From Flavobacteriia bacterium (GTDB taxonomy: Bacteria; Bacteroidota; Bacteroidia; Flavobacteriales_D; Crocinitomicaceae): DNA of 64,000 nucleotides. The notes beneath the pieces were generated by a model that made no database searches, was not told the origin of the DNA, and saw nothing but the letters and a program-made list of their open reading frames with translations. A program made the position numbers and the translations under genes. How positions within the stretch are numbered: the stretch's first letter is position 1; each line of letters starts with the position of its first letter. Location: contig JACPDW010000020.1 of assembly GCA_016183815.1 (NCBI GenBank), positions 184,548-248,547 of the forward strand, written 5' to 3'. Below are positions 1 to 64,000 of the stretch, piece after piece.

Positions 1-2
1 TA

Positions 3-533
3 AATGTTAGTAATGTTTTAATCTCTTTTATTCAAGATGACGCTATAGATGTAGATCAAAATTGGGCAGGTACTTTAGATAATTTTTATGTTATCAATAA
101 CACTGGTACTGGTTCTGATGAAGGTATGGAGATTGATGGTCCAGAAGGTACTTTAACTGATGGATATTTTACTATCAAAAATGGTACATGTATTATTTAT
201 GGTGGTGGTGAAGCAAGAGCTGATTTTAAATCTAAAGCTCAAGGAACGGTAGAAAATGTAACTTTTGGTAAAGCTAGAATTTCAGCAAGTTTTAATGATG
301 CGGATTGTACTGATAAATTAGATGCTTTTACGAATTTAGTTTCGGACAAATTAAAATTTGTTAATGCTAAATTTACAGAAATTAGTGTAGAAACTTCTAG
401 TACTTTATGTACTGTTCCTTCAAATTACAATACTGTTGCTGGGACATTTATGTCTTCAAATTCAGCAGCTACAGGGGCTGACAAATCAGTATTTAATTCT
501 TGGTCATGGACATCGATCAAAGGAAAATTATAA
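3..533 (+). CDS. C-terminal part of a hypothetical protein, 5' truncated by window edge
   Basis: Frame of the 126..533 ORF stays open to position 3 (NVSNVLISFIQDDAIDVDQNWAGTLDNFYV...); ends just before a TonB receptor gene. Confidence 0.6.
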   Translation, partial: NVSNVLISFIQDDAIDVDQNWAGTLDNFYVINNTGTGSDEGMEIDGPEGTLTDGYFTIKNGTCIIYGGGEARADFKSKAQGTVENVTFGKARISASFNDADCTDKLDAFTNLVSDKLKFVNAKFTEISVETSSTLCTVPSNYNTVAGTFMSSNSAATGADKSVFNSWSWTSIKGKL

Positions 534-606
534 ATAAGAAACACCAATCAACTATAAACATTCTGGTAATCTTTTGGTTACCAGATTTTTTAATTTAAAG
601 AAAAAT

Positions 607-3471
607 ATGAAAAAAATAATTTTAATTATTACATTGTTTTATTTGGGTTATGCCTTCCCACAAGGAACAATAAGAGGTGAAATTAAAGACAGTAAAACAG
701 GTTTGGCTGTACCTTTTGCAAAAGTGAAAGTAGAAGGATTAAATGCAGGTGCTGTTACTGATTTTGATGGATTGTTTAATTTGAAATTAAATGAGGGAAA
801 CTATCAATTAATCATCAATGTTTTGGACTATGAGGAACAAAAAAAATCTATTCAAGTAACAAATAATAAAGTACTAGAATTAAATATACAAATAAATCCA
901 TTTATCAAAGTAAAAGAATTAGAAGGAGCAACCGTAGTGGCTTTTAGAAAGACAGCGAATACTATTGCAGGAGATGACGCAAGAAGAAGAGAGTCAACTA
1001 ATGCAACTGACGGAATTTCTAAAGAACAAATGAAAGCCACTGGTGATGGCGATGTAGGTGAAGTTGCTCAAAGAGTTACAGGTGTTTCTGTTGAAGGTGG
1101 AAAACATGTTTACGTAAGGGGTTTAGGAGACAGATATACCAAAACAATTTTAAATGGAATGGAAATTCCTGGGTTAGATCCAGATAGAAACACTGTTCAA
1201 ATGGACGTTTTCCCAACAAATTTAATAGATAATGTAACTGTTTATAAAACATTTACTCCAAATTTAAACGGCGATTTTACTGGAGGTTTGGTAGATATTT
1301 CTACTAGAGATTTTCCATTAAAGAAGACAATTAGTTTTTCAGCAGGTTTTGGTTTTAATACTGAATCTACTTTCAATAAAAACTTCCTATCTTACAAAGG
1401 TGGGAAAACAGATTTTTTAGCTTTTGATGATGGTACAAGGGCTTTACCTGTAAGTCCAACAGCTAAATTTCCAGACCCTACACAAAACGATGAGACTTTG
1501 TCAACAATGACAAAATCATTTAATAAAACAATGGCACCTCAAAAAACCAAAAACTTTTTAGACCAAAATTATTCTTTCTCATATGGAGATCAATTAAATC
1601 TTAAAAAAATAGACTATGGTTACAACGTAGTTTTAAATTATAGATTGACAAATAGAATGTATGATTCTGTTCAATTCAATGAATATAGAAAAAGTACATT
1701 AAGTAATGAAACTGATTTAACTCCTTTTAATAAAGCTACTGGAACTCTTTGTGAAACTGATGTATTATGGACAATATTATTTGGTCAATCTGTTAAAATT
1801 GGGAAAAAATCCAAAATTTCCTTGGTTTTATTCCACACACAAAATGGAAAAAAATCTGCTTCTATAATAAAATCTGTTAATTATGAGATTAATCCTTCAA
1901 CTTTGTTAAAACAGAGTTTGCAATACAATCAAAGATCTATTTCTAATGCACAGTTAAATGGTTCACACTCTTTAAATAAATGGAAAGTAGAATGGAAATT
2001 GTCACCTACTTATTCAAAAATTAACGATCCTGATATCCGTTCAACAATCTTAGAAGAAATTAAGGGCGATGACGGTCAAATTTATTACGATTTAAATAAA
2101 AGTGTTGGTAGTGAAATAAGAAGAATTTATCGTGATTTAACTGAAATAAATTTAAGTGGGAAAATTGATTTTAAATATCAATTTAATGTATGGGACAGTT
2201 TAAAAAGTGATTTTTCTTTCGGAATAATCGATACGTATAAAAAAAGAAATTTTACCATCAGCGATTACGTATTTGATGTAGAAAACACAGACAAATTTAG
2301 TTCGGATCCAAACTTTTATTTTCAAGAAGAAAATATTTGGACCTCAGAAAGAGACCAAGGTACTTATGGAAGGGGTGAAAAACAATTAGCCAATACTTTT
2401 GTTGCTACACAAAACGTGATGGGTTTTTATTTGATGAACGACTTACCAATCACAACTAATTGGAAAGTGATTTACGGAGCTAGAATGGAAAAAGGAAACA
2501 ACACATATACAGGACAAAATAATAGTGGGTCTGTTAAATATAACAAACAAACAGTTTTAGATGAAATGAATATTTTACCTTCATTAAATTCTGTTGTTAA
2601 AATACCAGGAAAAGGAAGTAATGTTAGTAATATTAGAACCTCATATGCTAAGACATTGGCACGACCATCTTTCAGAGAAATTTCTGTTGCTCAAATTTAT
2701 GATCCTATCCAAAATAGAAGATATAATGGAAACATTGAATTAAAACAAACTACCATTCATAATTTAGATTTAAGATGGGAATATTTTTATGGTAGAACAG
2801 AATTATTATCTGCCAGTGTTTTCTATAAACGTTTTATTAATCCAATTGAAATCGTATCATTTGACTTAGCTCCTAATGAAGTGAAACCAGTAAACGCTGG
2901 AACAGCCGACGTTTATGGTGCTGAAGTTGAATTGAGAAAAGCCATTGGATTTAAAAAAGAACATCAATCTCATTTGAGTTTTGTAACGGGTATTAATTTT
3001 ACCTATGTTGTTTCTCGAATTGATATGAACAAAGTTCTAATTAATAAAGGTACTGAATTCGTTACTGAAAAATCATTAAGAGAAGAAAATGCACGTGAGG
3101 GAGAAGAAATTGGAAACTATAGACCTATGTACGGTCAGTCGCCATTTATTTTGAATGCTTTTACTACATTTAAAAATGATAAATTAGGATTGATTTTTAA
3201 TTTGAGTTATAATGTACAAGGTAAAAAATTAGCTATAATTGGGGTAGGAAGACTTCCTGATGTTTATGAAATTCCTTTCCATAGTTTAAATTGCAAAATA
3301 GGAAAAGACCTTGGTCAAAAGAAATTTTGGAATATTAGCATTGCTGCACAAAATATTTTAAATAGAACAAAAACACGTTCTTATATTTCACATCAAGCAG
3401 AAAATCAAATCTACGATAGTTTTTATCAAGGAATGACTTTTACAGCTGCAATTACCTATACAATTAAATAA
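607..3471 (+). CDS. TonB-dependent receptor with N-terminal carboxypeptidase-regulatory-like domain
   Basis: Signal peptide MKKIILIITLFYLGYAFPQ, GTIRGEIKDSKTGLAVPFAKVKVEG domain, plug motifs (VYVRGLGDRYTKTILNGMEIPG), beta-barrel-like C-terminus; start moved from 574 to 607. Confidence 0.85.
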   Translation: MKKIILIITLFYLGYAFPQGTIRGEIKDSKTGLAVPFAKVKVEGLNAGAVTDFDGLFNLKLNEGNYQLIINVLDYEEQKKSIQVTNNKVLELNIQINPFIKVKELEGATVVAFRKTANTIAGDDARRRESTNATDGISKEQMKATGDGDVGEVAQRVTGVSVEGGKHVYVRGLGDRYTKTILNGMEIPGLDPDRNTVQMDVFPTNLIDNVTVYKTFTPNLNGDFTGGLVDISTRDFPLKKTISFSAGFGFNTESTFNKNFLSYKGGKTDFLAFDDGTRALPVSPTAKFPDPTQNDETLSTMTKSFNKTMAPQKTKNFLDQNYSFSYGDQLNLKKIDYGYNVVLNYRLTNRMYDSVQFNEYRKSTLSNETDLTPFNKATGTLCETDVLWTILFGQSVKIGKKSKISLVLFHTQNGKKSASIIKSVNYEINPSTLLKQSLQYNQRSISNAQLNGSHSLNKWKVEWKLSPTYSKINDPDIRSTILEEIKGDDGQIYYDLNKSVGSEIRRIYRDLTEINLSGKIDFKYQFNVWDSLKSDFSFGIIDTYKKRNFTISDYVFDVENTDKFSSDPNFYFQEENIWTSERDQGTYGRGEKQLANTFVATQNVMGFYLMNDLPITTNWKVIYGARMEKGNNTYTGQNNSGSVKYNKQTVLDEMNILPSLNSVVKIPGKGSNVSNIRTSYAKTLARPSFREISVAQIYDPIQNRRYNGNIELKQTTIHNLDLRWEYFYGRTELLSASVFYKRFINPIEIVSFDLAPNEVKPVNAGTADVYGAEVELRKAIGFKKEHQSHLSFVTGINFTYVVSRIDMNKVLINKGTEFVTEKSLREENAREGEEIGNYRPMYGQSPFILNAFTTFKNDKLGLIFNLSYNVQGKKLAIIGVGRLPDVYEIPFHSLNCKIGKDLGQKKFWNISIAAQNILNRTKTRSYISHQAENQIYDSFYQGMTFTAAITYTIK

Positions 3472-3492
3472 TAAATATTTTGATTTTTTTTT

Positions 3493-3524
3493 AAACCTCA
3501 TTCTTTTTAGAGTGAGGTTTTTTT
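3493..3524 (+). terminator. Rho-independent terminator after TonB receptor
   Basis: AAACCTCATTCT-TTTT-AGAGTGAGGTTT (11/12 paired) followed by T-run. Confidence 0.75.
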
Positions 3525-3691
3525 GTTTATTTTTTTGAGTCTTTGTAAACTATATACTAGTAGAATTGGAAGTAACATAAGAGAATTTATATAATGTTTT
3601 TTAACGTGAACTGAGAATAATTATAGTTTTATTTTCATTTTGTTTAATAAATCAAACATAAGGTTTTAATTAATTCTCTAATTTTGTAAAT

Positions 3692-5947
3692 ATGGATTAT
3701 TTAAACGGTTTAAACGAAAAACAGAAAGATGCAGTGCTACATTATGAAGGACCTTCAATGGTTATTGCAGGTGCTGGCTCTGGAAAAACAAGAGTTTTAA
3801 CCTATAGAATAGCTCATATGCTTCATCTTGGTATTGATGCTTTTCAAATATTAGCTTTAACCTTTACTAATAAAGCTGCAAAGGAAATGTCTGAACGTAT
3901 TCAACATCTTTTACAAAATGAGGAATACAGAAATATTACTATGGGAACTTTCCATTCCGTATTTGCAAGAATTTTGCGGATTCATGCAGAAAAATTAGGT
4001 TATCCAAATCACTTTACTATTTATGATACAGAAGATTCAAAAAGTGTGCTAAAAGAAATAATTAAAGAATTTAACCTTGATAACACTAATTATAAACCTT
4101 CAGCAGTTTTAAGTAGAATTTCAGCAGCGAAAAACAATTTAATTTCTCCGGAATCTTATGCAGAAAATCGGGAGATTAATTTAGAAGACAAAATGTCTAA
4201 ACGTCCTCTTATTGGTAAGATTTATGAATATTACGCTGGTCGTTGTAAAAAATCGGGTGCAATGGATTTTGATGATTTATTATATCAAACAAATGTGTTA
4301 TTTAGAGATTATCCTGATGTTTTACAATACTATCAACATAAGTTTAGATATGTTTTAGTAGATGAATATCAAGATACCAATTATGCTCAATATTTAATTG
4401 TTAAAAAATTAGCGGCTGTTCATGAAAATATTTGTGTAGTAGGCGACGATGCACAAAGTATCTATTCGTTTAGAGGTGCAAATATTGAAAATATTTTGAA
4501 TTTTAGGAATGATTATCCTGATTATAAATTATTTAAGCTCGAGCAAAATTATAGAAGTACTAAAAATATTGTTGACGCAGCCAATAGCATAATCGTAAAA
4601 AATAAAAATCAAATTAAAAAAGACATTTGGACTGAAAATGAAGAAGGACAAAAAATTCAGGTCAACCAATTCCAAACAGATACAGATGAAGGAAAAGCAA
4701 TTGCGAGCAAAATAGTTGAGTATATAAATAAAAATCAAGAAGAATACCAAGATTTTGCTATATTATATAGAACAAACCGACAATCTCGTTCTTTTGAAGA
4801 GGCCTTTTTAAAAAGTTCAATTCCTTACAAAATTTATGGGGGTATCTCTTTTTATCAAAGAAAAGAAATTAAAGACCTGTTGGCTTATTTTCGATTGGTT
4901 ATTAATCCCAAAGACGAAGAAGCTTTAAAAAGAATTATTAATTACCCAAAAAGAGGAATAGGTAAATCCACTTTAGATAGTTTGTTTATCAAAGCGGCAG
5001 AAACAGGTTTAAGTGTTTGGGATATTTTAAGTGATATTCAAAATTACTCTATTGATTTAAATTATAATACCAAAGTGAAATTAGATGAATTTGCAAAAAT
5101 GATTTGGCGTTTTCATTTACAAGTGGATAAGTTAGACGCTTATAAGATAGCCATTGATATTGCAGAATCAAGTATGATTTTGAATGAATTAAAAGTTGAA
5201 AAAACTAAAGACAGTGATGGATTAGATAGATATCAAAATGTGGAAGAATTGATGTCAGGTATTCAAACGTTTAAAGAAAATGAAAATAATTCTTTAGCTG
5301 ATTATCTTTCAGAAATTTCCTTAATGACGGACATTGACAAGGAAAAAGAGGAAGACAAAAATAAAGTGGTATTAATGACGATTCATTCAAGTAAAGGACT
5401 AGAATTTAAACACGTTTTTGTTGTTGGTTTGGAAGAAAATTTATTTCCTTCGCAAATGGCCTTATCAGATAGAAAAGATTTAGAAGAAGAACGTCGATTG
5501 TTTTACGTTGCCATTACTAGAGCTCAAAAAACTTGTTCACTTAGCCACGTCAATATGCGTTTTGTTTGGGGAAATATGAATAGATCTGAACCTAGTCGTT
5601 TTATTTATGAAATTGAAGATGATTATGTTCAATTTAACAAAGAAATAAAAAATAATACTGGGAAATCATTAAATATCTTTTCTCAATTTGAAAATCAAGG
5701 GGGATTAAACAAAAAAACCGTTTTATATTCAAATTTAAAGCCAATTAGTCAAATCAATGACAATAATAAAGTTGAATTGCCAAAAGTTAAAGTAGGAAAT
5801 AATGTAATGCATTCACTTTTTGGTAAAGGAAAAGTAACTGATGTGATTGGATCTGGTATGGAAAAAAAAGTAGTGGTCTTTTTTCCAAAAAGTGGTAGTA
5901 AAACAATACTTTTACGTTATAGTAAATTAGAAATATTAGAAGATTAA
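3692..5947 (+). CDS. pcrA: ATP-dependent DNA helicase, UvrD/PcrA family
   Basis: GAGSGKTRVLTYRIAHML Walker A, VDEYQDTN, GDDAQSIYSFRGA, TIHSSKGLEFKHVFVVGLEE, VAITRAQ; TAATTTTG promoter-like motif just upstream. Confidence 0.92.
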   Translation: MDYLNGLNEKQKDAVLHYEGPSMVIAGAGSGKTRVLTYRIAHMLHLGIDAFQILALTFTNKAAKEMSERIQHLLQNEEYRNITMGTFHSVFARILRIHAEKLGYPNHFTIYDTEDSKSVLKEIIKEFNLDNTNYKPSAVLSRISAAKNNLISPESYAENREINLEDKMSKRPLIGKIYEYYAGRCKKSGAMDFDDLLYQTNVLFRDYPDVLQYYQHKFRYVLVDEYQDTNYAQYLIVKKLAAVHENICVVGDDAQSIYSFRGANIENILNFRNDYPDYKLFKLEQNYRSTKNIVDAANSIIVKNKNQIKKDIWTENEEGQKIQVNQFQTDTDEGKAIASKIVEYINKNQEEYQDFAILYRTNRQSRSFEEAFLKSSIPYKIYGGISFYQRKEIKDLLAYFRLVINPKDEEALKRIINYPKRGIGKSTLDSLFIKAAETGLSVWDILSDIQNYSIDLNYNTKVKLDEFAKMIWRFHLQVDKLDAYKIAIDIAESSMILNELKVEKTKDSDGLDRYQNVEELMSGIQTFKENENNSLADYLSEISLMTDIDKEKEEDKNKVVLMTIHSSKGLEFKHVFVVGLEENLFPSQMALSDRKDLEEERRLFYVAITRAQKTCSLSHVNMRFVWGNMNRSEPSRFIYEIEDDYVQFNKEIKNNTGKSLNIFSQFENQGGLNKKTVLYSNLKPISQINDNNKVELPKVKVGNNVMHSLFGKGKVTDVIGSGMEKKVVVFFPKSGSKTILLRYSKLEILED

Positions 5948-6019
5948 TTTTTTATTAATAAAATTAATTTTAACTTCGTCTATTAATTACATTAATTTAT
6001 AGTTAAAAAAAAGTGAATT

Positions 6020-7696
6020 ATGAAGATTGTTTTCATGTTAATATTATGTTTTTTTGTTGTAAATATTAATTACACACAAAATATTTCTATTAATGAATTG
6101 GAGAAAAACTTAAAAAAAGCGGAGAAAGAAAATCAACAGTCCGATGTTTGTTTTGTATTGATATCATTAGCAGACTATTATGCAAACAAAAATGAATCAA
6201 GAAAAGCAAATAAATATTACAAAAGAGCAATTGAAAAGTCAGAACATGAAAATTTAAATAAAGAATTGATTTACGCCTATTATCATTATGGATTATACCA
6301 ATATCAAAATAAAGAATTTGACCAATCGGTAACTTCACTTGAAAAAGCGTTGCAAATTAGTAAATCAAAACAAATCAATGATTATTTGTCTGTCGTTCAA
6401 ACCAAACTTAACGAAATTAAAAAAACAAAAGAAAACGAAGAAATAATAACTGAAAAATACAATAGTATAAAGTCTTTAGACAAAGAGGAAGTAGCGAAAA
6501 TGTTGGAAGAAGAGAAGAAAATCAAAGAACAAGAAAAACTTAAAAGTGAAAAACAAAAATTAGAAAAGTCAACATTTTTAGAGAAAATTAAAAACTTAAG
6601 TACTACAAATCAATTGATTGCATTGAAATTGGAATTTAAACAAAGAGAGCTACAAAAAAATGAGTTAGAAATTAGAAAAAATGAATTAGAAATTGACGTA
6701 TTAAATAAAGACAGAGAGCTGAAAAATATTGAGATAGCTAAAAAAGAAGCGGAAACAAAAATACAAAAAAATATAATTTGGTTTTCAGTTATCATGTCTT
6801 TATTATTATTGATTTTAGCAATTTTTATATATAGAGGTTTTGTTCAAAAACAATTAATTAACAGGCAGTTGAAAGATAAAAACGAAGTGATTGAAGCAAA
6901 AAATAAAGAAATTTTGGACTCTATTACTTATGCTAAAAGAATACAATCGGCAATTTTACCTCAACCAAAGTTGGTTAAGGAATTTTTTAAAGATTCTTTT
7001 ATTTTATACATTCCAAAAGATATTGTAGCAGGTGATTTTTATTGGCTTGAAAACAATGATAAAAATATTCTTTTTGCTGCTGCAGATTGTACTGGACATG
7101 GCGTACCTGGAGCAATGGTTTCAGTAGTTTGTAACAATAGTTTAAACAGGGCTGTGAGAGAATTTAAGTTACACGATCCAGGGAAAATATTAGATAAAAC
7201 AAGAGAGTTGGTCATACAAGAGTTTGAAAAATCTAATGACGAAGTAAAAGATGGAATGGACATTTCTTTGGTTTCTTTAAGCTATAAAAATAAAAAAAAT
7301 GTTAATGAATCTAATTTTGATTTGTCTTGGGCAGGAGCTCATAATTCTTTATGGCTTTTAAGAAATGGTGAATTGATTGAATTTAAAGGGGATAAACAGC
7401 CAATAGGGAAATTTTCCCATCCAAAATTATTTACTTCACATCAAATTGAAACAAAAGCAAATGATTGCATTTATATTTTTACTGATGGTTATGTCGATCA
7501 ATTTGGTGGAATTGGAATAACTCATTCTAAACCCCAAGGAAAAAAATTTAAATCATCTCAACTCAAAAGTCTCTTATTGAATATTTACAATCAACCAATG
7601 GACATTCAAAAAAATATACTTGAAGAACAATTGAACAAATGGAAAGGTGATTTAGAGCAGGTCGATGACGTCTGCATTATAGGAGTCCGACTATAG
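6020..7696 (+). CDS. TPR-containing SpoIIE/PP2C-type serine phosphatase
   Basis: TPR-like N-terminus, coiled coil, TM segment, then KRIQSAILP, DIVAGDFYWLE, AAADCTGHGVPGAMVS, DDVCIIGVRL. Confidence 0.85.
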   Translation: MKIVFMLILCFFVVNINYTQNISINELEKNLKKAEKENQQSDVCFVLISLADYYANKNESRKANKYYKRAIEKSEHENLNKELIYAYYHYGLYQYQNKEFDQSVTSLEKALQISKSKQINDYLSVVQTKLNEIKKTKENEEIITEKYNSIKSLDKEEVAKMLEEEKKIKEQEKLKSEKQKLEKSTFLEKIKNLSTTNQLIALKLEFKQRELQKNELEIRKNELEIDVLNKDRELKNIEIAKKEAETKIQKNIIWFSVIMSLLLLILAIFIYRGFVQKQLINRQLKDKNEVIEAKNKEILDSITYAKRIQSAILPQPKLVKEFFKDSFILYIPKDIVAGDFYWLENNDKNILFAAADCTGHGVPGAMVSVVCNNSLNRAVREFKLHDPGKILDKTRELVIQEFEKSNDEVKDGMDISLVSLSYKNKKNVNESNFDLSWAGAHNSLWLLRNGELIEFKGDKQPIGKFSHPKLFTSHQIETKANDCIYIFTDGYVDQFGGIGITHSKPQGKKFKSSQLKSLLLNIYNQPMDIQKNILEEQLNKWKGDLEQVDDVCIIGVRL

Positions 7697-7802
7697 GACG
7701 AACTAGAATGTATGACGGAATAGATCCCGATTATAAGAGTAAAAAATAAATAAAAATGTTCATTTTCGGGGTCGATGACGTCTGCATTATAGGAGTCCGA
7801 CT
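7661..7802. repeat. 32-bp direct repeat (7661-7692 and 7771-7802) duplicating the 3' end of the phosphatase gene
   Basis: GTCGATGACGTCTGCATTATAGGAGTCCGACT present twice; both copies encode VDDVCIIGVRL-stop. Confidence 0.9.
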
Positions 7803-8015
7803 TTAAACCTAACTTTTGCAATAGGAGCCCATAAAGGACGAACTATTTGCATTAGTTGGGTTAATCCCGATCTAGAAGTTGTTCTGGATTTTTAAATCCA
7901 GATTACAAATTCTTAATCGATTCTGCATTTTTTAATGCTGAATTTGGATAGGACGAACTAGAATGTATGACGGAATATATGACGGAATAGATCCCGATTA
8001 TAATCTCGAACTAGA
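7694..8015. repeat. Degenerate interspersed short repeats (AGGACGAACTA ... ATCCCGAT units)
   Basis: GGACGAACTA near 7695, 7837 and 7952; GAATGTATGACGGAATAGATCCCGATTATAA near 7704 and again near 7963 with an internal TATGACGGAA duplication. Confidence 0.75.
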
Positions 8016-8172
8016 AATTGTTATGGATTTGTTTTTTGTTAAATTTTACCATTGTCTTGACTGAGTTTATTTTATTTAAATAATTGCTTCCGTAATCTTT
8101 TGATGTATTTCTATTTTACAATCTGAAGTATGGGACAAAAAAGATAAGCGACTAGGAGAAAATGTTTCATAA

Positions 8173-9177
8173 TCATTTCTTTTTACTTTTTTGAATCAAT
8201 TGTTCTAATGCTTTTTGATCTTCTAAATCAGCTTCTTTTGCTTCTATTTTTTTGCGTTCTGCATCGAAATTTTCAAACTGTTTTGTAGCAATTTTTTTCA
8301 TTTCTTCATGGCATACACTTCCAGCGTTGTCGAGTAAAGGTTTTCTGCTAAATTGGATAACGTTGTCTGCTTCTTCTTCCCAAAAATACAAACTCAAGGG
8401 AATTTGGTCTTTTACCCTCAATTCTGCTGTATCTTAGAAAAGGGTAACTATGCGATTCAAGGTATCAATTTCGTCTTGACTTAAATAATTTTTAGCAATA
8501 AAAATGTCTTCTTTTCTTACTCTACTTCCTTTCCAGTTTGTTAATCCCATGTTGGGCAAATCAGCTTTTGCTCGGTTAACAATGAGTTCAGCCACTGTTT
8601 GTTGGGTAACTGCATAAAGCAATTTATTTTGAACGGTAGCAAAAAATTGTTCAGTTTTCTTATCTGTTTTGTCGTAATCTTGGCTCAAAACAAACAAATC
8701 TCTGACTTTTTGGTAGAAACGTTTTTCGGAAGCTCGAATATCACGGATGCGTGCTAGTAACTCATCAAAATAGTCTTTCCCAAATTCTTTCCCATGTTTT
8801 AAACGCTCATCATCCATCACAAAACCTTTGATGATAAATTCTTTTAAAGTCTGTGTAGCCCAAATTCGAAACTGTGTCGCTTGATGACTATTAACACGAT
8901 AACCAACAGCAATAACGGCATCTAAATTGTAGAATTCAAGATTTCTTTTAACTTGTCTTTTTTCCTCCTTATGAATTGTTTCCAAAATGGAAATAGTTGC
9001 CTCTTTTTGAAGTTCATTTGTTTCAAAAATATTTCCCAAATGTTTGCTAATCGCAGGGACTTCAACACCAAAAAGAGCTGCCATAGCTTTTTGAGTTAGC
9101 CAAAAAGTTTCATTTTCAAAGTGAACATCTACTTTAATTTTTCCTGCTTCGTTTTCGTATAATATAATTTGACTCAT
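8173..9177 (-). pseudogene. RhuM-like (virulence RhuM family) protein, interrupted by an in-frame TAA
   Basis: MSQIILYENEAGKIKVDVHFENETFWLTQKAMAALFGV...QATQFRIWATQTLKEFIIKGFVMDDERLK...; frame continues after TAA (8436-8434) as DTAELRVKDQIPLSLYFWEEEADNVI... Confidence 0.75.
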
Positions 9178-9400
9178 TAACTTATCTTTTGTTTTTGTGA
9201 GAAAATTAAATTTGGGCAGTATTAAATACTGAAACAACTTGTTTCAGAAGTTCAAAATACGCTTTCGATTTTAATATTTCTGTTGTTATGTTATTTGTCA
9301 TTGCTTGAATTTTTTATTGTTTTTCACTAATAAAGTAACAGCAATCGGTTTACGAGATCCTAAACTAAATATTTTACCTCCTTCTTTTCGAGATAATTCA

Positions 9401-9748
9401 TCACTTGCTATTCAAACTCCAAACTCGGCAACCATTCACAATCTCCACCGTTTGCACACTAACATTAATTATACTCAACAGCAAATCCAAAATATATCTC
9501 GGATTTCCAACTTCTTTCGCCCAATAATCACTTTCATTTGCCAACGCAACCAAATCAATACCAGTATCACTTCCTTCCAAATCATCCTTTCCTGGAAACT
9601 CATTCCACAGCCATACTTTTTTGAATTTATTCGCATAAATCGGGTCTGTCAATAAATATGCCTGTATTAAACGTTCAAAGCGATCGCCCTTGTCTTTTTG
9701 TGAAAAGGATATTTTTCGGTATTTTTCTAAGATTTTCGTAAAACTCAT
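9401..9748 (-). pseudogene. Remnant of a large DEAD-helicase/type ISP-like restriction-modification protein (N-terminus joined to a C-terminal-like tail)
   Basis: KGDRFERLIQAYLLTDPIYANKFKKVWLWNEFPGKDDLEGSDTGIDLVA is typical of the N-terminus; then KEVGNPRYILDLLLSIINVSVQTVEIVNG resembles the distal end. Confidence 0.5.
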
Positions 9749-10306
9749 GCTATAGTGAAAATGATATATGTCTTTTTAGATTAAAACTCAAAAATAGCAT
9801 TAAATATAATTAAATTTTATGAATGAATAAGAAAGTAATGAACTTTTTTTGTTTGAAAAAGTTTTATAAGTGATTTTTCAACCCATCCACCTCAGCAAGT
9901 ACACATTTGAATTTCTGTTTTTTCATAACAATTTTGTAATTCAAATTTAAAGAAAGAAGAAATTAAAAATCAAGAAAATGTAACTATTCATAGTTTAAAT
10001 TATTGGATAAAAAGTACAACAAACTTAAAAACAGTTCTCAAAATGAAACTAATACGAATAAAGTGTGTTAAATTTATTCAATTTACCTGTATCATTTAGT
10101 GTTTATAAACTCGTACTAATTTCCATTGACCAAAATCTTAGTTTTTTTCAAATTCATCACTTGAAGGGCTTTACTATAATCAAGTATAGCTTTGAGTATG
10201 TCATTTTTTGGTTGTGTAGTAGATTTAGGAAGTTTTTGAGGAGGTAACGTCTTAATCATAGGCCATATTTATTTGCTTTACAATAATTAACGCATGAATT
10301 TAAAAT

Positions 10307-11062
10307 TTATTTCATTATCTGATATTTTTTTTTAGCTTCATTTCTACTACATGAATTAAAATGCCACCATTCAGTTGGGATATTTACAAAACCCTGAGTT
10401 TTCATTACTTTTCGCAACAGTTTTCTATTATCCACCTGATGAATTGTCAACTTTCCAATAGATAAAAAATGTTGTTCTAGTCGTGGGTAAGCAAGTTCTC
10501 TAATGTCATCATAACCAGCTCCCATATCTAAAGGAACCTTGTCTTCATCGCAAATTGTTAAATCTACGGCAGCTCCGAAGTTGTGTAAACTTCCATTGGC
10601 TGGATTCGAAACAAATTTCACTCTTTTTTCTACTGGAATACTATCTAATGCCCTCCACATTTCTTGTTGTACAGACAGTGGTCTCGCCCCATCATAAACT
10701 AATAATGAGTATTTTGGATGAAGGGATTTTAAATACATTTGAACTTTTGATAGTCGAATTGCAACGTCTTTTTGAAGAAGTAGTTCATTAGTATGAAAAT
10801 ATAAGCGTTTTTTCATAAAATTATCGTTACCCGCATATTTTAAATCAATTTGAATACTAGAATCGATACTTTTTAAATCCACCAAAGAAGGGCTGGTGAT
10901 TTTTTTAAATTTATATTTTTGATTATCAGCATGTAAAGTGTTTTTTATTGATTTATTGATTGTTTCTTTTTTTATATTTTCTTTAATAGTATCCTTTTTA
11001 TTTTCACAAGAAAAAAATAGTAAACCTAAAAAAAAGAGAACTAATAGTAAATGTTTAATCAT
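10307..11062 (-). CDS. D-alanyl-D-alanine dipeptidase (VanX/M15D family), lipoprotein
   Basis: Lipobox LLFFSCENK; SLLVYDGARPLSVQQEMW, GSLHNFGAAVDLTICD, EWWHFNS. Confidence 0.85.
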   Translation of the reverse strand: MIKHLLLVLFFLGLLFFSCENKKDTIKENIKKETINKSIKNTLHADNQKYKFKKITSPSLVDLKSIDSSIQIDLKYAGNDNFMKKRLYFHTNELLLQKDVAIRLSKVQMYLKSLHPKYSLLVYDGARPLSVQQEMWRALDSIPVEKRVKFVSNPANGSLHNFGAAVDLTICDEDKVPLDMGAGYDDIRELAYPRLEQHFLSIGKLTIHQVDNRKLLRKVMKTQGFVNIPTEWWHFNSCSRNEAKKKYQIMK

Positions 11063-11150
11063 TTAGTGATAAATTTTTATTCAAATTAACTAAAAAATAA
11101 TTTACCATTTGAATTATATCTATTAAGTTTACAAACAAAATTGATATAAA

Positions 11151-12596
11151 ATGAAAATTCAAGACTTAAAGCCAAATAATTTATGGAATTACTTTTATGA
11201 AATTAATCTAATTCCTAGGGCTTCAAAAAAAGAGGAAAAAATTAGAGATTATTTGGTTTCTTTCGCAAAAAACAATCAAATAAAGTATCAAACAGACTCG
11301 GTTGGAAATGTTTTTTTATACAAAAATGCTACGTCAGGTTACGAGAACCACCCAATAATTACCTTACAAGCTCACATGGATATGGTGCATCAAAAAAACA
11401 ATGATACTGTTTTTGATTTTGATAATCAGGCTATTGAAATGCATATTGACGACGATTGGGTAAAAGCCAACGGCACCACTTTAGGCGCGGATAATGGTAT
11501 AGGTCTTGCTGCTATTTTAGCTGTTTTTGCTTCAAAAGACTTAAAACATCCTCCGTTAGAAGCTTTGATTACAATGGATGAAGAAACTGGAATGACAGGT
11601 GCTAAAAATTTAAACATCAACTATTTAAAAGGAAATACATTGCTGAATCTCGATAGTGAAGATGAAGAGGAATTTTCTATTGGTTGTGCCGGCGGTATGG
11701 ACACTAATACATCAAAAAATTATACACTTTTACCTATCAGTACTGTCAATATATCTTATGAATTTTCTTTATCAGGTTTATTAGGAGGTCATTCAGGAAT
11801 GGACATACATTTAGGAAGAGGGAATGCAAATAAATTGCTCAATAGAGTATTGTATGAATTATTATCTGTTGAGTTAACACAATTGGTAAGTTTTGTCGGA
11901 GGAAGTTTAAGAAATGCTATTCCAAGAGAAGCAAGAATGACTCTTACTTTTCCTTTTGAAAAAGAAGAACAACTTTTAGCTTTATGGCTAAATGTTACTG
12001 AAAAAATTTCATTAGAATATAAAACAATTGAACCTCAAATTCTATTTCAAGCAAAAAAAGTAGAAAATGAAAAGAATGCTATAAATAATGAAGATTCTAA
12101 AGATTTTTGTTCTTGTATTCACAGTGTATTTAATGGTGTTTATCGAATGAGTCCTGAAATGAAAGATTTAGTTGAAACGTCTTCAAATCTCGCATTAGTT
12201 AAACTAAAAAATGGACAATTTGAAACACAATCCTTGCAAAGATCTAGTATTCAGAGTGGGATTGAAGAAATTAGCAGGTCTGTAAAATGCGTATTTGAGT
12301 CTTTTTCTTGCAAGGTACAACAAGGTAATGACTATCCTGGTTGGAAGCCCAATCCAAATTCTATGATTGTACAAAAAATGAGTTCGTGGTATAAAGAAAT
12401 GTTTAATAAAAACCCAAAGATTTTGGCATGCCATGCTGGTTTAGAATGTGGAATATTATCGGCACACTTTCCAGAAATGGAAATGATTTCTTTTGGTCCA
12501 AACATTAAAGGTGCACATTCTCCTGATGAAAAAGTACAAATTAGTTCAGTTCAAAATTTTTGGAATTTTTTAGTCAAAACATTAGAGAACTTATAA
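11151..12596 (+). CDS. pepD: Aminoacyl-histidine dipeptidase (M20 family)
   Basis: PRASKKEEKIRDYLVSFAK, LQAHMDMVHQKN, GADNGIGLAAILAV, MDEETGMTGA, GHSGMDIHLGRGNANK, CHAGLECGI. Confidence 0.92.
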   Translation: MKIQDLKPNNLWNYFYEINLIPRASKKEEKIRDYLVSFAKNNQIKYQTDSVGNVFLYKNATSGYENHPIITLQAHMDMVHQKNNDTVFDFDNQAIEMHIDDDWVKANGTTLGADNGIGLAAILAVFASKDLKHPPLEALITMDEETGMTGAKNLNINYLKGNTLLNLDSEDEEEFSIGCAGGMDTNTSKNYTLLPISTVNISYEFSLSGLLGGHSGMDIHLGRGNANKLLNRVLYELLSVELTQLVSFVGGSLRNAIPREARMTLTFPFEKEEQLLALWLNVTEKISLEYKTIEPQILFQAKKVENEKNAINNEDSKDFCSCIHSVFNGVYRMSPEMKDLVETSSNLALVKLKNGQFETQSLQRSSIQSGIEEISRSVKCVFESFSCKVQQGNDYPGWKPNPNSMIVQKMSSWYKEMFNKNPKILACHAGLECGILSAHFPEMEMISFGPNIKGAHSPDEKVQISSVQNFWNFLVKTLENL

Positions 12597-12706
12597 AATA
12601 ATTACTAAGATGGCTTAAAATATTATTTATTAAAAGATTTTACCCCAAAAAACTTTTTTCATTAAGTGTAATTATCAAATTTATATTAATTTTGTATCGT
12701 TAAACA

Positions 12707-12793
12707 GGTGGGATGGGTGAGTGGCTGAAACCAACAGTTTGCTAAACTGTCGTACGGGAAACTGTACCGCGGGTTCGAATCCCGCTCCCACCG
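12707..12793 (+). tRNA. tRNA-Ser (anticodon GCT)
   Basis: Acceptor GGTGGGA/TCCCACC, anticodon arm CAGTTTGCTAAACTG, long variable arm, GGTTCGAATCC T-loop. Confidence 0.92.
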
Positions 12794-13031
12794 CTAATAG
12801 AATTAAGCTTAACAAATACAAAGTGCGCGGGATGAGAACCTCAGGGTTCGTGCCGGAGCGAAGCGGAGACCATCGAAAACCGACGAAAGGAGGTTGAGAT
12901 AATCCCGCTCCCACCGCTAATAGTATTAAGCTTAACAAATACAAAGTGCACGGGATGATAACCTCAGGGTTCGTACCGGAGCGAAGCGGAGACCGACGTA
13001 AGGATGTTGAGATAATCTCGTTCACATCGCC
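12778..13031. repeat. Tandem repeat carrying the tRNA-Ser 3' end (two long units of about 123 and 113 bp plus a degenerate third tRNA end)
   Basis: AATCCCGCTCCCACCGCTAATAGNATTAAGCTTAACAAATACAAAGTGCRCGGGATGAKAACCTCAGGGTTCGTRCCGGAGCGAAGCGGAGACC at 12778 and 12901; AATCTCGTTCACATCGCC at 13014. Confidence 0.9.
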
Positions 13032-13272
13032 TATTCAAAACGGCTATTTTTACATTCTTTTCAATTTAATTTAGTCGCAAGAAACTATTATCTTTTTCTA
13101 ATTCCAAAACCAGAATAGCAAAGTATTTTTGTTTTTTTCATAGACTAATCAATATTCAAGTACTTATACTTAAAATCCTAAGTACAAATTATCAATCTAC
13201 TAAATTTTTTCAAAATATAAGTTTTAACAGATTTAAATTTGCTTCATTATTAACAATTAAAAAAATTGCCCT

Positions 13273-13668
13273 ATGAAAAAATTTAACTTAAATTGGAAAA
13301 AAGTAAGTATGTTGGTTTTTACTTTTACATTTATTAGTTTTGAAGCAAATACTTCAACTTTAACTGAAAATGAAATTAGTTTAGAGAAACCTTACAATCT
13401 TGAAGTAGCTACCAATAATGAAATTTCTAATGAAATAATTTCAATTGATGGACTATTTAAAAGAAACAATATAAAAGCAGACAAAAAACCTAACTATTAC
13501 AAAAAAAGTAAAAAACCAAGTGCAATAAGTCAATATTATTTAAAAAATCAATCTAAATCAGCATTAAGATGTATTAAAATTTCAAATAAAAGACATTACA
13601 ATAATAAAAAATTTATCCGTTATAGTCACAAAAAACATTTTAAATTATTTAAATCAAGTAGATTTTGA
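13273..13668 (+). CDS. Hypothetical exported protein
   Basis: Intact ORF with signal-like N-terminus and basic C-terminus. Confidence 0.5.
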   Translation: MKKFNLNWKKVSMLVFTFTFISFEANTSTLTENEISLEKPYNLEVATNNEISNEIISIDGLFKRNNIKADKKPNYYKKSKKPSAISQYYLKNQSKSALRCIKISNKRHYNNKKFIRYSHKKHFKLFKSSRF

Positions 13669-13697
13669 GTATAATACCATTTAACAAAATATTCATT

Positions 13698-13731
13698 AAA
13701 GGTTAATTAAATTCAATTAACCTTTTTTTAT
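13698..13731. terminator. Bidirectional-type terminator hairpin between convergent genes
   Basis: AAAGGTTAATT-loop-AATTAACCTTTTTTT. Confidence 0.65.
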
Positions 13732-14033
13732 TTAGAATATTTCCTTAACGAATGCCAAGAACCGCCATTATGAACTTTTTCATAGCCATTGGATTTCAAA
13801 ATCATTTTTGCTGAACCACTTCTCATGCCAGATGCACAGCAAGTAATAATTGCTTTTGATTTATCTAACTTTTTTAAGTTTGATTTTAATTGATCTAAAG
13901 GAATGTTTATCGAACCTTTTACATGACCACCTTGATATTCACCTTTTGAACGAACATCAACTATTAATGCTCCTTCAGTTATCCATTCCTGTACATCAAT
14001 TTTTTTTCCAAATAGTGAGGAGAAAATACCCAT
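13728..14033 (-). CDS. Rhodanese-like domain protein
   Basis: LIVDVRSKGEYQGGHVKGSINIPL, CCASGMRS. Confidence 0.85.
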   Translation of the reverse strand: MGIFSSLFGKKIDVQEWITEGALIVDVRSKGEYQGGHVKGSINIPLDQLKSNLKKLDKSKAIITCCASGMRSGSAKMILKSNGYEKVHNGGSWHSLRKYSK

Positions 14034-14034
14034 A

Positions 14035-14283
14035 TTAATTATTTTTAACTAAAAAATTAACATCTAACCAACATCCTCCGTTCTCACATCTTATACCCTG
14101 TGCTTGCAAAAAATAGGTCGCCTGACCACTTCTTGCTCCACTAGCACAGCATAAAACAATTGGTTCGTTCATTTTTTTTAATTCATCAACTCTATTGGGA
14201 ATTTCTTGTAAAGGTATGTTTATGCTTCCAGCTACATGTCCTCCCATGTATTCTGCTGGTGTTCTAACGTCTATAATTGTCAT
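14035..14283 (-). CDS. Rhodanese-like domain protein
   Basis: IIDVRTPAEYMGGHVAGSINIPL, CCASGARSGQA. Confidence 0.85.
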   Translation of the reverse strand: MTIIDVRTPAEYMGGHVAGSINIPLQEIPNRVDELKKMNEPIVLCCASGARSGQATYFLQAQGIRCENGGCWLDVNFLVKNN

Positions 14284-14397
14284 TTTTTATTTTTTATTTT
14301 GCAAATTTAATTTAGAAAACAATTTTTTATTGTAACGCAAGTTACCGTGAAATGAAAATTTTAGTAAATTTTACCTCAATTCAAAAAGTAAGTTAGT

Positions 14398-15837
14398 TTA
14401 GGATAGAATTTTGGTTTTAGTGAATACCTTTTTTTCTTTGATATTCTTTAAATACATTGATACAAGTTTAATTGAAAGAATAAAAGCAATCGGTAAGATG
14501 GGCGTAATGTATCTTTCTTCATTCATTCTTTGGATATATGAAAGATAAAACATGAAAATAAATATAGCTAAAGATGTGAAGAACAACATGTTTTTATATT
14601 TAATAGTAATTACATAAAGCATTGAAAATATAACAGAAAACATTACCACAAACAAACATGCCCATCGTAAAATTTCCATCCAAAATTCTCCTCTAAAATC
14701 ATATTGAAAGATTTTTAAATTTAAATGAGAACTTTTTATTTGCTTCCATAAACTTAATAATGGTGTTTTTAAATAATAATCAATTGGATATTTTTTAATT
14801 AATTCACTCTGAAGCAATTTAATGTGTTTTTCAAATTCTAATTCGCCTTTATGAGGACCATTTAACATTTTATAATTCTTAAAATGTATAAATCTGTATT
14901 TATGTAAACTTTGGTACTCTTTTAATAAAGGTATAATTTTTATATGAAATTTTTGAGGAACATTGAGTAAAGCTGTATTAATAGCATTTTCTGTAGTGTC
15001 ATAAGTTAATGCTCCAGCAACGGCATGGAAATTTTCAGGAACATACTCCCATACTCGATATAAATCAGTCAAAACTCTATGACTTGGTCTAAACATTCCG
15101 TTATTAGTATAAGAATAAATAGGATGTAATCCTGGATAAGATTTATTAATTACAGTAGCTCTAATGCTCCAAAATAGAAATGGTAAATAAAGTAAAATAG
15201 ACCAAAAAAAGATATTCCTTCGTAAATGAAAAATAAAAGAAAAATGGAATAATGCTATAAAAATTCCTAATTGAGGTCGTAACAACAATAAATATGCTGC
15301 GGCTAAACAGAAGAGGATAAGGTAGCTTTTTTTATAATTAAAAATACATTTTAAATTAAAGAAAAAAACAGCAAGTAACACAAAAGGAGTGATGCTCTCT
15401 GTTATAGTAAAATACATAAATCCGCTAAAACAAGGCAACAATCCATAAATCAAACTGGAATAAATAGCCCATTTTTTTGAAAATAGAAGGGTAGTTATTC
15501 TACTAAAAATAAAAACAGACAAAAAAAATGCTGAAATTTGAAAAATTTTTAGAATTATCCATGGATTATCGTTATAAATTGTTTTACAAGTTAAAAAGAA
15601 CAATCCATAACCAGGAGGTCGAAGAAAAAAAGAGGTTATTGATTTTGAATTGTCTTTCCATTCTCCAATTTCCAGCCAATTTTGAGGAGGTCTAAGATAA
15701 CTGGATTCGTCCGCACAAGTTATTAAACCATTCTGACTTGGAAATTGATTATTAAGTGAATATTGATTGTATTCTTGATAAAATACAGCAAAAAGAGTAC
15801 TAACAAATGCTATTAATAAACTTTTTTTATGGGACAA
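14398..15837 (-). CDS. Polytopic membrane protein, GT39/ArnT-like glycosyltransferase
   Basis: Many TM segments; ADESSYLRPP and RPPGYGLFF resemble luminal motifs of GT-C enzymes. Confidence 0.5.
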   Translation of the reverse strand: MSHKKSLLIAFVSTLFAVFYQEYNQYSLNNQFPSQNGLITCADESSYLRPPQNWLEIGEWKDNSKSITSFFLRPPGYGLFFLTCKTIYNDNPWIILKIFQISAFFLSVFIFSRITTLLFSKKWAIYSSLIYGLLPCFSGFMYFTITESITPFVLLAVFFFNLKCIFNYKKSYLILFCLAAAYLLLLRPQLGIFIALFHFSFIFHLRRNIFFWSILLYLPFLFWSIRATVINKSYPGLHPIYSYTNNGMFRPSHRVLTDLYRVWEYVPENFHAVAGALTYDTTENAINTALLNVPQKFHIKIIPLLKEYQSLHKYRFIHFKNYKMLNGPHKGELEFEKHIKLLQSELIKKYPIDYYLKTPLLSLWKQIKSSHLNLKIFQYDFRGEFWMEILRWACLFVVMFSVIFSMLYVITIKYKNMLFFTSLAIFIFMFYLSYIQRMNEERYITPILPIAFILSIKLVSMYLKNIKEKKVFTKTKILS

Positions 15838-16087
15838 GGTCTGTTAAATTTATAGCAACTACCCCTTTAATATCAGGAATAGCTTTTTTAATAGCTTCTT
15901 CAACTCCAGCTTTTAAGGTCATTAAACTCATGGAACAATCGCTACAATTCCCTAAAAGTTTAACTTGAATTATTCCTTCCGGAGTTAAATCAACAAATTC
16001 AATATCACCTCCATCAGCATGTAAAAATGGTTTGATTTGTTCTAATGTTTCGTTGATTTTATCTATTGTTTGTTTGTTTGTTTTCAT
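15827..16087 (-). CDS. NifU-like Fe-S scaffold (C-terminal domain type)
   Basis: IKPFLHADGGDIEFVDLTPEGIIQVKLLGNCSDCSMSLMTLKAGVE. Confidence 0.9.
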   Translation of the reverse strand: MKTNKQTIDKINETLEQIKPFLHADGGDIEFVDLTPEGIIQVKLLGNCSDCSMSLMTLKAGVEEAIKKAIPDIKGVVAINLTDLVP

Positions 16088-16097
16088 AATAAATTTC

Positions 16098-17183
16098 TTA
16101 TGCTGTTGCTTTTTCTTTTTCTTTGTTTTTAATTTTTTGAACTTGTTCTATAAATCGTTCGACCATTTGAGTTAATTCTTTTGATATTTCAGCATTTTCC
16201 TGAAAAATTGCAGGACGACCAACATCACCAGATTCTCGAACACTTTGAACTAATGGAATATGACCTAAAAAACATTCATTTATTCCTTCTGCTAAATTTT
16301 TTACACCATCACGACCAAAAAGATAATACTTATTATTTGGTAGTTCAGCAGGGGTAAACCATGACATGTTTTCAATCAAACCAACGATAGGTACGTTGAT
16401 ACTTTCTAACTTAAACATGTTTACTCCTTTACGTGCGTCTGCAAGTGCAACTTCTTGAGGTGTGCTTACGATTACTACGCCATCTAATGGAACTGTTTGA
16501 ACTAAAGAAAGATGAATATCTCCTGTACCTGGGGGCAAATCTATGAGTAAATAATCTAATTTTCCCCAATATGCGTCGGTAAATAATTGAGTTAATGCTT
16601 TTGCAGCCATTGGACCTCTCCAAACTACAGCACTGTCTTGGTCAGTAAAAAAACCAATGGATAAAATTTTTATACCATAACTAATGATTGGATTTATTTT
16701 TGAAACACCTTCAACATCAATCATTTCAGGACGTTCACCAACTAAATCAAACATTGTTGGTATTGAAGGGCCATAAATGTCTGCATCAACTATTCCAACA
16801 CGAAATCCTTTTTTTGCTAATCCACCAGCTAAGTTTGCTGTTACAGTTGATTTTCCGACACCACCTTTTCCTGAGGCAACAGCTATTATATTTTTTACTT
16901 CTGGTAAAATTTTTCTTTTTACTAATTCGCTTTCAGCTGGAAGAGCACTCACTATTAGTTCAAATTTAAAATCTTCTCCAAGTTGTTTTTTTATTTGATA
17001 AGCAATTTGTTCGTGCATTCTTTTTCGTGCATGAAACGCTGGGTTAGAAATAGATACTTGAACATGAAACGTTTCATCTCTTAGCTCTAAAGTTTTAACT
17101 AAATCTGCACTTACTAAATCTTTTCTAATGTCCGGCTCAATGATGTTGGACAATATTTCTTTGATAATTTGTATATTATCCAT
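16098..17183 (-). CDS. Mrp/NBP35 family Fe-S carrier ATPase
   Basis: IAVASGKGGVGKSTVTANLAGGLAKKG, DADIYGPSIPTMF, DLPPGTGDIHLSL, N-terminal DUF59-like region. Confidence 0.92.
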   Translation of the reverse strand: MDNIQIIKEILSNIIEPDIRKDLVSADLVKTLELRDETFHVQVSISNPAFHARKRMHEQIAYQIKKQLGEDFKFELIVSALPAESELVKRKILPEVKNIIAVASGKGGVGKSTVTANLAGGLAKKGFRVGIVDADIYGPSIPTMFDLVGERPEMIDVEGVSKINPIISYGIKILSIGFFTDQDSAVVWRGPMAAKALTQLFTDAYWGKLDYLLIDLPPGTGDIHLSLVQTVPLDGVVIVSTPQEVALADARKGVNMFKLESINVPIVGLIENMSWFTPAELPNNKYYLFGRDGVKNLAEGINECFLGHIPLVQSVRESGDVGRPAIFQENAEISKELTQMVERFIEQVQKIKNKEKEKATA

Positions 17184-17776
17184 TAAACTTTTTCATTTAT
17201 TGGTTTTACTGAACGAATAGATTTTGCCATTAATTCAATTATCATTTTTTCAAAACCGTCATCTCTACTTCTAAAAACATAGGTGATGTTATTGATGACT
17301 TTTTGACCAAAAACATGATAGGATTTATGAACTAAACCAACTGATTTTGGAGCTGATTTTTCTCCATCAACTGTTAATATTCTTTCATACATAATAAAAT
17401 CAGCTTCGTTGTAAATGTATTTAATTTTATAAAATTTTAAACCTTCAAGTTTTCTTTTCTCTTCTTTTACCATTTCTCTATCGTCTCCCCAATCATCTAT
17501 AATCATGTGAAAATTTGGACCCACCATCAACTCCCATCTAAAATCATCTTCAGAATGTTTAATTTCTGGCTCTGTTGAAGCACCAATATTTGCCGTTTCG
17601 TCTGGCAACATGATTGTGGCTGGAATGTCGTAATTTTTTAGAGAAAACCCTTTAAACTCATACAATTCATCGTCAAGAATCTCTAAACTATTTTCCTCTT
17701 TTTTCTGACCATTACAAGAAGTTATGACAAATAATAAAAGGATGAAAAAAGAAAAAATTAAGTATTGTTTTTTCAT
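17183..17776 (-). CDS. Hypothetical lipoprotein
   Basis: Lipobox ITSCNGQK. Confidence 0.6.
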   Translation of the reverse strand: MKKQYLIFSFFILLLFVITSCNGQKKEENSLEILDDELYEFKGFSLKNYDIPATIMLPDETANIGASTEPEIKHSEDDFRWELMVGPNFHMIIDDWGDDREMVKEEKRKLEGLKFYKIKYIYNEADFIMYERILTVDGEKSAPKSVGLVHKSYHVFGQKVINNITYVFRSRDDGFEKMIIELMAKSIRSVKPINEKV

Positions 17777-17898
17777 ATTTAATAATGTTTATCACAAAAT
17801 TAATATTTTTTTAGATTGTTTCTATAAAAATATATAAAGAAGTAGAAAATTTGACTTCTAATTAATGGAAAAATAACAAATCTTAATAAAAACGATTT

Positions 17899-18501
17899 CT
17901 AAAACAATTCTGCTTCAATAAGTAATTTTTTATCTTCAATCATTTTTCTTAAATTGATTAAAGCATATCTCATTCTTCCTAAGCATGTATTAATACTGAG
18001 ATTTTTTAATTCAGCTATTTCTTTAAAAGATAATTCTTCAAAAATACGAAACTGTATTATTTCTCTTTGTTCTTCGGGTAATAATGGTAAAAGTAAATGA
18101 AGCTGATCGAAAACCTCGTTTTTACTTAAATAGGTTAATGCATTGTCTTCTTTGTCTTTTAACATCGATAAAACTTGAGGAATATCGTTTGTGTTTTGAT
18201 CTCTTACCCATTTGATTTTATTGTTTTTTCTAAAATAATCAATGACAAGATTATTGGAAATTCTCAATACCCAAGGCAAAAATTTACCTTCGTCGTTATA
18301 AGTTCCCAATTGAATGGTATTGATAACTTTTATGAACACCTCTTGAAAGAAATCGTTAGCTAACTCTACATCTTTAACTTTTAAATAAATAAAACGAAAG
18401 ATTCTAGATTTATGACGACTTAATAAAACTTCAAAAGCATTATGATCTCCGGACTTATATTGCGATATCAACTCAGAATCGCTGAAAGATTTATACACCA
18501 T
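17899..18501 (-). CDS. RNA polymerase sigma-70 factor, ECF type
   Basis: NDFFQEVFIKVI, WVLRISNNLVIDYFRK, LPEEQREIIQFRIFEELSFKEIAEL. Confidence 0.9.
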   Translation of the reverse strand: MVYKSFSDSELISQYKSGDHNAFEVLLSRHKSRIFRFIYLKVKDVELANDFFQEVFIKVINTIQLGTYNDEGKFLPWVLRISNNLVIDYFRKNNKIKWVRDQNTNDIPQVLSMLKDKEDNALTYLSKNEVFDQLHLLLPLLPEEQREIIQFRIFEELSFKEIAELKNLSINTCLGRMRYALINLRKMIEDKKLLIEAELF

Positions 18502-18719
18502 ATTTTTAAAACTAAATTATTATTAATTAAAAAATGTAAAGGTGTATTATAAGCCGAATTTTTAAATGATTATGGAGCAAAAATAAGTCTTTATTTTTAA
18601 ATAGCCAAAAAAATGTTAATTAAATGAACAAAATACAGTTTTGAATGAACAAAGCTTAATTATGCTTGAATAAGATACAAAAGATTTAAATTAAAAGTAT
18701 AAAGATGTTTATTTTTAAT

Positions 18720-19022
18720 TTAAATAAATCCTAATTCTAATTTGGCTTCCTCACTCATCATATCTTTGTCCCACGGAGGATCAAATACAATATTCACTTT
18801 GGCAGATTTTACTTGATGCATAAATGCAACTTTGTCTTCAACTTCTTTTGGTAATGTCTCAGCTACTGGACAATTTGGAGAAGTTAAAGTCATGTCAATT
18901 TCAACTTCATTTTCATTATGAACTTTTATCTCATAAATTAATCCCAATTCAAAAATATCAACAGGTATTTCTGGATCATAAATTGTTTTTAAGACTTCTA
19001 TTATTTCGTTTTCAAGCTCCAT
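18720..19022 (-). CDS. DUF59/SufT-like Fe-S assembly protein
   Basis: IYDPEIPVDIFELGLIYEI, MTLTSPNCPVAE, FDPPWDKDMMSEEAKLELG. Confidence 0.88.
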   Translation of the reverse strand: MELENEIIEVLKTIYDPEIPVDIFELGLIYEIKVHNENEVEIDMTLTSPNCPVAETLPKEVEDKVAFMHQVKSAKVNIVFDPPWDKDMMSEEAKLELGFI

Positions 19023-19121
19023 TTTTGTCTTTAAATACGCTTTGTTTCAAAAATTATTGAAACAATAACGAGACAAAGTTAGAAACAAAATCTATACTTT
19101 TATATGTTATTTAGAATGATT

Positions 19122-19751
19122 CTAATTAGAGGTGGATTTTTTTATTGGACGGAGTTTTTCTACAAAAGTATCGCCAATTTTATCTAATTCATAATAAGTG
19201 AAATAGTCTAATTTTTTTGCTCCTTTCACACGATATAAACGATAATTTTCGTAGTGTTTTTTTAATTTATATTTTACAAATTGTTTATTATATTTTAAAA
19301 CCAGTATTTTTTTGGAGATATAGTAATCTCCATTTTTATTGGTATTCATCCAAAAACCAAACTCTTTCAAGCGAAAAGTACTATCACTATATAAATAGAG
19401 AGTTGAAGTGTTTTGAATCAATGAAAGTTTAGCGAAATTTGTTCCTCTTAAAACGACTTCATTTTCATTATGATAATGTTGTAAATACTTAGTTGGATTT
19501 AATATTAATGAAATTAACGGCAAAATCATTAATAATAAATAAAATCTTTTTATTTTTTTTTCGAGTTTTTTATCTTTAAATGCTCCATAAATAAAAATGA
19601 GCATAAAGAAATAAACGATTAAAACTATTGAAAAAAGGCAGGTTTGTAAAAATCCTTCTAAAAAAAAGCCCAATTCTAGCAACAAAAAACAACTAAGTGA
19701 AAATAAAATGAAATATTTTAATGAATTTGCCATTTGATTTATTTGCTCCAA
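19122..19751 (-). CDS. Hypothetical membrane protein
   Basis: N-terminal TM segments, intact ORF. Confidence 0.55.
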   Translation of the reverse strand: MEQINQMANSLKYFILFSLSCFLLLELGFFLEGFLQTCLFSIVLIVYFFMLIFIYGAFKDKKLEKKIKRFYLLLMILPLISLILNPTKYLQHYHNENEVVLRGTNFAKLSLIQNTSTLYLYSDSTFRLKEFGFWMNTNKNGDYYISKKILVLKYNKQFVKYKLKKHYENYRLYRVKGAKKLDYFTYYELDKIGDTFVEKLRPIKKSTSN

Positions 19752-19767
19752 AATTAGTTAAATTCTA

Positions 19768-20328
19768 TCACTTTTTAATAACTCTTTTTTGATTTTCTTT
19801 AATAAAAGCATTCCAATTTCCCGAATTTGTTTTATTATGCTCCCCAACTCCTTTGGAAAAATGATGACAAACAGCGACGGCTAAACCGTCTGTTGCATCT
19901 AAATATTTAGGAATTTCTTTAAAAGATAATAAGTTTTGTAACATACCCGCGACTTGTTCTTTTGAAGCATTTCCATTTCCTGTTATTGCTTGTTTTATTC
20001 GGCGTGGTGTATATTCTTCAATTGGAATGTTGTTTTTTAAAGCTGCTGCTATCGCAACCCCTTGAGCTCTACCTAACTTCAACATGGATTGAATATTTTT
20101 GCCATAAAAAGGTGCTTCAATTGACATCTCATCGGGTTTGTAATCTTGGATTAGTTTGTCAATTTTTTCAAAAATTAATTTTAACTTATCGGGATGTGTT
20201 TTTGACTTTGAAATGTTAAGAATACCAAAGTTTAACAACAACAATTGTTTCTGTTGAACATGAATTATTCCATATCCTAATATGCTTGTTCCTGGATCTA
20301 CTCCTAAAATAATTTTATCTTCCCACAT
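19768..20328 (-). CDS. ruvC: Holliday junction endodeoxyribonuclease RuvC
   Basis: ILGVDPGTSILGYGII, EAPFYGKNIQSMLKLGRAQGVAIAAAL, DATDGLAVAVCHH. Confidence 0.93.
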   Translation of the reverse strand: MWEDKIILGVDPGTSILGYGIIHVQQKQLLLLNFGILNISKSKTHPDKLKLIFEKIDKLIQDYKPDEMSIEAPFYGKNIQSMLKLGRAQGVAIAAALKNNIPIEEYTPRRIKQAITGNGNASKEQVAGMLQNLLSFKEIPKYLDATDGLAVAVCHHFSKGVGEHNKTNSGNWNAFIKENQKRVIKK

Positions 20329-20348
20329 AAAAATAGTATTTTTAACGG

Positions 20349-21401
20349 GTGAAATTTTTAAATAAAAATGTTTTTTCGATTACAAAACTAATCCTTTTTG
20401 TGCTTTTTGCTCTTTTATTCTATTTTCAAGTAAAAAATATAGACTTCAGTCAACTCTTTCAAATCTCTGTTAAACATTTTTTTTATTTCATTATCGCATT
20501 TTGCTTATTACCAGTAAACTTATTTTTTGAGTTTAAAAAATGGGATTTAGTGCTAAAAATAATTGAACCTTTCTCCGCATTAAAAATTCGCTTTTATTCT
20601 TTTTTTTCTGGTGTGGTTTCCGCATTTTTAACTCCAAATCTAATTGGGAATTTTATCGGACGGATGTTTTATTTTGAAAGAAAATCTAGAATTCCAATTG
20701 TATTTTTGACCAGTGTTTCCAATTTATCTCAACTGTTCATCAGCATATTTTTAGGAAGTCTAAGTGTATTATTATTACCCTCACTTCCTTTTTTAGCTAA
20801 TATTAATATATTTTGGTTGACAATATTGAGTTTAATTCTCTGTTTTATTTTTCTTTTTGTCTATTTTAATTTTGAAAAGTTTCCATTTATCTTAATTAAC
20901 AAAAAAAAGTGGTTTTTAAAATGTAGAATTTTATTAAAAAATAATATTAGTTTGCGTTATAAATTTTTGTTGTATAGCTTTTTTCGTTTTTTAGTTTTTA
21001 GTGTACAATATAGTTTTTTTATTCAAAGTTTTGGAATTGACCTTTCATTAAAAATCTTATTAATTGTGTGGAGTGTATATTTTTGGTCCTCATTTATCCC
21101 TTCACTTTGGTTTGGAAAATTAATTATTCGTGAGTCACTCGCACTTTGGCTTTTTTCCTATTATGGTTACACTTCTGAAGTGATTTTATCCGCAGCTCTA
21201 TGTATTTGGATTTGTAATCAATTAGTACCCACTTTATTTTTTATTCCTTTTTTAAAAATTAAAAAAAACAATGTTTTAAATTTTTATCTGTCATATTATT
21301 TTTTTAAGCATATTCTTGTACTTTCCGTTTTTTTTTACAAAAAAAACTATATTCAAAAACAGGATAAAACTAAAGGAAATCACTGTTTTGATTCCATTTA
21401 G
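20349..21401 (+). CDS. Integral membrane protein, lysylphosphatidylglycerol synthase TM (UPF0104)-like; GTG start
   Basis: Multiple TM helices; SALKIRFYSFFSGVVSAFLTPNLIGNFIGRMFYFE pattern. Confidence 0.55.
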   Translation: MKFLNKNVFSITKLILFVLFALLFYFQVKNIDFSQLFQISVKHFFYFIIAFCLLPVNLFFEFKKWDLVLKIIEPFSALKIRFYSFFSGVVSAFLTPNLIGNFIGRMFYFERKSRIPIVFLTSVSNLSQLFISIFLGSLSVLLLPSLPFLANINIFWLTILSLILCFIFLFVYFNFEKFPFILINKKKWFLKCRILLKNNISLRYKFLLYSFFRFLVFSVQYSFFIQSFGIDLSLKILLIVWSVYFWSSFIPSLWFGKLIIRESLALWLFSYYGYTSEVILSAALCIWICNQLVPTLFFIPFLKIKKNNVLNFYLSYYFFKHILVLSVFFYKKNYIQKQDKTKGNHCFDSI

Positions 21402-22320
21402 AAATGAAGAAAAGAATTTACCTCATTTAATTTTATCAATTCAAAAATTAAAAGAATTCCCTGCTGAATTTATTTTTATTAACGACCATTCAAGCGACCA
21501 ATCATCTGAGTTAATCCTAAATTCAAGCATTAATAATTTCAAATTTTTAAACCTTGAAAAAGAAAATGGAAAAAAACAGGCATTGGCTCAGGGTGTATAT
21601 TTTTCAAAAACTAAATATGTATTGTGTATTGATGCGGACGCATGGTTTAATCCAAATTATTTTTCTTATTTAAGTTCTAAAAATATTGCAGATATAACGG
21701 TTTTACCTGTAAAATGTCGTTCTACTACTTTAATTCAAACTTTTTTTGATTTGGATTACTATTACCTCAATGCTTTGTCATTTTTACTTTCAAAATATCA
21801 TATATTTATTCAAGCATCTGGAGCTAATCTATTAGTAAATAAAGAATTGTATATAGAATATTTAAAGAACGATAAAAATCAGAATATTAAAAGTGGAGAC
21901 GATTATTTTTTGTTACAATATGCAATAAAAAAGAAATTTTCTATTCAAAATATTTGTGAAGCAGATTTGAGTATTCAAGTCCAAAATCCAAGACTTTTAA
22001 AAGATTTTTTTCATCAAAGAATAAGATGGTACGGTAAAACAACATTGTCTTTTAATTCCATCACATTTATTATTTGTTTAATCAGTTTGTATTGTTCTTT
22101 TTTATGGGTTTTATCTCTTTTCTCTAATTATACGCTTTTAAGTTTAGGAATTAAAATCATTTTCGATGGAATATTATTATTTTATTATCTATTTAAAATC
22201 AGAGAATTAAAAAAACTTTTCCTTTTGCCAATTTTTTCTCTTTTACAAATCCCATATTATTTACTAATTATTTTCTTGACTTTATTTTGGAAAGTTAATT
22301 GGAAAAATAGAGAGATTTGA
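21316..22320 (+). CDS. Family 2 glycosyltransferase
   Basis: ITVLIPFRNEEKNLPHLILSI, FINDHSSDQS, CIDADAWFNPNYF, QRIRWYGK; overlaps end of preceding ORF. Confidence 0.85.
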   Translation: MYFPFFFTKKTIFKNRIKLKEITVLIPFRNEEKNLPHLILSIQKLKEFPAEFIFINDHSSDQSSELILNSSINNFKFLNLEKENGKKQALAQGVYFSKTKYVLCIDADAWFNPNYFSYLSSKNIADITVLPVKCRSTTLIQTFFDLDYYYLNALSFLLSKYHIFIQASGANLLVNKELYIEYLKNDKNQNIKSGDDYFLLQYAIKKKFSIQNICEADLSIQVQNPRLLKDFFHQRIRWYGKTTLSFNSITFIICLISLYCSFLWVLSLFSNYTLLSLGIKIIFDGILLFYYLFKIRELKKLFLLPIFSLLQIPYYLLIIFLTLFWKVNWKNREI

Positions 22321-22430
22321 TGTGTTATTCCAAACATAATACCGAAATCATAAATAATATAGTCCAATTTGAATACATCATATTTTGCCTATTTATTTGT
22401 AAAATCGGCATTAACCATTTTAAAATTAAA

Positions 22431-22459
22431 AATAATCCCGAAAAAATCGGAATTATTTT
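22431..22459. terminator. Terminator hairpin between convergent genes
   Basis: AATAATCCCGA-AAAAA-TCGGAATTATTTT. Confidence 0.6.
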
Positions 22460-22577
22460 ATAATTACAATTGGTATTGATTCTAAATTTCTTTTTAAACT
22501 ATTCTTTGATAGAAAAACTAAAGCACTAAGTTGTTTATTTTAGAACTCAGTTTAATAAATTATAAGAAAAAGAAATT

Positions 22578-23150
22578 TTATTTTTTGATTTTCTCAACAA
22601 CTACATTGTCAATCAAAAATTCTCCAGGTTGTAGCACATTTATTTCGAGTCTAAATTTGTTCATTTTATTTGGTATAGTACAGAGGTACTCAAATTTTTT
22701 CCATTTGTCAATTTTCATATTAGAAGTTACTAAAATGTCCATTTTTCCATCAAATTCAGATGTTCCACCTGCTTTTACAATAAATTTACTTTTATTGTTT
22801 TTAAGCCAAAAACTAACTTTGTAAATCTCGCCAGGTTTTGCATGTATTTCTTTTGACAATCCTGGAGAAAGCCAACCACCTGTTGATTTGCATTTTCTAA
22901 CTTTAAAATGTAAAGATCTTTTGCCATTAATAAAATCTTTATCATTTGAATAAAGGTCAAAATCCGAAGAAGGAACAGTCTTTGGTGTATAAAGAATCCA
23001 ATTTATAGGGAGATTTTTTTTTGTAAATTCAAAACTCCCGTTAAATCCTGCTGCTTTATTTGCATAAAAAAAACTTATGTCCTTTTTTTCACAAGCAAAT
23101 TGAGTTAAAAGTAAAAAAAAATAAAGCAGAAAATTTCTTTTTTTTTTCAT
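22578..23150 (-). CDS. Hypothetical lipoprotein with carbohydrate-binding-like fold
   Basis: Lipobox TQFACEKK; start set at MKKKRNFLLYFFLLLTQFAC. Confidence 0.55.
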   Translation of the reverse strand: MKKKRNFLLYFFLLLTQFACEKKDISFFYANKAAGFNGSFEFTKKNLPINWILYTPKTVPSSDFDLYSNDKDFINGKRSLHFKVRKCKSTGGWLSPGLSKEIHAKPGEIYKVSFWLKNNKSKFIVKAGGTSEFDGKMDILVTSNMKIDKWKKFEYLCTIPNKMNKFRLEINVLQPGEFLIDNVVVEKIKK

Positions 23151-23323
23151 CCTTTTGTTTTTAAACAAATTCAAATTTTACTTATTTTGTAATTAACAAA
23201 TGTAAACAAAATAATTAAACTACACAAAATTAGACTATAATTTGCAAATGAAATTAATACAGTATATTATAAAAACCAAATTATCAATAAATAAATCGAA
23301 AAATAATCGTCCTTTTGAAAATG

Positions 23324-23803
23324 CTATTCCTTAAATGAATAATATTTTTGAGATAAATAACTGATGATAATGATGATTGATGTAGTAATAACCTGACTTG
23401 GAAATGGCCACCAAAAAAATACTTCAACAAATAATTTTAATAAAATGTAGTTTAATAAAAAAAACAATATAACCAATAAAAAATGTCTGAAAAGTTGTTG
23501 TTTTCCTTTTAAATAACTGTCGGACCAGACAATGTATTTGCTTAATAAAAATCCAATCGGAAAGGTGACAATAAAGGAAAATAAAAATGCAGCAACGTGT
23601 GGACTGATTACAATAAAAAAGAATGAAAAATTTTGTTTTTCTAATAAGTGATGATAGGAATAATAATATAAAACAAAACCAAATAAGGTGTTTGATCCAC
23701 CACAAGCAATGTAATAAAACATTTGTTTATTCATTAAATTTTTAAATAATGGATAAAATAAATCGATAAAACTTCTAATTAGATTGGCCATAGTTAGTTG
23801 CAA
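23324..23803 (-). CDS. GtrA-like membrane protein
   Basis: FYYIACGGSNTLFGFVLYYYSYH..., four TM helices, FPIGFLLSKYIVW. Confidence 0.7.
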   Translation of the reverse strand: MQLTMANLIRSFIDLFYPLFKNLMNKQMFYYIACGGSNTLFGFVLYYYSYHHLLEKQNFSFFFIVISPHVAAFLFSFIVTFPIGFLLSKYIVWSDSYLKGKQQLFRHFLLVILFFLLNYILLKLFVEVFFWWPFPSQVITTSIIIIISYLSQKYYSFKE

Positions 23804-26580
23804 TATTTACAATAAGTTGAACTCGCATTGTGTTTGATTTCTTGATCTGGAGCGTACAACTCCTCTAATAATTCTTTCAAAATCGTTGGATACAACTCAA
23901 TTAATTCTGAATAAGAATAATTATCAATATTTAAAGTGAAATGGGTATATTGAGGATTGATTAAAGAATATAAATTACATTCGTCGGCAATCAAATTTTT
24001 TTCTTTATTTAATAAAAAAAGATAGGTGAGTAATTGTAAACCATATTTCTTTTTTTTGCAAAAATCTACTATTTTATTATTGTTAACATTTTCAATATTT
24101 ACATCAGTTTTATCGATTTTACCTGATTTGTAGTCAATTATACGAATAAAATCACCGACTTGGTCTATCCTGTCCACAAATCCTTTTATATTAATTTCTT
24201 TTTCAATTCCTAAAACTTCAATTATTAAAGTGTGAGATAATCTTGCTTCTAAATCCTTAATAAGTAGAGATTGATTTTTTTGTTTAGTCAACCAATTTTT
24301 TTCATTTTTAAGGTAACGAGAAAGTAATTCTAAAGACACTTGATAACTTAAATAATTTTTACCTTGAAGAAATGCTTCTGTTTCATTGTCAAAATGATTG
24401 AGATAAGATTTTTCTAATTCTTTTGGTAAAAGTTCAAACATAAGGTCGTAAACAGGGGGAGTTATAAAAGTTCCTAAGTGAGGGGTGAATAATTTTTCCA
24501 AAACTTCGTGGATAAGAGACCCAAAACTAGAATTTTCAAGTTCTTCTTCCACATTTTCTTGTTCACCAAAACCTAATATAACTTGATAATAAAAATCTAA
24601 AGGACAAGTGAAGAATTTTTTTAATTTGGAAACGGAAAGTCCCTGCGAACAAAAGCGATCAAGTGCTAAAAAGTAATTTTCGTCTTTAATTATTGAATTT
24701 TTTTCATTTTCTTTATTTTTATTTTCTAAAGTATAATCTTTGTAGTTTAAATAAATGTTTGGGTTTTCTTTTGTTAACTCCAGTTCTAATTGAATAAGAT
24801 AACGACTTTTTTCAGATTGACTATATCCTTCATTCCCATCAAAATAAGTGATGTTTAATTCTTTGCAATTTGGTAATAATCGATAAAAATGATGGGCAAA
24901 AACGGCTTGTTTTTCTCGGTTTGTAGGTAGTGAAAAAAAGTGACGCAAATCCATTGGAATATGTGTTTGCATAACAGATGAAGTAGGTAATTTCCCTTCG
25001 TTCATGCCGACAATACAAATTCGTTCAAAATTCAACATTCGAGTTTCTAGTAGTCCCATAATTTGTAATCCATCTGTCGGGTTTCCGTAATAGGAAATAT
25101 TTTGTTTGTTCCAAATACTTTGCAAAATAAAAATGAAACTGTCTAAGTCCATTGAAATAGGGTTTTTTTCAAAGGAACAAAGTAATGAAACCACTTGTTT
25201 GTCGAAAAAGAACAAAGAAGCCCTTTCGATTTCATTTGAAATAGGTATGTTTTCAAAAAGTAATTTGTTTATTAAACGAAGTTGTTGAAGTGCAAAAATC
25301 CAGTTGTTTTCCCAAAGAGTAAATAAATGTTGATGAAGTTGATCTATCTTTTTGTTGATAGAAATAGAACCTAAAGACAAAAAAATGTTGTTGTTTTTAT
25401 TTATTTTTTCCTCTTTTTCAAAAAGAAGTTGTTTTTCTTTTTCATCAGCAAAATGTTGAAAAAAAGGATGGTTCCAACTGTTTAAAATGTCTTTATAATA
25501 AATAGATTTTTTTCTGTGTTTTTTAAATCCTTCTTGAATATGAATTATTATTTCTAGCCAACTTTTGATGGGACTTAAACGAAGAGGTAAACCTAAAGTG
25601 ATGTTTGCTTTTTCCAGTTCGGCAGGTATGTTTTGAAATATTGGTGTGATTAAGTCTTCGTCTGCTAAAAGTAATAAATCGTTTGAAGTCGAATAATTTT
25701 TCTCAAGTAGAATATCAGATACAACTTTAATCTGACCAGTATTTTGTGAACAGGAAATAATCTCAATATTTAGTTTTTTGGTTCGTAAATCATTGCCACA
25801 AAGTTCTAAAATATTCGTGCCAAATTCAGCAAGCAATTTTCTGATAAAAAAACCAGCTTCATGTTTTTCATTTTGAATATAATAAAGGTCGGCATCAACC
25901 CAAAAAGTAGCTTTTTTAAGAGCAATTAATTTTTTAATTATGCTGACTTCTGCATTCGAAAGAGCATTTAATCCAATAAAGAAAAAGGAAGAGTTTTCAA
26001 AAATATCCAATAATTCGAATAAATGGTTGTCAACATACTTATAAATACTCCCTGTCAATGCTTTTTTTTCTTCTTCACATTTTATTTGAAAAGCAGTATA
26101 ATAAGTAGGAATTTTATCCCAAAATTCTAAATATTTTTTTTGATTTTCGGACAGTTTATGTTCGTCAGAAAAACTCCACTGTTCAATATTTTTAACGTCT
26201 TTTAAATTTTTAAATAAATCATTGGTGTTGACTAAAAATCTATCTATTTCATCAAAATCTTGAATTAATGTAGGTGCCCAAACTAAAAAATCTTCAAAAG
26301 TAGAAGTTTTTTTTTTGTCAAATAGTTGACAATGAACTTCATAAAGTAAAAAAAGACTTTGAATGGAATCCATTTTTGAAAAGGGTGAAAATTGTAGAAT
26401 GAATTCATCTATTGTAAAAATTTGAGGGGGGATAAAAGTAGATTTCAGCTTTTTCCACAATTCTTTTTCAATATACAATTTAGCACGTTCAGACGGAATA
26501 ATTAATACTTGTTGAGATAAAGGAACAGTATTGTTCAAAAGTTTTTCAACTACTTTTTCTATAAAAGATACTTGATACAT
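23794..26580 (-). CDS. PD-(D/E)XK nuclease family protein, AddB-like
   Basis: VSKLKKFFTCPLDFYYQVILG, SFGSLIHEVLEKL, GFVDRIDQVGDFIRIIDYKSG, terminal CKYCN. Confidence 0.85.
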   Translation of the reverse strand: MYQVSFIEKVVEKLLNNTVPLSQQVLIIPSERAKLYIEKELWKKLKSTFIPPQIFTIDEFILQFSPFSKMDSIQSLFLLYEVHCQLFDKKKTSTFEDFLVWAPTLIQDFDEIDRFLVNTNDLFKNLKDVKNIEQWSFSDEHKLSENQKKYLEFWDKIPTYYTAFQIKCEEEKKALTGSIYKYVDNHLFELLDIFENSSFFFIGLNALSNAEVSIIKKLIALKKATFWVDADLYYIQNEKHEAGFFIRKLLAEFGTNILELCGNDLRTKKLNIEIISCSQNTGQIKVVSDILLEKNYSTSNDLLLLADEDLITPIFQNIPAELEKANITLGLPLRLSPIKSWLEIIIHIQEGFKKHRKKSIYYKDILNSWNHPFFQHFADEKEKQLLFEKEEKINKNNNIFLSLGSISINKKIDQLHQHLFTLWENNWIFALQQLRLINKLLFENIPISNEIERASLFFFDKQVVSLLCSFEKNPISMDLDSFIFILQSIWNKQNISYYGNPTDGLQIMGLLETRMLNFERICIVGMNEGKLPTSSVMQTHIPMDLRHFFSLPTNREKQAVFAHHFYRLLPNCKELNITYFDGNEGYSQSEKSRYLIQLELELTKENPNIYLNYKDYTLENKNKENEKNSIIKDENYFLALDRFCSQGLSVSKLKKFFTCPLDFYYQVILGFGEQENVEEELENSSFGSLIHEVLEKLFTPHLGTFITPPVYDLMFELLPKELEKSYLNHFDNETEAFLQGKNYLSYQVSLELLSRYLKNEKNWLTKQKNQSLLIKDLEARLSHTLIIEVLGIEKEINIKGFVDRIDQVGDFIRIIDYKSGKIDKTDVNIENVNNNKIVDFCKKKKYGLQLLTYLFLLNKEKNLIADECNLYSLINPQYTHFTLNIDNYSYSELIELYPTILKELLEELYAPDQEIKHNASSTYCKYCN

Positions 26581-26888
26581 TAATTAATCCAAAAATAATT
26601 GTTGTCCCCAAAACAAATTCGATAAAAAATTAACGATTTAACATAAAAATAGATGATTTGAATTGATCTAAATTGAATATGTAATCGGTATGAATTCATT
26701 TTTTTCTGTTTGCTAAATTAATCAAAGTTGAAAACTTTATTAAAAATAAGAATTTTTTATTTAATTTTTTTCTTTGAAATCAACTTCAATTTTCAATTCT
26801 AAATTTTAATAGAAAAAAGAAAATAGTATCGTTCAAAAAAATGAAATTCTGTAACATCATTTTGAGTTTCTTTAATGTCATTTTTCTT

Positions 26889-26904
26889 TATGATATTAAT
26901 CATA
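26889..26904 (+). promoter_or_regulatory. Candidate FNR/CRP-family operator upstream of bcrC
   Basis: Perfect 6-4-6 inverted repeat TATGAT-ATTA-ATCATA, 73 nt upstream of the ATG; one mismatch per half from FNR TTGAT-N4-ATCAA. Confidence 0.35.
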
Positions 26905-26976
26905 GTTTAATAATTTAAATTGCTCTTATTTTGTGGGACATGAAGTACATTAAAACTATAATATAAAACAATTTTT

Positions 26977-28164
26977 ATGAATAATTTAGCAGAGATTATT
27001 GCTGCCTGTAAAGACTTAGCATTTGACTTAGATTTCAAAAGAGCTAAGCAATGGAAAGAAGAAAAAGCAAACAGAGTTGTGGTAGGTTATTTACCAATTT
27101 ATTTTCCAAGAGAAGTCATACACGCAGTAGGTGGATTACCTGTTGCAATTTTTGGAGGTGGTGACCGTAAACAAATCATTAAAGGTGATGCCTATTATCA
27201 ATCATATATTTGTCATATTCCTAGAAGCGTTATTGAATTGGTGTTGGATAAGCATACCGCTCATTTTGATGGATATATTTTCCCTTCAATCTGTGATGTA
27301 ATTAGAAATTTGTCTGGTATTTTTAAACAACAAAATATTGGAAAATTTGTAAAATACATGGATTTTCCACAAAATTTTTTACCACAAGTAGGGGGTGTTT
27401 TTTTGCAACAAGAGATGCAACATGTAGTTGATTATATTACTGAAATTAGTGGAGAAAAACTTACAACAGAAAAATTAAATCATTCTATTTCTTTGTATAA
27501 TACAAATAGAAGATTAATTGAATTTATTTATGACATCAGAGAAAAATACCCATGGAGATTAAGTATTGAAGATGTGTATCATATTATAAGAGCAGGAACT
27601 GTTATTCCTGTAGAAGAACACAATGAGATATTAGAAAAAGTTTGTGCGTTTATAGACCAAGAAATTGGAAAACCACAAGACAAAATAAAAGTTGTAATTT
27701 CTGGAGCTTTTTGTGAGCAACCTGCAATTGGATTGATTAGAGCAATTGAAGAAGCTGGGTGTTATGTAGTGGATGACGACTATCAATTGGGGTCAAGAAT
27801 GATTATTGGTGATATTGATGATAAAACAGATAATCCGTTAGAGGCACTTTCCAATGCGTATATTAAACAAAGTCAATATTCTTCCTCAATTTACGATATT
27901 AGTAATCCAAAAGAATATCGTTTAGCAAAAATTGTTGAAAAAAGAAAAGCAGATGGAGTTATTTTTGCTTCAGCGAGTTTTTGTGACCCGAGTTTATTAG
28001 ATGCACCAATTTTTCAAAATGCATTTGATAGAATGGGAATTAGATACATTGCTTTTCAATACAGTGAAAACATTAATCAATTTAAAGTGATTAAAGAACA
28101 AGTTGGAGCATTCTCTGATTCTATTAAGTTGTGGGAAGATGAGCCTATGACTGTTAACGATTAA
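26977..28164 (+). CDS. bcrC: Benzoyl-CoA reductase (class I), gamma/BcrC-type subunit
   Basis: GYLPIYFPREVIHAVGGLPVAIFGGG, FPSICDVIRNLSG, VVISGAFCEQPAIGLIRAIEEAG; 2-hydroxyacyl-CoA dehydratase D-component fold; operon context with bcrB/A/D, oah, dch. Confidence 0.85.
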   Translation: MNNLAEIIAACKDLAFDLDFKRAKQWKEEKANRVVVGYLPIYFPREVIHAVGGLPVAIFGGGDRKQIIKGDAYYQSYICHIPRSVIELVLDKHTAHFDGYIFPSICDVIRNLSGIFKQQNIGKFVKYMDFPQNFLPQVGGVFLQQEMQHVVDYITEISGEKLTTEKLNHSISLYNTNRRLIEFIYDIREKYPWRLSIEDVYHIIRAGTVIPVEEHNEILEKVCAFIDQEIGKPQDKIKVVISGAFCEQPAIGLIRAIEEAGCYVVDDDYQLGSRMIIGDIDDKTDNPLEALSNAYIKQSQYSSSIYDISNPKEYRLAKIVEKRKADGVIFASASFCDPSLLDAPIFQNAFDRMGIRYIAFQYSENINQFKVIKEQVGAFSDSIKLWEDEPMTVND

Positions 28165-28202
28165 CCCTAAAATAAAACAATAATAATCTAAAAATTAAAT
28201 TT

Positions 28203-29489
28203 ATGTCTCAAGAAGCTATAAAAGAACGTAGTATGATTCTTCAAAAAGAAATGGTTGAAGGATTGTTTAATGACTTAGCAAATGCAAAAGAATTAGGTAA
28301 AAAAGTCTGTTACACTTTTGTGCCTGGTAATTTATCTGAACTTATTCGTACTTTCGATTTATTACCGGTTTATCCTGAAATTAATGCATTACAAAGTGCT
28401 ATGAGAAAAAAATCAGCTGGATATATCAAAGAAGCTGAAAAAAATGCTCACTCTGAGGATGTCTGCACTTACGTTAAATGTGATGTAGGTATGTTGATGA
28501 AAGGAAATATTGGTCCAACAGGACAAAAAATCCCTGAACCTGATATTCTTTTGTTAAGTTATACTGGCTGTTTTACTTTTATGAAATGGTTTGAAACCTT
28601 AAAAAGAGAATATCCTAATGCAAAAGTGATCATGATTCATACTCCTTATCAGGAAAATGCTAAAATGACACCTCAAATGATTGAGTATATGGTGAAACAA
28701 TTCAAAGAAGAAGTAATTCCTCAAATGGAAGCGGTTTCAGGCATAAAATACGATGAAAATAAATTGAAAAAAATACTTGAATATTCTAAAGAAGCAGAAG
28801 ATTGGATTACAAAGATTTTTGATACAACCAAACATCGTCCTTCCCCAATTGATGCTTATTTTGCTGGTGTTTATTATATAGGTCCAATTAACATTGGTTT
28901 TAGAGGAACTCCAGAAGCTGTTGAATATTACAAAGAACTATACAATGAAATTCAAGAAAGAATTAAGTTGGGTTTAGGCCCCATCACTCCAGAAGGAGAG
29001 ATGAAAGAGGAAAAATATCGATTAGTAGTTGAAGGTCCTCCAAATTGGACAAACTTCCGCGAATTTTGGAAAATATTTTACGATATGGGAGCAGTAATTG
29101 TTGCTTCTTCTTATACAAAAGTTGGTGGTGTCTATGATTTAGGTTGGAGACATGATCCTTCAAGACCACTAGAAACACTTTCAGAATATTGTATGAATTG
29201 TTATACCAATTTAAATATTCCTCAAAGAATTTCTTTACTGACAAAATGTATTGAAGATTATCAAGCAGATGGATATATAACTAATTCTATCAAAAGTTGT
29301 AATTCATTCTCTGCTGGTCAGTTGGCTATGATGAGAGAAATTGAAGACAAACTTGAAGTACCAGTTGGTTTTATAGAGTCAGATTTGGTTGACCCGAGAT
29401 ATTTTTCTTATTCCAATATCAAAAATAGATTAGAATCCTATTTCCAAATGTTGGCTCAAAGAAAAACAATGGAAAAAACAGAAGCATAA
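28203..29489 (+). CDS. bcrB: Benzoyl-CoA reductase (class I), beta/BcrB-type subunit
   Basis: YTFVPGNLSELIRTFDLLPVYPEINALQSAMRKKSAGYIKEAEKNAHSEDVCTYVKCDVGMLMKGN, SYTGCFTFMKWFETLKREYPNA. Confidence 0.87.
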   Translation: MSQEAIKERSMILQKEMVEGLFNDLANAKELGKKVCYTFVPGNLSELIRTFDLLPVYPEINALQSAMRKKSAGYIKEAEKNAHSEDVCTYVKCDVGMLMKGNIGPTGQKIPEPDILLLSYTGCFTFMKWFETLKREYPNAKVIMIHTPYQENAKMTPQMIEYMVKQFKEEVIPQMEAVSGIKYDENKLKKILEYSKEAEDWITKIFDTTKHRPSPIDAYFAGVYYIGPINIGFRGTPEAVEYYKELYNEIQERIKLGLGPITPEGEMKEEKYRLVVEGPPNWTNFREFWKIFYDMGAVIVASSYTKVGGVYDLGWRHDPSRPLETLSEYCMNCYTNLNIPQRISLLTKCIEDYQADGYITNSIKSCNSFSAGQLAMMREIEDKLEVPVGFIESDLVDPRYFSYSNIKNRLESYFQMLAQRKTMEKTEA

Positions 29490-29509
29490 ACATTAAAATT
29501 TTTTTAAAA

Positions 29510-30931
29510 ATGAATAAATATTATTTAGGTATCGACTTAGGATCAACAACTTCTAAAGCGGTAATAATAAACGAATCGGACGAGATAGTTGGTAGAGGGA
29601 TAACCAACACGAGAGCCAATTATAAAGTAGCTGCTGATATTGCACGAGAAGAGGCCATTTATGATGCACGTTTTACCTTGCTTGAACAAAAAATTGGTAA
29701 AGACAATGCTATAAAAACGGAATTTAAATTTTATATGAAAGACTTAAGAAATGTTTTTCAATATGGTCAATTTAGACGTCGAATGGAAAGTTTAGAAAGA
29801 TTGTTAAATGAAACTGTTTCTTCCTTTACTTATGCAAGCAAAGATAAATTTAAAACTGAACTAGAAAGAATAATTGAGAAAATTCGTCCTCAAATCCGTC
29901 ATGAGTTTATTTCTGAAAATTTAGGTTCAAAAAATCAATTTTTTAGAGATATTGTGAGTGAAAGATATAATTTAGAAGTTGAAAAACTTGGTGGAGAATA
30001 TTACGAACCGTTAATGCTAGCTTTTGATAAAAGTATTACTCCTGTTGAAAACGAAATGGTTGTCTATAATTTTAAAGAACTTGTTCACGAGTCGATGAAT
30101 ATTTTAGATGAAAAATATCGTGGATTGGTTGATCAACAAGAAGATGGAAGCAAAGAAGATTGGTATTATGCTGAACTAAATGTGGTAAAAAATAATTACA
30201 AAACTGTAGAATCTACATTAAGACAACATATTGATGAAATAGCAGATCAAGATATCAATATCGCTAGAATGGTGGGCACGGGTTATGGTCGTGCTTTATT
30301 GCCATTTCCTGAAGATTGTATAAAATCTGAAATTCTTTGTCATGCTTTTGGTGCTCATGCAGTTTTCCCAAATACAAGAACAGTTTTAGACATTGGCGGA
30401 CAAGATACCAAAGCAATTCAAGTAGATAAGCACGGTTTAGTAACTAGTTTTCACATGAACGATCGTTGTGCTGCTGGCTGTGGTAGATATTTAGGTTATA
30501 TAGCTGATGAATTTGGTTTATCGTTAAATGAATTAGGTCCAGAGGCAAATAAAGCTACAAAAGAAACTACGATTTGCTCTACTTGTACTGTGTTTGCAGG
30601 AGCTGAAGTGAAAGAATTATTACATAATGGTGAAGAAAGACCTAATATTTTGGCTGGATTACATAAAGCAATTGTCCAAAGAGCGATGTCTTTAATTGCA
30701 CGTTCAGGTGGTGTGAGAAACGAATTTACTTTTACTGGGGGTGTAGCTAGAAATGAAGCTGTATTGAAATACGTTAAAAAAATGGTTACAGATGCTTATG
30801 GAGAAGTGACTATGAACATTCATACAGATTCAATTTTTATGGGTGCTTTAGGTGGTGCAATGTTCGCTCGTAGAAATATTGAAGTGGATTTGCCAACAAC
30901 AAGCACGACTAAAGAAAAAGTAGAGGAATAA
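29510..30931 (+). CDS. bcrA: Benzoyl-CoA reductase (class I), BcrA-type ATPase subunit
   Basis: YYLGIDLGSTTSKAVII, GTGYGRALLPFPEDCIKSEILCHAFGAHAVFP, VLDIGGQDTKAIQVD, MNDRCAAGCGRYL; long form (473 aa) as in Thauera/Rhodopseudomonas-type BCR. Confidence 0.87.
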   Translation: MNKYYLGIDLGSTTSKAVIINESDEIVGRGITNTRANYKVAADIAREEAIYDARFTLLEQKIGKDNAIKTEFKFYMKDLRNVFQYGQFRRRMESLERLLNETVSSFTYASKDKFKTELERIIEKIRPQIRHEFISENLGSKNQFFRDIVSERYNLEVEKLGGEYYEPLMLAFDKSITPVENEMVVYNFKELVHESMNILDEKYRGLVDQQEDGSKEDWYYAELNVVKNNYKTVESTLRQHIDEIADQDINIARMVGTGYGRALLPFPEDCIKSEILCHAFGAHAVFPNTRTVLDIGGQDTKAIQVDKHGLVTSFHMNDRCAAGCGRYLGYIADEFGLSLNELGPEANKATKETTICSTCTVFAGAEVKELLHNGEERPNILAGLHKAIVQRAMSLIARSGGVRNEFTFTGGVARNEAVLKYVKKMVTDAYGEVTMNIHTDSIFMGALGGAMFARRNIEVDLPTTSTTKEKVEE

Positions 30932-30988
30932 TGAATATAAACAATTGTCTATTGATTTTTTAATTACTAATTTCATCAAAAAAAGTAT

Positions 30989-32116
30989 ATGAATAAGAAA
31001 AAAGTAATTGTTTTAGGAGCTGGTTTAATTGGTAAAACAATTGCTATTGACCTTAAAAAATCATGTGAAGTGGTTTCAGCAGACGTTTCTCAAGAATCTT
31101 TAAATATATTAGAAAAAGAACATCAAATATCAACTTTGTGTTTTGATTTTAATGATGAACAAAAATTTAAAGAAACATTAGCCTCTTTTGACATTGTGGT
31201 CTGTGCTGTTCCTGGCTTTATGGGTTTTCACACATTAAGTAAAATTATTAAATGTGGAAAATCTGTAGTGGACATTTCCTTTTTCCCTGAAAACGCTTTA
31301 GAATTAGATGAATTAGCAAAAAATCATCAGGTTACTGCAATTGTAGATTGTGGGGTTGCTCCAGGTTTGTGTAACTTAATTGCGGGTTATCACAATAAAA
31401 TTAAAGCCCTTACTCATTATGAATGTCTAGTTGGTGGTTTACCGAAAGTGAGAGAATGGCCTTATGAATATAAAGCTGTTTTTTCTCCAATTGATGTGAT
31501 TGAAGAATATACTCGTCCTGCTCGTTATGTAGAAAATGGTCATCTCGTAACAAGAGAAGCATTATCTGATGCAGAGTTAATTGATTTTGATAAACTGGGA
31601 ACACTTGAATCTTTTAATACAGATGGCTTAAGATCTTTAGCTTTGACAATGTCTCATGTTCCCAATATGAAAGAAAAAACTTTGCGTTTTCCAGGACATA
31701 TAACACTGATGAAAGTCTTGAGAGAAACAGGATTTTTTGATAAAAATGAAATAGATATTAATGGTCAAAAAATTGCACCATTATCATTCACTTCAAGTTT
31801 ATTATTTCCAAAATGGAAAATGAAAAAGGAAGAAGCTGATTTTACAGTGATGAGGGTTACCTTGGAAAACCAAAATGAAAGATTTGTTTATGATTTATAT
31901 GATGAAAAAGATGAAATAAATCAAGTTACCTCTATGGCTCGAACAACGGCTTATACATGTACAGCAGCTGTTCAATTGCTTATAAATAATTTGTATAATA
32001 AAAAGGGAATTATTCCTCCTGAATATTTAGGAGAATCTGTTGAATGTTTTAATTCCATGATTAGCTATTTGGAAGATAGAAATGTTCGTTTAAATGTAAA
32101 AACTATAAAAAAGTAA
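30989..32116 (+). CDS. Saccharopine dehydrogenase/lysine 6-dehydrogenase-like oxidoreductase
   Basis: VIVLGAGLIGKTIAIDL Rossmann motif, CGVAPGLCNLIAGYH, VGGLPKVREWPYEYKAVFSPIDVIEEYTRPARYVENG. Confidence 0.75.
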   Translation: MNKKKVIVLGAGLIGKTIAIDLKKSCEVVSADVSQESLNILEKEHQISTLCFDFNDEQKFKETLASFDIVVCAVPGFMGFHTLSKIIKCGKSVVDISFFPENALELDELAKNHQVTAIVDCGVAPGLCNLIAGYHNKIKALTHYECLVGGLPKVREWPYEYKAVFSPIDVIEEYTRPARYVENGHLVTREALSDAELIDFDKLGTLESFNTDGLRSLALTMSHVPNMKEKTLRFPGHITLMKVLRETGFFDKNEIDINGQKIAPLSFTSSLLFPKWKMKKEEADFTVMRVTLENQNERFVYDLYDEKDEINQVTSMARTTAYTCTAAVQLLINNLYNKKGIIPPEYLGESVECFNSMISYLEDRNVRLNVKTIKK

Positions 32117-32122
32117 AAAATT

Positions 32123-32983
32123 ATGAAAGAAAGAATTTATACCATGGGCGTTGACGTAGGTGGAAGTTACGTTAAAGCTGTTTTGTTATCTTATGATCAT
32201 GAAAATGGTCAACATACTTTAATTGACAAACAAACAGAGAAAATTAGAAAAAGAAATCCAAAAGATGTCGTGGTTGAAGCAGTAGATATGATTTTAGAAC
32301 GTCAAAAACTTAATTATGACAAAGATATTTCTTATCTAGCATCAACGGGCGAAGGTGAAATGGTCGAAAAAAAGACTGGACATTTTTATTCAATGACTTC
32401 ACATGCTAAAGGTGGAATATTTTTTTCTCCAACTGCAAAAACAGTAGTTGATTTAGGTGGACTTTACGTAAGAGCCATTAAAGTTGATTCAAGAGGAAAA
32501 GTTATTGATTACAAAATGACAGGACAATGTGCTTCTGGTTCAGGACAATTTATTGAAAATATTTCAAGATATTTAGGATTAGCTATCGAAGAAGTTGGAG
32601 ATATTTCATTAAAATCTGAAAATCCAGAAGTGCCTTCTGGTATTTGTGCTGTTTTAGCAGAAACAGATGTAATTAACTTAGTTTCAAAAGGTATTTCTAC
32701 TCCAAATATTGTAAAGGGAATTAACTTATCTATTGCTCAACGAGTTGTTAAATTACTTGGTTCATTAGGTGCTGAATCACCAATTGCTTTAGTTGGTGGA
32801 ATGGGTATGAACAAAGGAATGGTGCAAGCTATTGAAGAATTAGCAGCAGACAACAAGAAAAAAAGTTTTGAATTTTTAGCTCATCCTGATTCCATTTATT
32901 CTGGTGCACTTGGAGCCGCAATTTGGGGTGGATATAGATATTTTAAATTGAAAGAAAAACAACCTGAATTAGTTAATGCTTAA
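32123..32983 (+). CDS. bcrD: Benzoyl-CoA reductase (class I), BcrD-type ATPase subunit
   Basis: YTMGVDVGGSYVKAVLLSYD, STGEGEMVEKKTGHFYSMTSHAKG, VDLGGLYVRAIKVD, TGQCASGSGQFIENISRYLGL. Confidence 0.87.
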   Translation: MKERIYTMGVDVGGSYVKAVLLSYDHENGQHTLIDKQTEKIRKRNPKDVVVEAVDMILERQKLNYDKDISYLASTGEGEMVEKKTGHFYSMTSHAKGGIFFSPTAKTVVDLGGLYVRAIKVDSRGKVIDYKMTGQCASGSGQFIENISRYLGLAIEEVGDISLKSENPEVPSGICAVLAETDVINLVSKGISTPNIVKGINLSIAQRVVKLLGSLGAESPIALVGGMGMNKGMVQAIEELAADNKKKSFEFLAHPDSIYSGALGAAIWGGYRYFKLKEKQPELVNA

Positions 32984-34739
32984 AACAAATCATGTGGAAA
33001 CTATAAAATCAGATATCCCTCTTGGTGAAATTGTTCCAAATATGGCTGTTTTTTTAAGACAGAATACGGAAAAATTTGCATCAAAAATTGTTTTTAGTGA
33101 AAAAAACGCAAAAGGGGACTACGTAGGTATTAGTTGGGAAAATTTTTATCAAGATATTTTGAATATTGCTTACAATTTGAAAGCATCAGGTGTACAAAAG
33201 GGAGATAAAATTGTTCTTTTTTCAAGAAATTCATTAAAAATGCTTGAAGCTGAGTTGGCAATCATGTCTATTTCTTGTATAGCCGTTCCAATTTTTGCCA
33301 ATTTTAAGAAAGAAACAGCTGAATTGTTAATTACTCATTCCGATTCAAAATACGTTATCGTTGCCGAAGAATTACAATTAGATCAAATGAGTGAAGATCT
33401 GCCCATCAAAAAAATATGGACATTTAATGATTGTGAAGACAAACGATTTAACAATATTGAACCATTTAGTAATTTGTTGAAAAAAAGAAAAGAATTAGAT
33501 TTTAAACTAGATGAAAACGCTGATTCAAAAGAGATTTGTTTAAATATGTACACATCTGGTACAATGGGAGTTCCAAAATGTGTTCAACTGTCTCATCAAA
33601 ATATTTTATCTCAACAAGTTGCAATAGAAAAAATATTAAAAATAAAGGATAACGACAGATTTTTAGCTTATTTACCATGGCATCATAGTTTTGGTGGAAT
33701 TTTTGAATTGTTTTCTTCATTGTATAATGGGGCTACTTTTTATTTAGAAAGTAGTTTTGGTAAAGATGCCAAAGAAATTTTTGAAAATTGGAAATTAGTT
33801 AAACCAACTGTTTTTTACAGTGTTCCTAAGGTTTACCAATCATTATATGAGTTGACATTAGAAAATAATGAAGCAGAAAACACTTTTTTTAATTCTGGTT
33901 TAAAATTTATTTTTACTGCTGCTGCTTCTTTACCTGAAAAATTATCCAACGAATTTGAAAAAAGAGGCATTCCCGTTTTTGAAGGATGGGGTTTGACGGA
34001 AACTTCTCCCTGCTGTACGATTACTGATCCAAGTGTAAAAAGAATAACAGGTGTTGTTGGGAAACCAATTCCAGGTGTTGAAATTCGAATCGCAGAGGAC
34101 GATGAAATACAAGTGAAAGGTCCAAATGTAATGAGGGGATATTATAAAAACGATGAAGCAAACAGCAATATCTTTACTGATGATGGTTGGTATAGAACAG
34201 GTGATGTAGGTAAAATTACTGAAAGTGGATTGCAACTAATTTCAAGAAAAGATAGAATTTTTAAACTATCAAATGGTGAAAAAGTTATTCCAACTGATTT
34301 AGAAAAAGCAATTGAATTAAAATGTCATTATGTTCAATATGCAGTTGTTGCTGGAAGTGGAGAAGAACATCCTGTAGCATTAATTTTTCCAAACAAAAGA
34401 TTGCTTGAAAATCCTGCATATCAGTTGTCACCAAAAGATGGTAGATGTTTTTGTCCAAGAAGTTTAAACGAATTAGGAAAATGTTTGACAGGTTGTTTGG
34501 CTCAAGCTAATGAAAGTATTGGTCAAAAATTTGCGAAGGTAAAATCAGCTGCTGTAATTTTAGACGATTTATCCCTTGATACAAACACTTTAACTCCATC
34601 AATGAAAGTAGCACCAAAAAATGTGGTCGAAAAATATAAAGCACATTTAAAAAATTTATACGGAGATCACGTTCCAGTCGATGAAGAAGTTTATGTAATT
34701 CAATTGGATAAAGTTAAAAACGAGAAAAAACATGTATAA
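32976..34739 (+). CDS. AMP-forming acyl-CoA synthetase (long-chain-type; substrate unknown)
   Basis: NMYTSGTMGVPKCVQLSHQN, FEGWGLTETSPCCTITDP, GWYRTGDVGKI, ISRKDRIFKLSNGEKV; insert CPRSLNELGKCLTGCLAQANE. Confidence 0.8.
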   Translation: MLKTNHVETIKSDIPLGEIVPNMAVFLRQNTEKFASKIVFSEKNAKGDYVGISWENFYQDILNIAYNLKASGVQKGDKIVLFSRNSLKMLEAELAIMSISCIAVPIFANFKKETAELLITHSDSKYVIVAEELQLDQMSEDLPIKKIWTFNDCEDKRFNNIEPFSNLLKKRKELDFKLDENADSKEICLNMYTSGTMGVPKCVQLSHQNILSQQVAIEKILKIKDNDRFLAYLPWHHSFGGIFELFSSLYNGATFYLESSFGKDAKEIFENWKLVKPTVFYSVPKVYQSLYELTLENNEAENTFFNSGLKFIFTAAASLPEKLSNEFEKRGIPVFEGWGLTETSPCCTITDPSVKRITGVVGKPIPGVEIRIAEDDEIQVKGPNVMRGYYKNDEANSNIFTDDGWYRTGDVGKITESGLQLISRKDRIFKLSNGEKVIPTDLEKAIELKCHYVQYAVVAGSGEEHPVALIFPNKRLLENPAYQLSPKDGRCFCPRSLNELGKCLTGCLAQANESIGQKFAKVKSAAVILDDLSLDTNTLTPSMKVAPKNVVEKYKAHLKNLYGDHVPVDEEVYVIQLDKVKNEKKHV

Positions 34740-35955
34740 AATTCAGTCAACGGATACTTTGAAAGAAATTATGGGATCGTATTTTCGTTCCCTTGAATCT
34801 GGAAAAAAGAAAATTGCATGGTGTACCAGCGTTGGTCCAGCTGAATTGTTAAGAAGTTTTGGTTTTGAAGTGTATTTCCCTGAAAATCACGGAGCATTAC
34901 TGGGTGCAACGAGATCAGCTATGGATTATATTCCTGAAGCAGTGAAATGTGGTTATTCAGGTCATGTTTGTTCTTATACTACTGCTGACATTGGTTCGTA
35001 CCTTAAAAAAGAGACACCTTTAATTACTCATTATGGTCTTTCTGGTCATCCAAAACCTGATTTAATTGCATATAATACTAATCAATGTAGAGAAGTACAA
35101 GATTGGTTTCAATTTTTTGCAACTGAGTTTTCTTGTCCAATAGTCGGTATCCAACCTCCTAGACATTTAGATGAGGTAACAGATGATGAAGTGGCTTTAG
35201 TTGTCAAACAATTTCAACAAATGATTCCTGTTTGTGAGAAAGTTAGCGGTCAAAAATTTGATTTAGATAGTTTTAAAGAAGTTGTTAAACTTAGTAAAGA
35301 AGCCACTTTATTGTGGCAAAAAGTACTCAAAACATCTACTCAAAAGATTGCTCCAATTAGTTTTTTTGATGGAACGATACACATGGGACCAATAGTTGTG
35401 TTAAGAGGTACACAACTTGCAAAAGATTATTATACTCAACTATTAAAAGAATTAGAAACCAATATAATTGAACAAAAAGGGTTTTTACCAGAAGCAAAAA
35501 TTAGAATTTTTTGGGAAGGTATGCCTATTTGGGGAAAATTAAGGATGTTTAGTGATTTATTTTCCTTGAATAATACTGCAGTAGTGGCCTCTACATATTG
35601 TAGTAGCTGGGTTTTTGATAAGTTTGATGAAAATGACCCTTGGAATTCAACAGCTAGAGCTTATACTGAAATTTTTATAAATAGAAGTGAGAAAGCTAAA
35701 ATGCAAATGTTGTCTGATTGGTTTAAAGAATTTTCAATCGATGGAATTATTTACCACGATTCCAAAACCTGTTTTAATAATTCAAATGCCAAATTCGGAA
35801 TGCCTCAACGACTAAAAGAAATTACTGGTGTTCCTTCTTTAGTGATTGAAGGAGATTTGTGCGATTTACGTTTTTTTAGTGAAGGACAAAGCATTACTAA
35901 AATTGAAACATTTTTAGAACAAATTGAAGAAAATAAATACTCTGTAAATGGCTGA
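34732..35955 (+). CDS. 2-hydroxyacyl-CoA dehydratase / BcrB-like D-component protein (third family member in cluster)
   Basis: KIAWCTSVGPAELLRSFGFEVYFPENHGALLGATRSAMDYIPEAVKCGYSGHVCSYTTADIGSYL aligns with BcrB CYTFVPGNLSELIRTFDLLPVYPEI...DVCTYVKCDVGMLM. Confidence 0.75.
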   Translation: MYKIQSTDTLKEIMGSYFRSLESGKKKIAWCTSVGPAELLRSFGFEVYFPENHGALLGATRSAMDYIPEAVKCGYSGHVCSYTTADIGSYLKKETPLITHYGLSGHPKPDLIAYNTNQCREVQDWFQFFATEFSCPIVGIQPPRHLDEVTDDEVALVVKQFQQMIPVCEKVSGQKFDLDSFKEVVKLSKEATLLWQKVLKTSTQKIAPISFFDGTIHMGPIVVLRGTQLAKDYYTQLLKELETNIIEQKGFLPEAKIRIFWEGMPIWGKLRMFSDLFSLNNTAVVASTYCSSWVFDKFDENDPWNSTARAYTEIFINRSEKAKMQMLSDWFKEFSIDGIIYHDSKTCFNNSNAKFGMPQRLKEITGVPSLVIEGDLCDLRFFSEGQSITKIETFLEQIEENKYSVNG

Positions 35956-37816
35956 TATAAATCATTTTAATTCCAACGGAATAGTTCCAAAACATAAAAA
36001 AATTGGAATCATTGGACTGGGTCCAGTTGGAATGATTTTAGCTGAAAAACTTCAAGAAGCTGGTTCAGAGGTTATTATTTGTGTTAGGAATGAGGTGAAA
36101 AGAAATAAAATTGTAAATGAAGGAATTTTTTTACAAAATGTGTACGAATCTCACGTTCATTTTTCAAAAGTAATCAAAAATATTGCTGAATTTAAAGACG
36201 AAGATTTAGATTACCTTATTTTTTCGACTAAAACATATCAATTATCTGAATTACTAAAAGAAGTAAAAGATTTAGAATCCGAAAAACTTACAATTATTAT
36301 TGCCCAAAATGGTATTGATGTGGAAGAATTATACACTTCAACTTTCAATGAAAATAGGATTTTAAGAATGATTGTAAATTTTGCTGGAAATCTTGTTAAT
36401 CCAAATACAGTAAAAGTTACATTTTTCACTCCTCCGAATTACATTGGTTCAATAAATGACAACAATATTGAAGAAGCACAAAATTTCGCTGCTTTATTAA
36501 ACAGTGTGCATTTAGATACACAAGCCGTACATTCCTTTGAATTAATCAAACGTGCTTGGGAAAAAACAATTTTAAATTCTTCTTTAAGTGCCCTTTGTGG
36601 TGTTGGAAGAATGACGATGAGTGAGGCAATGAATGACAACGATACTTTGGAGCTTATAGAACAAATTGTAGCTGAAGCTGTTGAAGTAGCTGAAAAAGAA
36701 AAAGTGCGTTTTTCAGATGATTTTATACGTCAGTGTATTCGTTACCTAAAAAAAGGGGGAGATCATTTTCCCTCATTAGCTTTAGATTTAATACAAGGAA
36801 AACAAACTGAAATTGACTATTTTAATGGCAAAATAGTAGAATATGGAAGGAAACATTATGTTCGAACATCATTGAATTTGGCCTTTACCAATATGGTTAA
36901 AGCGATGTCAAACAAAAATATTTTATCTCGAGTTCCTGGAGTAATTAATGATGTTCAAAAAAAGATTTTAGAAAAAGGTTTAATTTCTTCTAATAAATCT
37001 AATCAATCACATAAAAACATCCCATGCTTTTTGGGTATAGATTTGGGTTCTGCTTTTGCAAAATTGACTGTTATTGATGAGGAGGGAAATTGGTTGTTTA
37101 AATATTTTTTACCCTCAATGACAAATGATAAACAGCTGTTTAAAAATGTAATGACCACTTTATCTTCAAATTTTAATATTGTTTACAGTTGTGCAACTGG
37201 TTATGGAAGAAAACATTTTACCGAAACAGATATTATAAAAACAGAGATTAATTGTGCAGCTGCAGGTGTTTCACATTTTTTTAAAGGTGAAAAAAATATT
37301 ATTGACATAGGAGGGGAGGACATAAAAATCATCAGATGTGATATAGAAGACAATGTTGAAAATTTTTATATGAATGATAAATGTGCTGCTGGTACAGGAT
37401 CATTTTTATCCGAAATTGCTGAAAGGGCAAATATTCATATTTCAGAAATGAGTAGTATGGCGTCTTTGTCTAATTACGATAAAGAATTAAATAGTTTTTG
37501 TACTGTTTTTGCTAAAACTGAAATCATGAATTGGATTTTTGATGGTATGAAAATCGAAGATATAGCAAGAGGGATTTACATTTCTATCGCAAATAAAGTA
37601 GCAAAAATGAGATTGGATGCTGGCATACCTACTTTCATGATTGGTGGTGTTATTGCTCACCATCCCTATTTAAAAACAATTTTAAGTGAAAAATTCAATA
37701 AAGATATCGAAATAGTTGATAATCCGCAATATATTGTTTCTTATGGAGCAGCTTGTATTGCAAAATCAACGTATAAAAAAGAAAATAAACTATTAACAGA
37801 TAATAAGTCAAATTAA
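35948..37816 (+). CDS. Fusion: ketopantoate reductase (ApbA/PanE)-like N-terminus plus BcrA/D-type (HgdC-like) activator ATPase C-terminus
   Basis: N: IGIIGLGPVGMILAEKLQEAGSEVIICVR and RAWEKTILNSSLSALCGVGRMTMSE; C: CFLGIDLGSAFAKLTVID, CATGYGRKHF, NIIDIGGEDIKIIRCD, NDKCAAGTGSFLSEIA. Confidence 0.85.
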   Translation: MADINHFNSNGIVPKHKKIGIIGLGPVGMILAEKLQEAGSEVIICVRNEVKRNKIVNEGIFLQNVYESHVHFSKVIKNIAEFKDEDLDYLIFSTKTYQLSELLKEVKDLESEKLTIIIAQNGIDVEELYTSTFNENRILRMIVNFAGNLVNPNTVKVTFFTPPNYIGSINDNNIEEAQNFAALLNSVHLDTQAVHSFELIKRAWEKTILNSSLSALCGVGRMTMSEAMNDNDTLELIEQIVAEAVEVAEKEKVRFSDDFIRQCIRYLKKGGDHFPSLALDLIQGKQTEIDYFNGKIVEYGRKHYVRTSLNLAFTNMVKAMSNKNILSRVPGVINDVQKKILEKGLISSNKSNQSHKNIPCFLGIDLGSAFAKLTVIDEEGNWLFKYFLPSMTNDKQLFKNVMTTLSSNFNIVYSCATGYGRKHFTETDIIKTEINCAAAGVSHFFKGEKNIIDIGGEDIKIIRCDIEDNVENFYMNDKCAAGTGSFLSEIAERANIHISEMSSMASLSNYDKELNSFCTVFAKTEIMNWIFDGMKIEDIARGIYISIANKVAKMRLDAGIPTFMIGGVIAHHPYLKTILSEKFNKDIEIVDNPQYIVSYGAACIAKSTYKKENKLLTDNKSN

Positions 37817-37818
37817 AA

Positions 37819-39015
37819 ATGAAGAAAATCAAATCCAATTGTCCTAATGCTCGAATACCTTATGGTACTTGGGGAAGTAGTTATTTTCCTGCTTGGCAAA
37901 GTTCTGCCCTTGCTGAAGTAAATATTGGTCAGTTTGCTGGAGAATCAATGGCTGAAATAATGAGTCAAAGAAAAGTAAGAGTATCTCAATTAGATTATTT
38001 AATAATTGGTTCAACTATTCCTTGGCACTGGAAATTTTGGAACGCTACTGTTGTGGCTTCTTGCATGGGAAACAGAATCCCTGGCTATCATATCGAACAA
38101 GCTTGTGCAACAGGTTTACAAGCAATTGTTTTAGGCGCAAGTCAGGTGCAAATTGGTGCAAGTAAGGCTGTTGGAGTTTTAACTTTTGACCGAACAAGTG
38201 ATTCTCCTGTTGGAGTTTTTCCTGAAAGACGCTCCTATAGAAGAACTGAAGTAATTAGTGATGTGTGGGATAATTTTGGTTTTGACCCTTCAACAGAAAA
38301 AGCAATGCTTACTTCTGCAGGTAATGTAGCTAGAAAATACAAGATTGATAGAAAAGAAATTGATGAATTGACTGCATATAGATACGAACAGTATTTTAAT
38401 GGCATTGACTCAGGGTTTATTCAAAAAGTAGCTGTTCCTCTCGAAGTACTTTCAGTACAAGGTAAACCTTTAGGAAAAATTGTGAGTGATGAAGGGGTTA
38501 GAAAAATTTCTTATGAGTCGTTAAGAGCAATGAGGGATTTAGATACTTGTGTTACAAGTGGTACGCAGACTCATGCAGCTGACGGAATGGCTACATTGTT
38601 AGTTACTTCTCCTGAAAAAGTTAAAGATTTTAGCTCAAGACCTGAAGTTCAAATCGAATTTATTGCCAAAACAGAAGTGCGTGTTCATGCTTCTACAATG
38701 CCTGAAGCACCAGCTATTGCAGTTCAAAAATTATTAAATGAAATTGGAATGTCAATGGACGATTTTACAGTGGTTAAAGACCATAATCCTTTCGCTGTTA
38801 ATGATGCTGTTTTTTCAAAAGTAATGAATTACGATTGGAAAAAAATGAATAACAATGGAAGTCCCTTAGTTTGGGGTCATCCTCAAGGACCAACACTCAC
38901 AAGAGTTTGCATCGAAGCATTTGAAGAAGCCGTTGAATTGGGTGGTGGATATGTTTTGGTTTTTGGTTGTGCAGCTGGAGATGTGGGTATAGCATCAGTT
39001 TTTAAAGTTTATTAA
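37819..39015 (+). CDS. Thiolase family acetyl-CoA acyltransferase
   Basis: HIEQACATGLQAIVLGASQVQIG catalytic Cys, TSGTQTHAADGMATLLV, DHNPFAVND, VFGCAAGDVGIASVFKVY. Confidence 0.85.
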   Translation: MKKIKSNCPNARIPYGTWGSSYFPAWQSSALAEVNIGQFAGESMAEIMSQRKVRVSQLDYLIIGSTIPWHWKFWNATVVASCMGNRIPGYHIEQACATGLQAIVLGASQVQIGASKAVGVLTFDRTSDSPVGVFPERRSYRRTEVISDVWDNFGFDPSTEKAMLTSAGNVARKYKIDRKEIDELTAYRYEQYFNGIDSGFIQKVAVPLEVLSVQGKPLGKIVSDEGVRKISYESLRAMRDLDTCVTSGTQTHAADGMATLLVTSPEKVKDFSSRPEVQIEFIAKTEVRVHASTMPEAPAIAVQKLLNEIGMSMDDFTVVKDHNPFAVNDAVFSKVMNYDWKKMNNNGSPLVWGHPQGPTLTRVCIEAFEEAVELGGGYVLVFGCAAGDVGIASVFKVY

Positions 39016-39043
39016 TCCAAATGTTTAAATAAAAAAAGAACAA

Positions 39044-41125
39044 ATGAAAAAGCAATTAAGACAATCAACATTAGAAAATTTAGGTTTAGGAACTGTTATT
39101 GATATTTTTAAAAACGGAAAATTGCCTGTTTCACTTGATGAAATGGTGGACAAAGTTTTTGGAAAAAAAGGAAAAAGAGGTGCAATGGTAATTTCTGGAG
39201 CAAATGGAATAGTAGGTGCTGGAAAAGTAATGCAATTTGCTTCTCGTCTTTTGGCTTATGAAATTCCAATTATCGCTTTAGATCTTCCTGGCTCGCCTGA
39301 TGGATTAAGCAAACAATTTAAAGGTCTGGCTAAATCATTTGGAATTGATGAATCTAACAAAATTATGAGTAGTATCATAAGAATGAATTATGATGGAAAA
39401 AGTTTACCAAAACAATTGAAAGCATATAATCCTGCTTTTTTATTAGAAGCTATTCCTGAACATTTAGAGCTTAAAAAATCTCATTATAATTTATTTAAAA
39501 AAGAATATCCCAATATTCATATTTGGTCGGTTACTTCTGGATTTCCATCAAAAGAGTTGGGCGTTGGTATTGCACATCCTGCCTTTCCACATGAGATTAA
39601 TAAGATTTTTGAAATTGTTGAAGAAAAACCATCTACGCAAACACAATTACTATGGACTATGGGTTTGATTCCTATGCAAGTAAGCGACGATTGGTCTTTT
39701 GTACTTGATGTGTTTTTCTGTGGTTTGTTGCAAGCATCTCTTCAGTTTTGTGACCAAAATAATATGCCTTACTGGAAAGCAGACAAATATATTCGTAAAA
39801 TAATTGGTCCAAATCCTTTTAGAGCTCATGATGTGATTGGAGCAAAAGGTTCAAATTTTTTAACTTGGTCTTGTCTTCATCACTTAGCAAAAGAATATGG
39901 ACATCTTTTTGAACCAGATAAACAATTAGCAGATAGAAAAGAAAGTGGTCAAAACTGGTATCCTGCTAATCATTTTCGTCCTTTGGTTAATAGAAGTTTA
40001 AATAAAGATGCTGAAAAACAATTAAATACAATTGTCTATGGTGCTTTATTTCAAATGACCTCTATCATGTTAAAAGAAAAAAGAGCTGACTTGACTACCA
40101 TGAATGCAATTGGTGAATTATGTGCTCAATTTACTAAAGGAATGTTAGCTGTTATTAGAAAAAAAGGAAAAAAAGAAGTACTTGAAACAATAAAAGACTA
40201 CCATAAAATATATCCAAATGCTGCAAAAACCAAATGGTTTCCTGAAGTATTTGATGATTTGAAAAATGATGATTGGCAACAATTATATGTAAATGCGGAG
40301 ATTGATGGTGAAAATGGAATAATTACCATTAGTCGTGAAAGCTATAATTCTGATGTTAATGACGAACTAAATAGAGCAATTGATTGGTTGATAAAAAATA
40401 AAATTAAAAAAGTAATTCTTACTGGTGATTTTCATTTCTCTACTCAAATGGTTGGAGCGGATACAACTGAATTTTATCCTGCAATTACAGATACCAAAGA
40501 GGGTGAAAGAATTGCTTTAACTTGGTCAAAAACAGCTAGAAGGTTACACGATGACTTTAAAATTTCCGTAGGTTATATTCACGGAAAAAGATGCATGGGA
40601 GGTATGTTAGAATTGATGATGCACTGTCATTATCTGATTGCTAATGAAAATCTTACCATCGCTATGCCAGAAATTACATTACCTGTTGTTCCTGGAATGG
40701 AAGGTTGTCATTGGGTTATCAGAAAAACCAAAGATAAAGACAGAGAAAAAATGTTTAAATTATTACTTGGAGGGAAACAAATTAAAGCTAATGAGGGTTT
40801 AGGTTGGTTAGTTGACTTTACTGGAAATACTGAAAAATGTTTACAAAAAGCATGGGAAATACTCAATAAGGGTGAAAAAGCTTTGTCGATGAGAAAAATT
40901 GATACAAAAGCACTAAAATCTGTAACTTTTAAAGAGATCAGTAAAAGCATACAAATTAATCCTGAAGCGGCAGAAGTGATTGCTAGATGTATTCATGAAT
41001 CATGTTCAACCGATTTAGAAAAAGCAATTCATGTTCAAGCCAAAATTTCAGCTGATTTTATGGTAAGTAAATGGTGCAGAAAAGGAAAAATTGGGGTTGA
41101 ATTCGATAAAGTAGAACAAAATTAA
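39044..41125 (+). CDS. 3-hydroxyacyl-CoA dehydrogenase-like (N) / enoyl-CoA hydratase (C) fusion
   Basis: N: MVISGANGIVGAGKVMQFASRL, HPAFPHEINKIFEIV; C: GYIHGKRCMGGMLELMMHCHYLIANENLTIAMPEITLPVVPG crotonase motif. Confidence 0.75.
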   Translation: MKKQLRQSTLENLGLGTVIDIFKNGKLPVSLDEMVDKVFGKKGKRGAMVISGANGIVGAGKVMQFASRLLAYEIPIIALDLPGSPDGLSKQFKGLAKSFGIDESNKIMSSIIRMNYDGKSLPKQLKAYNPAFLLEAIPEHLELKKSHYNLFKKEYPNIHIWSVTSGFPSKELGVGIAHPAFPHEINKIFEIVEEKPSTQTQLLWTMGLIPMQVSDDWSFVLDVFFCGLLQASLQFCDQNNMPYWKADKYIRKIIGPNPFRAHDVIGAKGSNFLTWSCLHHLAKEYGHLFEPDKQLADRKESGQNWYPANHFRPLVNRSLNKDAEKQLNTIVYGALFQMTSIMLKEKRADLTTMNAIGELCAQFTKGMLAVIRKKGKKEVLETIKDYHKIYPNAAKTKWFPEVFDDLKNDDWQQLYVNAEIDGENGIITISRESYNSDVNDELNRAIDWLIKNKIKKVILTGDFHFSTQMVGADTTEFYPAITDTKEGERIALTWSKTARRLHDDFKISVGYIHGKRCMGGMLELMMHCHYLIANENLTIAMPEITLPVVPGMEGCHWVIRKTKDKDREKMFKLLLGGKQIKANEGLGWLVDFTGNTEKCLQKAWEILNKGEKALSMRKIDTKALKSVTFKEISKSIQINPEAAEVIARCIHESCSTDLEKAIHVQAKISADFMVSKWCRKGKIGVEFDKVEQN

Positions 41126-41133
41126 TTACCGAT

Positions 41134-42172
41134 ATGAAAATTAAACAATATCAAATGACGGCTTTACAATCAGATTTTCAACTTGTTGATAATGTGATTG
41201 ATTCTGTTAATGAAAATGAATGTATTGTAAAAGTAGCTGGTTGTGGCGTTTGTCATACTGACATTAGTTTTTGGCATGATGGTGTACGCACTAAAAAAGA
41301 AATGCCTCTTACTTTGGGTCATGAAATAAGTGGTACAGTTGTGCAAGGTCCAACTCATCTTTTAGGGAAAAATGTAATAATTCCAGCTGTTTTACCTTGT
41401 GGCGAATGTGAACTTTGTAAAAAAGGAAGAGGGAATATTTGTCAAAATCAATTGATGCCTGGAAATGATTTTCATGGTGGTTTTGCTTCTCATATTCTTG
41501 TGCCTCATAAATATTTATGTATTGTGCCCGATAGCGTTTTAAATAAGTATTCTTTACAACAATTATCTGTTATTGCAGATGCAATCTCTACTCCTTATCA
41601 AGTGATTCAAAAATCCGAGTTGGAAAGTGGTGATTTAGCAATTGTTATCGGTGTAGGAGGTGTTGGTGTTAATAAAAGGTGCTAAAGTGATTGCAATTGA
41701 TATTAACGACGAAAAGTTAGCGAAAGCAAAAAGTAATGGGGTAGATGCCGTTATCAATTCAAGAGGATTAGAGTTAAAAGACATTAAAAATAAGGTTAAA
41801 GAACTGGCAAAAGAATTAGGTGTATCGAAATACGGCTGGAAAATTATTGAAGTCTCTGGTACAGCTAAAGGTCAAGAATTGGCTTTTAACTTAATTACTT
41901 TTACTTCTACTCTAAGCATAGTTGGATTTACAATGGATAAACCTGAAGTTCGATTAAGTAATTTAATGGCTTTTGATGCTAAACTTATCGGAACATGGGG
42001 TTGTAAACCTGAATTGTACAAAGATGTATTAGATTTAATTGACTCTGGTAAATTGAAATTAGATGATTTTGTCGAAACAATTTCGATGAATAAAATTAAT
42101 GAAGTGTTTAACAATACTTTACAACATAAATATGAAAAAAGAATGGTTTTAGTACCAGATTTTAATAACTAA
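41134..42172 (+). pseudogene. had: Zn-dependent alcohol dehydrogenase family, probable 6-hydroxycyclohex-1-ene-1-carbonyl-CoA dehydrogenase; frame disrupted in the Rossmann region
   Basis: 41134..41685 (CGVCHTDISFWHDGV, LGHEISGTV, CGECELCKKGRGNICQ, VIGVGGVGV) continues in another frame as 41660..42172 (GAKVIAIDINDEKLAKAK...). Confidence 0.8.
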
Positions 42173-42183
42173 TATTTGAAAAT

Positions 42184-43362
42184 ATGAAAAATTTAGTTTT
42201 ATTAACTTTACTTTGTTATACGAGTATTAATTCACAAATTGTCACTACTACCAGTAGTGTTACTAATGGTTCATGGAATAACCCAACTACATGGAGTTGT
42301 ATTTGTGTTCCTTTGCCTGGTTCTGATATAACTATTAATCATTCTATCACCCTTCCCAATAGTTTTGCTTATACTTCTGGAACTATAACAATAAATCAAA
42401 ATGGTATTCTTCAAGGAACTCCAGATAATGATATTTGGGTAAATGGTGGCTCACTAATTAATCATGGAGAAATAAGTATGAGATACCTATGGACTCAAAG
42501 CGGTACTTTTTCTAATGATGGAACAATTCATGTCAATTCATTTTTAAACAATTTAAACTTTACTAACGAAGGTTCTTTTAATCAAATTGACAGTATTTAT
42601 ACTACAGGTGACATTACTAATAATGGACAATTTACTGACATTGACAGTATGACTAATGATGGACATTTTATAAACAATGGACGTTTTTCTGGTAATTTGT
42701 TTACTAATAATAACGAGATGATAAACAACGACTTTATCTCTTTATATGATTTTACAAATTTTAATATAATAGAAAACCATGATACTTTGCAGTTTTTAAA
42801 TTCCATTTGGAATCTTGGAAAGTGGAAAAATTTTCCTTTAAGTTTTATGGAAGTAAATAAAAGTGTTCTGAACGACGATGTATTGGGTTCTTTTGCCCAT
42901 CTTGAAAATAATGGAGTGATTGAAATTGGAGATAGTTTTTACAATATGGATACTATTTCAGGTACTTCTACAGGTTGGATTAGTGTTCAAGATTCTTCTT
43001 TTAATTCTGGAATAATGATGGGAAATTTTGGATTTTGTGACTTAACACCACCTGCAAATGCAACTACAATAGTTGACTTTTCAAATGGAGGTACAATTTC
43101 TTCTCAAATAGCTTTTTGTATTCACACTTCGATTTTTGAAAATGTAAATACTTTATTGAAAGTGTATCCAAATCCTTTCATAAATACATTGCACATTGAT
43201 TTTAATCAATCTTTTGAATATCAAATCACTGACCAGACGGGTAAAGTGTTGAAAGAAGGAGAAAATCAAAAGGATTTAGATTTAGAAAATTTTCCTATTG
43301 GAATATATTTTTTAATTATAAGTAATGAAGAAAATAATTTTAACATTTTAATATCAAAATAA
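42184..43362 (+). CDS. Secreted protein with type IX secretion (T9SS) C-terminal sorting domain
   Basis: Signal peptide MKNLVLLTLLCYTSINSQ; NNHG-type repeats; LKVYPNPFINTLHIDF...YQITDQTGKVLKEGENQKDLDLENFPIGIYFLII. Confidence 0.8.
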   Translation: MKNLVLLTLLCYTSINSQIVTTTSSVTNGSWNNPTTWSCICVPLPGSDITINHSITLPNSFAYTSGTITINQNGILQGTPDNDIWVNGGSLINHGEISMRYLWTQSGTFSNDGTIHVNSFLNNLNFTNEGSFNQIDSIYTTGDITNNGQFTDIDSMTNDGHFINNGRFSGNLFTNNNEMINNDFISLYDFTNFNIIENHDTLQFLNSIWNLGKWKNFPLSFMEVNKSVLNDDVLGSFAHLENNGVIEIGDSFYNMDTISGTSTGWISVQDSSFNSGIMMGNFGFCDLTPPANATTIVDFSNGGTISSQIAFCIHTSIFENVNTLLKVYPNPFINTLHIDFNQSFEYQITDQTGKVLKEGENQKDLDLENFPIGIYFLIISNEENNFNILISK

Positions 43363-43367
43363 ATAAT

Positions 43368-44471
43368 ATGGAATCATTAAAAAACCACAACATTGTAGAA
43401 AATTATCCTTACACGGATATTATTTTTGAAAAAAGACCTTGTTTAAACACTGATGGCACTGTTGTTAACGGTTTGTATAACGCTTGGATTATTTTAAACA
43501 ATCCCGCACAGTTTAACTCCTATACCACAAAAGCGGTTAAAGAAATAATCTTAGCTTTTGGTGAAGCTTCAAATGATAGAAGTGTTGTAGCAGTTGTTTT
43601 TACTGCCGTTGGGGATAAAGCATTTTGTACAGGTGGAAATACTAAAGAATATGCTGAATATTATTCTGGACAACCTCAAGAATATTCTCAATACATGCGT
43701 TTATTTAACGATATGGTTTCCGCCATCTTAAAATGTGAAAAACCTGTAATTTCTCGTGTAAACGGTATGAGAATTGGTGGTGGACAAGAAATAGGGATGG
43801 CTTGTGATTACACTGTTTCTTCTGATTTAGCTCGCTTTGGTCAAGCTGGACCTAAACATGGAAGTGCTGCTATTGGTGGTGCTACAGATTTTTTACATCT
43901 TTACGTTGGAGTAGAAAGAGCAATGTCTTCTTTAACTTTATGTGAACCATGGACAGCTCATCAAGCGTTAAATTTCGGTTTGATTACGGATATTGCTCCA
44001 GTATTAAAAATTGAGGGTAAGTTTATTCCCAATCCATTGGTAAATATTACTCATTATGCTGATGAATTCGGTAAACCGATTTTTGGAGCTATGAAAACAG
44101 GCGAAGAGTTAGTAAAAGGGAAAGAATTAATGGCAAAAGGAGAAATGGATTTATCAAAATTAGATGAAGCAGTGAATCAATTGATTGCTAAATTGTTACA
44201 TACTTTTCCAAATTGTACTCATAAAACACTTACAGAAGTTCGTAAGAAAAAATTAGAACATTGGGATAAAAATAAGGAAAGTAGCAGAGAATGGCTGGCT
44301 TTAAATATGATGACAGAAGCTAAAGCTGGTTTTAGAGCTTTTAATTTCGGTCCAAAAAACAATAGAGAGGTTGATTTTGTTAAATTAAGACAATTGTTAG
44401 CAGAAGGTCATGAGTGGAATGAGGAATTACATCGTATTATTTCACCACAATTTAACGAACAAAACGCATAA
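43368..44471 (+). CDS. oah: 6-oxocyclohex-1-ene-1-carbonyl-CoA hydrolase (BamA/Oah family)
   Basis: RVNGMRIGGGQEIGMACDYTVSSDLARFGQAGPKHGSAAIGGATDFLHLYVG, LCEPWTAHQALNFGLITDIAPVLK, 367 aa length typical of family. Confidence 0.9.
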   Translation: MESLKNHNIVENYPYTDIIFEKRPCLNTDGTVVNGLYNAWIILNNPAQFNSYTTKAVKEIILAFGEASNDRSVVAVVFTAVGDKAFCTGGNTKEYAEYYSGQPQEYSQYMRLFNDMVSAILKCEKPVISRVNGMRIGGGQEIGMACDYTVSSDLARFGQAGPKHGSAAIGGATDFLHLYVGVERAMSSLTLCEPWTAHQALNFGLITDIAPVLKIEGKFIPNPLVNITHYADEFGKPIFGAMKTGEELVKGKELMAKGEMDLSKLDEAVNQLIAKLLHTFPNCTHKTLTEVRKKKLEHWDKNKESSREWLALNMMTEAKAGFRAFNFGPKNNREVDFVKLRQLLAEGHEWNEELHRIISPQFNEQNA

Positions 44472-44481
44472 TATTGTAAAC

Positions 44482-45261
44482 ATGTTATATTCAAAAATAA
44501 AAATCAACTATTCTCATAATGATTCTGTTTGCAATATTCTTTTAGATGACGGAAAAGGGAATGTTTTAGATAATACAATGATGAACGAATTGATTTCTTC
44601 ATTAAAAGAGCTTAGAGAAAATAATGAGATTAAATTAATTACATTTCAAGGAGAAGGGAAACATTTTTCATTTGGAGCTAGCGTGGAAGAACATACCAAA
44701 GATTTAGCTGAAACGATGATAAAAACTTTTCATAGTTTGTTTTTTCTAATTCAAGAAATGAGTATCCCTACGATGGCTAAAATTTCTGGACAATGTTTAG
44801 GTGGTGGATTGGAGTTAGCCTTAATGTGTGACTTTATGTTTGGGGATCAATCTGCAAAGTTGGGTCAACCAGAGATTATATTGGGTGTTTTTCCTCCTCC
44901 TGCCTCAATTATATTGCCTGAAAAAATTGGTTTGGCTAGAGCTGAAGAATTGTTGCTTTCAGGTAGAAGTATGGATGCTATTGAAGCACATCAAATTGGT
45001 TTGGTCAATTACCTTTTTGAAGATAAAAACCAATTGAATTTAGGTGTTGATGCATACATCGAAAAATATATCCTTCCAAAAAGTGCTTCTTCTTTAAAAT
45101 TTGCAGTAAAAGCAGCAAGAATTAAATTTAACCACATTTTTTCTAATTTTATTCCTCAATTGGAATTCATTTATAACAAACAATTAATGGAAACATATGA
45201 TGCGAATGAAGGTATTAATGCTTTTTTAGAAAAAAGAACTCCTAATTGGAAAAATAACTAA
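44482..45261 (+). CDS. dch: Cyclohexa-1,5-diene-1-carbonyl-CoA hydratase
   Basis: ILLDDGKGNVLDNTMM, HFSFGASVEEHTKD, GQCLGGGLELALMCDFMFGDQSAKLGQPEIILGVFPPPASIILPEKIG; start set at MLYSKIK. Confidence 0.85.
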   Translation: MLYSKIKINYSHNDSVCNILLDDGKGNVLDNTMMNELISSLKELRENNEIKLITFQGEGKHFSFGASVEEHTKDLAETMIKTFHSLFFLIQEMSIPTMAKISGQCLGGGLELALMCDFMFGDQSAKLGQPEIILGVFPPPASIILPEKIGLARAEELLLSGRSMDAIEAHQIGLVNYLFEDKNQLNLGVDAYIEKYILPKSASSLKFAVKAARIKFNHIFSNFIPQLEFIYNKQLMETYDANEGINAFLEKRTPNWKNN

Positions 45262-45272
45262 TCAATAAAAAC

Positions 45273-47102
45273 ATGAACACAGAATTACAAAATGCAGTAA
45301 TAAAATTTTCAGGTGATTCAGGCGATGGAATGCAATTGATAGGATCTTTATTTACAGATACAACTGCAATTATGGGAAATCAAATTGCTACTTTTCCTGA
45401 TTTTCCATCAGAAATTAGAGCTCCTCAAGGTACAGTTGCTGGAGTTTCAGGTTACCAAATTAATTTTGGAACCAGTGGAGTTCACAGTCCTGGAGATGCA
45501 GCAGATGTACTTATTGCTATGAATCCAGCTGCTTTAAAAGCTAATTTTACAAGTATAAAAGACAATTGTACAATTATTATTGATAGCGACACTTTTACTC
45601 AAAAAGACTTAGAAAAAGCGGGATTTGAAAATAATCCTTTTGAAGATGGTACTTTAGAACAATATCAAATTATTGAAGCACCGATAACAAGTTTAACAAA
45701 AAAAGCAGTATCAGAATTAGGCATCGATAACAAAAGTGCAGACAGATGTAAAAATATGTTTACTTTAGGAATAGTTTTTTGGTTATTTAGTGAACCACTT
45801 GATCAAACTTTACAATACCTTGAGAATAAATTTAAAAAAAATCCAATAATTGGTCAAGCGAATCAATTGGCATTACATGCTGGTTGGAATTATGCATTGA
45901 CAATAGAGGCAATAAAAAATTCATACACTGTTCCGCCTGCTAAAAAAGAAGCAGGAGTTTATAGAAATATTACTGGTAATCAAGCTACTGCTTGGGGATT
46001 TATGGCTGCTGCCAAAAAAGCTGGAAAAAATCTTTTTCTTGGTTCTTATCCAATAACGCCTGCAACGGATATCATGCAAGAACTTACTAAACAAAAATGG
46101 TCGGGTGTTAAAGTTTTTCAAGCTGAAGACGAAATAGCTGGTATTTGTTCGGCAATCGGCGCTTCATTTGCTGGGGAATTGGCAATCACCACAACCTCTG
46201 GTCCAGGAATGGCTCTTAAAACAGAAGCGATTGGTCTTGCTGTAATGACTGAATTGCCTCTAGTAATCGTCAATGTTCAAAGAGGTGGTCCTTCTACGGG
46301 GTTGCCAACAAAAACAGAACAATCCGATTTGATGCAAGCCGTTTGGGGCAGAAATGGTGAAAGTCCAGTTGTGGTTATTGCAGCTAGTTCACCTTCTGAT
46401 TGTTTTATGTGGGCTTATGAAGCTTCTAGAATAGCTTTAGAACACATGACTCCTGTTGTTTTGTTGACAGAAAGTTATTTAGCTAACGGGTCTGAACCAT
46501 GGAAAATTAAAAAACTTTCTGAGATGCCTGAAATTCATACACGTAGCTATGAAACAATAGATAAAAAATGGAAACCTTATCAAAGAGATTCAGAAACTTT
46601 AGCAAGAAGATGGGTAGTACCTGGTACTAAAGAAATGCAGCATCGTATTGGTGGTTTAGAGAAAGATGAATGTACTGGCTGTGTATCGCATAATCCTCAA
46701 AATCATGAACTTATGGTGGATACACGAAAAGATAAAGTGGATAGAGTAGCTCATTCGTATCCATTACAAAGGGTAAAAGGTAAAAATGCCAATAAATTAT
46801 TAGTTGTTGGTTGGGGAGGGCAATTTGGTATTTTATATGGTGCGGTTAATGAACTTCAATCAGAAGGCAAAAATATTGCATTGACTCATTTTAATTATAT
46901 TCACCCATTACCATTAAATACGGCTGAAATATTTGAGAAATTTGAGAAAATTATTGTTTGTGAGTTGAATAAAGGTCAATTTGCCAATTATTTAAGAGCT
47001 ACATTACCACAATTTGAGTATATTCAATACAATAAAATTCAAGGTCAGCCCTTTAAAATAGAAGAATTAAAAGTAAAGTTTAACGAAATTTTAGAAAAAT
47101 AA
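45273..47102 (+). CDS. korA: 2-oxoacid:ferredoxin oxidoreductase, fused gamma-alpha subunit
   Basis: KFSGDSGDGMQLIGSLFTDT, FPDFPSEIRAPQGTVAGVSGYQINFG, GSYPITPATDIMQEL, AIGASFAGELAITTTSGPGMALKTEAIGLA. Confidence 0.9.
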   Translation: MNTELQNAVIKFSGDSGDGMQLIGSLFTDTTAIMGNQIATFPDFPSEIRAPQGTVAGVSGYQINFGTSGVHSPGDAADVLIAMNPAALKANFTSIKDNCTIIIDSDTFTQKDLEKAGFENNPFEDGTLEQYQIIEAPITSLTKKAVSELGIDNKSADRCKNMFTLGIVFWLFSEPLDQTLQYLENKFKKNPIIGQANQLALHAGWNYALTIEAIKNSYTVPPAKKEAGVYRNITGNQATAWGFMAAAKKAGKNLFLGSYPITPATDIMQELTKQKWSGVKVFQAEDEIAGICSAIGASFAGELAITTTSGPGMALKTEAIGLAVMTELPLVIVNVQRGGPSTGLPTKTEQSDLMQAVWGRNGESPVVVIAASSPSDCFMWAYEASRIALEHMTPVVLLTESYLANGSEPWKIKKLSEMPEIHTRSYETIDKKWKPYQRDSETLARRWVVPGTKEMQHRIGGLEKDECTGCVSHNPQNHELMVDTRKDKVDRVAHSYPLQRVKGKNANKLLVVGWGGQFGILYGAVNELQSEGKNIALTHFNYIHPLPLNTAEIFEKFEKIIVCELNKGQFANYLRATLPQFEYIQYNKIQGQPFKIEELKVKFNEILEK

Positions 47103-48131
47103 ATGGAAGATTCATCAGTTCAATGTGTATTAAAACCTAAAGACTACGCTAGTGATCAGGAGGTCAAATGGTGTCCTGGTTGTGGTGATTATGCGATTTT
47201 AAATGCCATGCAAAGAACTTTGGCAGAATTACAAATTCCAAAAGAACAAGTAGCAATAATTTCTGGAATCGGCTGTTCGTCAAGGTTTCCCTATTATCTC
47301 GATACATTTGGTTTTCATACCATACATGGTAGAGCAGCTGCAATAGCAACAGGTGTGAAACTCGCTAATCCTGATTTAAGGGTTTGGATTGCATCAGGTG
47401 ATGGTGATTCTCTTGCTATTGGTGGTAATCACTTTATACATGCTGTTCGTAGAAATACGGACATGAATTTATTAGTGTTTAATAATGAGATTTACGGTTT
47501 GACAAAAGGTCAATATTCACCAACAAGTGAACGAGGGAAAATCACTAAGTCGTCACCTCATGGATCCTTAGAAGCTCCTTTTAATATTGGTGAGATGGTA
47601 CTGGGTGCTCAAGGTCAATTTTTTGCTCGTGTTCCTGATACTGATGTAAAATTAATGACTCAAATATTTTTAGAAGCTGAAAAGTATAAGGGTTTTGCAG
47701 TTATTGAAATTTTACAAAATTGTGTAATTTTTAACGATAAAACGCACACAGAAATTACTTCAAAAGAAACAAAAGCAAACAATCAATTAATTTTAGAACA
47801 TGGAAAACCAATGCTTTTTGGTGAAAATAATTCTAAAGGGTTAAGATTAAATGGTTTACAGTTAGAAGTGGTGACCATAGGTGAAAATGGAGTTTCTATC
47901 AATGATATTTTGGTTCATGATGCTGAATGTAAGTCGAATATTTTACATCAAATGTTAATTCAAATGCAGTTGCCTGAATTTCCAATAGCATTAGGTGTTA
48001 TTAGAAAAAATGCTGAACATACTTACGATGAACTTTTTGGTAAGCAAATTACAAACGAAAAAGAGAAAAGTAAATACAAAGATTTAGACGAATTTTTTAC
48101 TCATGGTAATGTTTTTACTGTAAACGAATAA
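47103..48131 (+). CDS. korB: 2-oxoacid:ferredoxin oxidoreductase beta subunit
   Basis: VKWCPGCGDYAILNAMQ, GIGCSSRFPYYLDTFGFHTIHGRAAAIATGVKLANPDLRVWIASGDGDSLAIGGNHF. Confidence 0.92.
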   Translation: MEDSSVQCVLKPKDYASDQEVKWCPGCGDYAILNAMQRTLAELQIPKEQVAIISGIGCSSRFPYYLDTFGFHTIHGRAAAIATGVKLANPDLRVWIASGDGDSLAIGGNHFIHAVRRNTDMNLLVFNNEIYGLTKGQYSPTSERGKITKSSPHGSLEAPFNIGEMVLGAQGQFFARVPDTDVKLMTQIFLEAEKYKGFAVIEILQNCVIFNDKTHTEITSKETKANNQLILEHGKPMLFGENNSKGLRLNGLQLEVVTIGENGVSINDILVHDAECKSNILHQMLIQMQLPEFPIALGVIRKNAEHTYDELFGKQITNEKEKSKYKDLDEFFTHGNVFTVNE

Positions 48132-48132
48132 A

Positions 48133-48744
48133 ATGAAACACAATGTACTCATACTTGCCGGTGGATTGTCCTCAAGAATGGGTTTTCCAAAACCTTTTTT
48201 GTTATTTAATGAGAATCAAAGTTTTTTGGATAAAATAGTTATGACATATTCCAATCTATCTACAATTTCAGAAATAATTGTTGTTTTAAATAGTTCATTT
48301 TATTCGATGTTTAAAAGTGAAATCGAATATTTAACAGAGTTTTGTTGTTTTATACCAAACGATTATCCCGAAAAAGACAGAATGTATTCCATTCGTTTGG
48401 GTTTAAATGCTTTCCATAAAAATAACCCTACTTTTATCCAAAATGTGGATAATCCTTTTATCGATTTGGAAACTTTAAATGCATTGACTCAAAATAAATT
48501 GAATGGTTTTGAATATACTTCACCCGTTTTTAATAATAAATCAGTACATCCAGTATTATTGAGTGAACAGATTGTTACGAACTTACAAAATGATATTAAT
48601 GAGGGTTCATTGAATGAAAAATTGAAAATGTGGAAAAAAAAATTAATTCCTGTTAAAAATGAGTTACTTTCTTTAGATTTTAATGAATTTACTGAGTACG
48701 AAAAATATTTTAAGCATTGTTTGACTACTGTAATGTCTATTTAA
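48133..48744 (+). CDS. MobA/MocA-like nucleotidyltransferase
   Basis: VLILAGGLSSRMGFPKPFLLF, FIQNVDNPFID. Confidence 0.8.
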   Translation: MKHNVLILAGGLSSRMGFPKPFLLFNENQSFLDKIVMTYSNLSTISEIIVVLNSSFYSMFKSEIEYLTEFCCFIPNDYPEKDRMYSIRLGLNAFHKNNPTFIQNVDNPFIDLETLNALTQNKLNGFEYTSPVFNNKSVHPVLLSEQIVTNLQNDINEGSLNEKLKMWKKKLIPVKNELLSLDFNEFTEYEKYFKHCLTTVMSI

Positions 48745-49460
48745 TGAAATCAGCTCTTTGTATAATTGTTGACACAAAAGGATCTACACCAAGAAAAATT
48801 TCATCAAAGATGCAAGTTTTTGAAGATGGTAGGATAAAGGGTACAATAGGAGGGGGGAATTTAGAAAAAAAAGTAATTGAAAATGCTTTAGAACAAATAA
48901 AAAAAAATGAAGCTAAACTTTTTAAACACGATTTATTACATCAACATAATATGTGTTGTGGTGGAACTGTTTATATCTATATCGAACCGATGAAAGAAAA
49001 ACTCAAACTTTATATTTTCGGTGCAGGTCATACAGGAGTGGCTTTAGCAGAAGCAGCAAATAAATTAGATTTTCAAGTAGTTGTAATCGATGACAGAAAA
49101 GAATATATCGATGCTATTCAAACCAATTCCTTTGAAAAAATCAACGCTACTATACAAAATTTTTTACCAACTATTCACTTTGATAAATCAAGCTATATTT
49201 GTATTTTAACCTATGATCATCAGTTGGACAGAGATATTTTATCTTATTGTATCAAGCAAAAGGTAGCTTATATTGGTATGATTGGTAGTCAGAGAAAAAT
49301 TGAAATGACAAAAAAAATATTTATCGATTCAGGAATAGCTGATGAGGAGGAATTAAATAAAGTAAATATGCCAATAGGCAAAAATATTTTGGCTGATACT
49401 CCAGAAGAAATAGCAATAAGTATTTTAGCTGAATTAATTGAAACAAAAAATAAAAAATGA
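48744..49460 (+). CDS. XdhC/CoxI family molybdoenzyme maturation protein
   Basis: IVDTKGSTPRKISSKMQVFEDGRIKGTIGGGNLEKKV, LYIFGAGHTGVALAEAANKLDFQVVVIDDR, YIGMIGSQRK; TAATG stop/start overlap. Confidence 0.88.
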   Translation: MKSALCIIVDTKGSTPRKISSKMQVFEDGRIKGTIGGGNLEKKVIENALEQIKKNEAKLFKHDLLHQHNMCCGGTVYIYIEPMKEKLKLYIFGAGHTGVALAEAANKLDFQVVVIDDRKEYIDAIQTNSFEKINATIQNFLPTIHFDKSSYICILTYDHQLDRDILSYCIKQKVAYIGMIGSQRKIEMTKKIFIDSGIADEEELNKVNMPIGKNILADTPEEIAISILAELIETKNKK

Positions 49461-50188
49461 AAAAAGTAGCACTCATCACAGGAGCAGCAAAAGGAATTGG
49501 TCGTGCCATTGCAGAAAAATTTCATTTATTGGGATATGTTGTATATATTGTTGATTTAGATGATGAAAATGGTCAAGAGTTAGTGAAAAAATTAGGAAAT
49601 AATGCATTTTATTTAAATATCGACATTACTAAAGTAGAAGAGGTTGAGTTGTTGTTTAATAAACTTTTGGAAAGTGAAAATCAATTAGATGTATTAGTGA
49701 ATAATGCGGGAATAATAAAAGATAATGTGATTTGGAATATGCCTTTAGAAGATTTTTCTACAGTAATTGATGTAAATTTAAAAGGTACATGGTTGATGTG
49801 CAAAAAAGGAGCTGAAGTGTTTAAAAAGCAAAAAAACGGTAGAATTGTAAATATAGCGTCTCGTGCGTGGTTAGGTAATCCAGGACAGTCTAATTATTCT
49901 GCTTCTAAAGCAGGTGTTGTTGGTTTAACAAGGGTTTTAGCGTTGGAATTAGGTCGATATGGAGTATTAGTAAATGCTGTTGCACCTGGATTGATTGATA
50001 CACCACTGACACAAAAATTAAGCGATGAAGTAAGAGAAAAATTAATTCATGCTCAACCGACAAAAAGTATGGGTAAACCTGAAGATGTAGCAAATACAGT
50101 TGCTTTTTTATGTGATGAACAAACACAATTCATTACTGGACAAACAATATATGTGGATGGTGGAAAAAGTATAGGTGCTGGAATTTAA
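49457..50188 (+). CDS. Short-chain dehydrogenase/reductase (FabG/BadH-like)
   Basis: ALITGAAKGIGRAIAEKF, NNAGII, YSASKAGVVGLTRVLALEL, FITGQTIYVDGG. Confidence 0.88.
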   Translation: MKKVALITGAAKGIGRAIAEKFHLLGYVVYIVDLDDENGQELVKKLGNNAFYLNIDITKVEEVELLFNKLLESENQLDVLVNNAGIIKDNVIWNMPLEDFSTVIDVNLKGTWLMCKKGAEVFKKQKNGRIVNIASRAWLGNPGQSNYSASKAGVVGLTRVLALELGRYGVLVNAVAPGLIDTPLTQKLSDEVREKLIHAQPTKSMGKPEDVANTVAFLCDEQTQFITGQTIYVDGGKSIGAGI

Positions 50189-50198
50189 AAAAAAAGAA

Positions 50199-52973
50199 AT
50201 GCAAATAGTACATTTAACAGTTAATGGAAAAGAGTATCAAGTATTGGTAGAACCACACGATACTTTAGCAAGAGTTTTAAGAGAAAAAATTTCTTTAACA
50301 GGAACAAAAATTGGTTGTGAACAAGCAAGTTGTGGGGCTTGTACAGTCTTTATAGATGGAAAAGTTGTTCAAAGTTGTATAACTCCTGTTTTGAGAGTGA
50401 ATGGCGCACAAATCACTACCATTGAAGGTGTTGCCGATCAAGGTAATCTTCATAGATTGCAAGAAAAATTTGTTGAGAAAGGGGCTATTCAATGTGGATT
50501 TTGTACTCCTGGAATGATTATGACTAGTTTGGAATTTCTTGAACATAATCCAAAACCAAATAGGGAAGAAATTCAAGAAGCTATTTCTGGAAATCTATGC
50601 AGATGTACAGGTTACGTTAAAATTATTGATGCCATTGAGTCTTATGCAAAAGGAGAATTAGATTCTGAATCCGAGAAAGCCAAATACGAAATGGTAGGAC
50701 AAGGAAGACCTTACATTGAAGCTACAAAAAAAGTTCAAGGATTAGCCGATTACGCTGATGATTATCAAATAAAAAATGCACTTTTTTGTAAGTTTTTGAG
50801 AAGTACTCATGCCCATTCTAAAATACTGAAAATTGATTATTCAAAAGCTCTATTATTAAAAGGAGTTAGAGCAGTAGTAACTGGAAAAGAATTGCCTTTA
50901 AAATTTGGGGTTTTACCTATTTCTCAAGATGAAACAGCTATGGCTGTGGATAAAACAAGGTATATCGGAGAAATAATAGCAGCAGTAGCAGCGGATACAG
51001 ATGCTATTGCTGAAAAAGCATTGGAATTGATTGAAGTGGAATACCAAGAAATGAAACCGTTTTTTGATATGATGGAATCTTGTGAAGATGTTGGAGACAA
51101 TGAAAAAATACATGAACACACTAAATTTAACAATAATATTCATAAAAAAGCAGAGCTTAGATTTGGAGACCAAAAAGAGGGTTTAGAAAAGGCAGCTCTT
51201 ACTTTTAGTGAAAAATTTTATTTTCAAGGTATCAATCATGGCTTTACTGAACCACATGCTGCTACCGCTTGGTGGGATGAAAATGGTTTAACTATTCTCA
51301 CAGCTACTCAGGTTCCTCATTATTTACATCGTTATTTGTCAAAGGTGTTAGAAGTGCCAATGAACAGAGTTCGAGTAATAAAACCAACCGTTGGTGGTGG
51401 GTTTGGAGGTAAATCCGATCCTTTTCCTCATGAAATGATTATCGCTCATTTATCAAGAAAATTAGGTCAGCCAGTAAAAATGAGGTTTTCTCGTGAAGAA
51501 GTTTTTTTAACTAATCATGGTCGTCATCCTAGTATTATTGATATGTCTATTGGTGTATCTAACGAAGGAATGATTGAAGTGTTAGATGCAGATATTGTTA
51601 TTGATGGTGGTGCTTATGGAAGTTTTGGTGTAGTTACCACTTATTATAATGGCGTTTTATTGCAAGCACCTTATAAACTCAATAATTTTGGATTTAGAAC
51701 AAGACGAGTTTATACTAACAAACCTCAATGTGGAGCAATGAGAGGACATGGCGCGGTTAATTCAAGATATGCTGTGGAAACCTTAATAGATCGCGCTGCG
51801 GAGCAGTTAAACATTGACCCATGTGAATTGAGATTCAAAAACTTTATTGACGAAAAATCACTTACAGTAGGGCAGTACCGTGTTACCTCAAATGGAAGTG
51901 AATTAGCACTTAAAAAAGTGATGTTAGATTCTGCTTGGACTAAAAAATACAAAAAATTACCTTATGGACATGGAATAGGAGTAGCTTGTGGATTTTTTAT
52001 AAGTGGAAGCGCTTTACCTATTCATTGGAATGAGTATCCTCAATCTGTTGTTCACCTTAAAGTTGATTTAGATGGCAGAGTTTTAGTAACGTCTGGTGCA
52101 AGTGATATTGGTCAAGGAAGTGATACCATGTTGGCAATCATTGTGGCGGAGGTTTTAGGTTTAAGTTTAGACAATATTTTTGTTGTTGCTGCGGATACTA
52201 CTTTAACTCCAATTGATTTGGGTAGTTATTCAAGCAGAGTAACCTTTATGGCTGGAAATGCAGCAAAAATGGCCGCAGAAAATCTTAAAAAACAAATTGA
52301 AGAGACCATTGTTAAAAATACAGGAATAAATAAAGATGAACTCAATTTTGAACATGAAAAAGTATTCTCTAATACTTCTGAAGTGAATTTGACTTGGACA
52401 GAAGCAATTGAAATGGCAACACGAAAAGTAGGTGCGTTAAACTCAACTGGTTTTTATAATTCTCCAAAATTAGGTGGTGATTTTAAAGGTGCTGGAGCAG
52501 GTTTAAGTCCTTCTTATAGTTTTGGCGCTGTGATAACTGAAGTAAAAGTAGATCCTGAAACAGGTCACGTCAAAGTTATTGATATTTGGGGTGCTCATGA
52601 CGCCGGAAAAGCACTAAATCCTCTAGCTGTTGAAGGTCAGTTACAAGGTTCATGGCACATGGGAATGGGTCAAGCATTGAGTGAACAAATGAAATATTAC
52701 AAAGGATTGTTGGTAAACAGTAATCTTTTAGACTATAAAATTCCAACTTCCAAAGATACACCTCCAATTCATACAAATATTATCGAAACCATTGATCCTG
52801 AGGGTCCATTTGGTGCAAAAGAATGTGGAGAGGGGGCATTGCATCCAGTTATTCCAGCGATTGCAAATGCAATTTTTGATGCAGTTGGCGTTAGAATCAC
52901 CTCTTTACCTATTAATTCTGAAGAAGTTTTAAAAGAGTTGAAAAAAAATAATATTGAAACGGAAAAAGTATGA
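50199..52973 (+). CDS. 4-hydroxybenzoyl-CoA reductase-like fused [2Fe-2S] (gamma) and molybdopterin (alpha) subunits
   Basis: GCEQASCGACTVFIDG, QCGFCTPGMIM...SGNLCRCTGY; VGGGFGGKSDPF, AMRGHGAVNSRYAVE, SGASDIGQGSDTM, FGAKECGEGALHPV; substrate inferred from HcrB-like partner and context. Confidence 0.85.
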   Translation: MQIVHLTVNGKEYQVLVEPHDTLARVLREKISLTGTKIGCEQASCGACTVFIDGKVVQSCITPVLRVNGAQITTIEGVADQGNLHRLQEKFVEKGAIQCGFCTPGMIMTSLEFLEHNPKPNREEIQEAISGNLCRCTGYVKIIDAIESYAKGELDSESEKAKYEMVGQGRPYIEATKKVQGLADYADDYQIKNALFCKFLRSTHAHSKILKIDYSKALLLKGVRAVVTGKELPLKFGVLPISQDETAMAVDKTRYIGEIIAAVAADTDAIAEKALELIEVEYQEMKPFFDMMESCEDVGDNEKIHEHTKFNNNIHKKAELRFGDQKEGLEKAALTFSEKFYFQGINHGFTEPHAATAWWDENGLTILTATQVPHYLHRYLSKVLEVPMNRVRVIKPTVGGGFGGKSDPFPHEMIIAHLSRKLGQPVKMRFSREEVFLTNHGRHPSIIDMSIGVSNEGMIEVLDADIVIDGGAYGSFGVVTTYYNGVLLQAPYKLNNFGFRTRRVYTNKPQCGAMRGHGAVNSRYAVETLIDRAAEQLNIDPCELRFKNFIDEKSLTVGQYRVTSNGSELALKKVMLDSAWTKKYKKLPYGHGIGVACGFFISGSALPIHWNEYPQSVVHLKVDLDGRVLVTSGASDIGQGSDTMLAIIVAEVLGLSLDNIFVVAADTTLTPIDLGSYSSRVTFMAGNAAKMAAENLKKQIEETIVKNTGINKDELNFEHEKVFSNTSEVNLTWTEAIEMATRKVGALNSTGFYNSPKLGGDFKGAGAGLSPSYSFGAVITEVKVDPETGHVKVIDIWGAHDAGKALNPLAVEGQLQGSWHMGMGQALSEQMKYYKGLLVNSNLLDYKIPTSKDTPPIHTNIIETIDPEGPFGAKECGEGALHPVIPAIANAIFDAVGVRITSLPINSEEVLKELKKNNIETEKV

Positions 52974-53902
52974 ATACAATAGAAAAAAAATATCTATTAC
53001 CTGAAACTATTTATGAAGCCAGTCGTTTTGCAATGGAAAATCAAGAAGATTTTACTTTTATTTCTGGTGGGACTGATGTCTGGGTAAATGCTTTTCAAGG
53101 AACACAAAAAAAATCTTGTATTATCGATTTAAGCAAAATAAATGAATTAAAAGGAATTGAAATTCAAGGCGATTTTCTAAGAATTGGAAGTGCTGAAATA
53201 TTAGAAGAGTTGAAAAATAATGATCTTATTAAAGTTCATTTTCCACTTTTGATTGAAGCTGCATTATCAGTTGGATCACCTTTAATAAGAAAAACAGCTA
53301 CAATAGGCGGTAATATTTTATGTGAAAATCGTTGTTTATATTTTAATCAATCTGAATGGTGGCGAGAATCTGTTGGTTATTGCTTAAAATGTGATGGTGA
53401 TATTTGTATTGCAACTGGAGGTAAAAATGCCTGTTTCTCTGAATTGGTCTCAGATACTGCTCCCGCTTTAATTACACTTAATGCAAAAATTGAATACGTT
53501 TATAATAATCAAGTTGTAAAAGTGGACTTGGAAGAAATTTATACGGGTGATGGAGTTTATCCAAGAAACCTTCCAAAAGAAGCTATTTTATTGGCTATAT
53601 ATCTACCATTGACGAAAAAAATTAACTCATCTTTCTTTAAATTAAGAGAGAGAGAAAGTATGGAATTTACTTCTTTGACATTTGCTGCAACAACCGACCA
53701 AAATGGAAATTTAAAAATTGCTTTAAGTGGAGTGGACCCAAAACCAGTGGTGTATTCAGGTTCATTAAACGACGATTCAGAACAAATTTTGAAAAAATTA
53801 GTTAAAGCAGCAAGATCTGTGGACAATGATATGTATTCTCGTGTTTATAGAAAAGAAATGATAAAAGTATATTTAGAAAGAGCATTAAAAGAATTAAAAT
53901 AA
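52970..53902 (+). CDS. hcrB: 4-hydroxybenzoyl-CoA reductase-like FAD subunit with extra 4-Cys insert (beta)
   Basis: FAD domain FISGGTDVWVN, IRKTATIGGNIL; insert CLYFNQSEWWRESVGYCLKCDGDICIATGGKNAC with C-x15-C-x7-C-x8-C spacing. Confidence 0.85.
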   Translation: MNTIEKKYLLPETIYEASRFAMENQEDFTFISGGTDVWVNAFQGTQKKSCIIDLSKINELKGIEIQGDFLRIGSAEILEELKNNDLIKVHFPLLIEAALSVGSPLIRKTATIGGNILCENRCLYFNQSEWWRESVGYCLKCDGDICIATGGKNACFSELVSDTAPALITLNAKIEYVYNNQVVKVDLEEIYTGDGVYPRNLPKEAILLAIYLPLTKKINSSFFKLRERESMEFTSLTFAATTDQNGNLKIALSGVDPKPVVYSGSLNDDSEQILKKLVKAARSVDNDMYSRVYRKEMIKVYLERALKELK

Positions 53903-53947
53903 AATTTGTTCAAATCATATTAAAAAAAAAATAATTAAAACAAACAA

Positions 53948-54460
53948 ATGAAAAATCCATTAGATGTAATGTATCATGAACATGAAATCATACAAAAAAC
54001 AAAAAAAATAATACAAGAGATTAACAATTTATGGACGAAAAATGAACAAGAATATAGAGAAGTCGTAACTAAATTAGTTCTATTTTTTAGTGAATACGCT
54101 GACGGTTATCATCATCGGAAAGAAGAAGAAGTGTTGTTTCCAGCTATTAAGTCTCACCCAGATTTTATTTTACAAGAAATTATTGATGAATTTGAACAAC
54201 ATCATGAAGATTTTCGAACTTATGCCAGTGAAATTAAAGAATTGTTAGAAGAAAATGAATTTGAAAAATCATATAAAGTTCTAAATGATTATCTAAACGA
54301 TTTGTTAGATCATATCGCAGCAGAAAACGAAGAACTTTTTGTCTTGGCAGACAGTTTGTTAGATGACAATCAAAAGGAATCTCTCTACTTTCGTTTTATG
54401 GATATTGATAGAGAAATAGGGGAGGATAATAAAACAAATTTTGAAAAATATTGGGTTTGA
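53948..54460 (+). CDS. Hemerythrin (HHE) domain protein
   Basis: DVMYHEHEIIQK, DGYHHRKEEEVLFPAI, EFEQHHEDFR, HIAAENEELFVLAD. Confidence 0.85.
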   Translation: MKNPLDVMYHEHEIIQKTKKIIQEINNLWTKNEQEYREVVTKLVLFFSEYADGYHHRKEEEVLFPAIKSHPDFILQEIIDEFEQHHEDFRTYASEIKELLEENEFEKSYKVLNDYLNDLLDHIAAENEELFVLADSLLDDNQKESLYFRFMDIDREIGEDNKTNFEKYWV

Positions 54461-54487
54461 TAAAAACATGTAAGTACAGCCTGAGTT

Positions 54488-55100
54488 AAAAATAATTTCC
54501 AACCATAAGTAATGCAGTTCCAACAAATATCAATGATCCAAATAAAAATCCTTTTTTAACTTTTTTCTTTTGAATTTTATTTGCTACTTTATATAATTTT
54601 CAGTATATAAATCATTATCAATATATGGATTTTCTATTAGTTCTGTCTTAATATTATTATACTTATTAACTAAGAAGGAGATTTCTGTTTTTTCAATTGA
54701 TTTTTTTGAAAACTTTTTTGTAATTAATATATCCCATTATGGGAGTTAATAAAATTGAACTAAAAAAAGTTTTAAACATTTCCTTTTTGTAGTTTTTATA
54801 ATAATTTAACGCATCAGATTGAGCGGAATTAATTATATATGCAGAATCTACATTTCTTTCAATTAAATTAATGAAATTTTCAATAAGTCCATTTTCATAT
54901 TGGATTTGTTTAAGATTAATTAAAGGAACAACAAACAAAGGACCATTCAAATTATCTAGCTTTTTATATTTTATTTCTAAAGAAATAATTTCATGTACTT
55001 TAACAAGTTCTTGTTTTCCGTTTTTGTAAAAAATAACATCTTGAGCATAATAAAAATTAGTAATTAATATAAAAAGAACTAATGTAAAAAATTGCATCAT
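54488..55100 (-). pseudogene. Hypothetical secreted/membrane protein, frameshifted paralog of 55121..55759
   Basis: DVIFYKNGKQELVKVHEIISLEIKYKKLDNLNGP matches neighbour; after the stop, other frames read ...IENPYIDNDLYTEN... and LYKVANKIQKKKVKKGFLFGSLIFVGTALLMVGNYF. Confidence 0.6.
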
Positions 55101-55120
55101 TGATTTAAATTAAAAGTAAA

Positions 55121-55759
55121 TTAATAATTTAATTCATTGATTATGACAATTATGAAAGTTGTGACACCAGCAATTCCTAAAGTGATTAAATTTCCACCTG
55201 CATATGCATTCCAAATTTTTCTTTTTTGAACTACTTTTGCACAGGATTTAAATTTTTCTTGATAAATCTCGTTTTCATAATAAGGATTTTCAATAAATTC
55301 AGTTCCGTTATAACCTCTTCTTTTGATGATTTTTGGTAAATCACTGTTAGTAATTTCTTTATTGCTATATTTTTTTGCAACAAATATTCCTCCTATTGGA
55401 GTCATGACAATACAACTTCCAATTGTTATTCCAATACCTTTACGGTAACCTCTATAATACTTCTTTGAATCTTTAATTGCAACACTTTTAATAAATTCTT
55501 CATCGTTTAGCCCTAAAGATTCTTGATATATATTTTCTACTTGTCCATTTGAATATTGAATTGATGTGACTTCCTCTTTTAAACATATAAAGTCAGGACC
55601 ATTAAGATTTGTAAACTTTTTATACTTAATTTCAGTTTTGTTTATTTCAGTAATTTTTACCGTATCAACTTTTCCATTATTAAATCTTAAAACATCTTGA
55701 GAATAAATTGATATAGTAGCAAGAATTAAAACTAATAAATAATATTTTTTCATATTCAA
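55121..55759 (-). CDS. Hypothetical secreted/membrane protein
   Basis: Signal peptide MKKYYLLVLILATISIYSQ; intact paralog of adjacent broken ORF. Confidence 0.6.
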   Translation of the reverse strand: MNMKKYYLLVLILATISIYSQDVLRFNNGKVDTVKITEINKTEIKYKKFTNLNGPDFICLKEEVTSIQYSNGQVENIYQESLGLNDEEFIKSVAIKDSKKYYRGYRKGIGITIGSCIVMTPIGGIFVAKKYSNKEITNSDLPKIIKRRGYNGTEFIENPYYENEIYQEKFKSCAKVVQKRKIWNAYAGGNLITLGIAGVTTFIIVIINELNY

Positions 55760-55901
55760 TTTTTAACAAAAATACATTAATCTTTTTTAAATTTTAACTT
55801 ATAAGCTTTTAACTTATCTTTATTTATAATCATTTTTAATAAGCTTTAATATTTTTTGAATTTCTATAAAATTTTTAGGTTTGCAAAAAAATATTTTTTT
55901 T

Positions 55902-57125
55902 ATGGAAGAAGTAGATGTTTTGGTTATTGGTGCTGGTCCAGCTGGTACTATCGCTGCAAGTATTATTCATCAAAATGGTTTTAGAGTTAAAATTATTGAG
56001 AAAGAAAAATTTCCTCGTTTTGTTATTGGTGAAAGTTTGCTTCCTAGATGTATGGAAGCTTTGGATGAAGCGAAGTGTTTGGACGCAGTTAAAAATTATG
56101 GTTTTCAAGAAAAGTTTGGTGCTAAGTTTGTCAAAGGTTCTGAAATCTGTGATTTTGAATTTTCAGATCAGTTTACTCAAGGTTGGTCTTGGACTTGGCA
56201 GGTAAATAGGGCAGAGTTCGATCAAATATTAGCAAATGAAATTCAGAAACAAGGTGTTGATATTCAATTTGAAAACGAAGTTCAAAATATTGATTTTAAA
56301 ACCAATGAAGTAATTACATCAATAAAGAATTTAGAAGGTAAAACAGCTCAAATAAAGTCTAAGTTTATCGTTGATTCAAGTGGTTACGGTAGAGTAATAC
56401 CTCGTTTATTGTCTTTAGACAGAGAAAGTACTTTGCCAAAAAGAAAAACTTTATTTGCACATATAAAAGATCCAAAAAGATTGGATTACGATGAACCAAA
56501 CAGAATAACCATTATAATTCATACTCCTACAACTTGGATTTGGGTAATTCCTTTTTCAAATGGTGTTACATCGGTAGGTTTTGTAGGTGATATTAGTTTT
56601 TTTGATAAACTTGATGGATTGAGTCCAACTGAACAATTATTAAATCTAATTTATTCTGATTCTCATTTAAAAGAGCGTTTTGAAAATGCCGAATTTATTT
56701 TTGAACCAAAAACAATTGTTGGTTGGAGTATCACGTCTGAAAAATTTTATGGTGATGGCTATGTTTTGACTGGAAATGTTACTGAATTTTTAGACCCAGT
56801 ATTTTCATCAGGTGTTACTTTGGCAACCGTTTCGTCGCAATTGGCAGCTCATTTAGTAGTAAAAAAAATGAAAGGAATTGAAGTGGACTGGGAAAAAGAA
56901 TACATGAAACCAATGCTTGATGGAGTTGATGTTTTTAGAACTTATATCAATGCGTGGTATGAGGGAACTTTACATGAAATCTTTTTTGCAAAAAATATTG
57001 ATTTAGACATTAAGAAACAAATTTGTTCTGTTTTGGCTGGCTATGTTTGGGATTTAACAAATCCTTTTGTGAAAAAACATAAAACTATATTGGACACTCT
57101 GGTAAAAGTGATTAGATTGAATTAG
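55902..57125 (+). CDS. FAD-dependent oxidoreductase (geranylgeranyl reductase/halogenase-like)
   Basis: VDVLVIGAGPAGTIAASII, FPRFVIGESLLPRCMEALDEA, GNVTEFLDPVFSSGVTLA; upstream TAGGTTTG promoter-like motif. Confidence 0.82.
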   Translation: MEEVDVLVIGAGPAGTIAASIIHQNGFRVKIIEKEKFPRFVIGESLLPRCMEALDEAKCLDAVKNYGFQEKFGAKFVKGSEICDFEFSDQFTQGWSWTWQVNRAEFDQILANEIQKQGVDIQFENEVQNIDFKTNEVITSIKNLEGKTAQIKSKFIVDSSGYGRVIPRLLSLDRESTLPKRKTLFAHIKDPKRLDYDEPNRITIIIHTPTTWIWVIPFSNGVTSVGFVGDISFFDKLDGLSPTEQLLNLIYSDSHLKERFENAEFIFEPKTIVGWSITSEKFYGDGYVLTGNVTEFLDPVFSSGVTLATVSSQLAAHLVVKKMKGIEVDWEKEYMKPMLDGVDVFRTYINAWYEGTLHEIFFAKNIDLDIKKQICSVLAGYVWDLTNPFVKKHKTILDTLVKVIRLN

Positions 57126-57209
57126 TAAATCGATTTATTTATATTTTTGTAGTCATAAAATTTTTAATTTTTAAAATAAATTCAATTTTTACTTTTTTGA
57201 ATATTTACA

Positions 57210-58439
57210 ATGAAAGATTTACTTAAACAATTTGAAGATAAACGTCCAGAAATTGTGTTTGAATGGAAAGATTCCGAAACTGAAGCAGAAGGTTGGGTGG
57301 TAATAAATTCACTAAGAGGTAGTGCTACAGGTGGAGGAACAAGAATGAGAGCGGGATTAGATAAAAGAGAAGTGGAATCACTGGCAAAAACCATGGAAGT
57401 GAAGTTTACAGTTGCTGGGCCTGCAATTGGAGGTGCAAAATCAGGAATCAACTTTAATCCAAAAGATCCACGTAAAGAAGGTGTTTTAAGAAGATGGTTT
57501 TCAGCAGTAAGTCCTTTATTAAAAAGTTATTATGGTACTGGTGGTGATTTAAATGTTGATGAAATTCATGAGGTTATTCCGATTACTGAAGATTGTGGAG
57601 TTTGGCATCCACAAGAGGGGGTTTTTACTGGACATTTTCAACCTAAAGAAGCACAAAAAATTCATCGTATCGGTCAATTAAGACAAGGTGTATTAAAAGT
57701 AATAGAATCAAATCAGTTTTCTCCCGCTATTGAAAAAAAATATGTAATCGCTGATATGATAACAGGTTATGGAGTAGCTGAATCTGTTAAACATTTTTAT
57801 CAAATTTGGGGTGAAGAAAAAAAAGAGAAAAAAGTGTTGGTTCAAGGGTGGGGAAATGTCGCCTCAGCTGCTGCTTATTATCTATCTAAAGATGGTTTTA
57901 AAATAGTTGGCATTATAGATAAAATTGGTGGTTTAATTAATACGGAAGGGTTTTCTTTGGAAGAAATTACTCAATTGTTTGTAAATAAAAACGGTAATGA
58001 AATTAATCATCCTAACTTGTTGTCATTTGAAGAATGTAATGAGAAATTTTGGAATATCAACGCAGAGGTATTTTTGCCTTGTGCGGCCTCTCGTTTAGTA
58101 ACAAAAGACCAAGTTGAAATGCTTAAAAATTCTGGTGTTCAATTGATTGCTTGTGGTGCTAATGTGCCTTTTGCTGACAATGAAATCTTTTTTGGACCAA
58201 TTGCTGAATATACAGATCAGCATTTTACTCTTATACCTGATTTTATTTCAAACTGTGGAATGGCAAGGGTTTTTGCATATCTTATGAGTCAAGATTTGAA
58301 AAGCATTGACGATGAAGGTGTTTTCCATGATGTGAGTTTAACCATTCATTCAGCTTTAGAGAAGGTTTATAAACTGTCTAAACTCAAAAATAACATAAGC
58401 AGAACTGCATTTGAGATTGCTTTAAATCAATTACTGTAA
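57210..58439 (+). CDS. Glu/Leu/Phe/Val dehydrogenase family
   Basis: GGGTRMRAGLDKREVESLAKTMEVKFTVAGPAIGGAKSGI, VLVQGWGNVASAAAYYL. Confidence 0.88.
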   Translation: MKDLLKQFEDKRPEIVFEWKDSETEAEGWVVINSLRGSATGGGTRMRAGLDKREVESLAKTMEVKFTVAGPAIGGAKSGINFNPKDPRKEGVLRRWFSAVSPLLKSYYGTGGDLNVDEIHEVIPITEDCGVWHPQEGVFTGHFQPKEAQKIHRIGQLRQGVLKVIESNQFSPAIEKKYVIADMITGYGVAESVKHFYQIWGEEKKEKKVLVQGWGNVASAAAYYLSKDGFKIVGIIDKIGGLINTEGFSLEEITQLFVNKNGNEINHPNLLSFEECNEKFWNINAEVFLPCAASRLVTKDQVEMLKNSGVQLIACGANVPFADNEIFFGPIAEYTDQHFTLIPDFISNCGMARVFAYLMSQDLKSIDDEGVFHDVSLTIHSALEKVYKLSKLKNNISRTAFEIALNQLL

Positions 58440-58530
58440 TTGAAATTCTTTGAAATGTAACAAATATTGAGTTAAGTTTGCTTTTAATTGGTTTAGATTA
58501 CTTAATTTCGCCCCTTTAATTTTATAATTT

Positions 58531-59868
58531 ATGTCAACATTTATCGTTTTAGTATTTATAATTGGCTATATTGCCATTACCTTAGAACATCAAATTAAAT
58601 TAGATAAACTTATTCCTGCCTTATTGATGATGGCATTAGCTTGGGCTGGGATTGCAGTTGGAATAGATGGTTTTACATCTTGGTTTGACCCGCATGAATC
58701 TTCTCTAATGGATATTTCTTCGTTTTCTCATGAAAATAAATTGCATTTAATGGAAAGCACTTTATTACATCATTTCGGTAAAACTTCTGAAATACTTATT
58801 TTCTTAATGGGCGCAATGACAATTGTTGAAATGATAGATCATTTTCAGGGATTTAACGCTATTAAAAAAATGATTAAAACCAAAAACAAAAAAACTTTAC
58901 TATGGATAATTTGTTTTTTGGCATTTTTTCTTTCAGCTATAATAGATAATTTAACAGCAACTATAGTTCTTATTACTATTTTAAGAAAAATCATACATGA
59001 TTCTAAAGATAGAATGTGGTACGCTGGTTTTATTATTATCGCTGCAAATGCCGGCGGTGCATGGACACCAATTGGCGACGTCACTACCACAATGTTATGG
59101 ATGGCAGGTAAAGTGAGTACAGGTAAATTAATAATGCTTTTAGGTATTCCTTCGTTGATAAATATTTTAATTCCACTTATAATTGGTTCATTCTTAAATG
59201 TATTTAAAGGAAATGTAGGAGGAACTGAAGAAACAGTTCAAGAGAGAAAATATTCAAGTTTAATGTTGTATTTGGGTTTAATATTAATTGTGTTTGTCCC
59301 TGTTTTTAAAACTATTACACATCTTCCTCCCTATATAGGCATGATGTTGTCTTTATCTATTTTTGCAATAATAGCAGAATTAATTAGTAAAAGATCTTTT
59401 TCTTTAACTGATGTAACGGACACATCACACGGACATGCTACAAGTCCAACTTTACGAGCTTTGGGTAAAATTGAAATGCCGTCTGTATTATTTTTCTTAG
59501 GAATTTTAATGACCGTTGCTTCTTTAGAATCGTTAGGATTGATATTTAATTTCGGTCAAGTTGTAAACGCCTCTATTTCTCAAAATTTATTTGTGACTTT
59601 ACTAGGAGTGAGTTCTGCGATTATTGATAATGTGCCTTTAGTTGCCGCTAGTATTGGAATGTTTCAAGAAGTTCCAGATGCAAACGTCTGGCATTTTATA
59701 GCTTATGCTGCTGGAACAGGTGGAAGTATGTTGATAATTGGTTCAGCTGCAGGTGTTGTTGCCATGGGTATGGAAAAAATTTCATTTGGCTGGTATCTAA
59801 AAAACATCACTTTATTAGCTTTTTTAGGTTATTTATGTGGTATAGGAGCTTTTATTTTAATGGCTTAA
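58531..59868 (+). CDS. nhaD: Na+/H+ antiporter NhaD-type
   Basis: FFLSAIIDNLTATIVLITILRK, AANAGGAWTPIGDVTTTMLW, AIIDNVPLVAASIGMF, GTGGSMLIIGSAAGV. Confidence 0.9.
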   Translation: MSTFIVLVFIIGYIAITLEHQIKLDKLIPALLMMALAWAGIAVGIDGFTSWFDPHESSLMDISSFSHENKLHLMESTLLHHFGKTSEILIFLMGAMTIVEMIDHFQGFNAIKKMIKTKNKKTLLWIICFLAFFLSAIIDNLTATIVLITILRKIIHDSKDRMWYAGFIIIAANAGGAWTPIGDVTTTMLWMAGKVSTGKLIMLLGIPSLINILIPLIIGSFLNVFKGNVGGTEETVQERKYSSLMLYLGLILIVFVPVFKTITHLPPYIGMMLSLSIFAIIAELISKRSFSLTDVTDTSHGHATSPTLRALGKIEMPSVLFFLGILMTVASLESLGLIFNFGQVVNASISQNLFVTLLGVSSAIIDNVPLVAASIGMFQEVPDANVWHFIAYAAGTGGSMLIIGSAAGVVAMGMEKISFGWYLKNITLLAFLGYLCGIGAFILMA

Positions 59869-60012
59869 ACATCTAAAACAATTGTTGATTAATCTGTGAA
59901 TAACAATTTTATTACCATCTGAAATAAACAATTAAATAAGATTAGTTTTGTTTAGTGGATTACTTTAATAATTCAAAAGTATGTACTATATAAATAATTT
60001 TATTTCAATTAT

Positions 60013-60708
60013 ATGAATTTATCTTTTATTTGGCAAATAGGAAACAGTTCTGGAAACGAACTTAAAGGCGTTAAGGAAGTTCCACTTTGGGACATTATTC
60101 AAGAATCAAATGCTGGAATAGGTTGGTTAATAAACCTATTTTTAGTTCTAATGTTTGCTTATGTGATTTTTGTGTTCGTTGAAAGATACTTTGCTTTAAG
60201 GAAAGCTTCAAAAGAAGATAGTGATTTTTTATCTCAAGTAAAACAATTACTTACTAAAGGTGATATCGAAAACGCCAAAAAAAAATGTGTTTCTTCTGAT
60301 AGTCCTTCGGCAAGAATGTTAGAAAAAGGTATTTCAAGAATTGGTAAACCTATGGAAAGTATTGCTGCATCAATTGAGAATACAGGGAAATTAGAAGTAT
60401 TAAGACTTGAACAACGTTTGAGTTTTTTAGCAACAGCCGCTGGTGCCGCACCCATGTTAGGTTTTTTAGGTACGGTAATTGGAATGATGGTCGTTTTTAT
60501 TGATTTGCAAAACACTGCAACGCTTGAATTAAAAGTTATTGCTCCAGGAATTATGACGGCTATGGTAACTACAGTTGCTGGCTTAATAGTAGGGATTATT
60601 GCTTTTATGGGATATAATTATTTGGTCGGAAGGATTGGAAAAGTGGTGTATCAAATGGAAAATGCTGCACTTGAATTTATGGATTTGCTTAATCAACCTG
60701 GTAAATAA
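60013..60708 (+). CDS. exbB: MotA/TolQ/ExbB proton channel family protein
   Basis: RLSFLATAAGAAPMLGFLGTVIGMMVVF, IMTAMVTTVAGLIVGIIAFMGYNYL. Confidence 0.9.
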   Translation: MNLSFIWQIGNSSGNELKGVKEVPLWDIIQESNAGIGWLINLFLVLMFAYVIFVFVERYFALRKASKEDSDFLSQVKQLLTKGDIENAKKKCVSSDSPSARMLEKGISRIGKPMESIAASIENTGKLEVLRLEQRLSFLATAAGAAPMLGFLGTVIGMMVVFIDLQNTATLELKVIAPGIMTAMVTTVAGLIVGIIAFMGYNYLVGRIGKVVYQMENAALEFMDLLNQPGK

Positions 60709-60714
60709 AAGGAT

Positions 60715-61125
60715 ATGAACTTAAGTTCAAGAAATAAAATAAAAGTAGAAGGTGGAATGGCTTCAATGACTGACTTGGTCTTTCTTTTGCTTATTTTCTT
60801 CATTATCATGAGTTTGATGTCAAATAATCAAACACCAATTGATTTACCGAAACCAGATGACGACATTAAACCTGTTCAAGATCCAGTTACTCCAACCGTC
60901 GTAATAACAGAAGAGAATACTTATTTTGTTCTTCCAGGTGAAAATCAAACGAACGCTAGAAAATTTGAAGACATTAAATCTAAAGTTCAACAAGAAGTGG
61001 AGGCCTCTAACAAAAGCAAACTTAAGATTGCTGGGCACAAAAATGCTCATTATGAGTCTGTTTTTAACGTATTAGCTTTGGCTCAAGCTAATGGATGGGA
61101 ACCTGTGCTTGCATACGATAAATAA
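60715..61125 (+). CDS. exbD: ExbD/TolR family protein
   Basis: MASMTDLVFLLLIFFIIMSLM, DLPKPDDD. Confidence 0.88.
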   Translation: MNLSSRNKIKVEGGMASMTDLVFLLLIFFIIMSLMSNNQTPIDLPKPDDDIKPVQDPVTPTVVITEENTYFVLPGENQTNARKFEDIKSKVQQEVEASNKSKLKIAGHKNAHYESVFNVLALAQANGWEPVLAYDK

Positions 61126-61126
61126 A

Positions 61127-61876
61127 ATGAGCAGACCAATAGTTGATAAAAAGGATAGAAACAAAGGAATCATTTCTGCTTTTTTTGCAATTGTTTTAAT
61201 ATTTTTTTATTTAAAATGGTTTACTTTTATTTTAGCTGACCCTCCACCAAAAGACATTCCTCTGATTGCAACTATTGAAACTTCAATTGAGATACCTTTA
61301 AAAGTAAATAATATTATTAGTGGTGGGGGTGGTTCTGGAACTCCTGTTGAAGCACCAATAAAAAACCAAAATACTCCACAAACAGAAAAAGTTATCACTA
61401 AAAAAGAGTCATCAAGCGAAACAAAAACTGGTGAAAGTACTTTGTCCACAAAAGATTTAAATCAAAAAAATGAGTCATCAACAACCAAAAGTGCCCCGAA
61501 CCCTTTCGGAAATGGTGGTTCAGGAGGAGGTACTAATGGTGGAAACGGAAATGGTTTTGGTGCGGACAATGGCGAAGGAAGTGGTTCTGGAGGTGGAAAA
61601 GGGAATGGTTCTGGTGATAAAGCACGTATTAGGTTAAATGATCCAAATACAGAGGGTATTTTTAGTGATTATAATTGTAAAATCTCTTTAAAATTAACAA
61701 TCAATGCTGAAGGTGATATTATTAAGGCAGAAAATATCGTCGCAAAGACAACAACAACCAACCAAATTGTGATTAACCAAGTCATTGCAAATGTTAAATC
61801 ACAAGTAAAATACAATAAAAAGATTGGTTCAATTCCTGAAATTGTATATTTAACAATCAATTTATCAGCAAAGTAA
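61127..61876 (+). CDS. TonB-like energy transducer with Gly-rich linker
   Basis: N-terminal TM, Gly/Asn/Ser-rich linker, follows exbB-exbD; start set at MSRPIVDKK. Confidence 0.7.
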   Translation: MSRPIVDKKDRNKGIISAFFAIVLIFFYLKWFTFILADPPPKDIPLIATIETSIEIPLKVNNIISGGGGSGTPVEAPIKNQNTPQTEKVITKKESSSETKTGESTLSTKDLNQKNESSTTKSAPNPFGNGGSGGGTNGGNGNGFGADNGEGSGSGGGKGNGSGDKARIRLNDPNTEGIFSDYNCKISLKLTINAEGDIIKAENIVAKTTTTNQIVINQVIANVKSQVKYNKKIGSIPEIVYLTINLSAK

Positions 61877-63115
61877 ATGAATTATACGGAGTCGGTCGAT
61901 TGGTTATTTCATCAATTCCCTGCTTATCAACAAATTGGTGAATCAGCTTACAAGCCAGATTTAGATAATGTTCTTCACTTATGTACTTTATTTAATGTTA
62001 AACACGAACAACTTAAATTTATTCATGTTGCTGGAACCAATGGAAAAGGTTCTGTTTGCCATTTTTTAGCTAGTATTTTTCAAGAAGCCAATTACAAATC
62101 GGGTTTATTTACCTCTCCACATTTGATTGATTTTAGAGAAAGAATTTTAGTTGACGGTGAAAAAATTCCTGAAGAAAATGTCGTAAATTTTTGTAAAAAA
62201 ATTCAATCGTCCACATTTAGAGTTCGACCCTCTTTTTTTGAGATTACTTTTTTGATGGCTTTAGAATATTTTATTGAAAAAAAATGCCAGATTTGTATTA
62301 TTGAAACGGGTTTAGGTGGTCGTTTAGACGCGACAAATATTATACAACCAATACTTTCTGTGATTACCAGCATTTCTTTCGATCATGAAAATATTTTAGG
62401 AAATAACTTAAAAAAAATTGCGTATGAAAAAGCTGGAATTATAAAAAAAAATACGCCTGTGGTTGTGGGAAAAATGAGTAAAGAAGTTCAAAGTGTCATT
62501 TCCAAAAAAGCAAAAGAAAATTTGTCTTTAATTTTTAAATCCTCTTTAATAAAAAAATCAGAACGATCTATTTCTCCTAAAAACACCTATTTATATGAAA
62601 ATGAAAGAATTGTTAGGGCAGTTTGTTCAGTTCTGAAAAACGATCAACTATTTAATTTAGACAAATCAATAAACGATGGAATTATAAAAGTCAGTCAAAA
62701 TACTGCTTATTGTGGTCGTTTTCAAATTTGGCAAAAAAAACCAAGAATAATTCTCGATGTTGCTCATAACGAAGCTGGAATAAAAGAATTATTGAAATGG
62801 ATTAAAAGTTTAAAATACGAAAAACTTATTGTAATTTTTGGTTCTTCTAAAGAGAAAAATTGGAAAAAGATGTTAGAGTTTTTTCCAAAAGAAGCACATA
62901 TTTGTATTAGTGAGTTTACCAATCCAAGATCAATTAAAATTGAAGAATTAGATTTAAAAACTATAAGTAAGACTCACGTTTTTAAGCACATAACAAAAGC
63001 AATGGATTATACGAAAACTATTCATAAAGAAAATGATATTTTATTGATTTGTGGCAGTTTTTTCTTGATTTCAGATTTTTTTCAAAATTTTAATCATAAA
63101 AACTTTGATAATTAA
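61877..63115 (+). CDS. folC: Folylpolyglutamate/dihydrofolate synthase
   Basis: IHVAGTNGKGSVCHFLASIF, GLFTSPHLIDFRERI, ETGLGGRLDATNII, LDVAHNEAGI. Confidence 0.93.
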   Translation: MNYTESVDWLFHQFPAYQQIGESAYKPDLDNVLHLCTLFNVKHEQLKFIHVAGTNGKGSVCHFLASIFQEANYKSGLFTSPHLIDFRERILVDGEKIPEENVVNFCKKIQSSTFRVRPSFFEITFLMALEYFIEKKCQICIIETGLGGRLDATNIIQPILSVITSISFDHENILGNNLKKIAYEKAGIIKKNTPVVVGKMSKEVQSVISKKAKENLSLIFKSSLIKKSERSISPKNTYLYENERIVRAVCSVLKNDQLFNLDKSINDGIIKVSQNTAYCGRFQIWQKKPRIILDVAHNEAGIKELLKWIKSLKYEKLIVIFGSSKEKNWKKMLEFFPKEAHICISEFTNPRSIKIEELDLKTISKTHVFKHITKAMDYTKTIHKENDILLICGSFFLISDFFQNFNHKNFDN

Positions 63116-63168
63116 AATTTATAGTTAATTTTGCACACGCATTTTTAGAATGTAGTTTCAAAAATAAA

Positions 63169-63243
63169 GGGAGATTAGCTCAGCTGGTTTAGAGCATCTG
63201 CCTTACAAGCAGAGGGTCGGGGGTTCGAATCCCTCATCTCCCA
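63169..63243 (+). tRNA. tRNA-Val (anticodon TAC)
   Basis: GGGAGAT...ATCTCCC acceptor, CTGCCTTACAAGCAG anticodon arm, GGTTCGAATCC T-arm. Confidence 0.93.
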
Positions 63244-63281
63244 CAAAAAAAGGCAGTCATTTATGATTGCCTTTTTTTTAT
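63243..63281 (+). terminator. Terminator hairpin after tRNA-Val (duplicated downstream at about 63715-63750)
   Basis: AAAAAAAGGCAGTCATTTATGATTGCCTTTTTTTT. Confidence 0.8.
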
Positions 63282-63289
63282 TGAAAAAG

Positions 63290-63653
63290 ATGAAATTTTT
63301 TACATACATATTGTTTTCAAAAATAAAAAACAAATTTTATATTGGTTGGACGGAGAATCCCGAAGAAAGACTACGTAAATACAATTCAAATCATAAAGGA
63401 TTTACAGGTCAAGCAAGTGATTGGGAAATAGTATATCTTCAAGAATTTTCTCACAAAGAAGAAGCAATGAAAAGAGAAAGTGAAATAATACCAAATACTA
63501 TTATTAAATATCTTATAATTAAAAAGTATTATACCGATACAATATGAAAATAGACCAATTTATTTGGACTATATTGAATATGTATTCGGTATAAAAAAAT
63601 GGAAATCAAGAATAAAAATAAAACAATTAATTGAAAAATCTATAAAAGATTAA
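63290..63653 (+). pseudogene. GIY-YIG nuclease-like gene interrupted by a roughly 105-bp insertion
   Basis: MKFFTYILFSKIKNKFYIGWTENPEERLRKYNSNHKGFTGQASDWEIVYLQEFSHKEEAMKRESEI, then insertion, then KKWKSRIKIKQLIEKSIKD-stop at 63593-63653. Confidence 0.8.
63488..63592. repeat. Small insertion with inverted ends ATACCAAATAC/GTATTCGGTAT; its distal 62 bp form an imperfect palindrome related to copies near 26630-26691 and 22339-22370
   Basis: Inverted ends 10/11; shared block ATTGAATATGTAWTCGGTAT (19/20) with 26672-26691; TTGGACTATATT matches reverse complement of AATATAGTCCAA near 22357. Confidence 0.65.
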
Positions 63654-63717
63654 GGTTTAGAGCATCCCGATGCGAAGCATTCGGGAGGGTCGGGGGTTCG
63701 AATCCCTCATCTCCCAC
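63654..63717 (+). pseudogene. Partial tRNA-Val copy lacking the 5' end, anticodon arm replaced by a CCCGATGC-GAA-GCATTCGGG hairpin
   Basis: GGTTTAGAGCATC[CCGATGCGAAGCATTCGGG]AGGGTCGGGGGTTCGAATCCCTCATCTCCCACA versus intact tRNA-Val. Confidence 0.88.
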
Positions 63718-63760
63718 AAAAAAAGGCAGTCATTTATGATTGCCTTTTTTTATTTAATAG

Positions 63761-63898
63761 ATGAAATTTTACACTTATATCATATATTCACTTATAAAAA
63801 ACAAATATTATATTGGATTTACAGAAGATCTGTTAAAATTGATAAAAGAGCCACTTTTATTTATAACAAGTTATATCTATAAAATTTTTAGTTGCATA
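63761..63898 (+). pseudogene. Truncated second GIY-YIG gene (N-terminus only)
   Basis: MKFYTYIIYSLIKNKYYIGFTEDL parallels MKFFTYILFSKIKNKFYIGWTENP, then diverges. Confidence 0.7.
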
Positions 63899-63940
63899 AG
63901 GTTTTATTGTACACATTTATTTTATACTTTTGTGAGTAAT

Positions 63941-64000
63941 ATGATATCCATAATTGAAAATAATTTACCTTCTATTATTGAGCTTTGTAAAAAGCATCAT
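63941..64000 (+). CDS. Start of a protein running off the window (possibly nucleotidyltransferase-like)
   Basis: MISIIENNLPSIIELCKKHH; TACTTTTG promoter-like motif just upstream at 63925-63932. Confidence 0.35.
   Translation, partial: MISIIENNLPSIIELCKKHH

Follow-up and report, generated by a model that had tools for sequence, protein, structure and literature searches.

Class I benzoyl-CoA reductases (BCRs) are associated chiefly with denitrifying Proteobacteria, and further examples come from some archaea and deep-sea phyla; Bacteroidota are known as degraders of protein and necromass. In Thauera and Aromatoleum, phenylalanine and tyrosine are mineralised anaerobically via the phenylacetate route. 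The 2-hydroxyacyl-CoA dehydratases include (R)-2-hydroxyisocaproyl-CoA dehydratase (HadBC with HadI) and phenyllactyl-CoA dehydratase (FldBC with FldI), both of Clostridia, and to our knowledge the known enzymes are alpha-beta heterodimers. Within Bacteroidota, a BZD-type BCR with its full set of four subunits has been mentioned in passing for a Vicingaceae MAG that also encodes NarG (PMC8470020). An earlier note on the DNA described here had considered class I BCR pathways to be not well described in this phylum, which holds in part, given this one printed precedent.

The window analysed is a 64,000-nucleotide stretch within a 248-kb contig of a Crocinitomicaceae genome. From 26977 to 54460 every gene lies on the + strand and most overlap or abut (Table 1), as had been noted before. 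The pathway genes named in the earlier note stand, but five genes within the block had been left out: those for the saccharopine/lysine-dehydrogenase-like protein, HgdB, the PanE-activase fusion, the secreted protein and the hemerythrin-domain protein. The type IX secretion protein previously placed in the flanks is inside the block. It has homologues in the equivalent slot in two relatives, the saccharopine/lysine-dehydrogenase-like gene holds the same position in three, and a hemerythrin gene often lies downstream of hcrB in relatives. TAnnTTTG-type promoters, which had been taken as a sign of Bacteroidota, are barely above chance in number (15 versus 9.3 expected, with 5 of 100 shuffles reaching as many), and none was found upstream of bcrC. 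An Rfam scan of the window returned two tRNAs and nothing else.

Table 1. Features of the aromatic block, with the matches on which each assignment is based (bit scores where given).
Feature	Coordinates	Strand	Basis
BcrC, benzoyl-CoA reductase subunit C	26977..28164	+	TIGR02263, 426 bits (cut-off 421, passed)
BcrB, active-site subunit	28203..29489	+	TIGR02260, 658 bits (cut-off 487, passed)
BcrA, ATPase subunit	29510..30931	+	best NCBIfam match TIGR02259, 422 bits (below cut-off 578); PF01869
Saccharopine/lysine-dehydrogenase-like protein between bcrA and bcrD	30989..32116	+	PF16653; closest solved chain 3abi
BcrD, ATPase subunit	32123..32983	+	best match TIGR02261, 300 bits (below cut-off 313)
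AMP-forming acyl-CoA ligase, CxC-x9-C-x3-C motif in C-terminal lid	32976..34739	+	PF00501 + PF23562
HgdB, lone 2-hydroxyacyl-CoA dehydratase alpha-type protein (HGD-D)	34732..35955	+	PF06050, 197 bits
PanE (ketopantoate-reductase) domain fused to 2-hydroxyacyl-CoA dehydratase activase	35948..37816	+	PF02558/PF08546 + PF01869
Divergent thiolase	37819..39015	+	PF00108/PF02803
Divergent protein, enoyl-CoA hydratase (ECH) half and possible 3-hydroxyacyl-CoA dehydrogenase half	39044..41125	+	ECH_1 above, 3HCDH_N below gathering score
Had, two ORFs	41134..42172	+	first and second half of Had model TIGR03201
Secreted protein, C-terminal tail of the type IX secretion kind	42184..43362	+	TIGR04183, PF18962
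Oah, 6-oxocyclohex-1-ene-1-carbonyl-CoA hydratase	43368..44471	+	TIGR03200, 582 bits (cut-off 464, passed)
Dch, cyclohexa-1,5-dienecarbonyl-CoA hydratase	44410..45261	+	best match TIGR03189, 227 bits (below cut-off 292.5)
KorA, 2-oxoacid:ferredoxin oxidoreductase subunit alpha	45273..47102	+	TIGR03710, 638 bits
KorB, 2-oxoacid:ferredoxin oxidoreductase subunit beta	47103..48131	+	TIGR02177, 254 bits
Molybdenum cofactor nucleotidyltransferase-like protein (MobA-like)	48133..48744	+	NF045665, TIGR03310
XdhC-family Mo-hydroxylase maturation factor	48717..49460	+	NF045664, PF13478
SDR oxidoreductase, FabG-like	49457..50188	+	TIGR01830
HcrC-HcrA fusion, 4-hydroxybenzoyl-CoA reductase [2Fe-2S] and Mo subunits	50175..52973	+	TIGR03194 best, TIGR03193 also matched; 1rm6_A, 584 bits
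HcrB, FAD subunit with cysteine-bearing insert	52970..53902	+	TIGR03195; 1rm6_B alignment
Hemerythrin-domain protein, last gene of block	53948..54460	+	PF01814

Equivalog assignments were made with NCBIfam models at their own cut-offs. The possibility raised earlier, that Oah, Dch and Bcr belong to generic clades, was not borne out, as Oah, BcrB and BcrC exceed these cut-offs. Aligned with 9g87_B, BcrC shares four cysteines with MbdN and lacks the six-cysteine pattern of BzdN, which places it in the BCR/MBR subtype. In an alignment to MbdO (9g87_A), BzdO and HadB, the PE(I/N) glutamate and all three cluster cysteines of BcrB are conserved; the roles of these active-site-subunit residues and of the BzdN cluster ligands have been described (PMC11971306). 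The subunit set and these residues identify BcrCBAD, as far as sequence can, as a class I BCR of the BCR/MBR subtype, predicted to reduce benzoyl-CoA to the 1,5-diene at the expense of ATP. For HcrCA and HcrB the best-matching models are those of HCR and the nearest solved structure is 4-hydroxybenzoyl-CoA reductase 1rm6; an NQSEWWR motif and four cysteines of HcrB line up with 1rm6_B, as in the cluster-bearing insert of HBCR.

Oah and Dch resemble the dearomatising clade rather than generic crotonases, Dch with a score below its cut-off and a start probably downstream of 44410. In an Oah tree built without a proteobacterial outgroup, so that its root is arbitrary, the window sequence sits among Bacteroidota MAGs in a clade with full support. 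A plasmid search for named Oah relatives returned generic crotonases only (best coverage 78%). Of the HAD-ECH fusion proposed previously, the ECH half is clear and holds all solved-structure matches, while the dehydrogenase half is below threshold. Most relatives carry another thiolase type in the thiolase slot. The predicted route would begin with reductive dehydroxylation of 4-hydroxybenzoyl-CoA to benzoyl-CoA by HcrCA/HcrB, followed by reduction to the 1,5-dienoyl-CoA by BcrCBAD using ATP and KorAB-reduced ferredoxin. Ring opening by Dch, Had and Oah would then give 3-hydroxypimelyl-CoA, from which a dehydrogenase and a thiolase would yield glutaryl-CoA, and a glutaryl-CoA dehydrogenase (GCDH) encoded outside the block would form crotonyl-CoA.

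The host genome is scored as 100% complete and 0.02% contaminated. Targeted family searches found NarG, haem-copper oxidases and GCDH, the last elsewhere in the genome; with these three the host looks like a facultative nitrate reducer that has the lower pathway. The operon occurs in dozens of independent MAGs of Bacteroidota and relatives, and its gene order is shared by many labelled Bacteroidetes, Flavobacteriales, Saprospiraceae, Bacteroidales and Ignavibacteria. Our main reading, to which we assign a probability of roughly 0.7, is that the block is a patchily, horizontally distributed aromatic operon of a facultative, nitrate-reducing member of the Bacteroidota, in which a BCR/HBCR core is joined by a putative HgdB dehydratase module.

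The pathway had been called complete-looking, with Had broken. It is nearly complete, and alignment with nine relatives that have no such deletion confirmed a 20-bp deletion as the break in Had; no second Had copy was found in the host genome, and for these two reasons we do not simply call the pathway complete. The block could accordingly be a decaying or inactive acquisition in a strain that does not degrade benzoyl-CoA. The deletion is unique among the ten aligned loci, and the operon is missing from four sampled congeners and from 54 of the 55 other genomes of the family. The remaining genes, however, are all intact and uniformly conserved, and in a draft assembly a single deletion of this size may reflect misassembly; we consider decay unlikely.

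The new part of the locus is the ligase/HgdB/PanE-activase module, whose genes overlap by 8 bases. Among relatives, 26 full ligases share the CxC-x9-C-x3-C motif of the ligase lid, as do 14 lids encoded on their own; the structure prediction for a stand-alone lid is of low confidence (mean pLDDT 64). HadB is the nearest relative of HgdB both by sequence and by fold (TM 0.89 for the model). Cys80, Cys119 and Cys347, the cluster cysteines, and Ser33 and Glu51, equivalent to Ser37 and Glu55 of the dehydratase alpha subunit, are invariant in 25 homologues; Cys31 and Cys290 are additional invariant cysteines. HadB and BCR have other residues at the positions of Gly35 and of an Asn three residues past Cys347, and specificity is therefore not readable from the sequence. 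The activase carries NDKCAAGTG and SFCTVFAKTE segments that align with 4eht, the closest activase chain, and include both cluster cysteines. Lys206 and Glu288 of the PanE domain match the PanE catalytic pair and are at least 98% conserved. Only three HGD-D proteins are encoded in the host genome (BcrC, BcrB and HgdB), and a dedicated HgdB beta subunit was found neither there nor in the 40 BCR-pathway genomes tested; HgdB departs in this from the alpha-beta heterodimer and is probably a homodimer.

HgdB is present in all 40 of those genomes, alongside either BCR- or BZD-type reductases. In Acidobacteriota, modules of panE, hgdB, activase and ADP-forming acyl-CoA synthetase occur, two of them adjoining a class III CoA-transferase, and PanE is fused to an HgdB paralogue there rather than to the activase. 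BCR was not found in some of the Acidobacteriota that carry the module. That the ligase, HgdB and PanE-activase form a conserved module is well supported; its substrate we infer. The best reading is a self-contained (R)-2-hydroxyacyl-CoA dehydration unit, which would interconvert 2-oxoacid, (R)-2-hydroxyacid, 2-hydroxyacyl-CoA and enoyl-CoA, the activase delivering one electron to the HgdB [4Fe-4S] cluster for a putative ketyl-radical dehydration. Phenyllactate or 4-hydroxyphenyllactate from phenylalanine or tyrosine is tentatively the likeliest substrate; the resulting cinnamoyl- or coumaroyl-CoA would pass through beta-oxidation to (4-hydroxy)benzoyl-CoA. We keep this proposal tentative because the clustered neighbours of the module include no recurrent gene for an aromatic aminotransferase or with aryl specificity, and because it occurs in some Acidobacteriota in which no BCR was found. 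The beta-oxidation genes of the block may also serve 3-hydroxypimelyl-CoA only, which counts against such a funnel. More doubtful is the stronger version, in which HgdB founds a new beta-less, PanE-coupled radical dehydratase subfamily that invariably accompanies class I BCR in Bacteroidota and relatives, leading from phenylalanine or tyrosine through aryllactyl-CoA and cinnamoyl-CoA to benzoyl-CoA.

The module could instead form a shunt from 2-oxoglutarate through (R)-2-hydroxyglutarate and 2-hydroxyglutaryl-CoA to glutaconyl-CoA, tying the glutaryl-CoA end to 2-oxoglutarate, which KorAB would oxidise to supply reduced ferredoxin to BCR. 2-Hydroxyglutaryl-CoA dehydratase belongs to the same enzyme family as HgdB, KorAB is encoded in the operon, a polar Asn-x-Asn follows Cys347, and a shunt would account for the strict co-occurrence of HgdB with both BCR subtypes. 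Against this, the host GCDH is nearer decarboxylating types (441 bits to 2eba versus 240 to the non-decarboxylating 3mpi), which weakens the case for the shunt as a necessity, KorAB adjoins HgdB in some relatives but not in all, and the nearest solved PanE-family chains are no known hydroxyglutarate enzymes. The shunt is improbable on this evidence.

Still less probable is that HgdB is an alternative active-site reductase subunit that pairs with BcrC and with either the PanE-fused activase or BcrAD to reduce substituted benzoyl-CoAs. HgdB also resembles BcrB/MbdO (127 bits to MbdO), hgdB is placed after bcrD and ahead of the remaining pathway genes, and only BcrC could be its partner subunit in the host genome; HadB is nevertheless nearer by sequence and fold, and the PanE and ligase partners suit a 2-hydroxyacid pathway. 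Partnership with BcrC is further made unlikely by the equal occurrence of HgdB with BzdN-type partners and by three Acidobacteriota genomes in which it is the sole HGD-D protein found.

A chimeric or misbinned contig from outside Bacteroidota, a test that the earlier note had set, can be dismissed: the block is a little higher in GC (0.29-0.35) than its flanks (0.24-0.33) and patchy within the family, but its gene order recurs across independent MAGs, a same-family genome carries the operon on a 244-kb contig, the 248-kb contig and clean genome argue against a join, and the Oah clade and the type IX secretion protein within the operon are those of Bacteroidota. Equivalog matches, recurrence, contig and genome quality all support the Bacteroidota class I BCR/HBCR block proposed earlier.

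The class I BCR operon described here recurs in Bacteroidota, Ignavibacteria and neighbouring groups, and marker-gene surveys built on Thauera-type sequences may therefore undercount anaerobic aromatic degraders. Its constant companion module points to a candidate radical dehydratase seemingly without the usual second subunit. If the aryllactyl reading is true, the operon would take aromatics derived from protein straight to benzoyl-CoA under anaerobic conditions, a mineralisation of phenylalanine and tyrosine distinct from the phenylacetate route.

Compared with the known class I BCR pathway, the enzyme set, the four-cysteine BcrC, the BcrB active-site residues and KorAB for ferredoxin are the same; the Bacteroidota host, the additional module, the secreted protein within the operon, the lack of a ferredoxin gene in the block and, in this assembly, the damaged Had are different. 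HcrCA and HcrB share the Mo-hydroxylase subunits and cysteine-insert FAD subunit of Thauera HcrABC (1rm6), but HcrC and HcrA form one 932-aa protein and the MobA-like and XdhC-like maturation genes lie directly upstream. HgdB is of the same superfamily as the double-cubane cluster protein (DCCP) and, as with DCCP and its reductase, would probably be a homodimer served by a dedicated ATPase. Identity with DCCP was rejected on score (58 bits versus a cut-off of 350), on a fold nearer HadB, and on the cysteines, as the three core cysteines and Cys290 align with the BzdN/DCCP ligands, whereas Cys31 is shifted by one residue and no Cys occupies the last position, leaving the six-cysteine double-cubane set incomplete. 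With HadBC/HadI and FldBC/FldI the module has in common a dedicated activase and a 2-oxoacid reductase-type partner, as well as a class III CoA-transferase in some Acidobacteriota, and HgdB aligns along the length of HadB with its cluster cysteines and Ser/Glu pair; it differs in having no beta subunit, an activase-fused reductase of PanE type, CoA activation by an AMP ligase or ADP-forming synthetase, and the extra invariant cysteines. The Vicingaceae MAG likewise combines class I BCR with NarG in Bacteroidota; its reductase is of the BZD type, whereas that described here is of the BCR/MBR type and comes with its full operon context.

The block, which begins with bcrC, bcrB, bcrA, a saccharopine/lysine-dehydrogenase-like gene, bcrD, an AMP-forming acyl-CoA ligase, hgdB and a PanE-activase fusion, continues with thiolase, HAD/ECH-like, had (split), T9SS-tail, oah and dch genes and is completed by korA, korB, mobA-like, xdhC-like, SDR, a hcrC-hcrA fusion, hcrB and hemerythrin. 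BcrB, BcrC and Oah passed their NCBIfam equivalog cut-offs; for BcrA, BcrD and Dch the correct model was the top match at a score below cut-off. Alignment showed that BcrB conserves all three cluster cysteines as well as the glutamate known from BzdO (PMC11971306), that BcrC has four cysteines as in the Thauera MbdN chain, not six as in BzdN, and that HcrB retains the NQSEWWR/cysteine insert of Thauera HcrB. The hemerythrin may perhaps protect against oxygen or nitric oxide.

Features of the window and of related loci (L, locus in a relative; G, relative's genome)
Feature	Position	Strand	Remark
AddB-like nuclease, Cas4-like C-terminal part	23794-26580	-	adjoins block upstream, divergently transcribed
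Whole block	26977-54460	+	22 genes (had counted as one), short gaps or overlaps
Lysine-dehydrogenase-like gene	30989-32116	+	between bcrA and bcrD, likewise in L029, L063, G155
Ligase lid motif	34446-34496	+	CxC-x9-C-x3-C
hgdB	34732-35955	+	
PanE-activase fusion	35948-37816	+	
T9SS-tail secreted protein	42184-43362	+	between had and oah within the catabolic operon; homologues in same slot in L033, L044; other secreted or outer-membrane-like proteins there in L025, L031, L036
Hemerythrin	53948-54460	+	follows hcrB in many loci
FAD-dependent protein	55881-57125		just 3' of block; top NCBIfam match CmlS halogenase family, below cut-off
Stand-alone lid protein	L044:4094-4564		adenylating half missing, ADP-forming synthetase present
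Oah of G023	L023:1019-2113		
PanE-HgdB-paralogue fusion	L139:11814-14084		also L141, L142; Acidobacteriota; 37% to HgdB; had and second HgdB module in same neighbourhood
Thymidylate-synthase-like protein	L147:14002-14862; L154:7356-8195		near stand-alone HgdB module, Acidobacteriota

With Oah as query against GTDB representative genomes, at least 80 loci were found (64-88% identity), nearly all in MAGs labeled Bacteroidetes, Bacteroidia, Flavobacteriales, Saprospiraceae, Bacteroidales, Ignavibacteria or other FCB groups. The gene order is repeated in relatives, almost the entire arrangement being common to the window and three of their loci (L026, L027, L043). An artefact, such as the chimeric join that the earlier note had named as a refutation, is rejected by this recurrence in Bacteroidota/FCB MAGs and by the position of the window within a 248-kb contig, the genome (3.24 Mb) having a completeness score of 100%. 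The benzoyl-CoA pathway assigned in that note is likewise borne out by the equivalog matches and recurrent gene order, except that Had is damaged in this assembly: compared with nine relatives, 20 bp are missing directly after the dinucleotide-binding glycine motif and the frame is shifted. This may be a real deletion or an assembly error; the genome holds no second Had copy.

The window Oah falls in a fully supported Bacteroidota group, and the operon is patchy within the family, as no Oah above cut-off was found in four congeners or in 54 of 55 other family genomes. In G023, of the same family, Oah is 72% identical to that of the window and lies in a different clade, whereas BcrB is 87% identical, which suggests that oah was replaced inside the operon. 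Oah identities of just 69-72% occur across G023, L087 and L088 (BcrB 87-90% in G023 and L087), and replacement is probable in all three lineages. The window's genome encodes NarG above cut-off, two COX1-family proteins and a glutaryl-CoA dehydrogenase scoring 441 bits to the decarboxylating 2eba versus 240 to the non-decarboxylating 3mpi, in agreement with class I BCR being typical of facultative anaerobes (PMC11971306).

The taxonomic novelty of a class I BCR block in Bacteroidota, a phylum that includes Vicingaceae, is moderate. NarG and the complete set of four BZD-type BCR subunits were noted in a Vicingaceae MAG (PMC8470020). Class I BCR has also been described in Krumholzibacteriota (PMC10936416) and, among deep-sea microbes, in several lineages of bacteria and archaea (PMC6472368). 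The part that deserves follow-up is the companion HgdB/PanE-activase module, for which we found no description in the open-access literature; subscription journals lay mostly outside that scope, so this absence is weak evidence.

Ligase, hgdB and PanE-activase genes successively share 8-base overlaps. HgdB is an HGD-D protein (PF06050) whose closest solved relative by sequence is HadB (165 bits; MbdO 127, BzdO 78), the alpha subunit of 2-hydroxyisocaproyl-CoA dehydratase. HadB is also closest by fold to the AlphaFold model (pLDDT 90; TM 0.89 to 3o3o). Cluster residues Cys80, Cys119 and Cys347 are invariant in 25 homologues, as are Ser33, Glu51, Cys31 and Cys290, the last aligning in the column of a BzdN/DCCP double-cubane ligand. 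The activase half of the fusion has both cluster cysteines, and Lys206 and Glu288, corresponding to the catalytic pair of PanE, are preserved in the PanE half. We consider HgdB a probable 2-hydroxyacyl-CoA dehydratase (probability roughly 0.65).

The window's genome encodes exactly three HGD-D proteins, BcrC, BcrB and HgdB, and three is also the exact number in most of 40 further genomes (37 picked via Oah, 3 via HgdB). HgdB is present in all 40 and a reductase pair in 39, G524 having HgdB only; in G256, G520, G521 and G527 the pair scores as BzdN/BzdO rather than BcrC/BcrB, and profile scores and lengths point to the BZD subtype. Only four of 396 sampled Bacteroidota genomes (the window's included) have HgdB, each with a reductase pair. 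Among 199 sampled Acidobacteriota, the module also occurs apart from BCR genes, where either a ligase or an ADP-forming acyl-CoA synthetase accompanies it and a class III CoA-transferase in some cases adjoins it, and HgdB is the sole HGD-D protein found in G707, G649 and G599 (completeness not stated). These observations argue against BcrC as the partner of HgdB and indicate that HgdB is biochemically separate from BCR. The Acidobacteriota modules, together with a fusion there of a PanE domain to an HgdB paralogue, argue that PanE, HgdB and activase form one functional unit. Distantly related HgdB sequences (32-35%) lie beside BcrC-like and BcrA-like genes in another seven genomes.

Among relatives, the ligase lid motif occurs in 26 ligases of full length and in 14 proteins that consist of the lid on its own. 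The stand-alone lid accompanies the ADP-forming synthetase at 12 loci, and the full ligase is in no synthetase locus; the lid being kept in this way suggests a role beyond adenylation, perhaps as a metal or Fe-S site.

An aryl substrate for the module is a tentative proposal, and none of the neighboring genes proves an aryllactate. Because the operon ends at benzoyl-CoA and 4-hydroxybenzoyl-CoA, aryllactates derived from Phe and Tyr would be the most economical substrates. PMC13416013 discusses a route to benzoyl-CoA that runs through a phenyllactyl-CoA dehydratase. The core pathway would follow the known benzoyl-CoA degradation scheme. In the module, the combination of PanE, a CoA ligase and a dehydratase with its activase matches the logic of the clostridial Had and Fld pathways.
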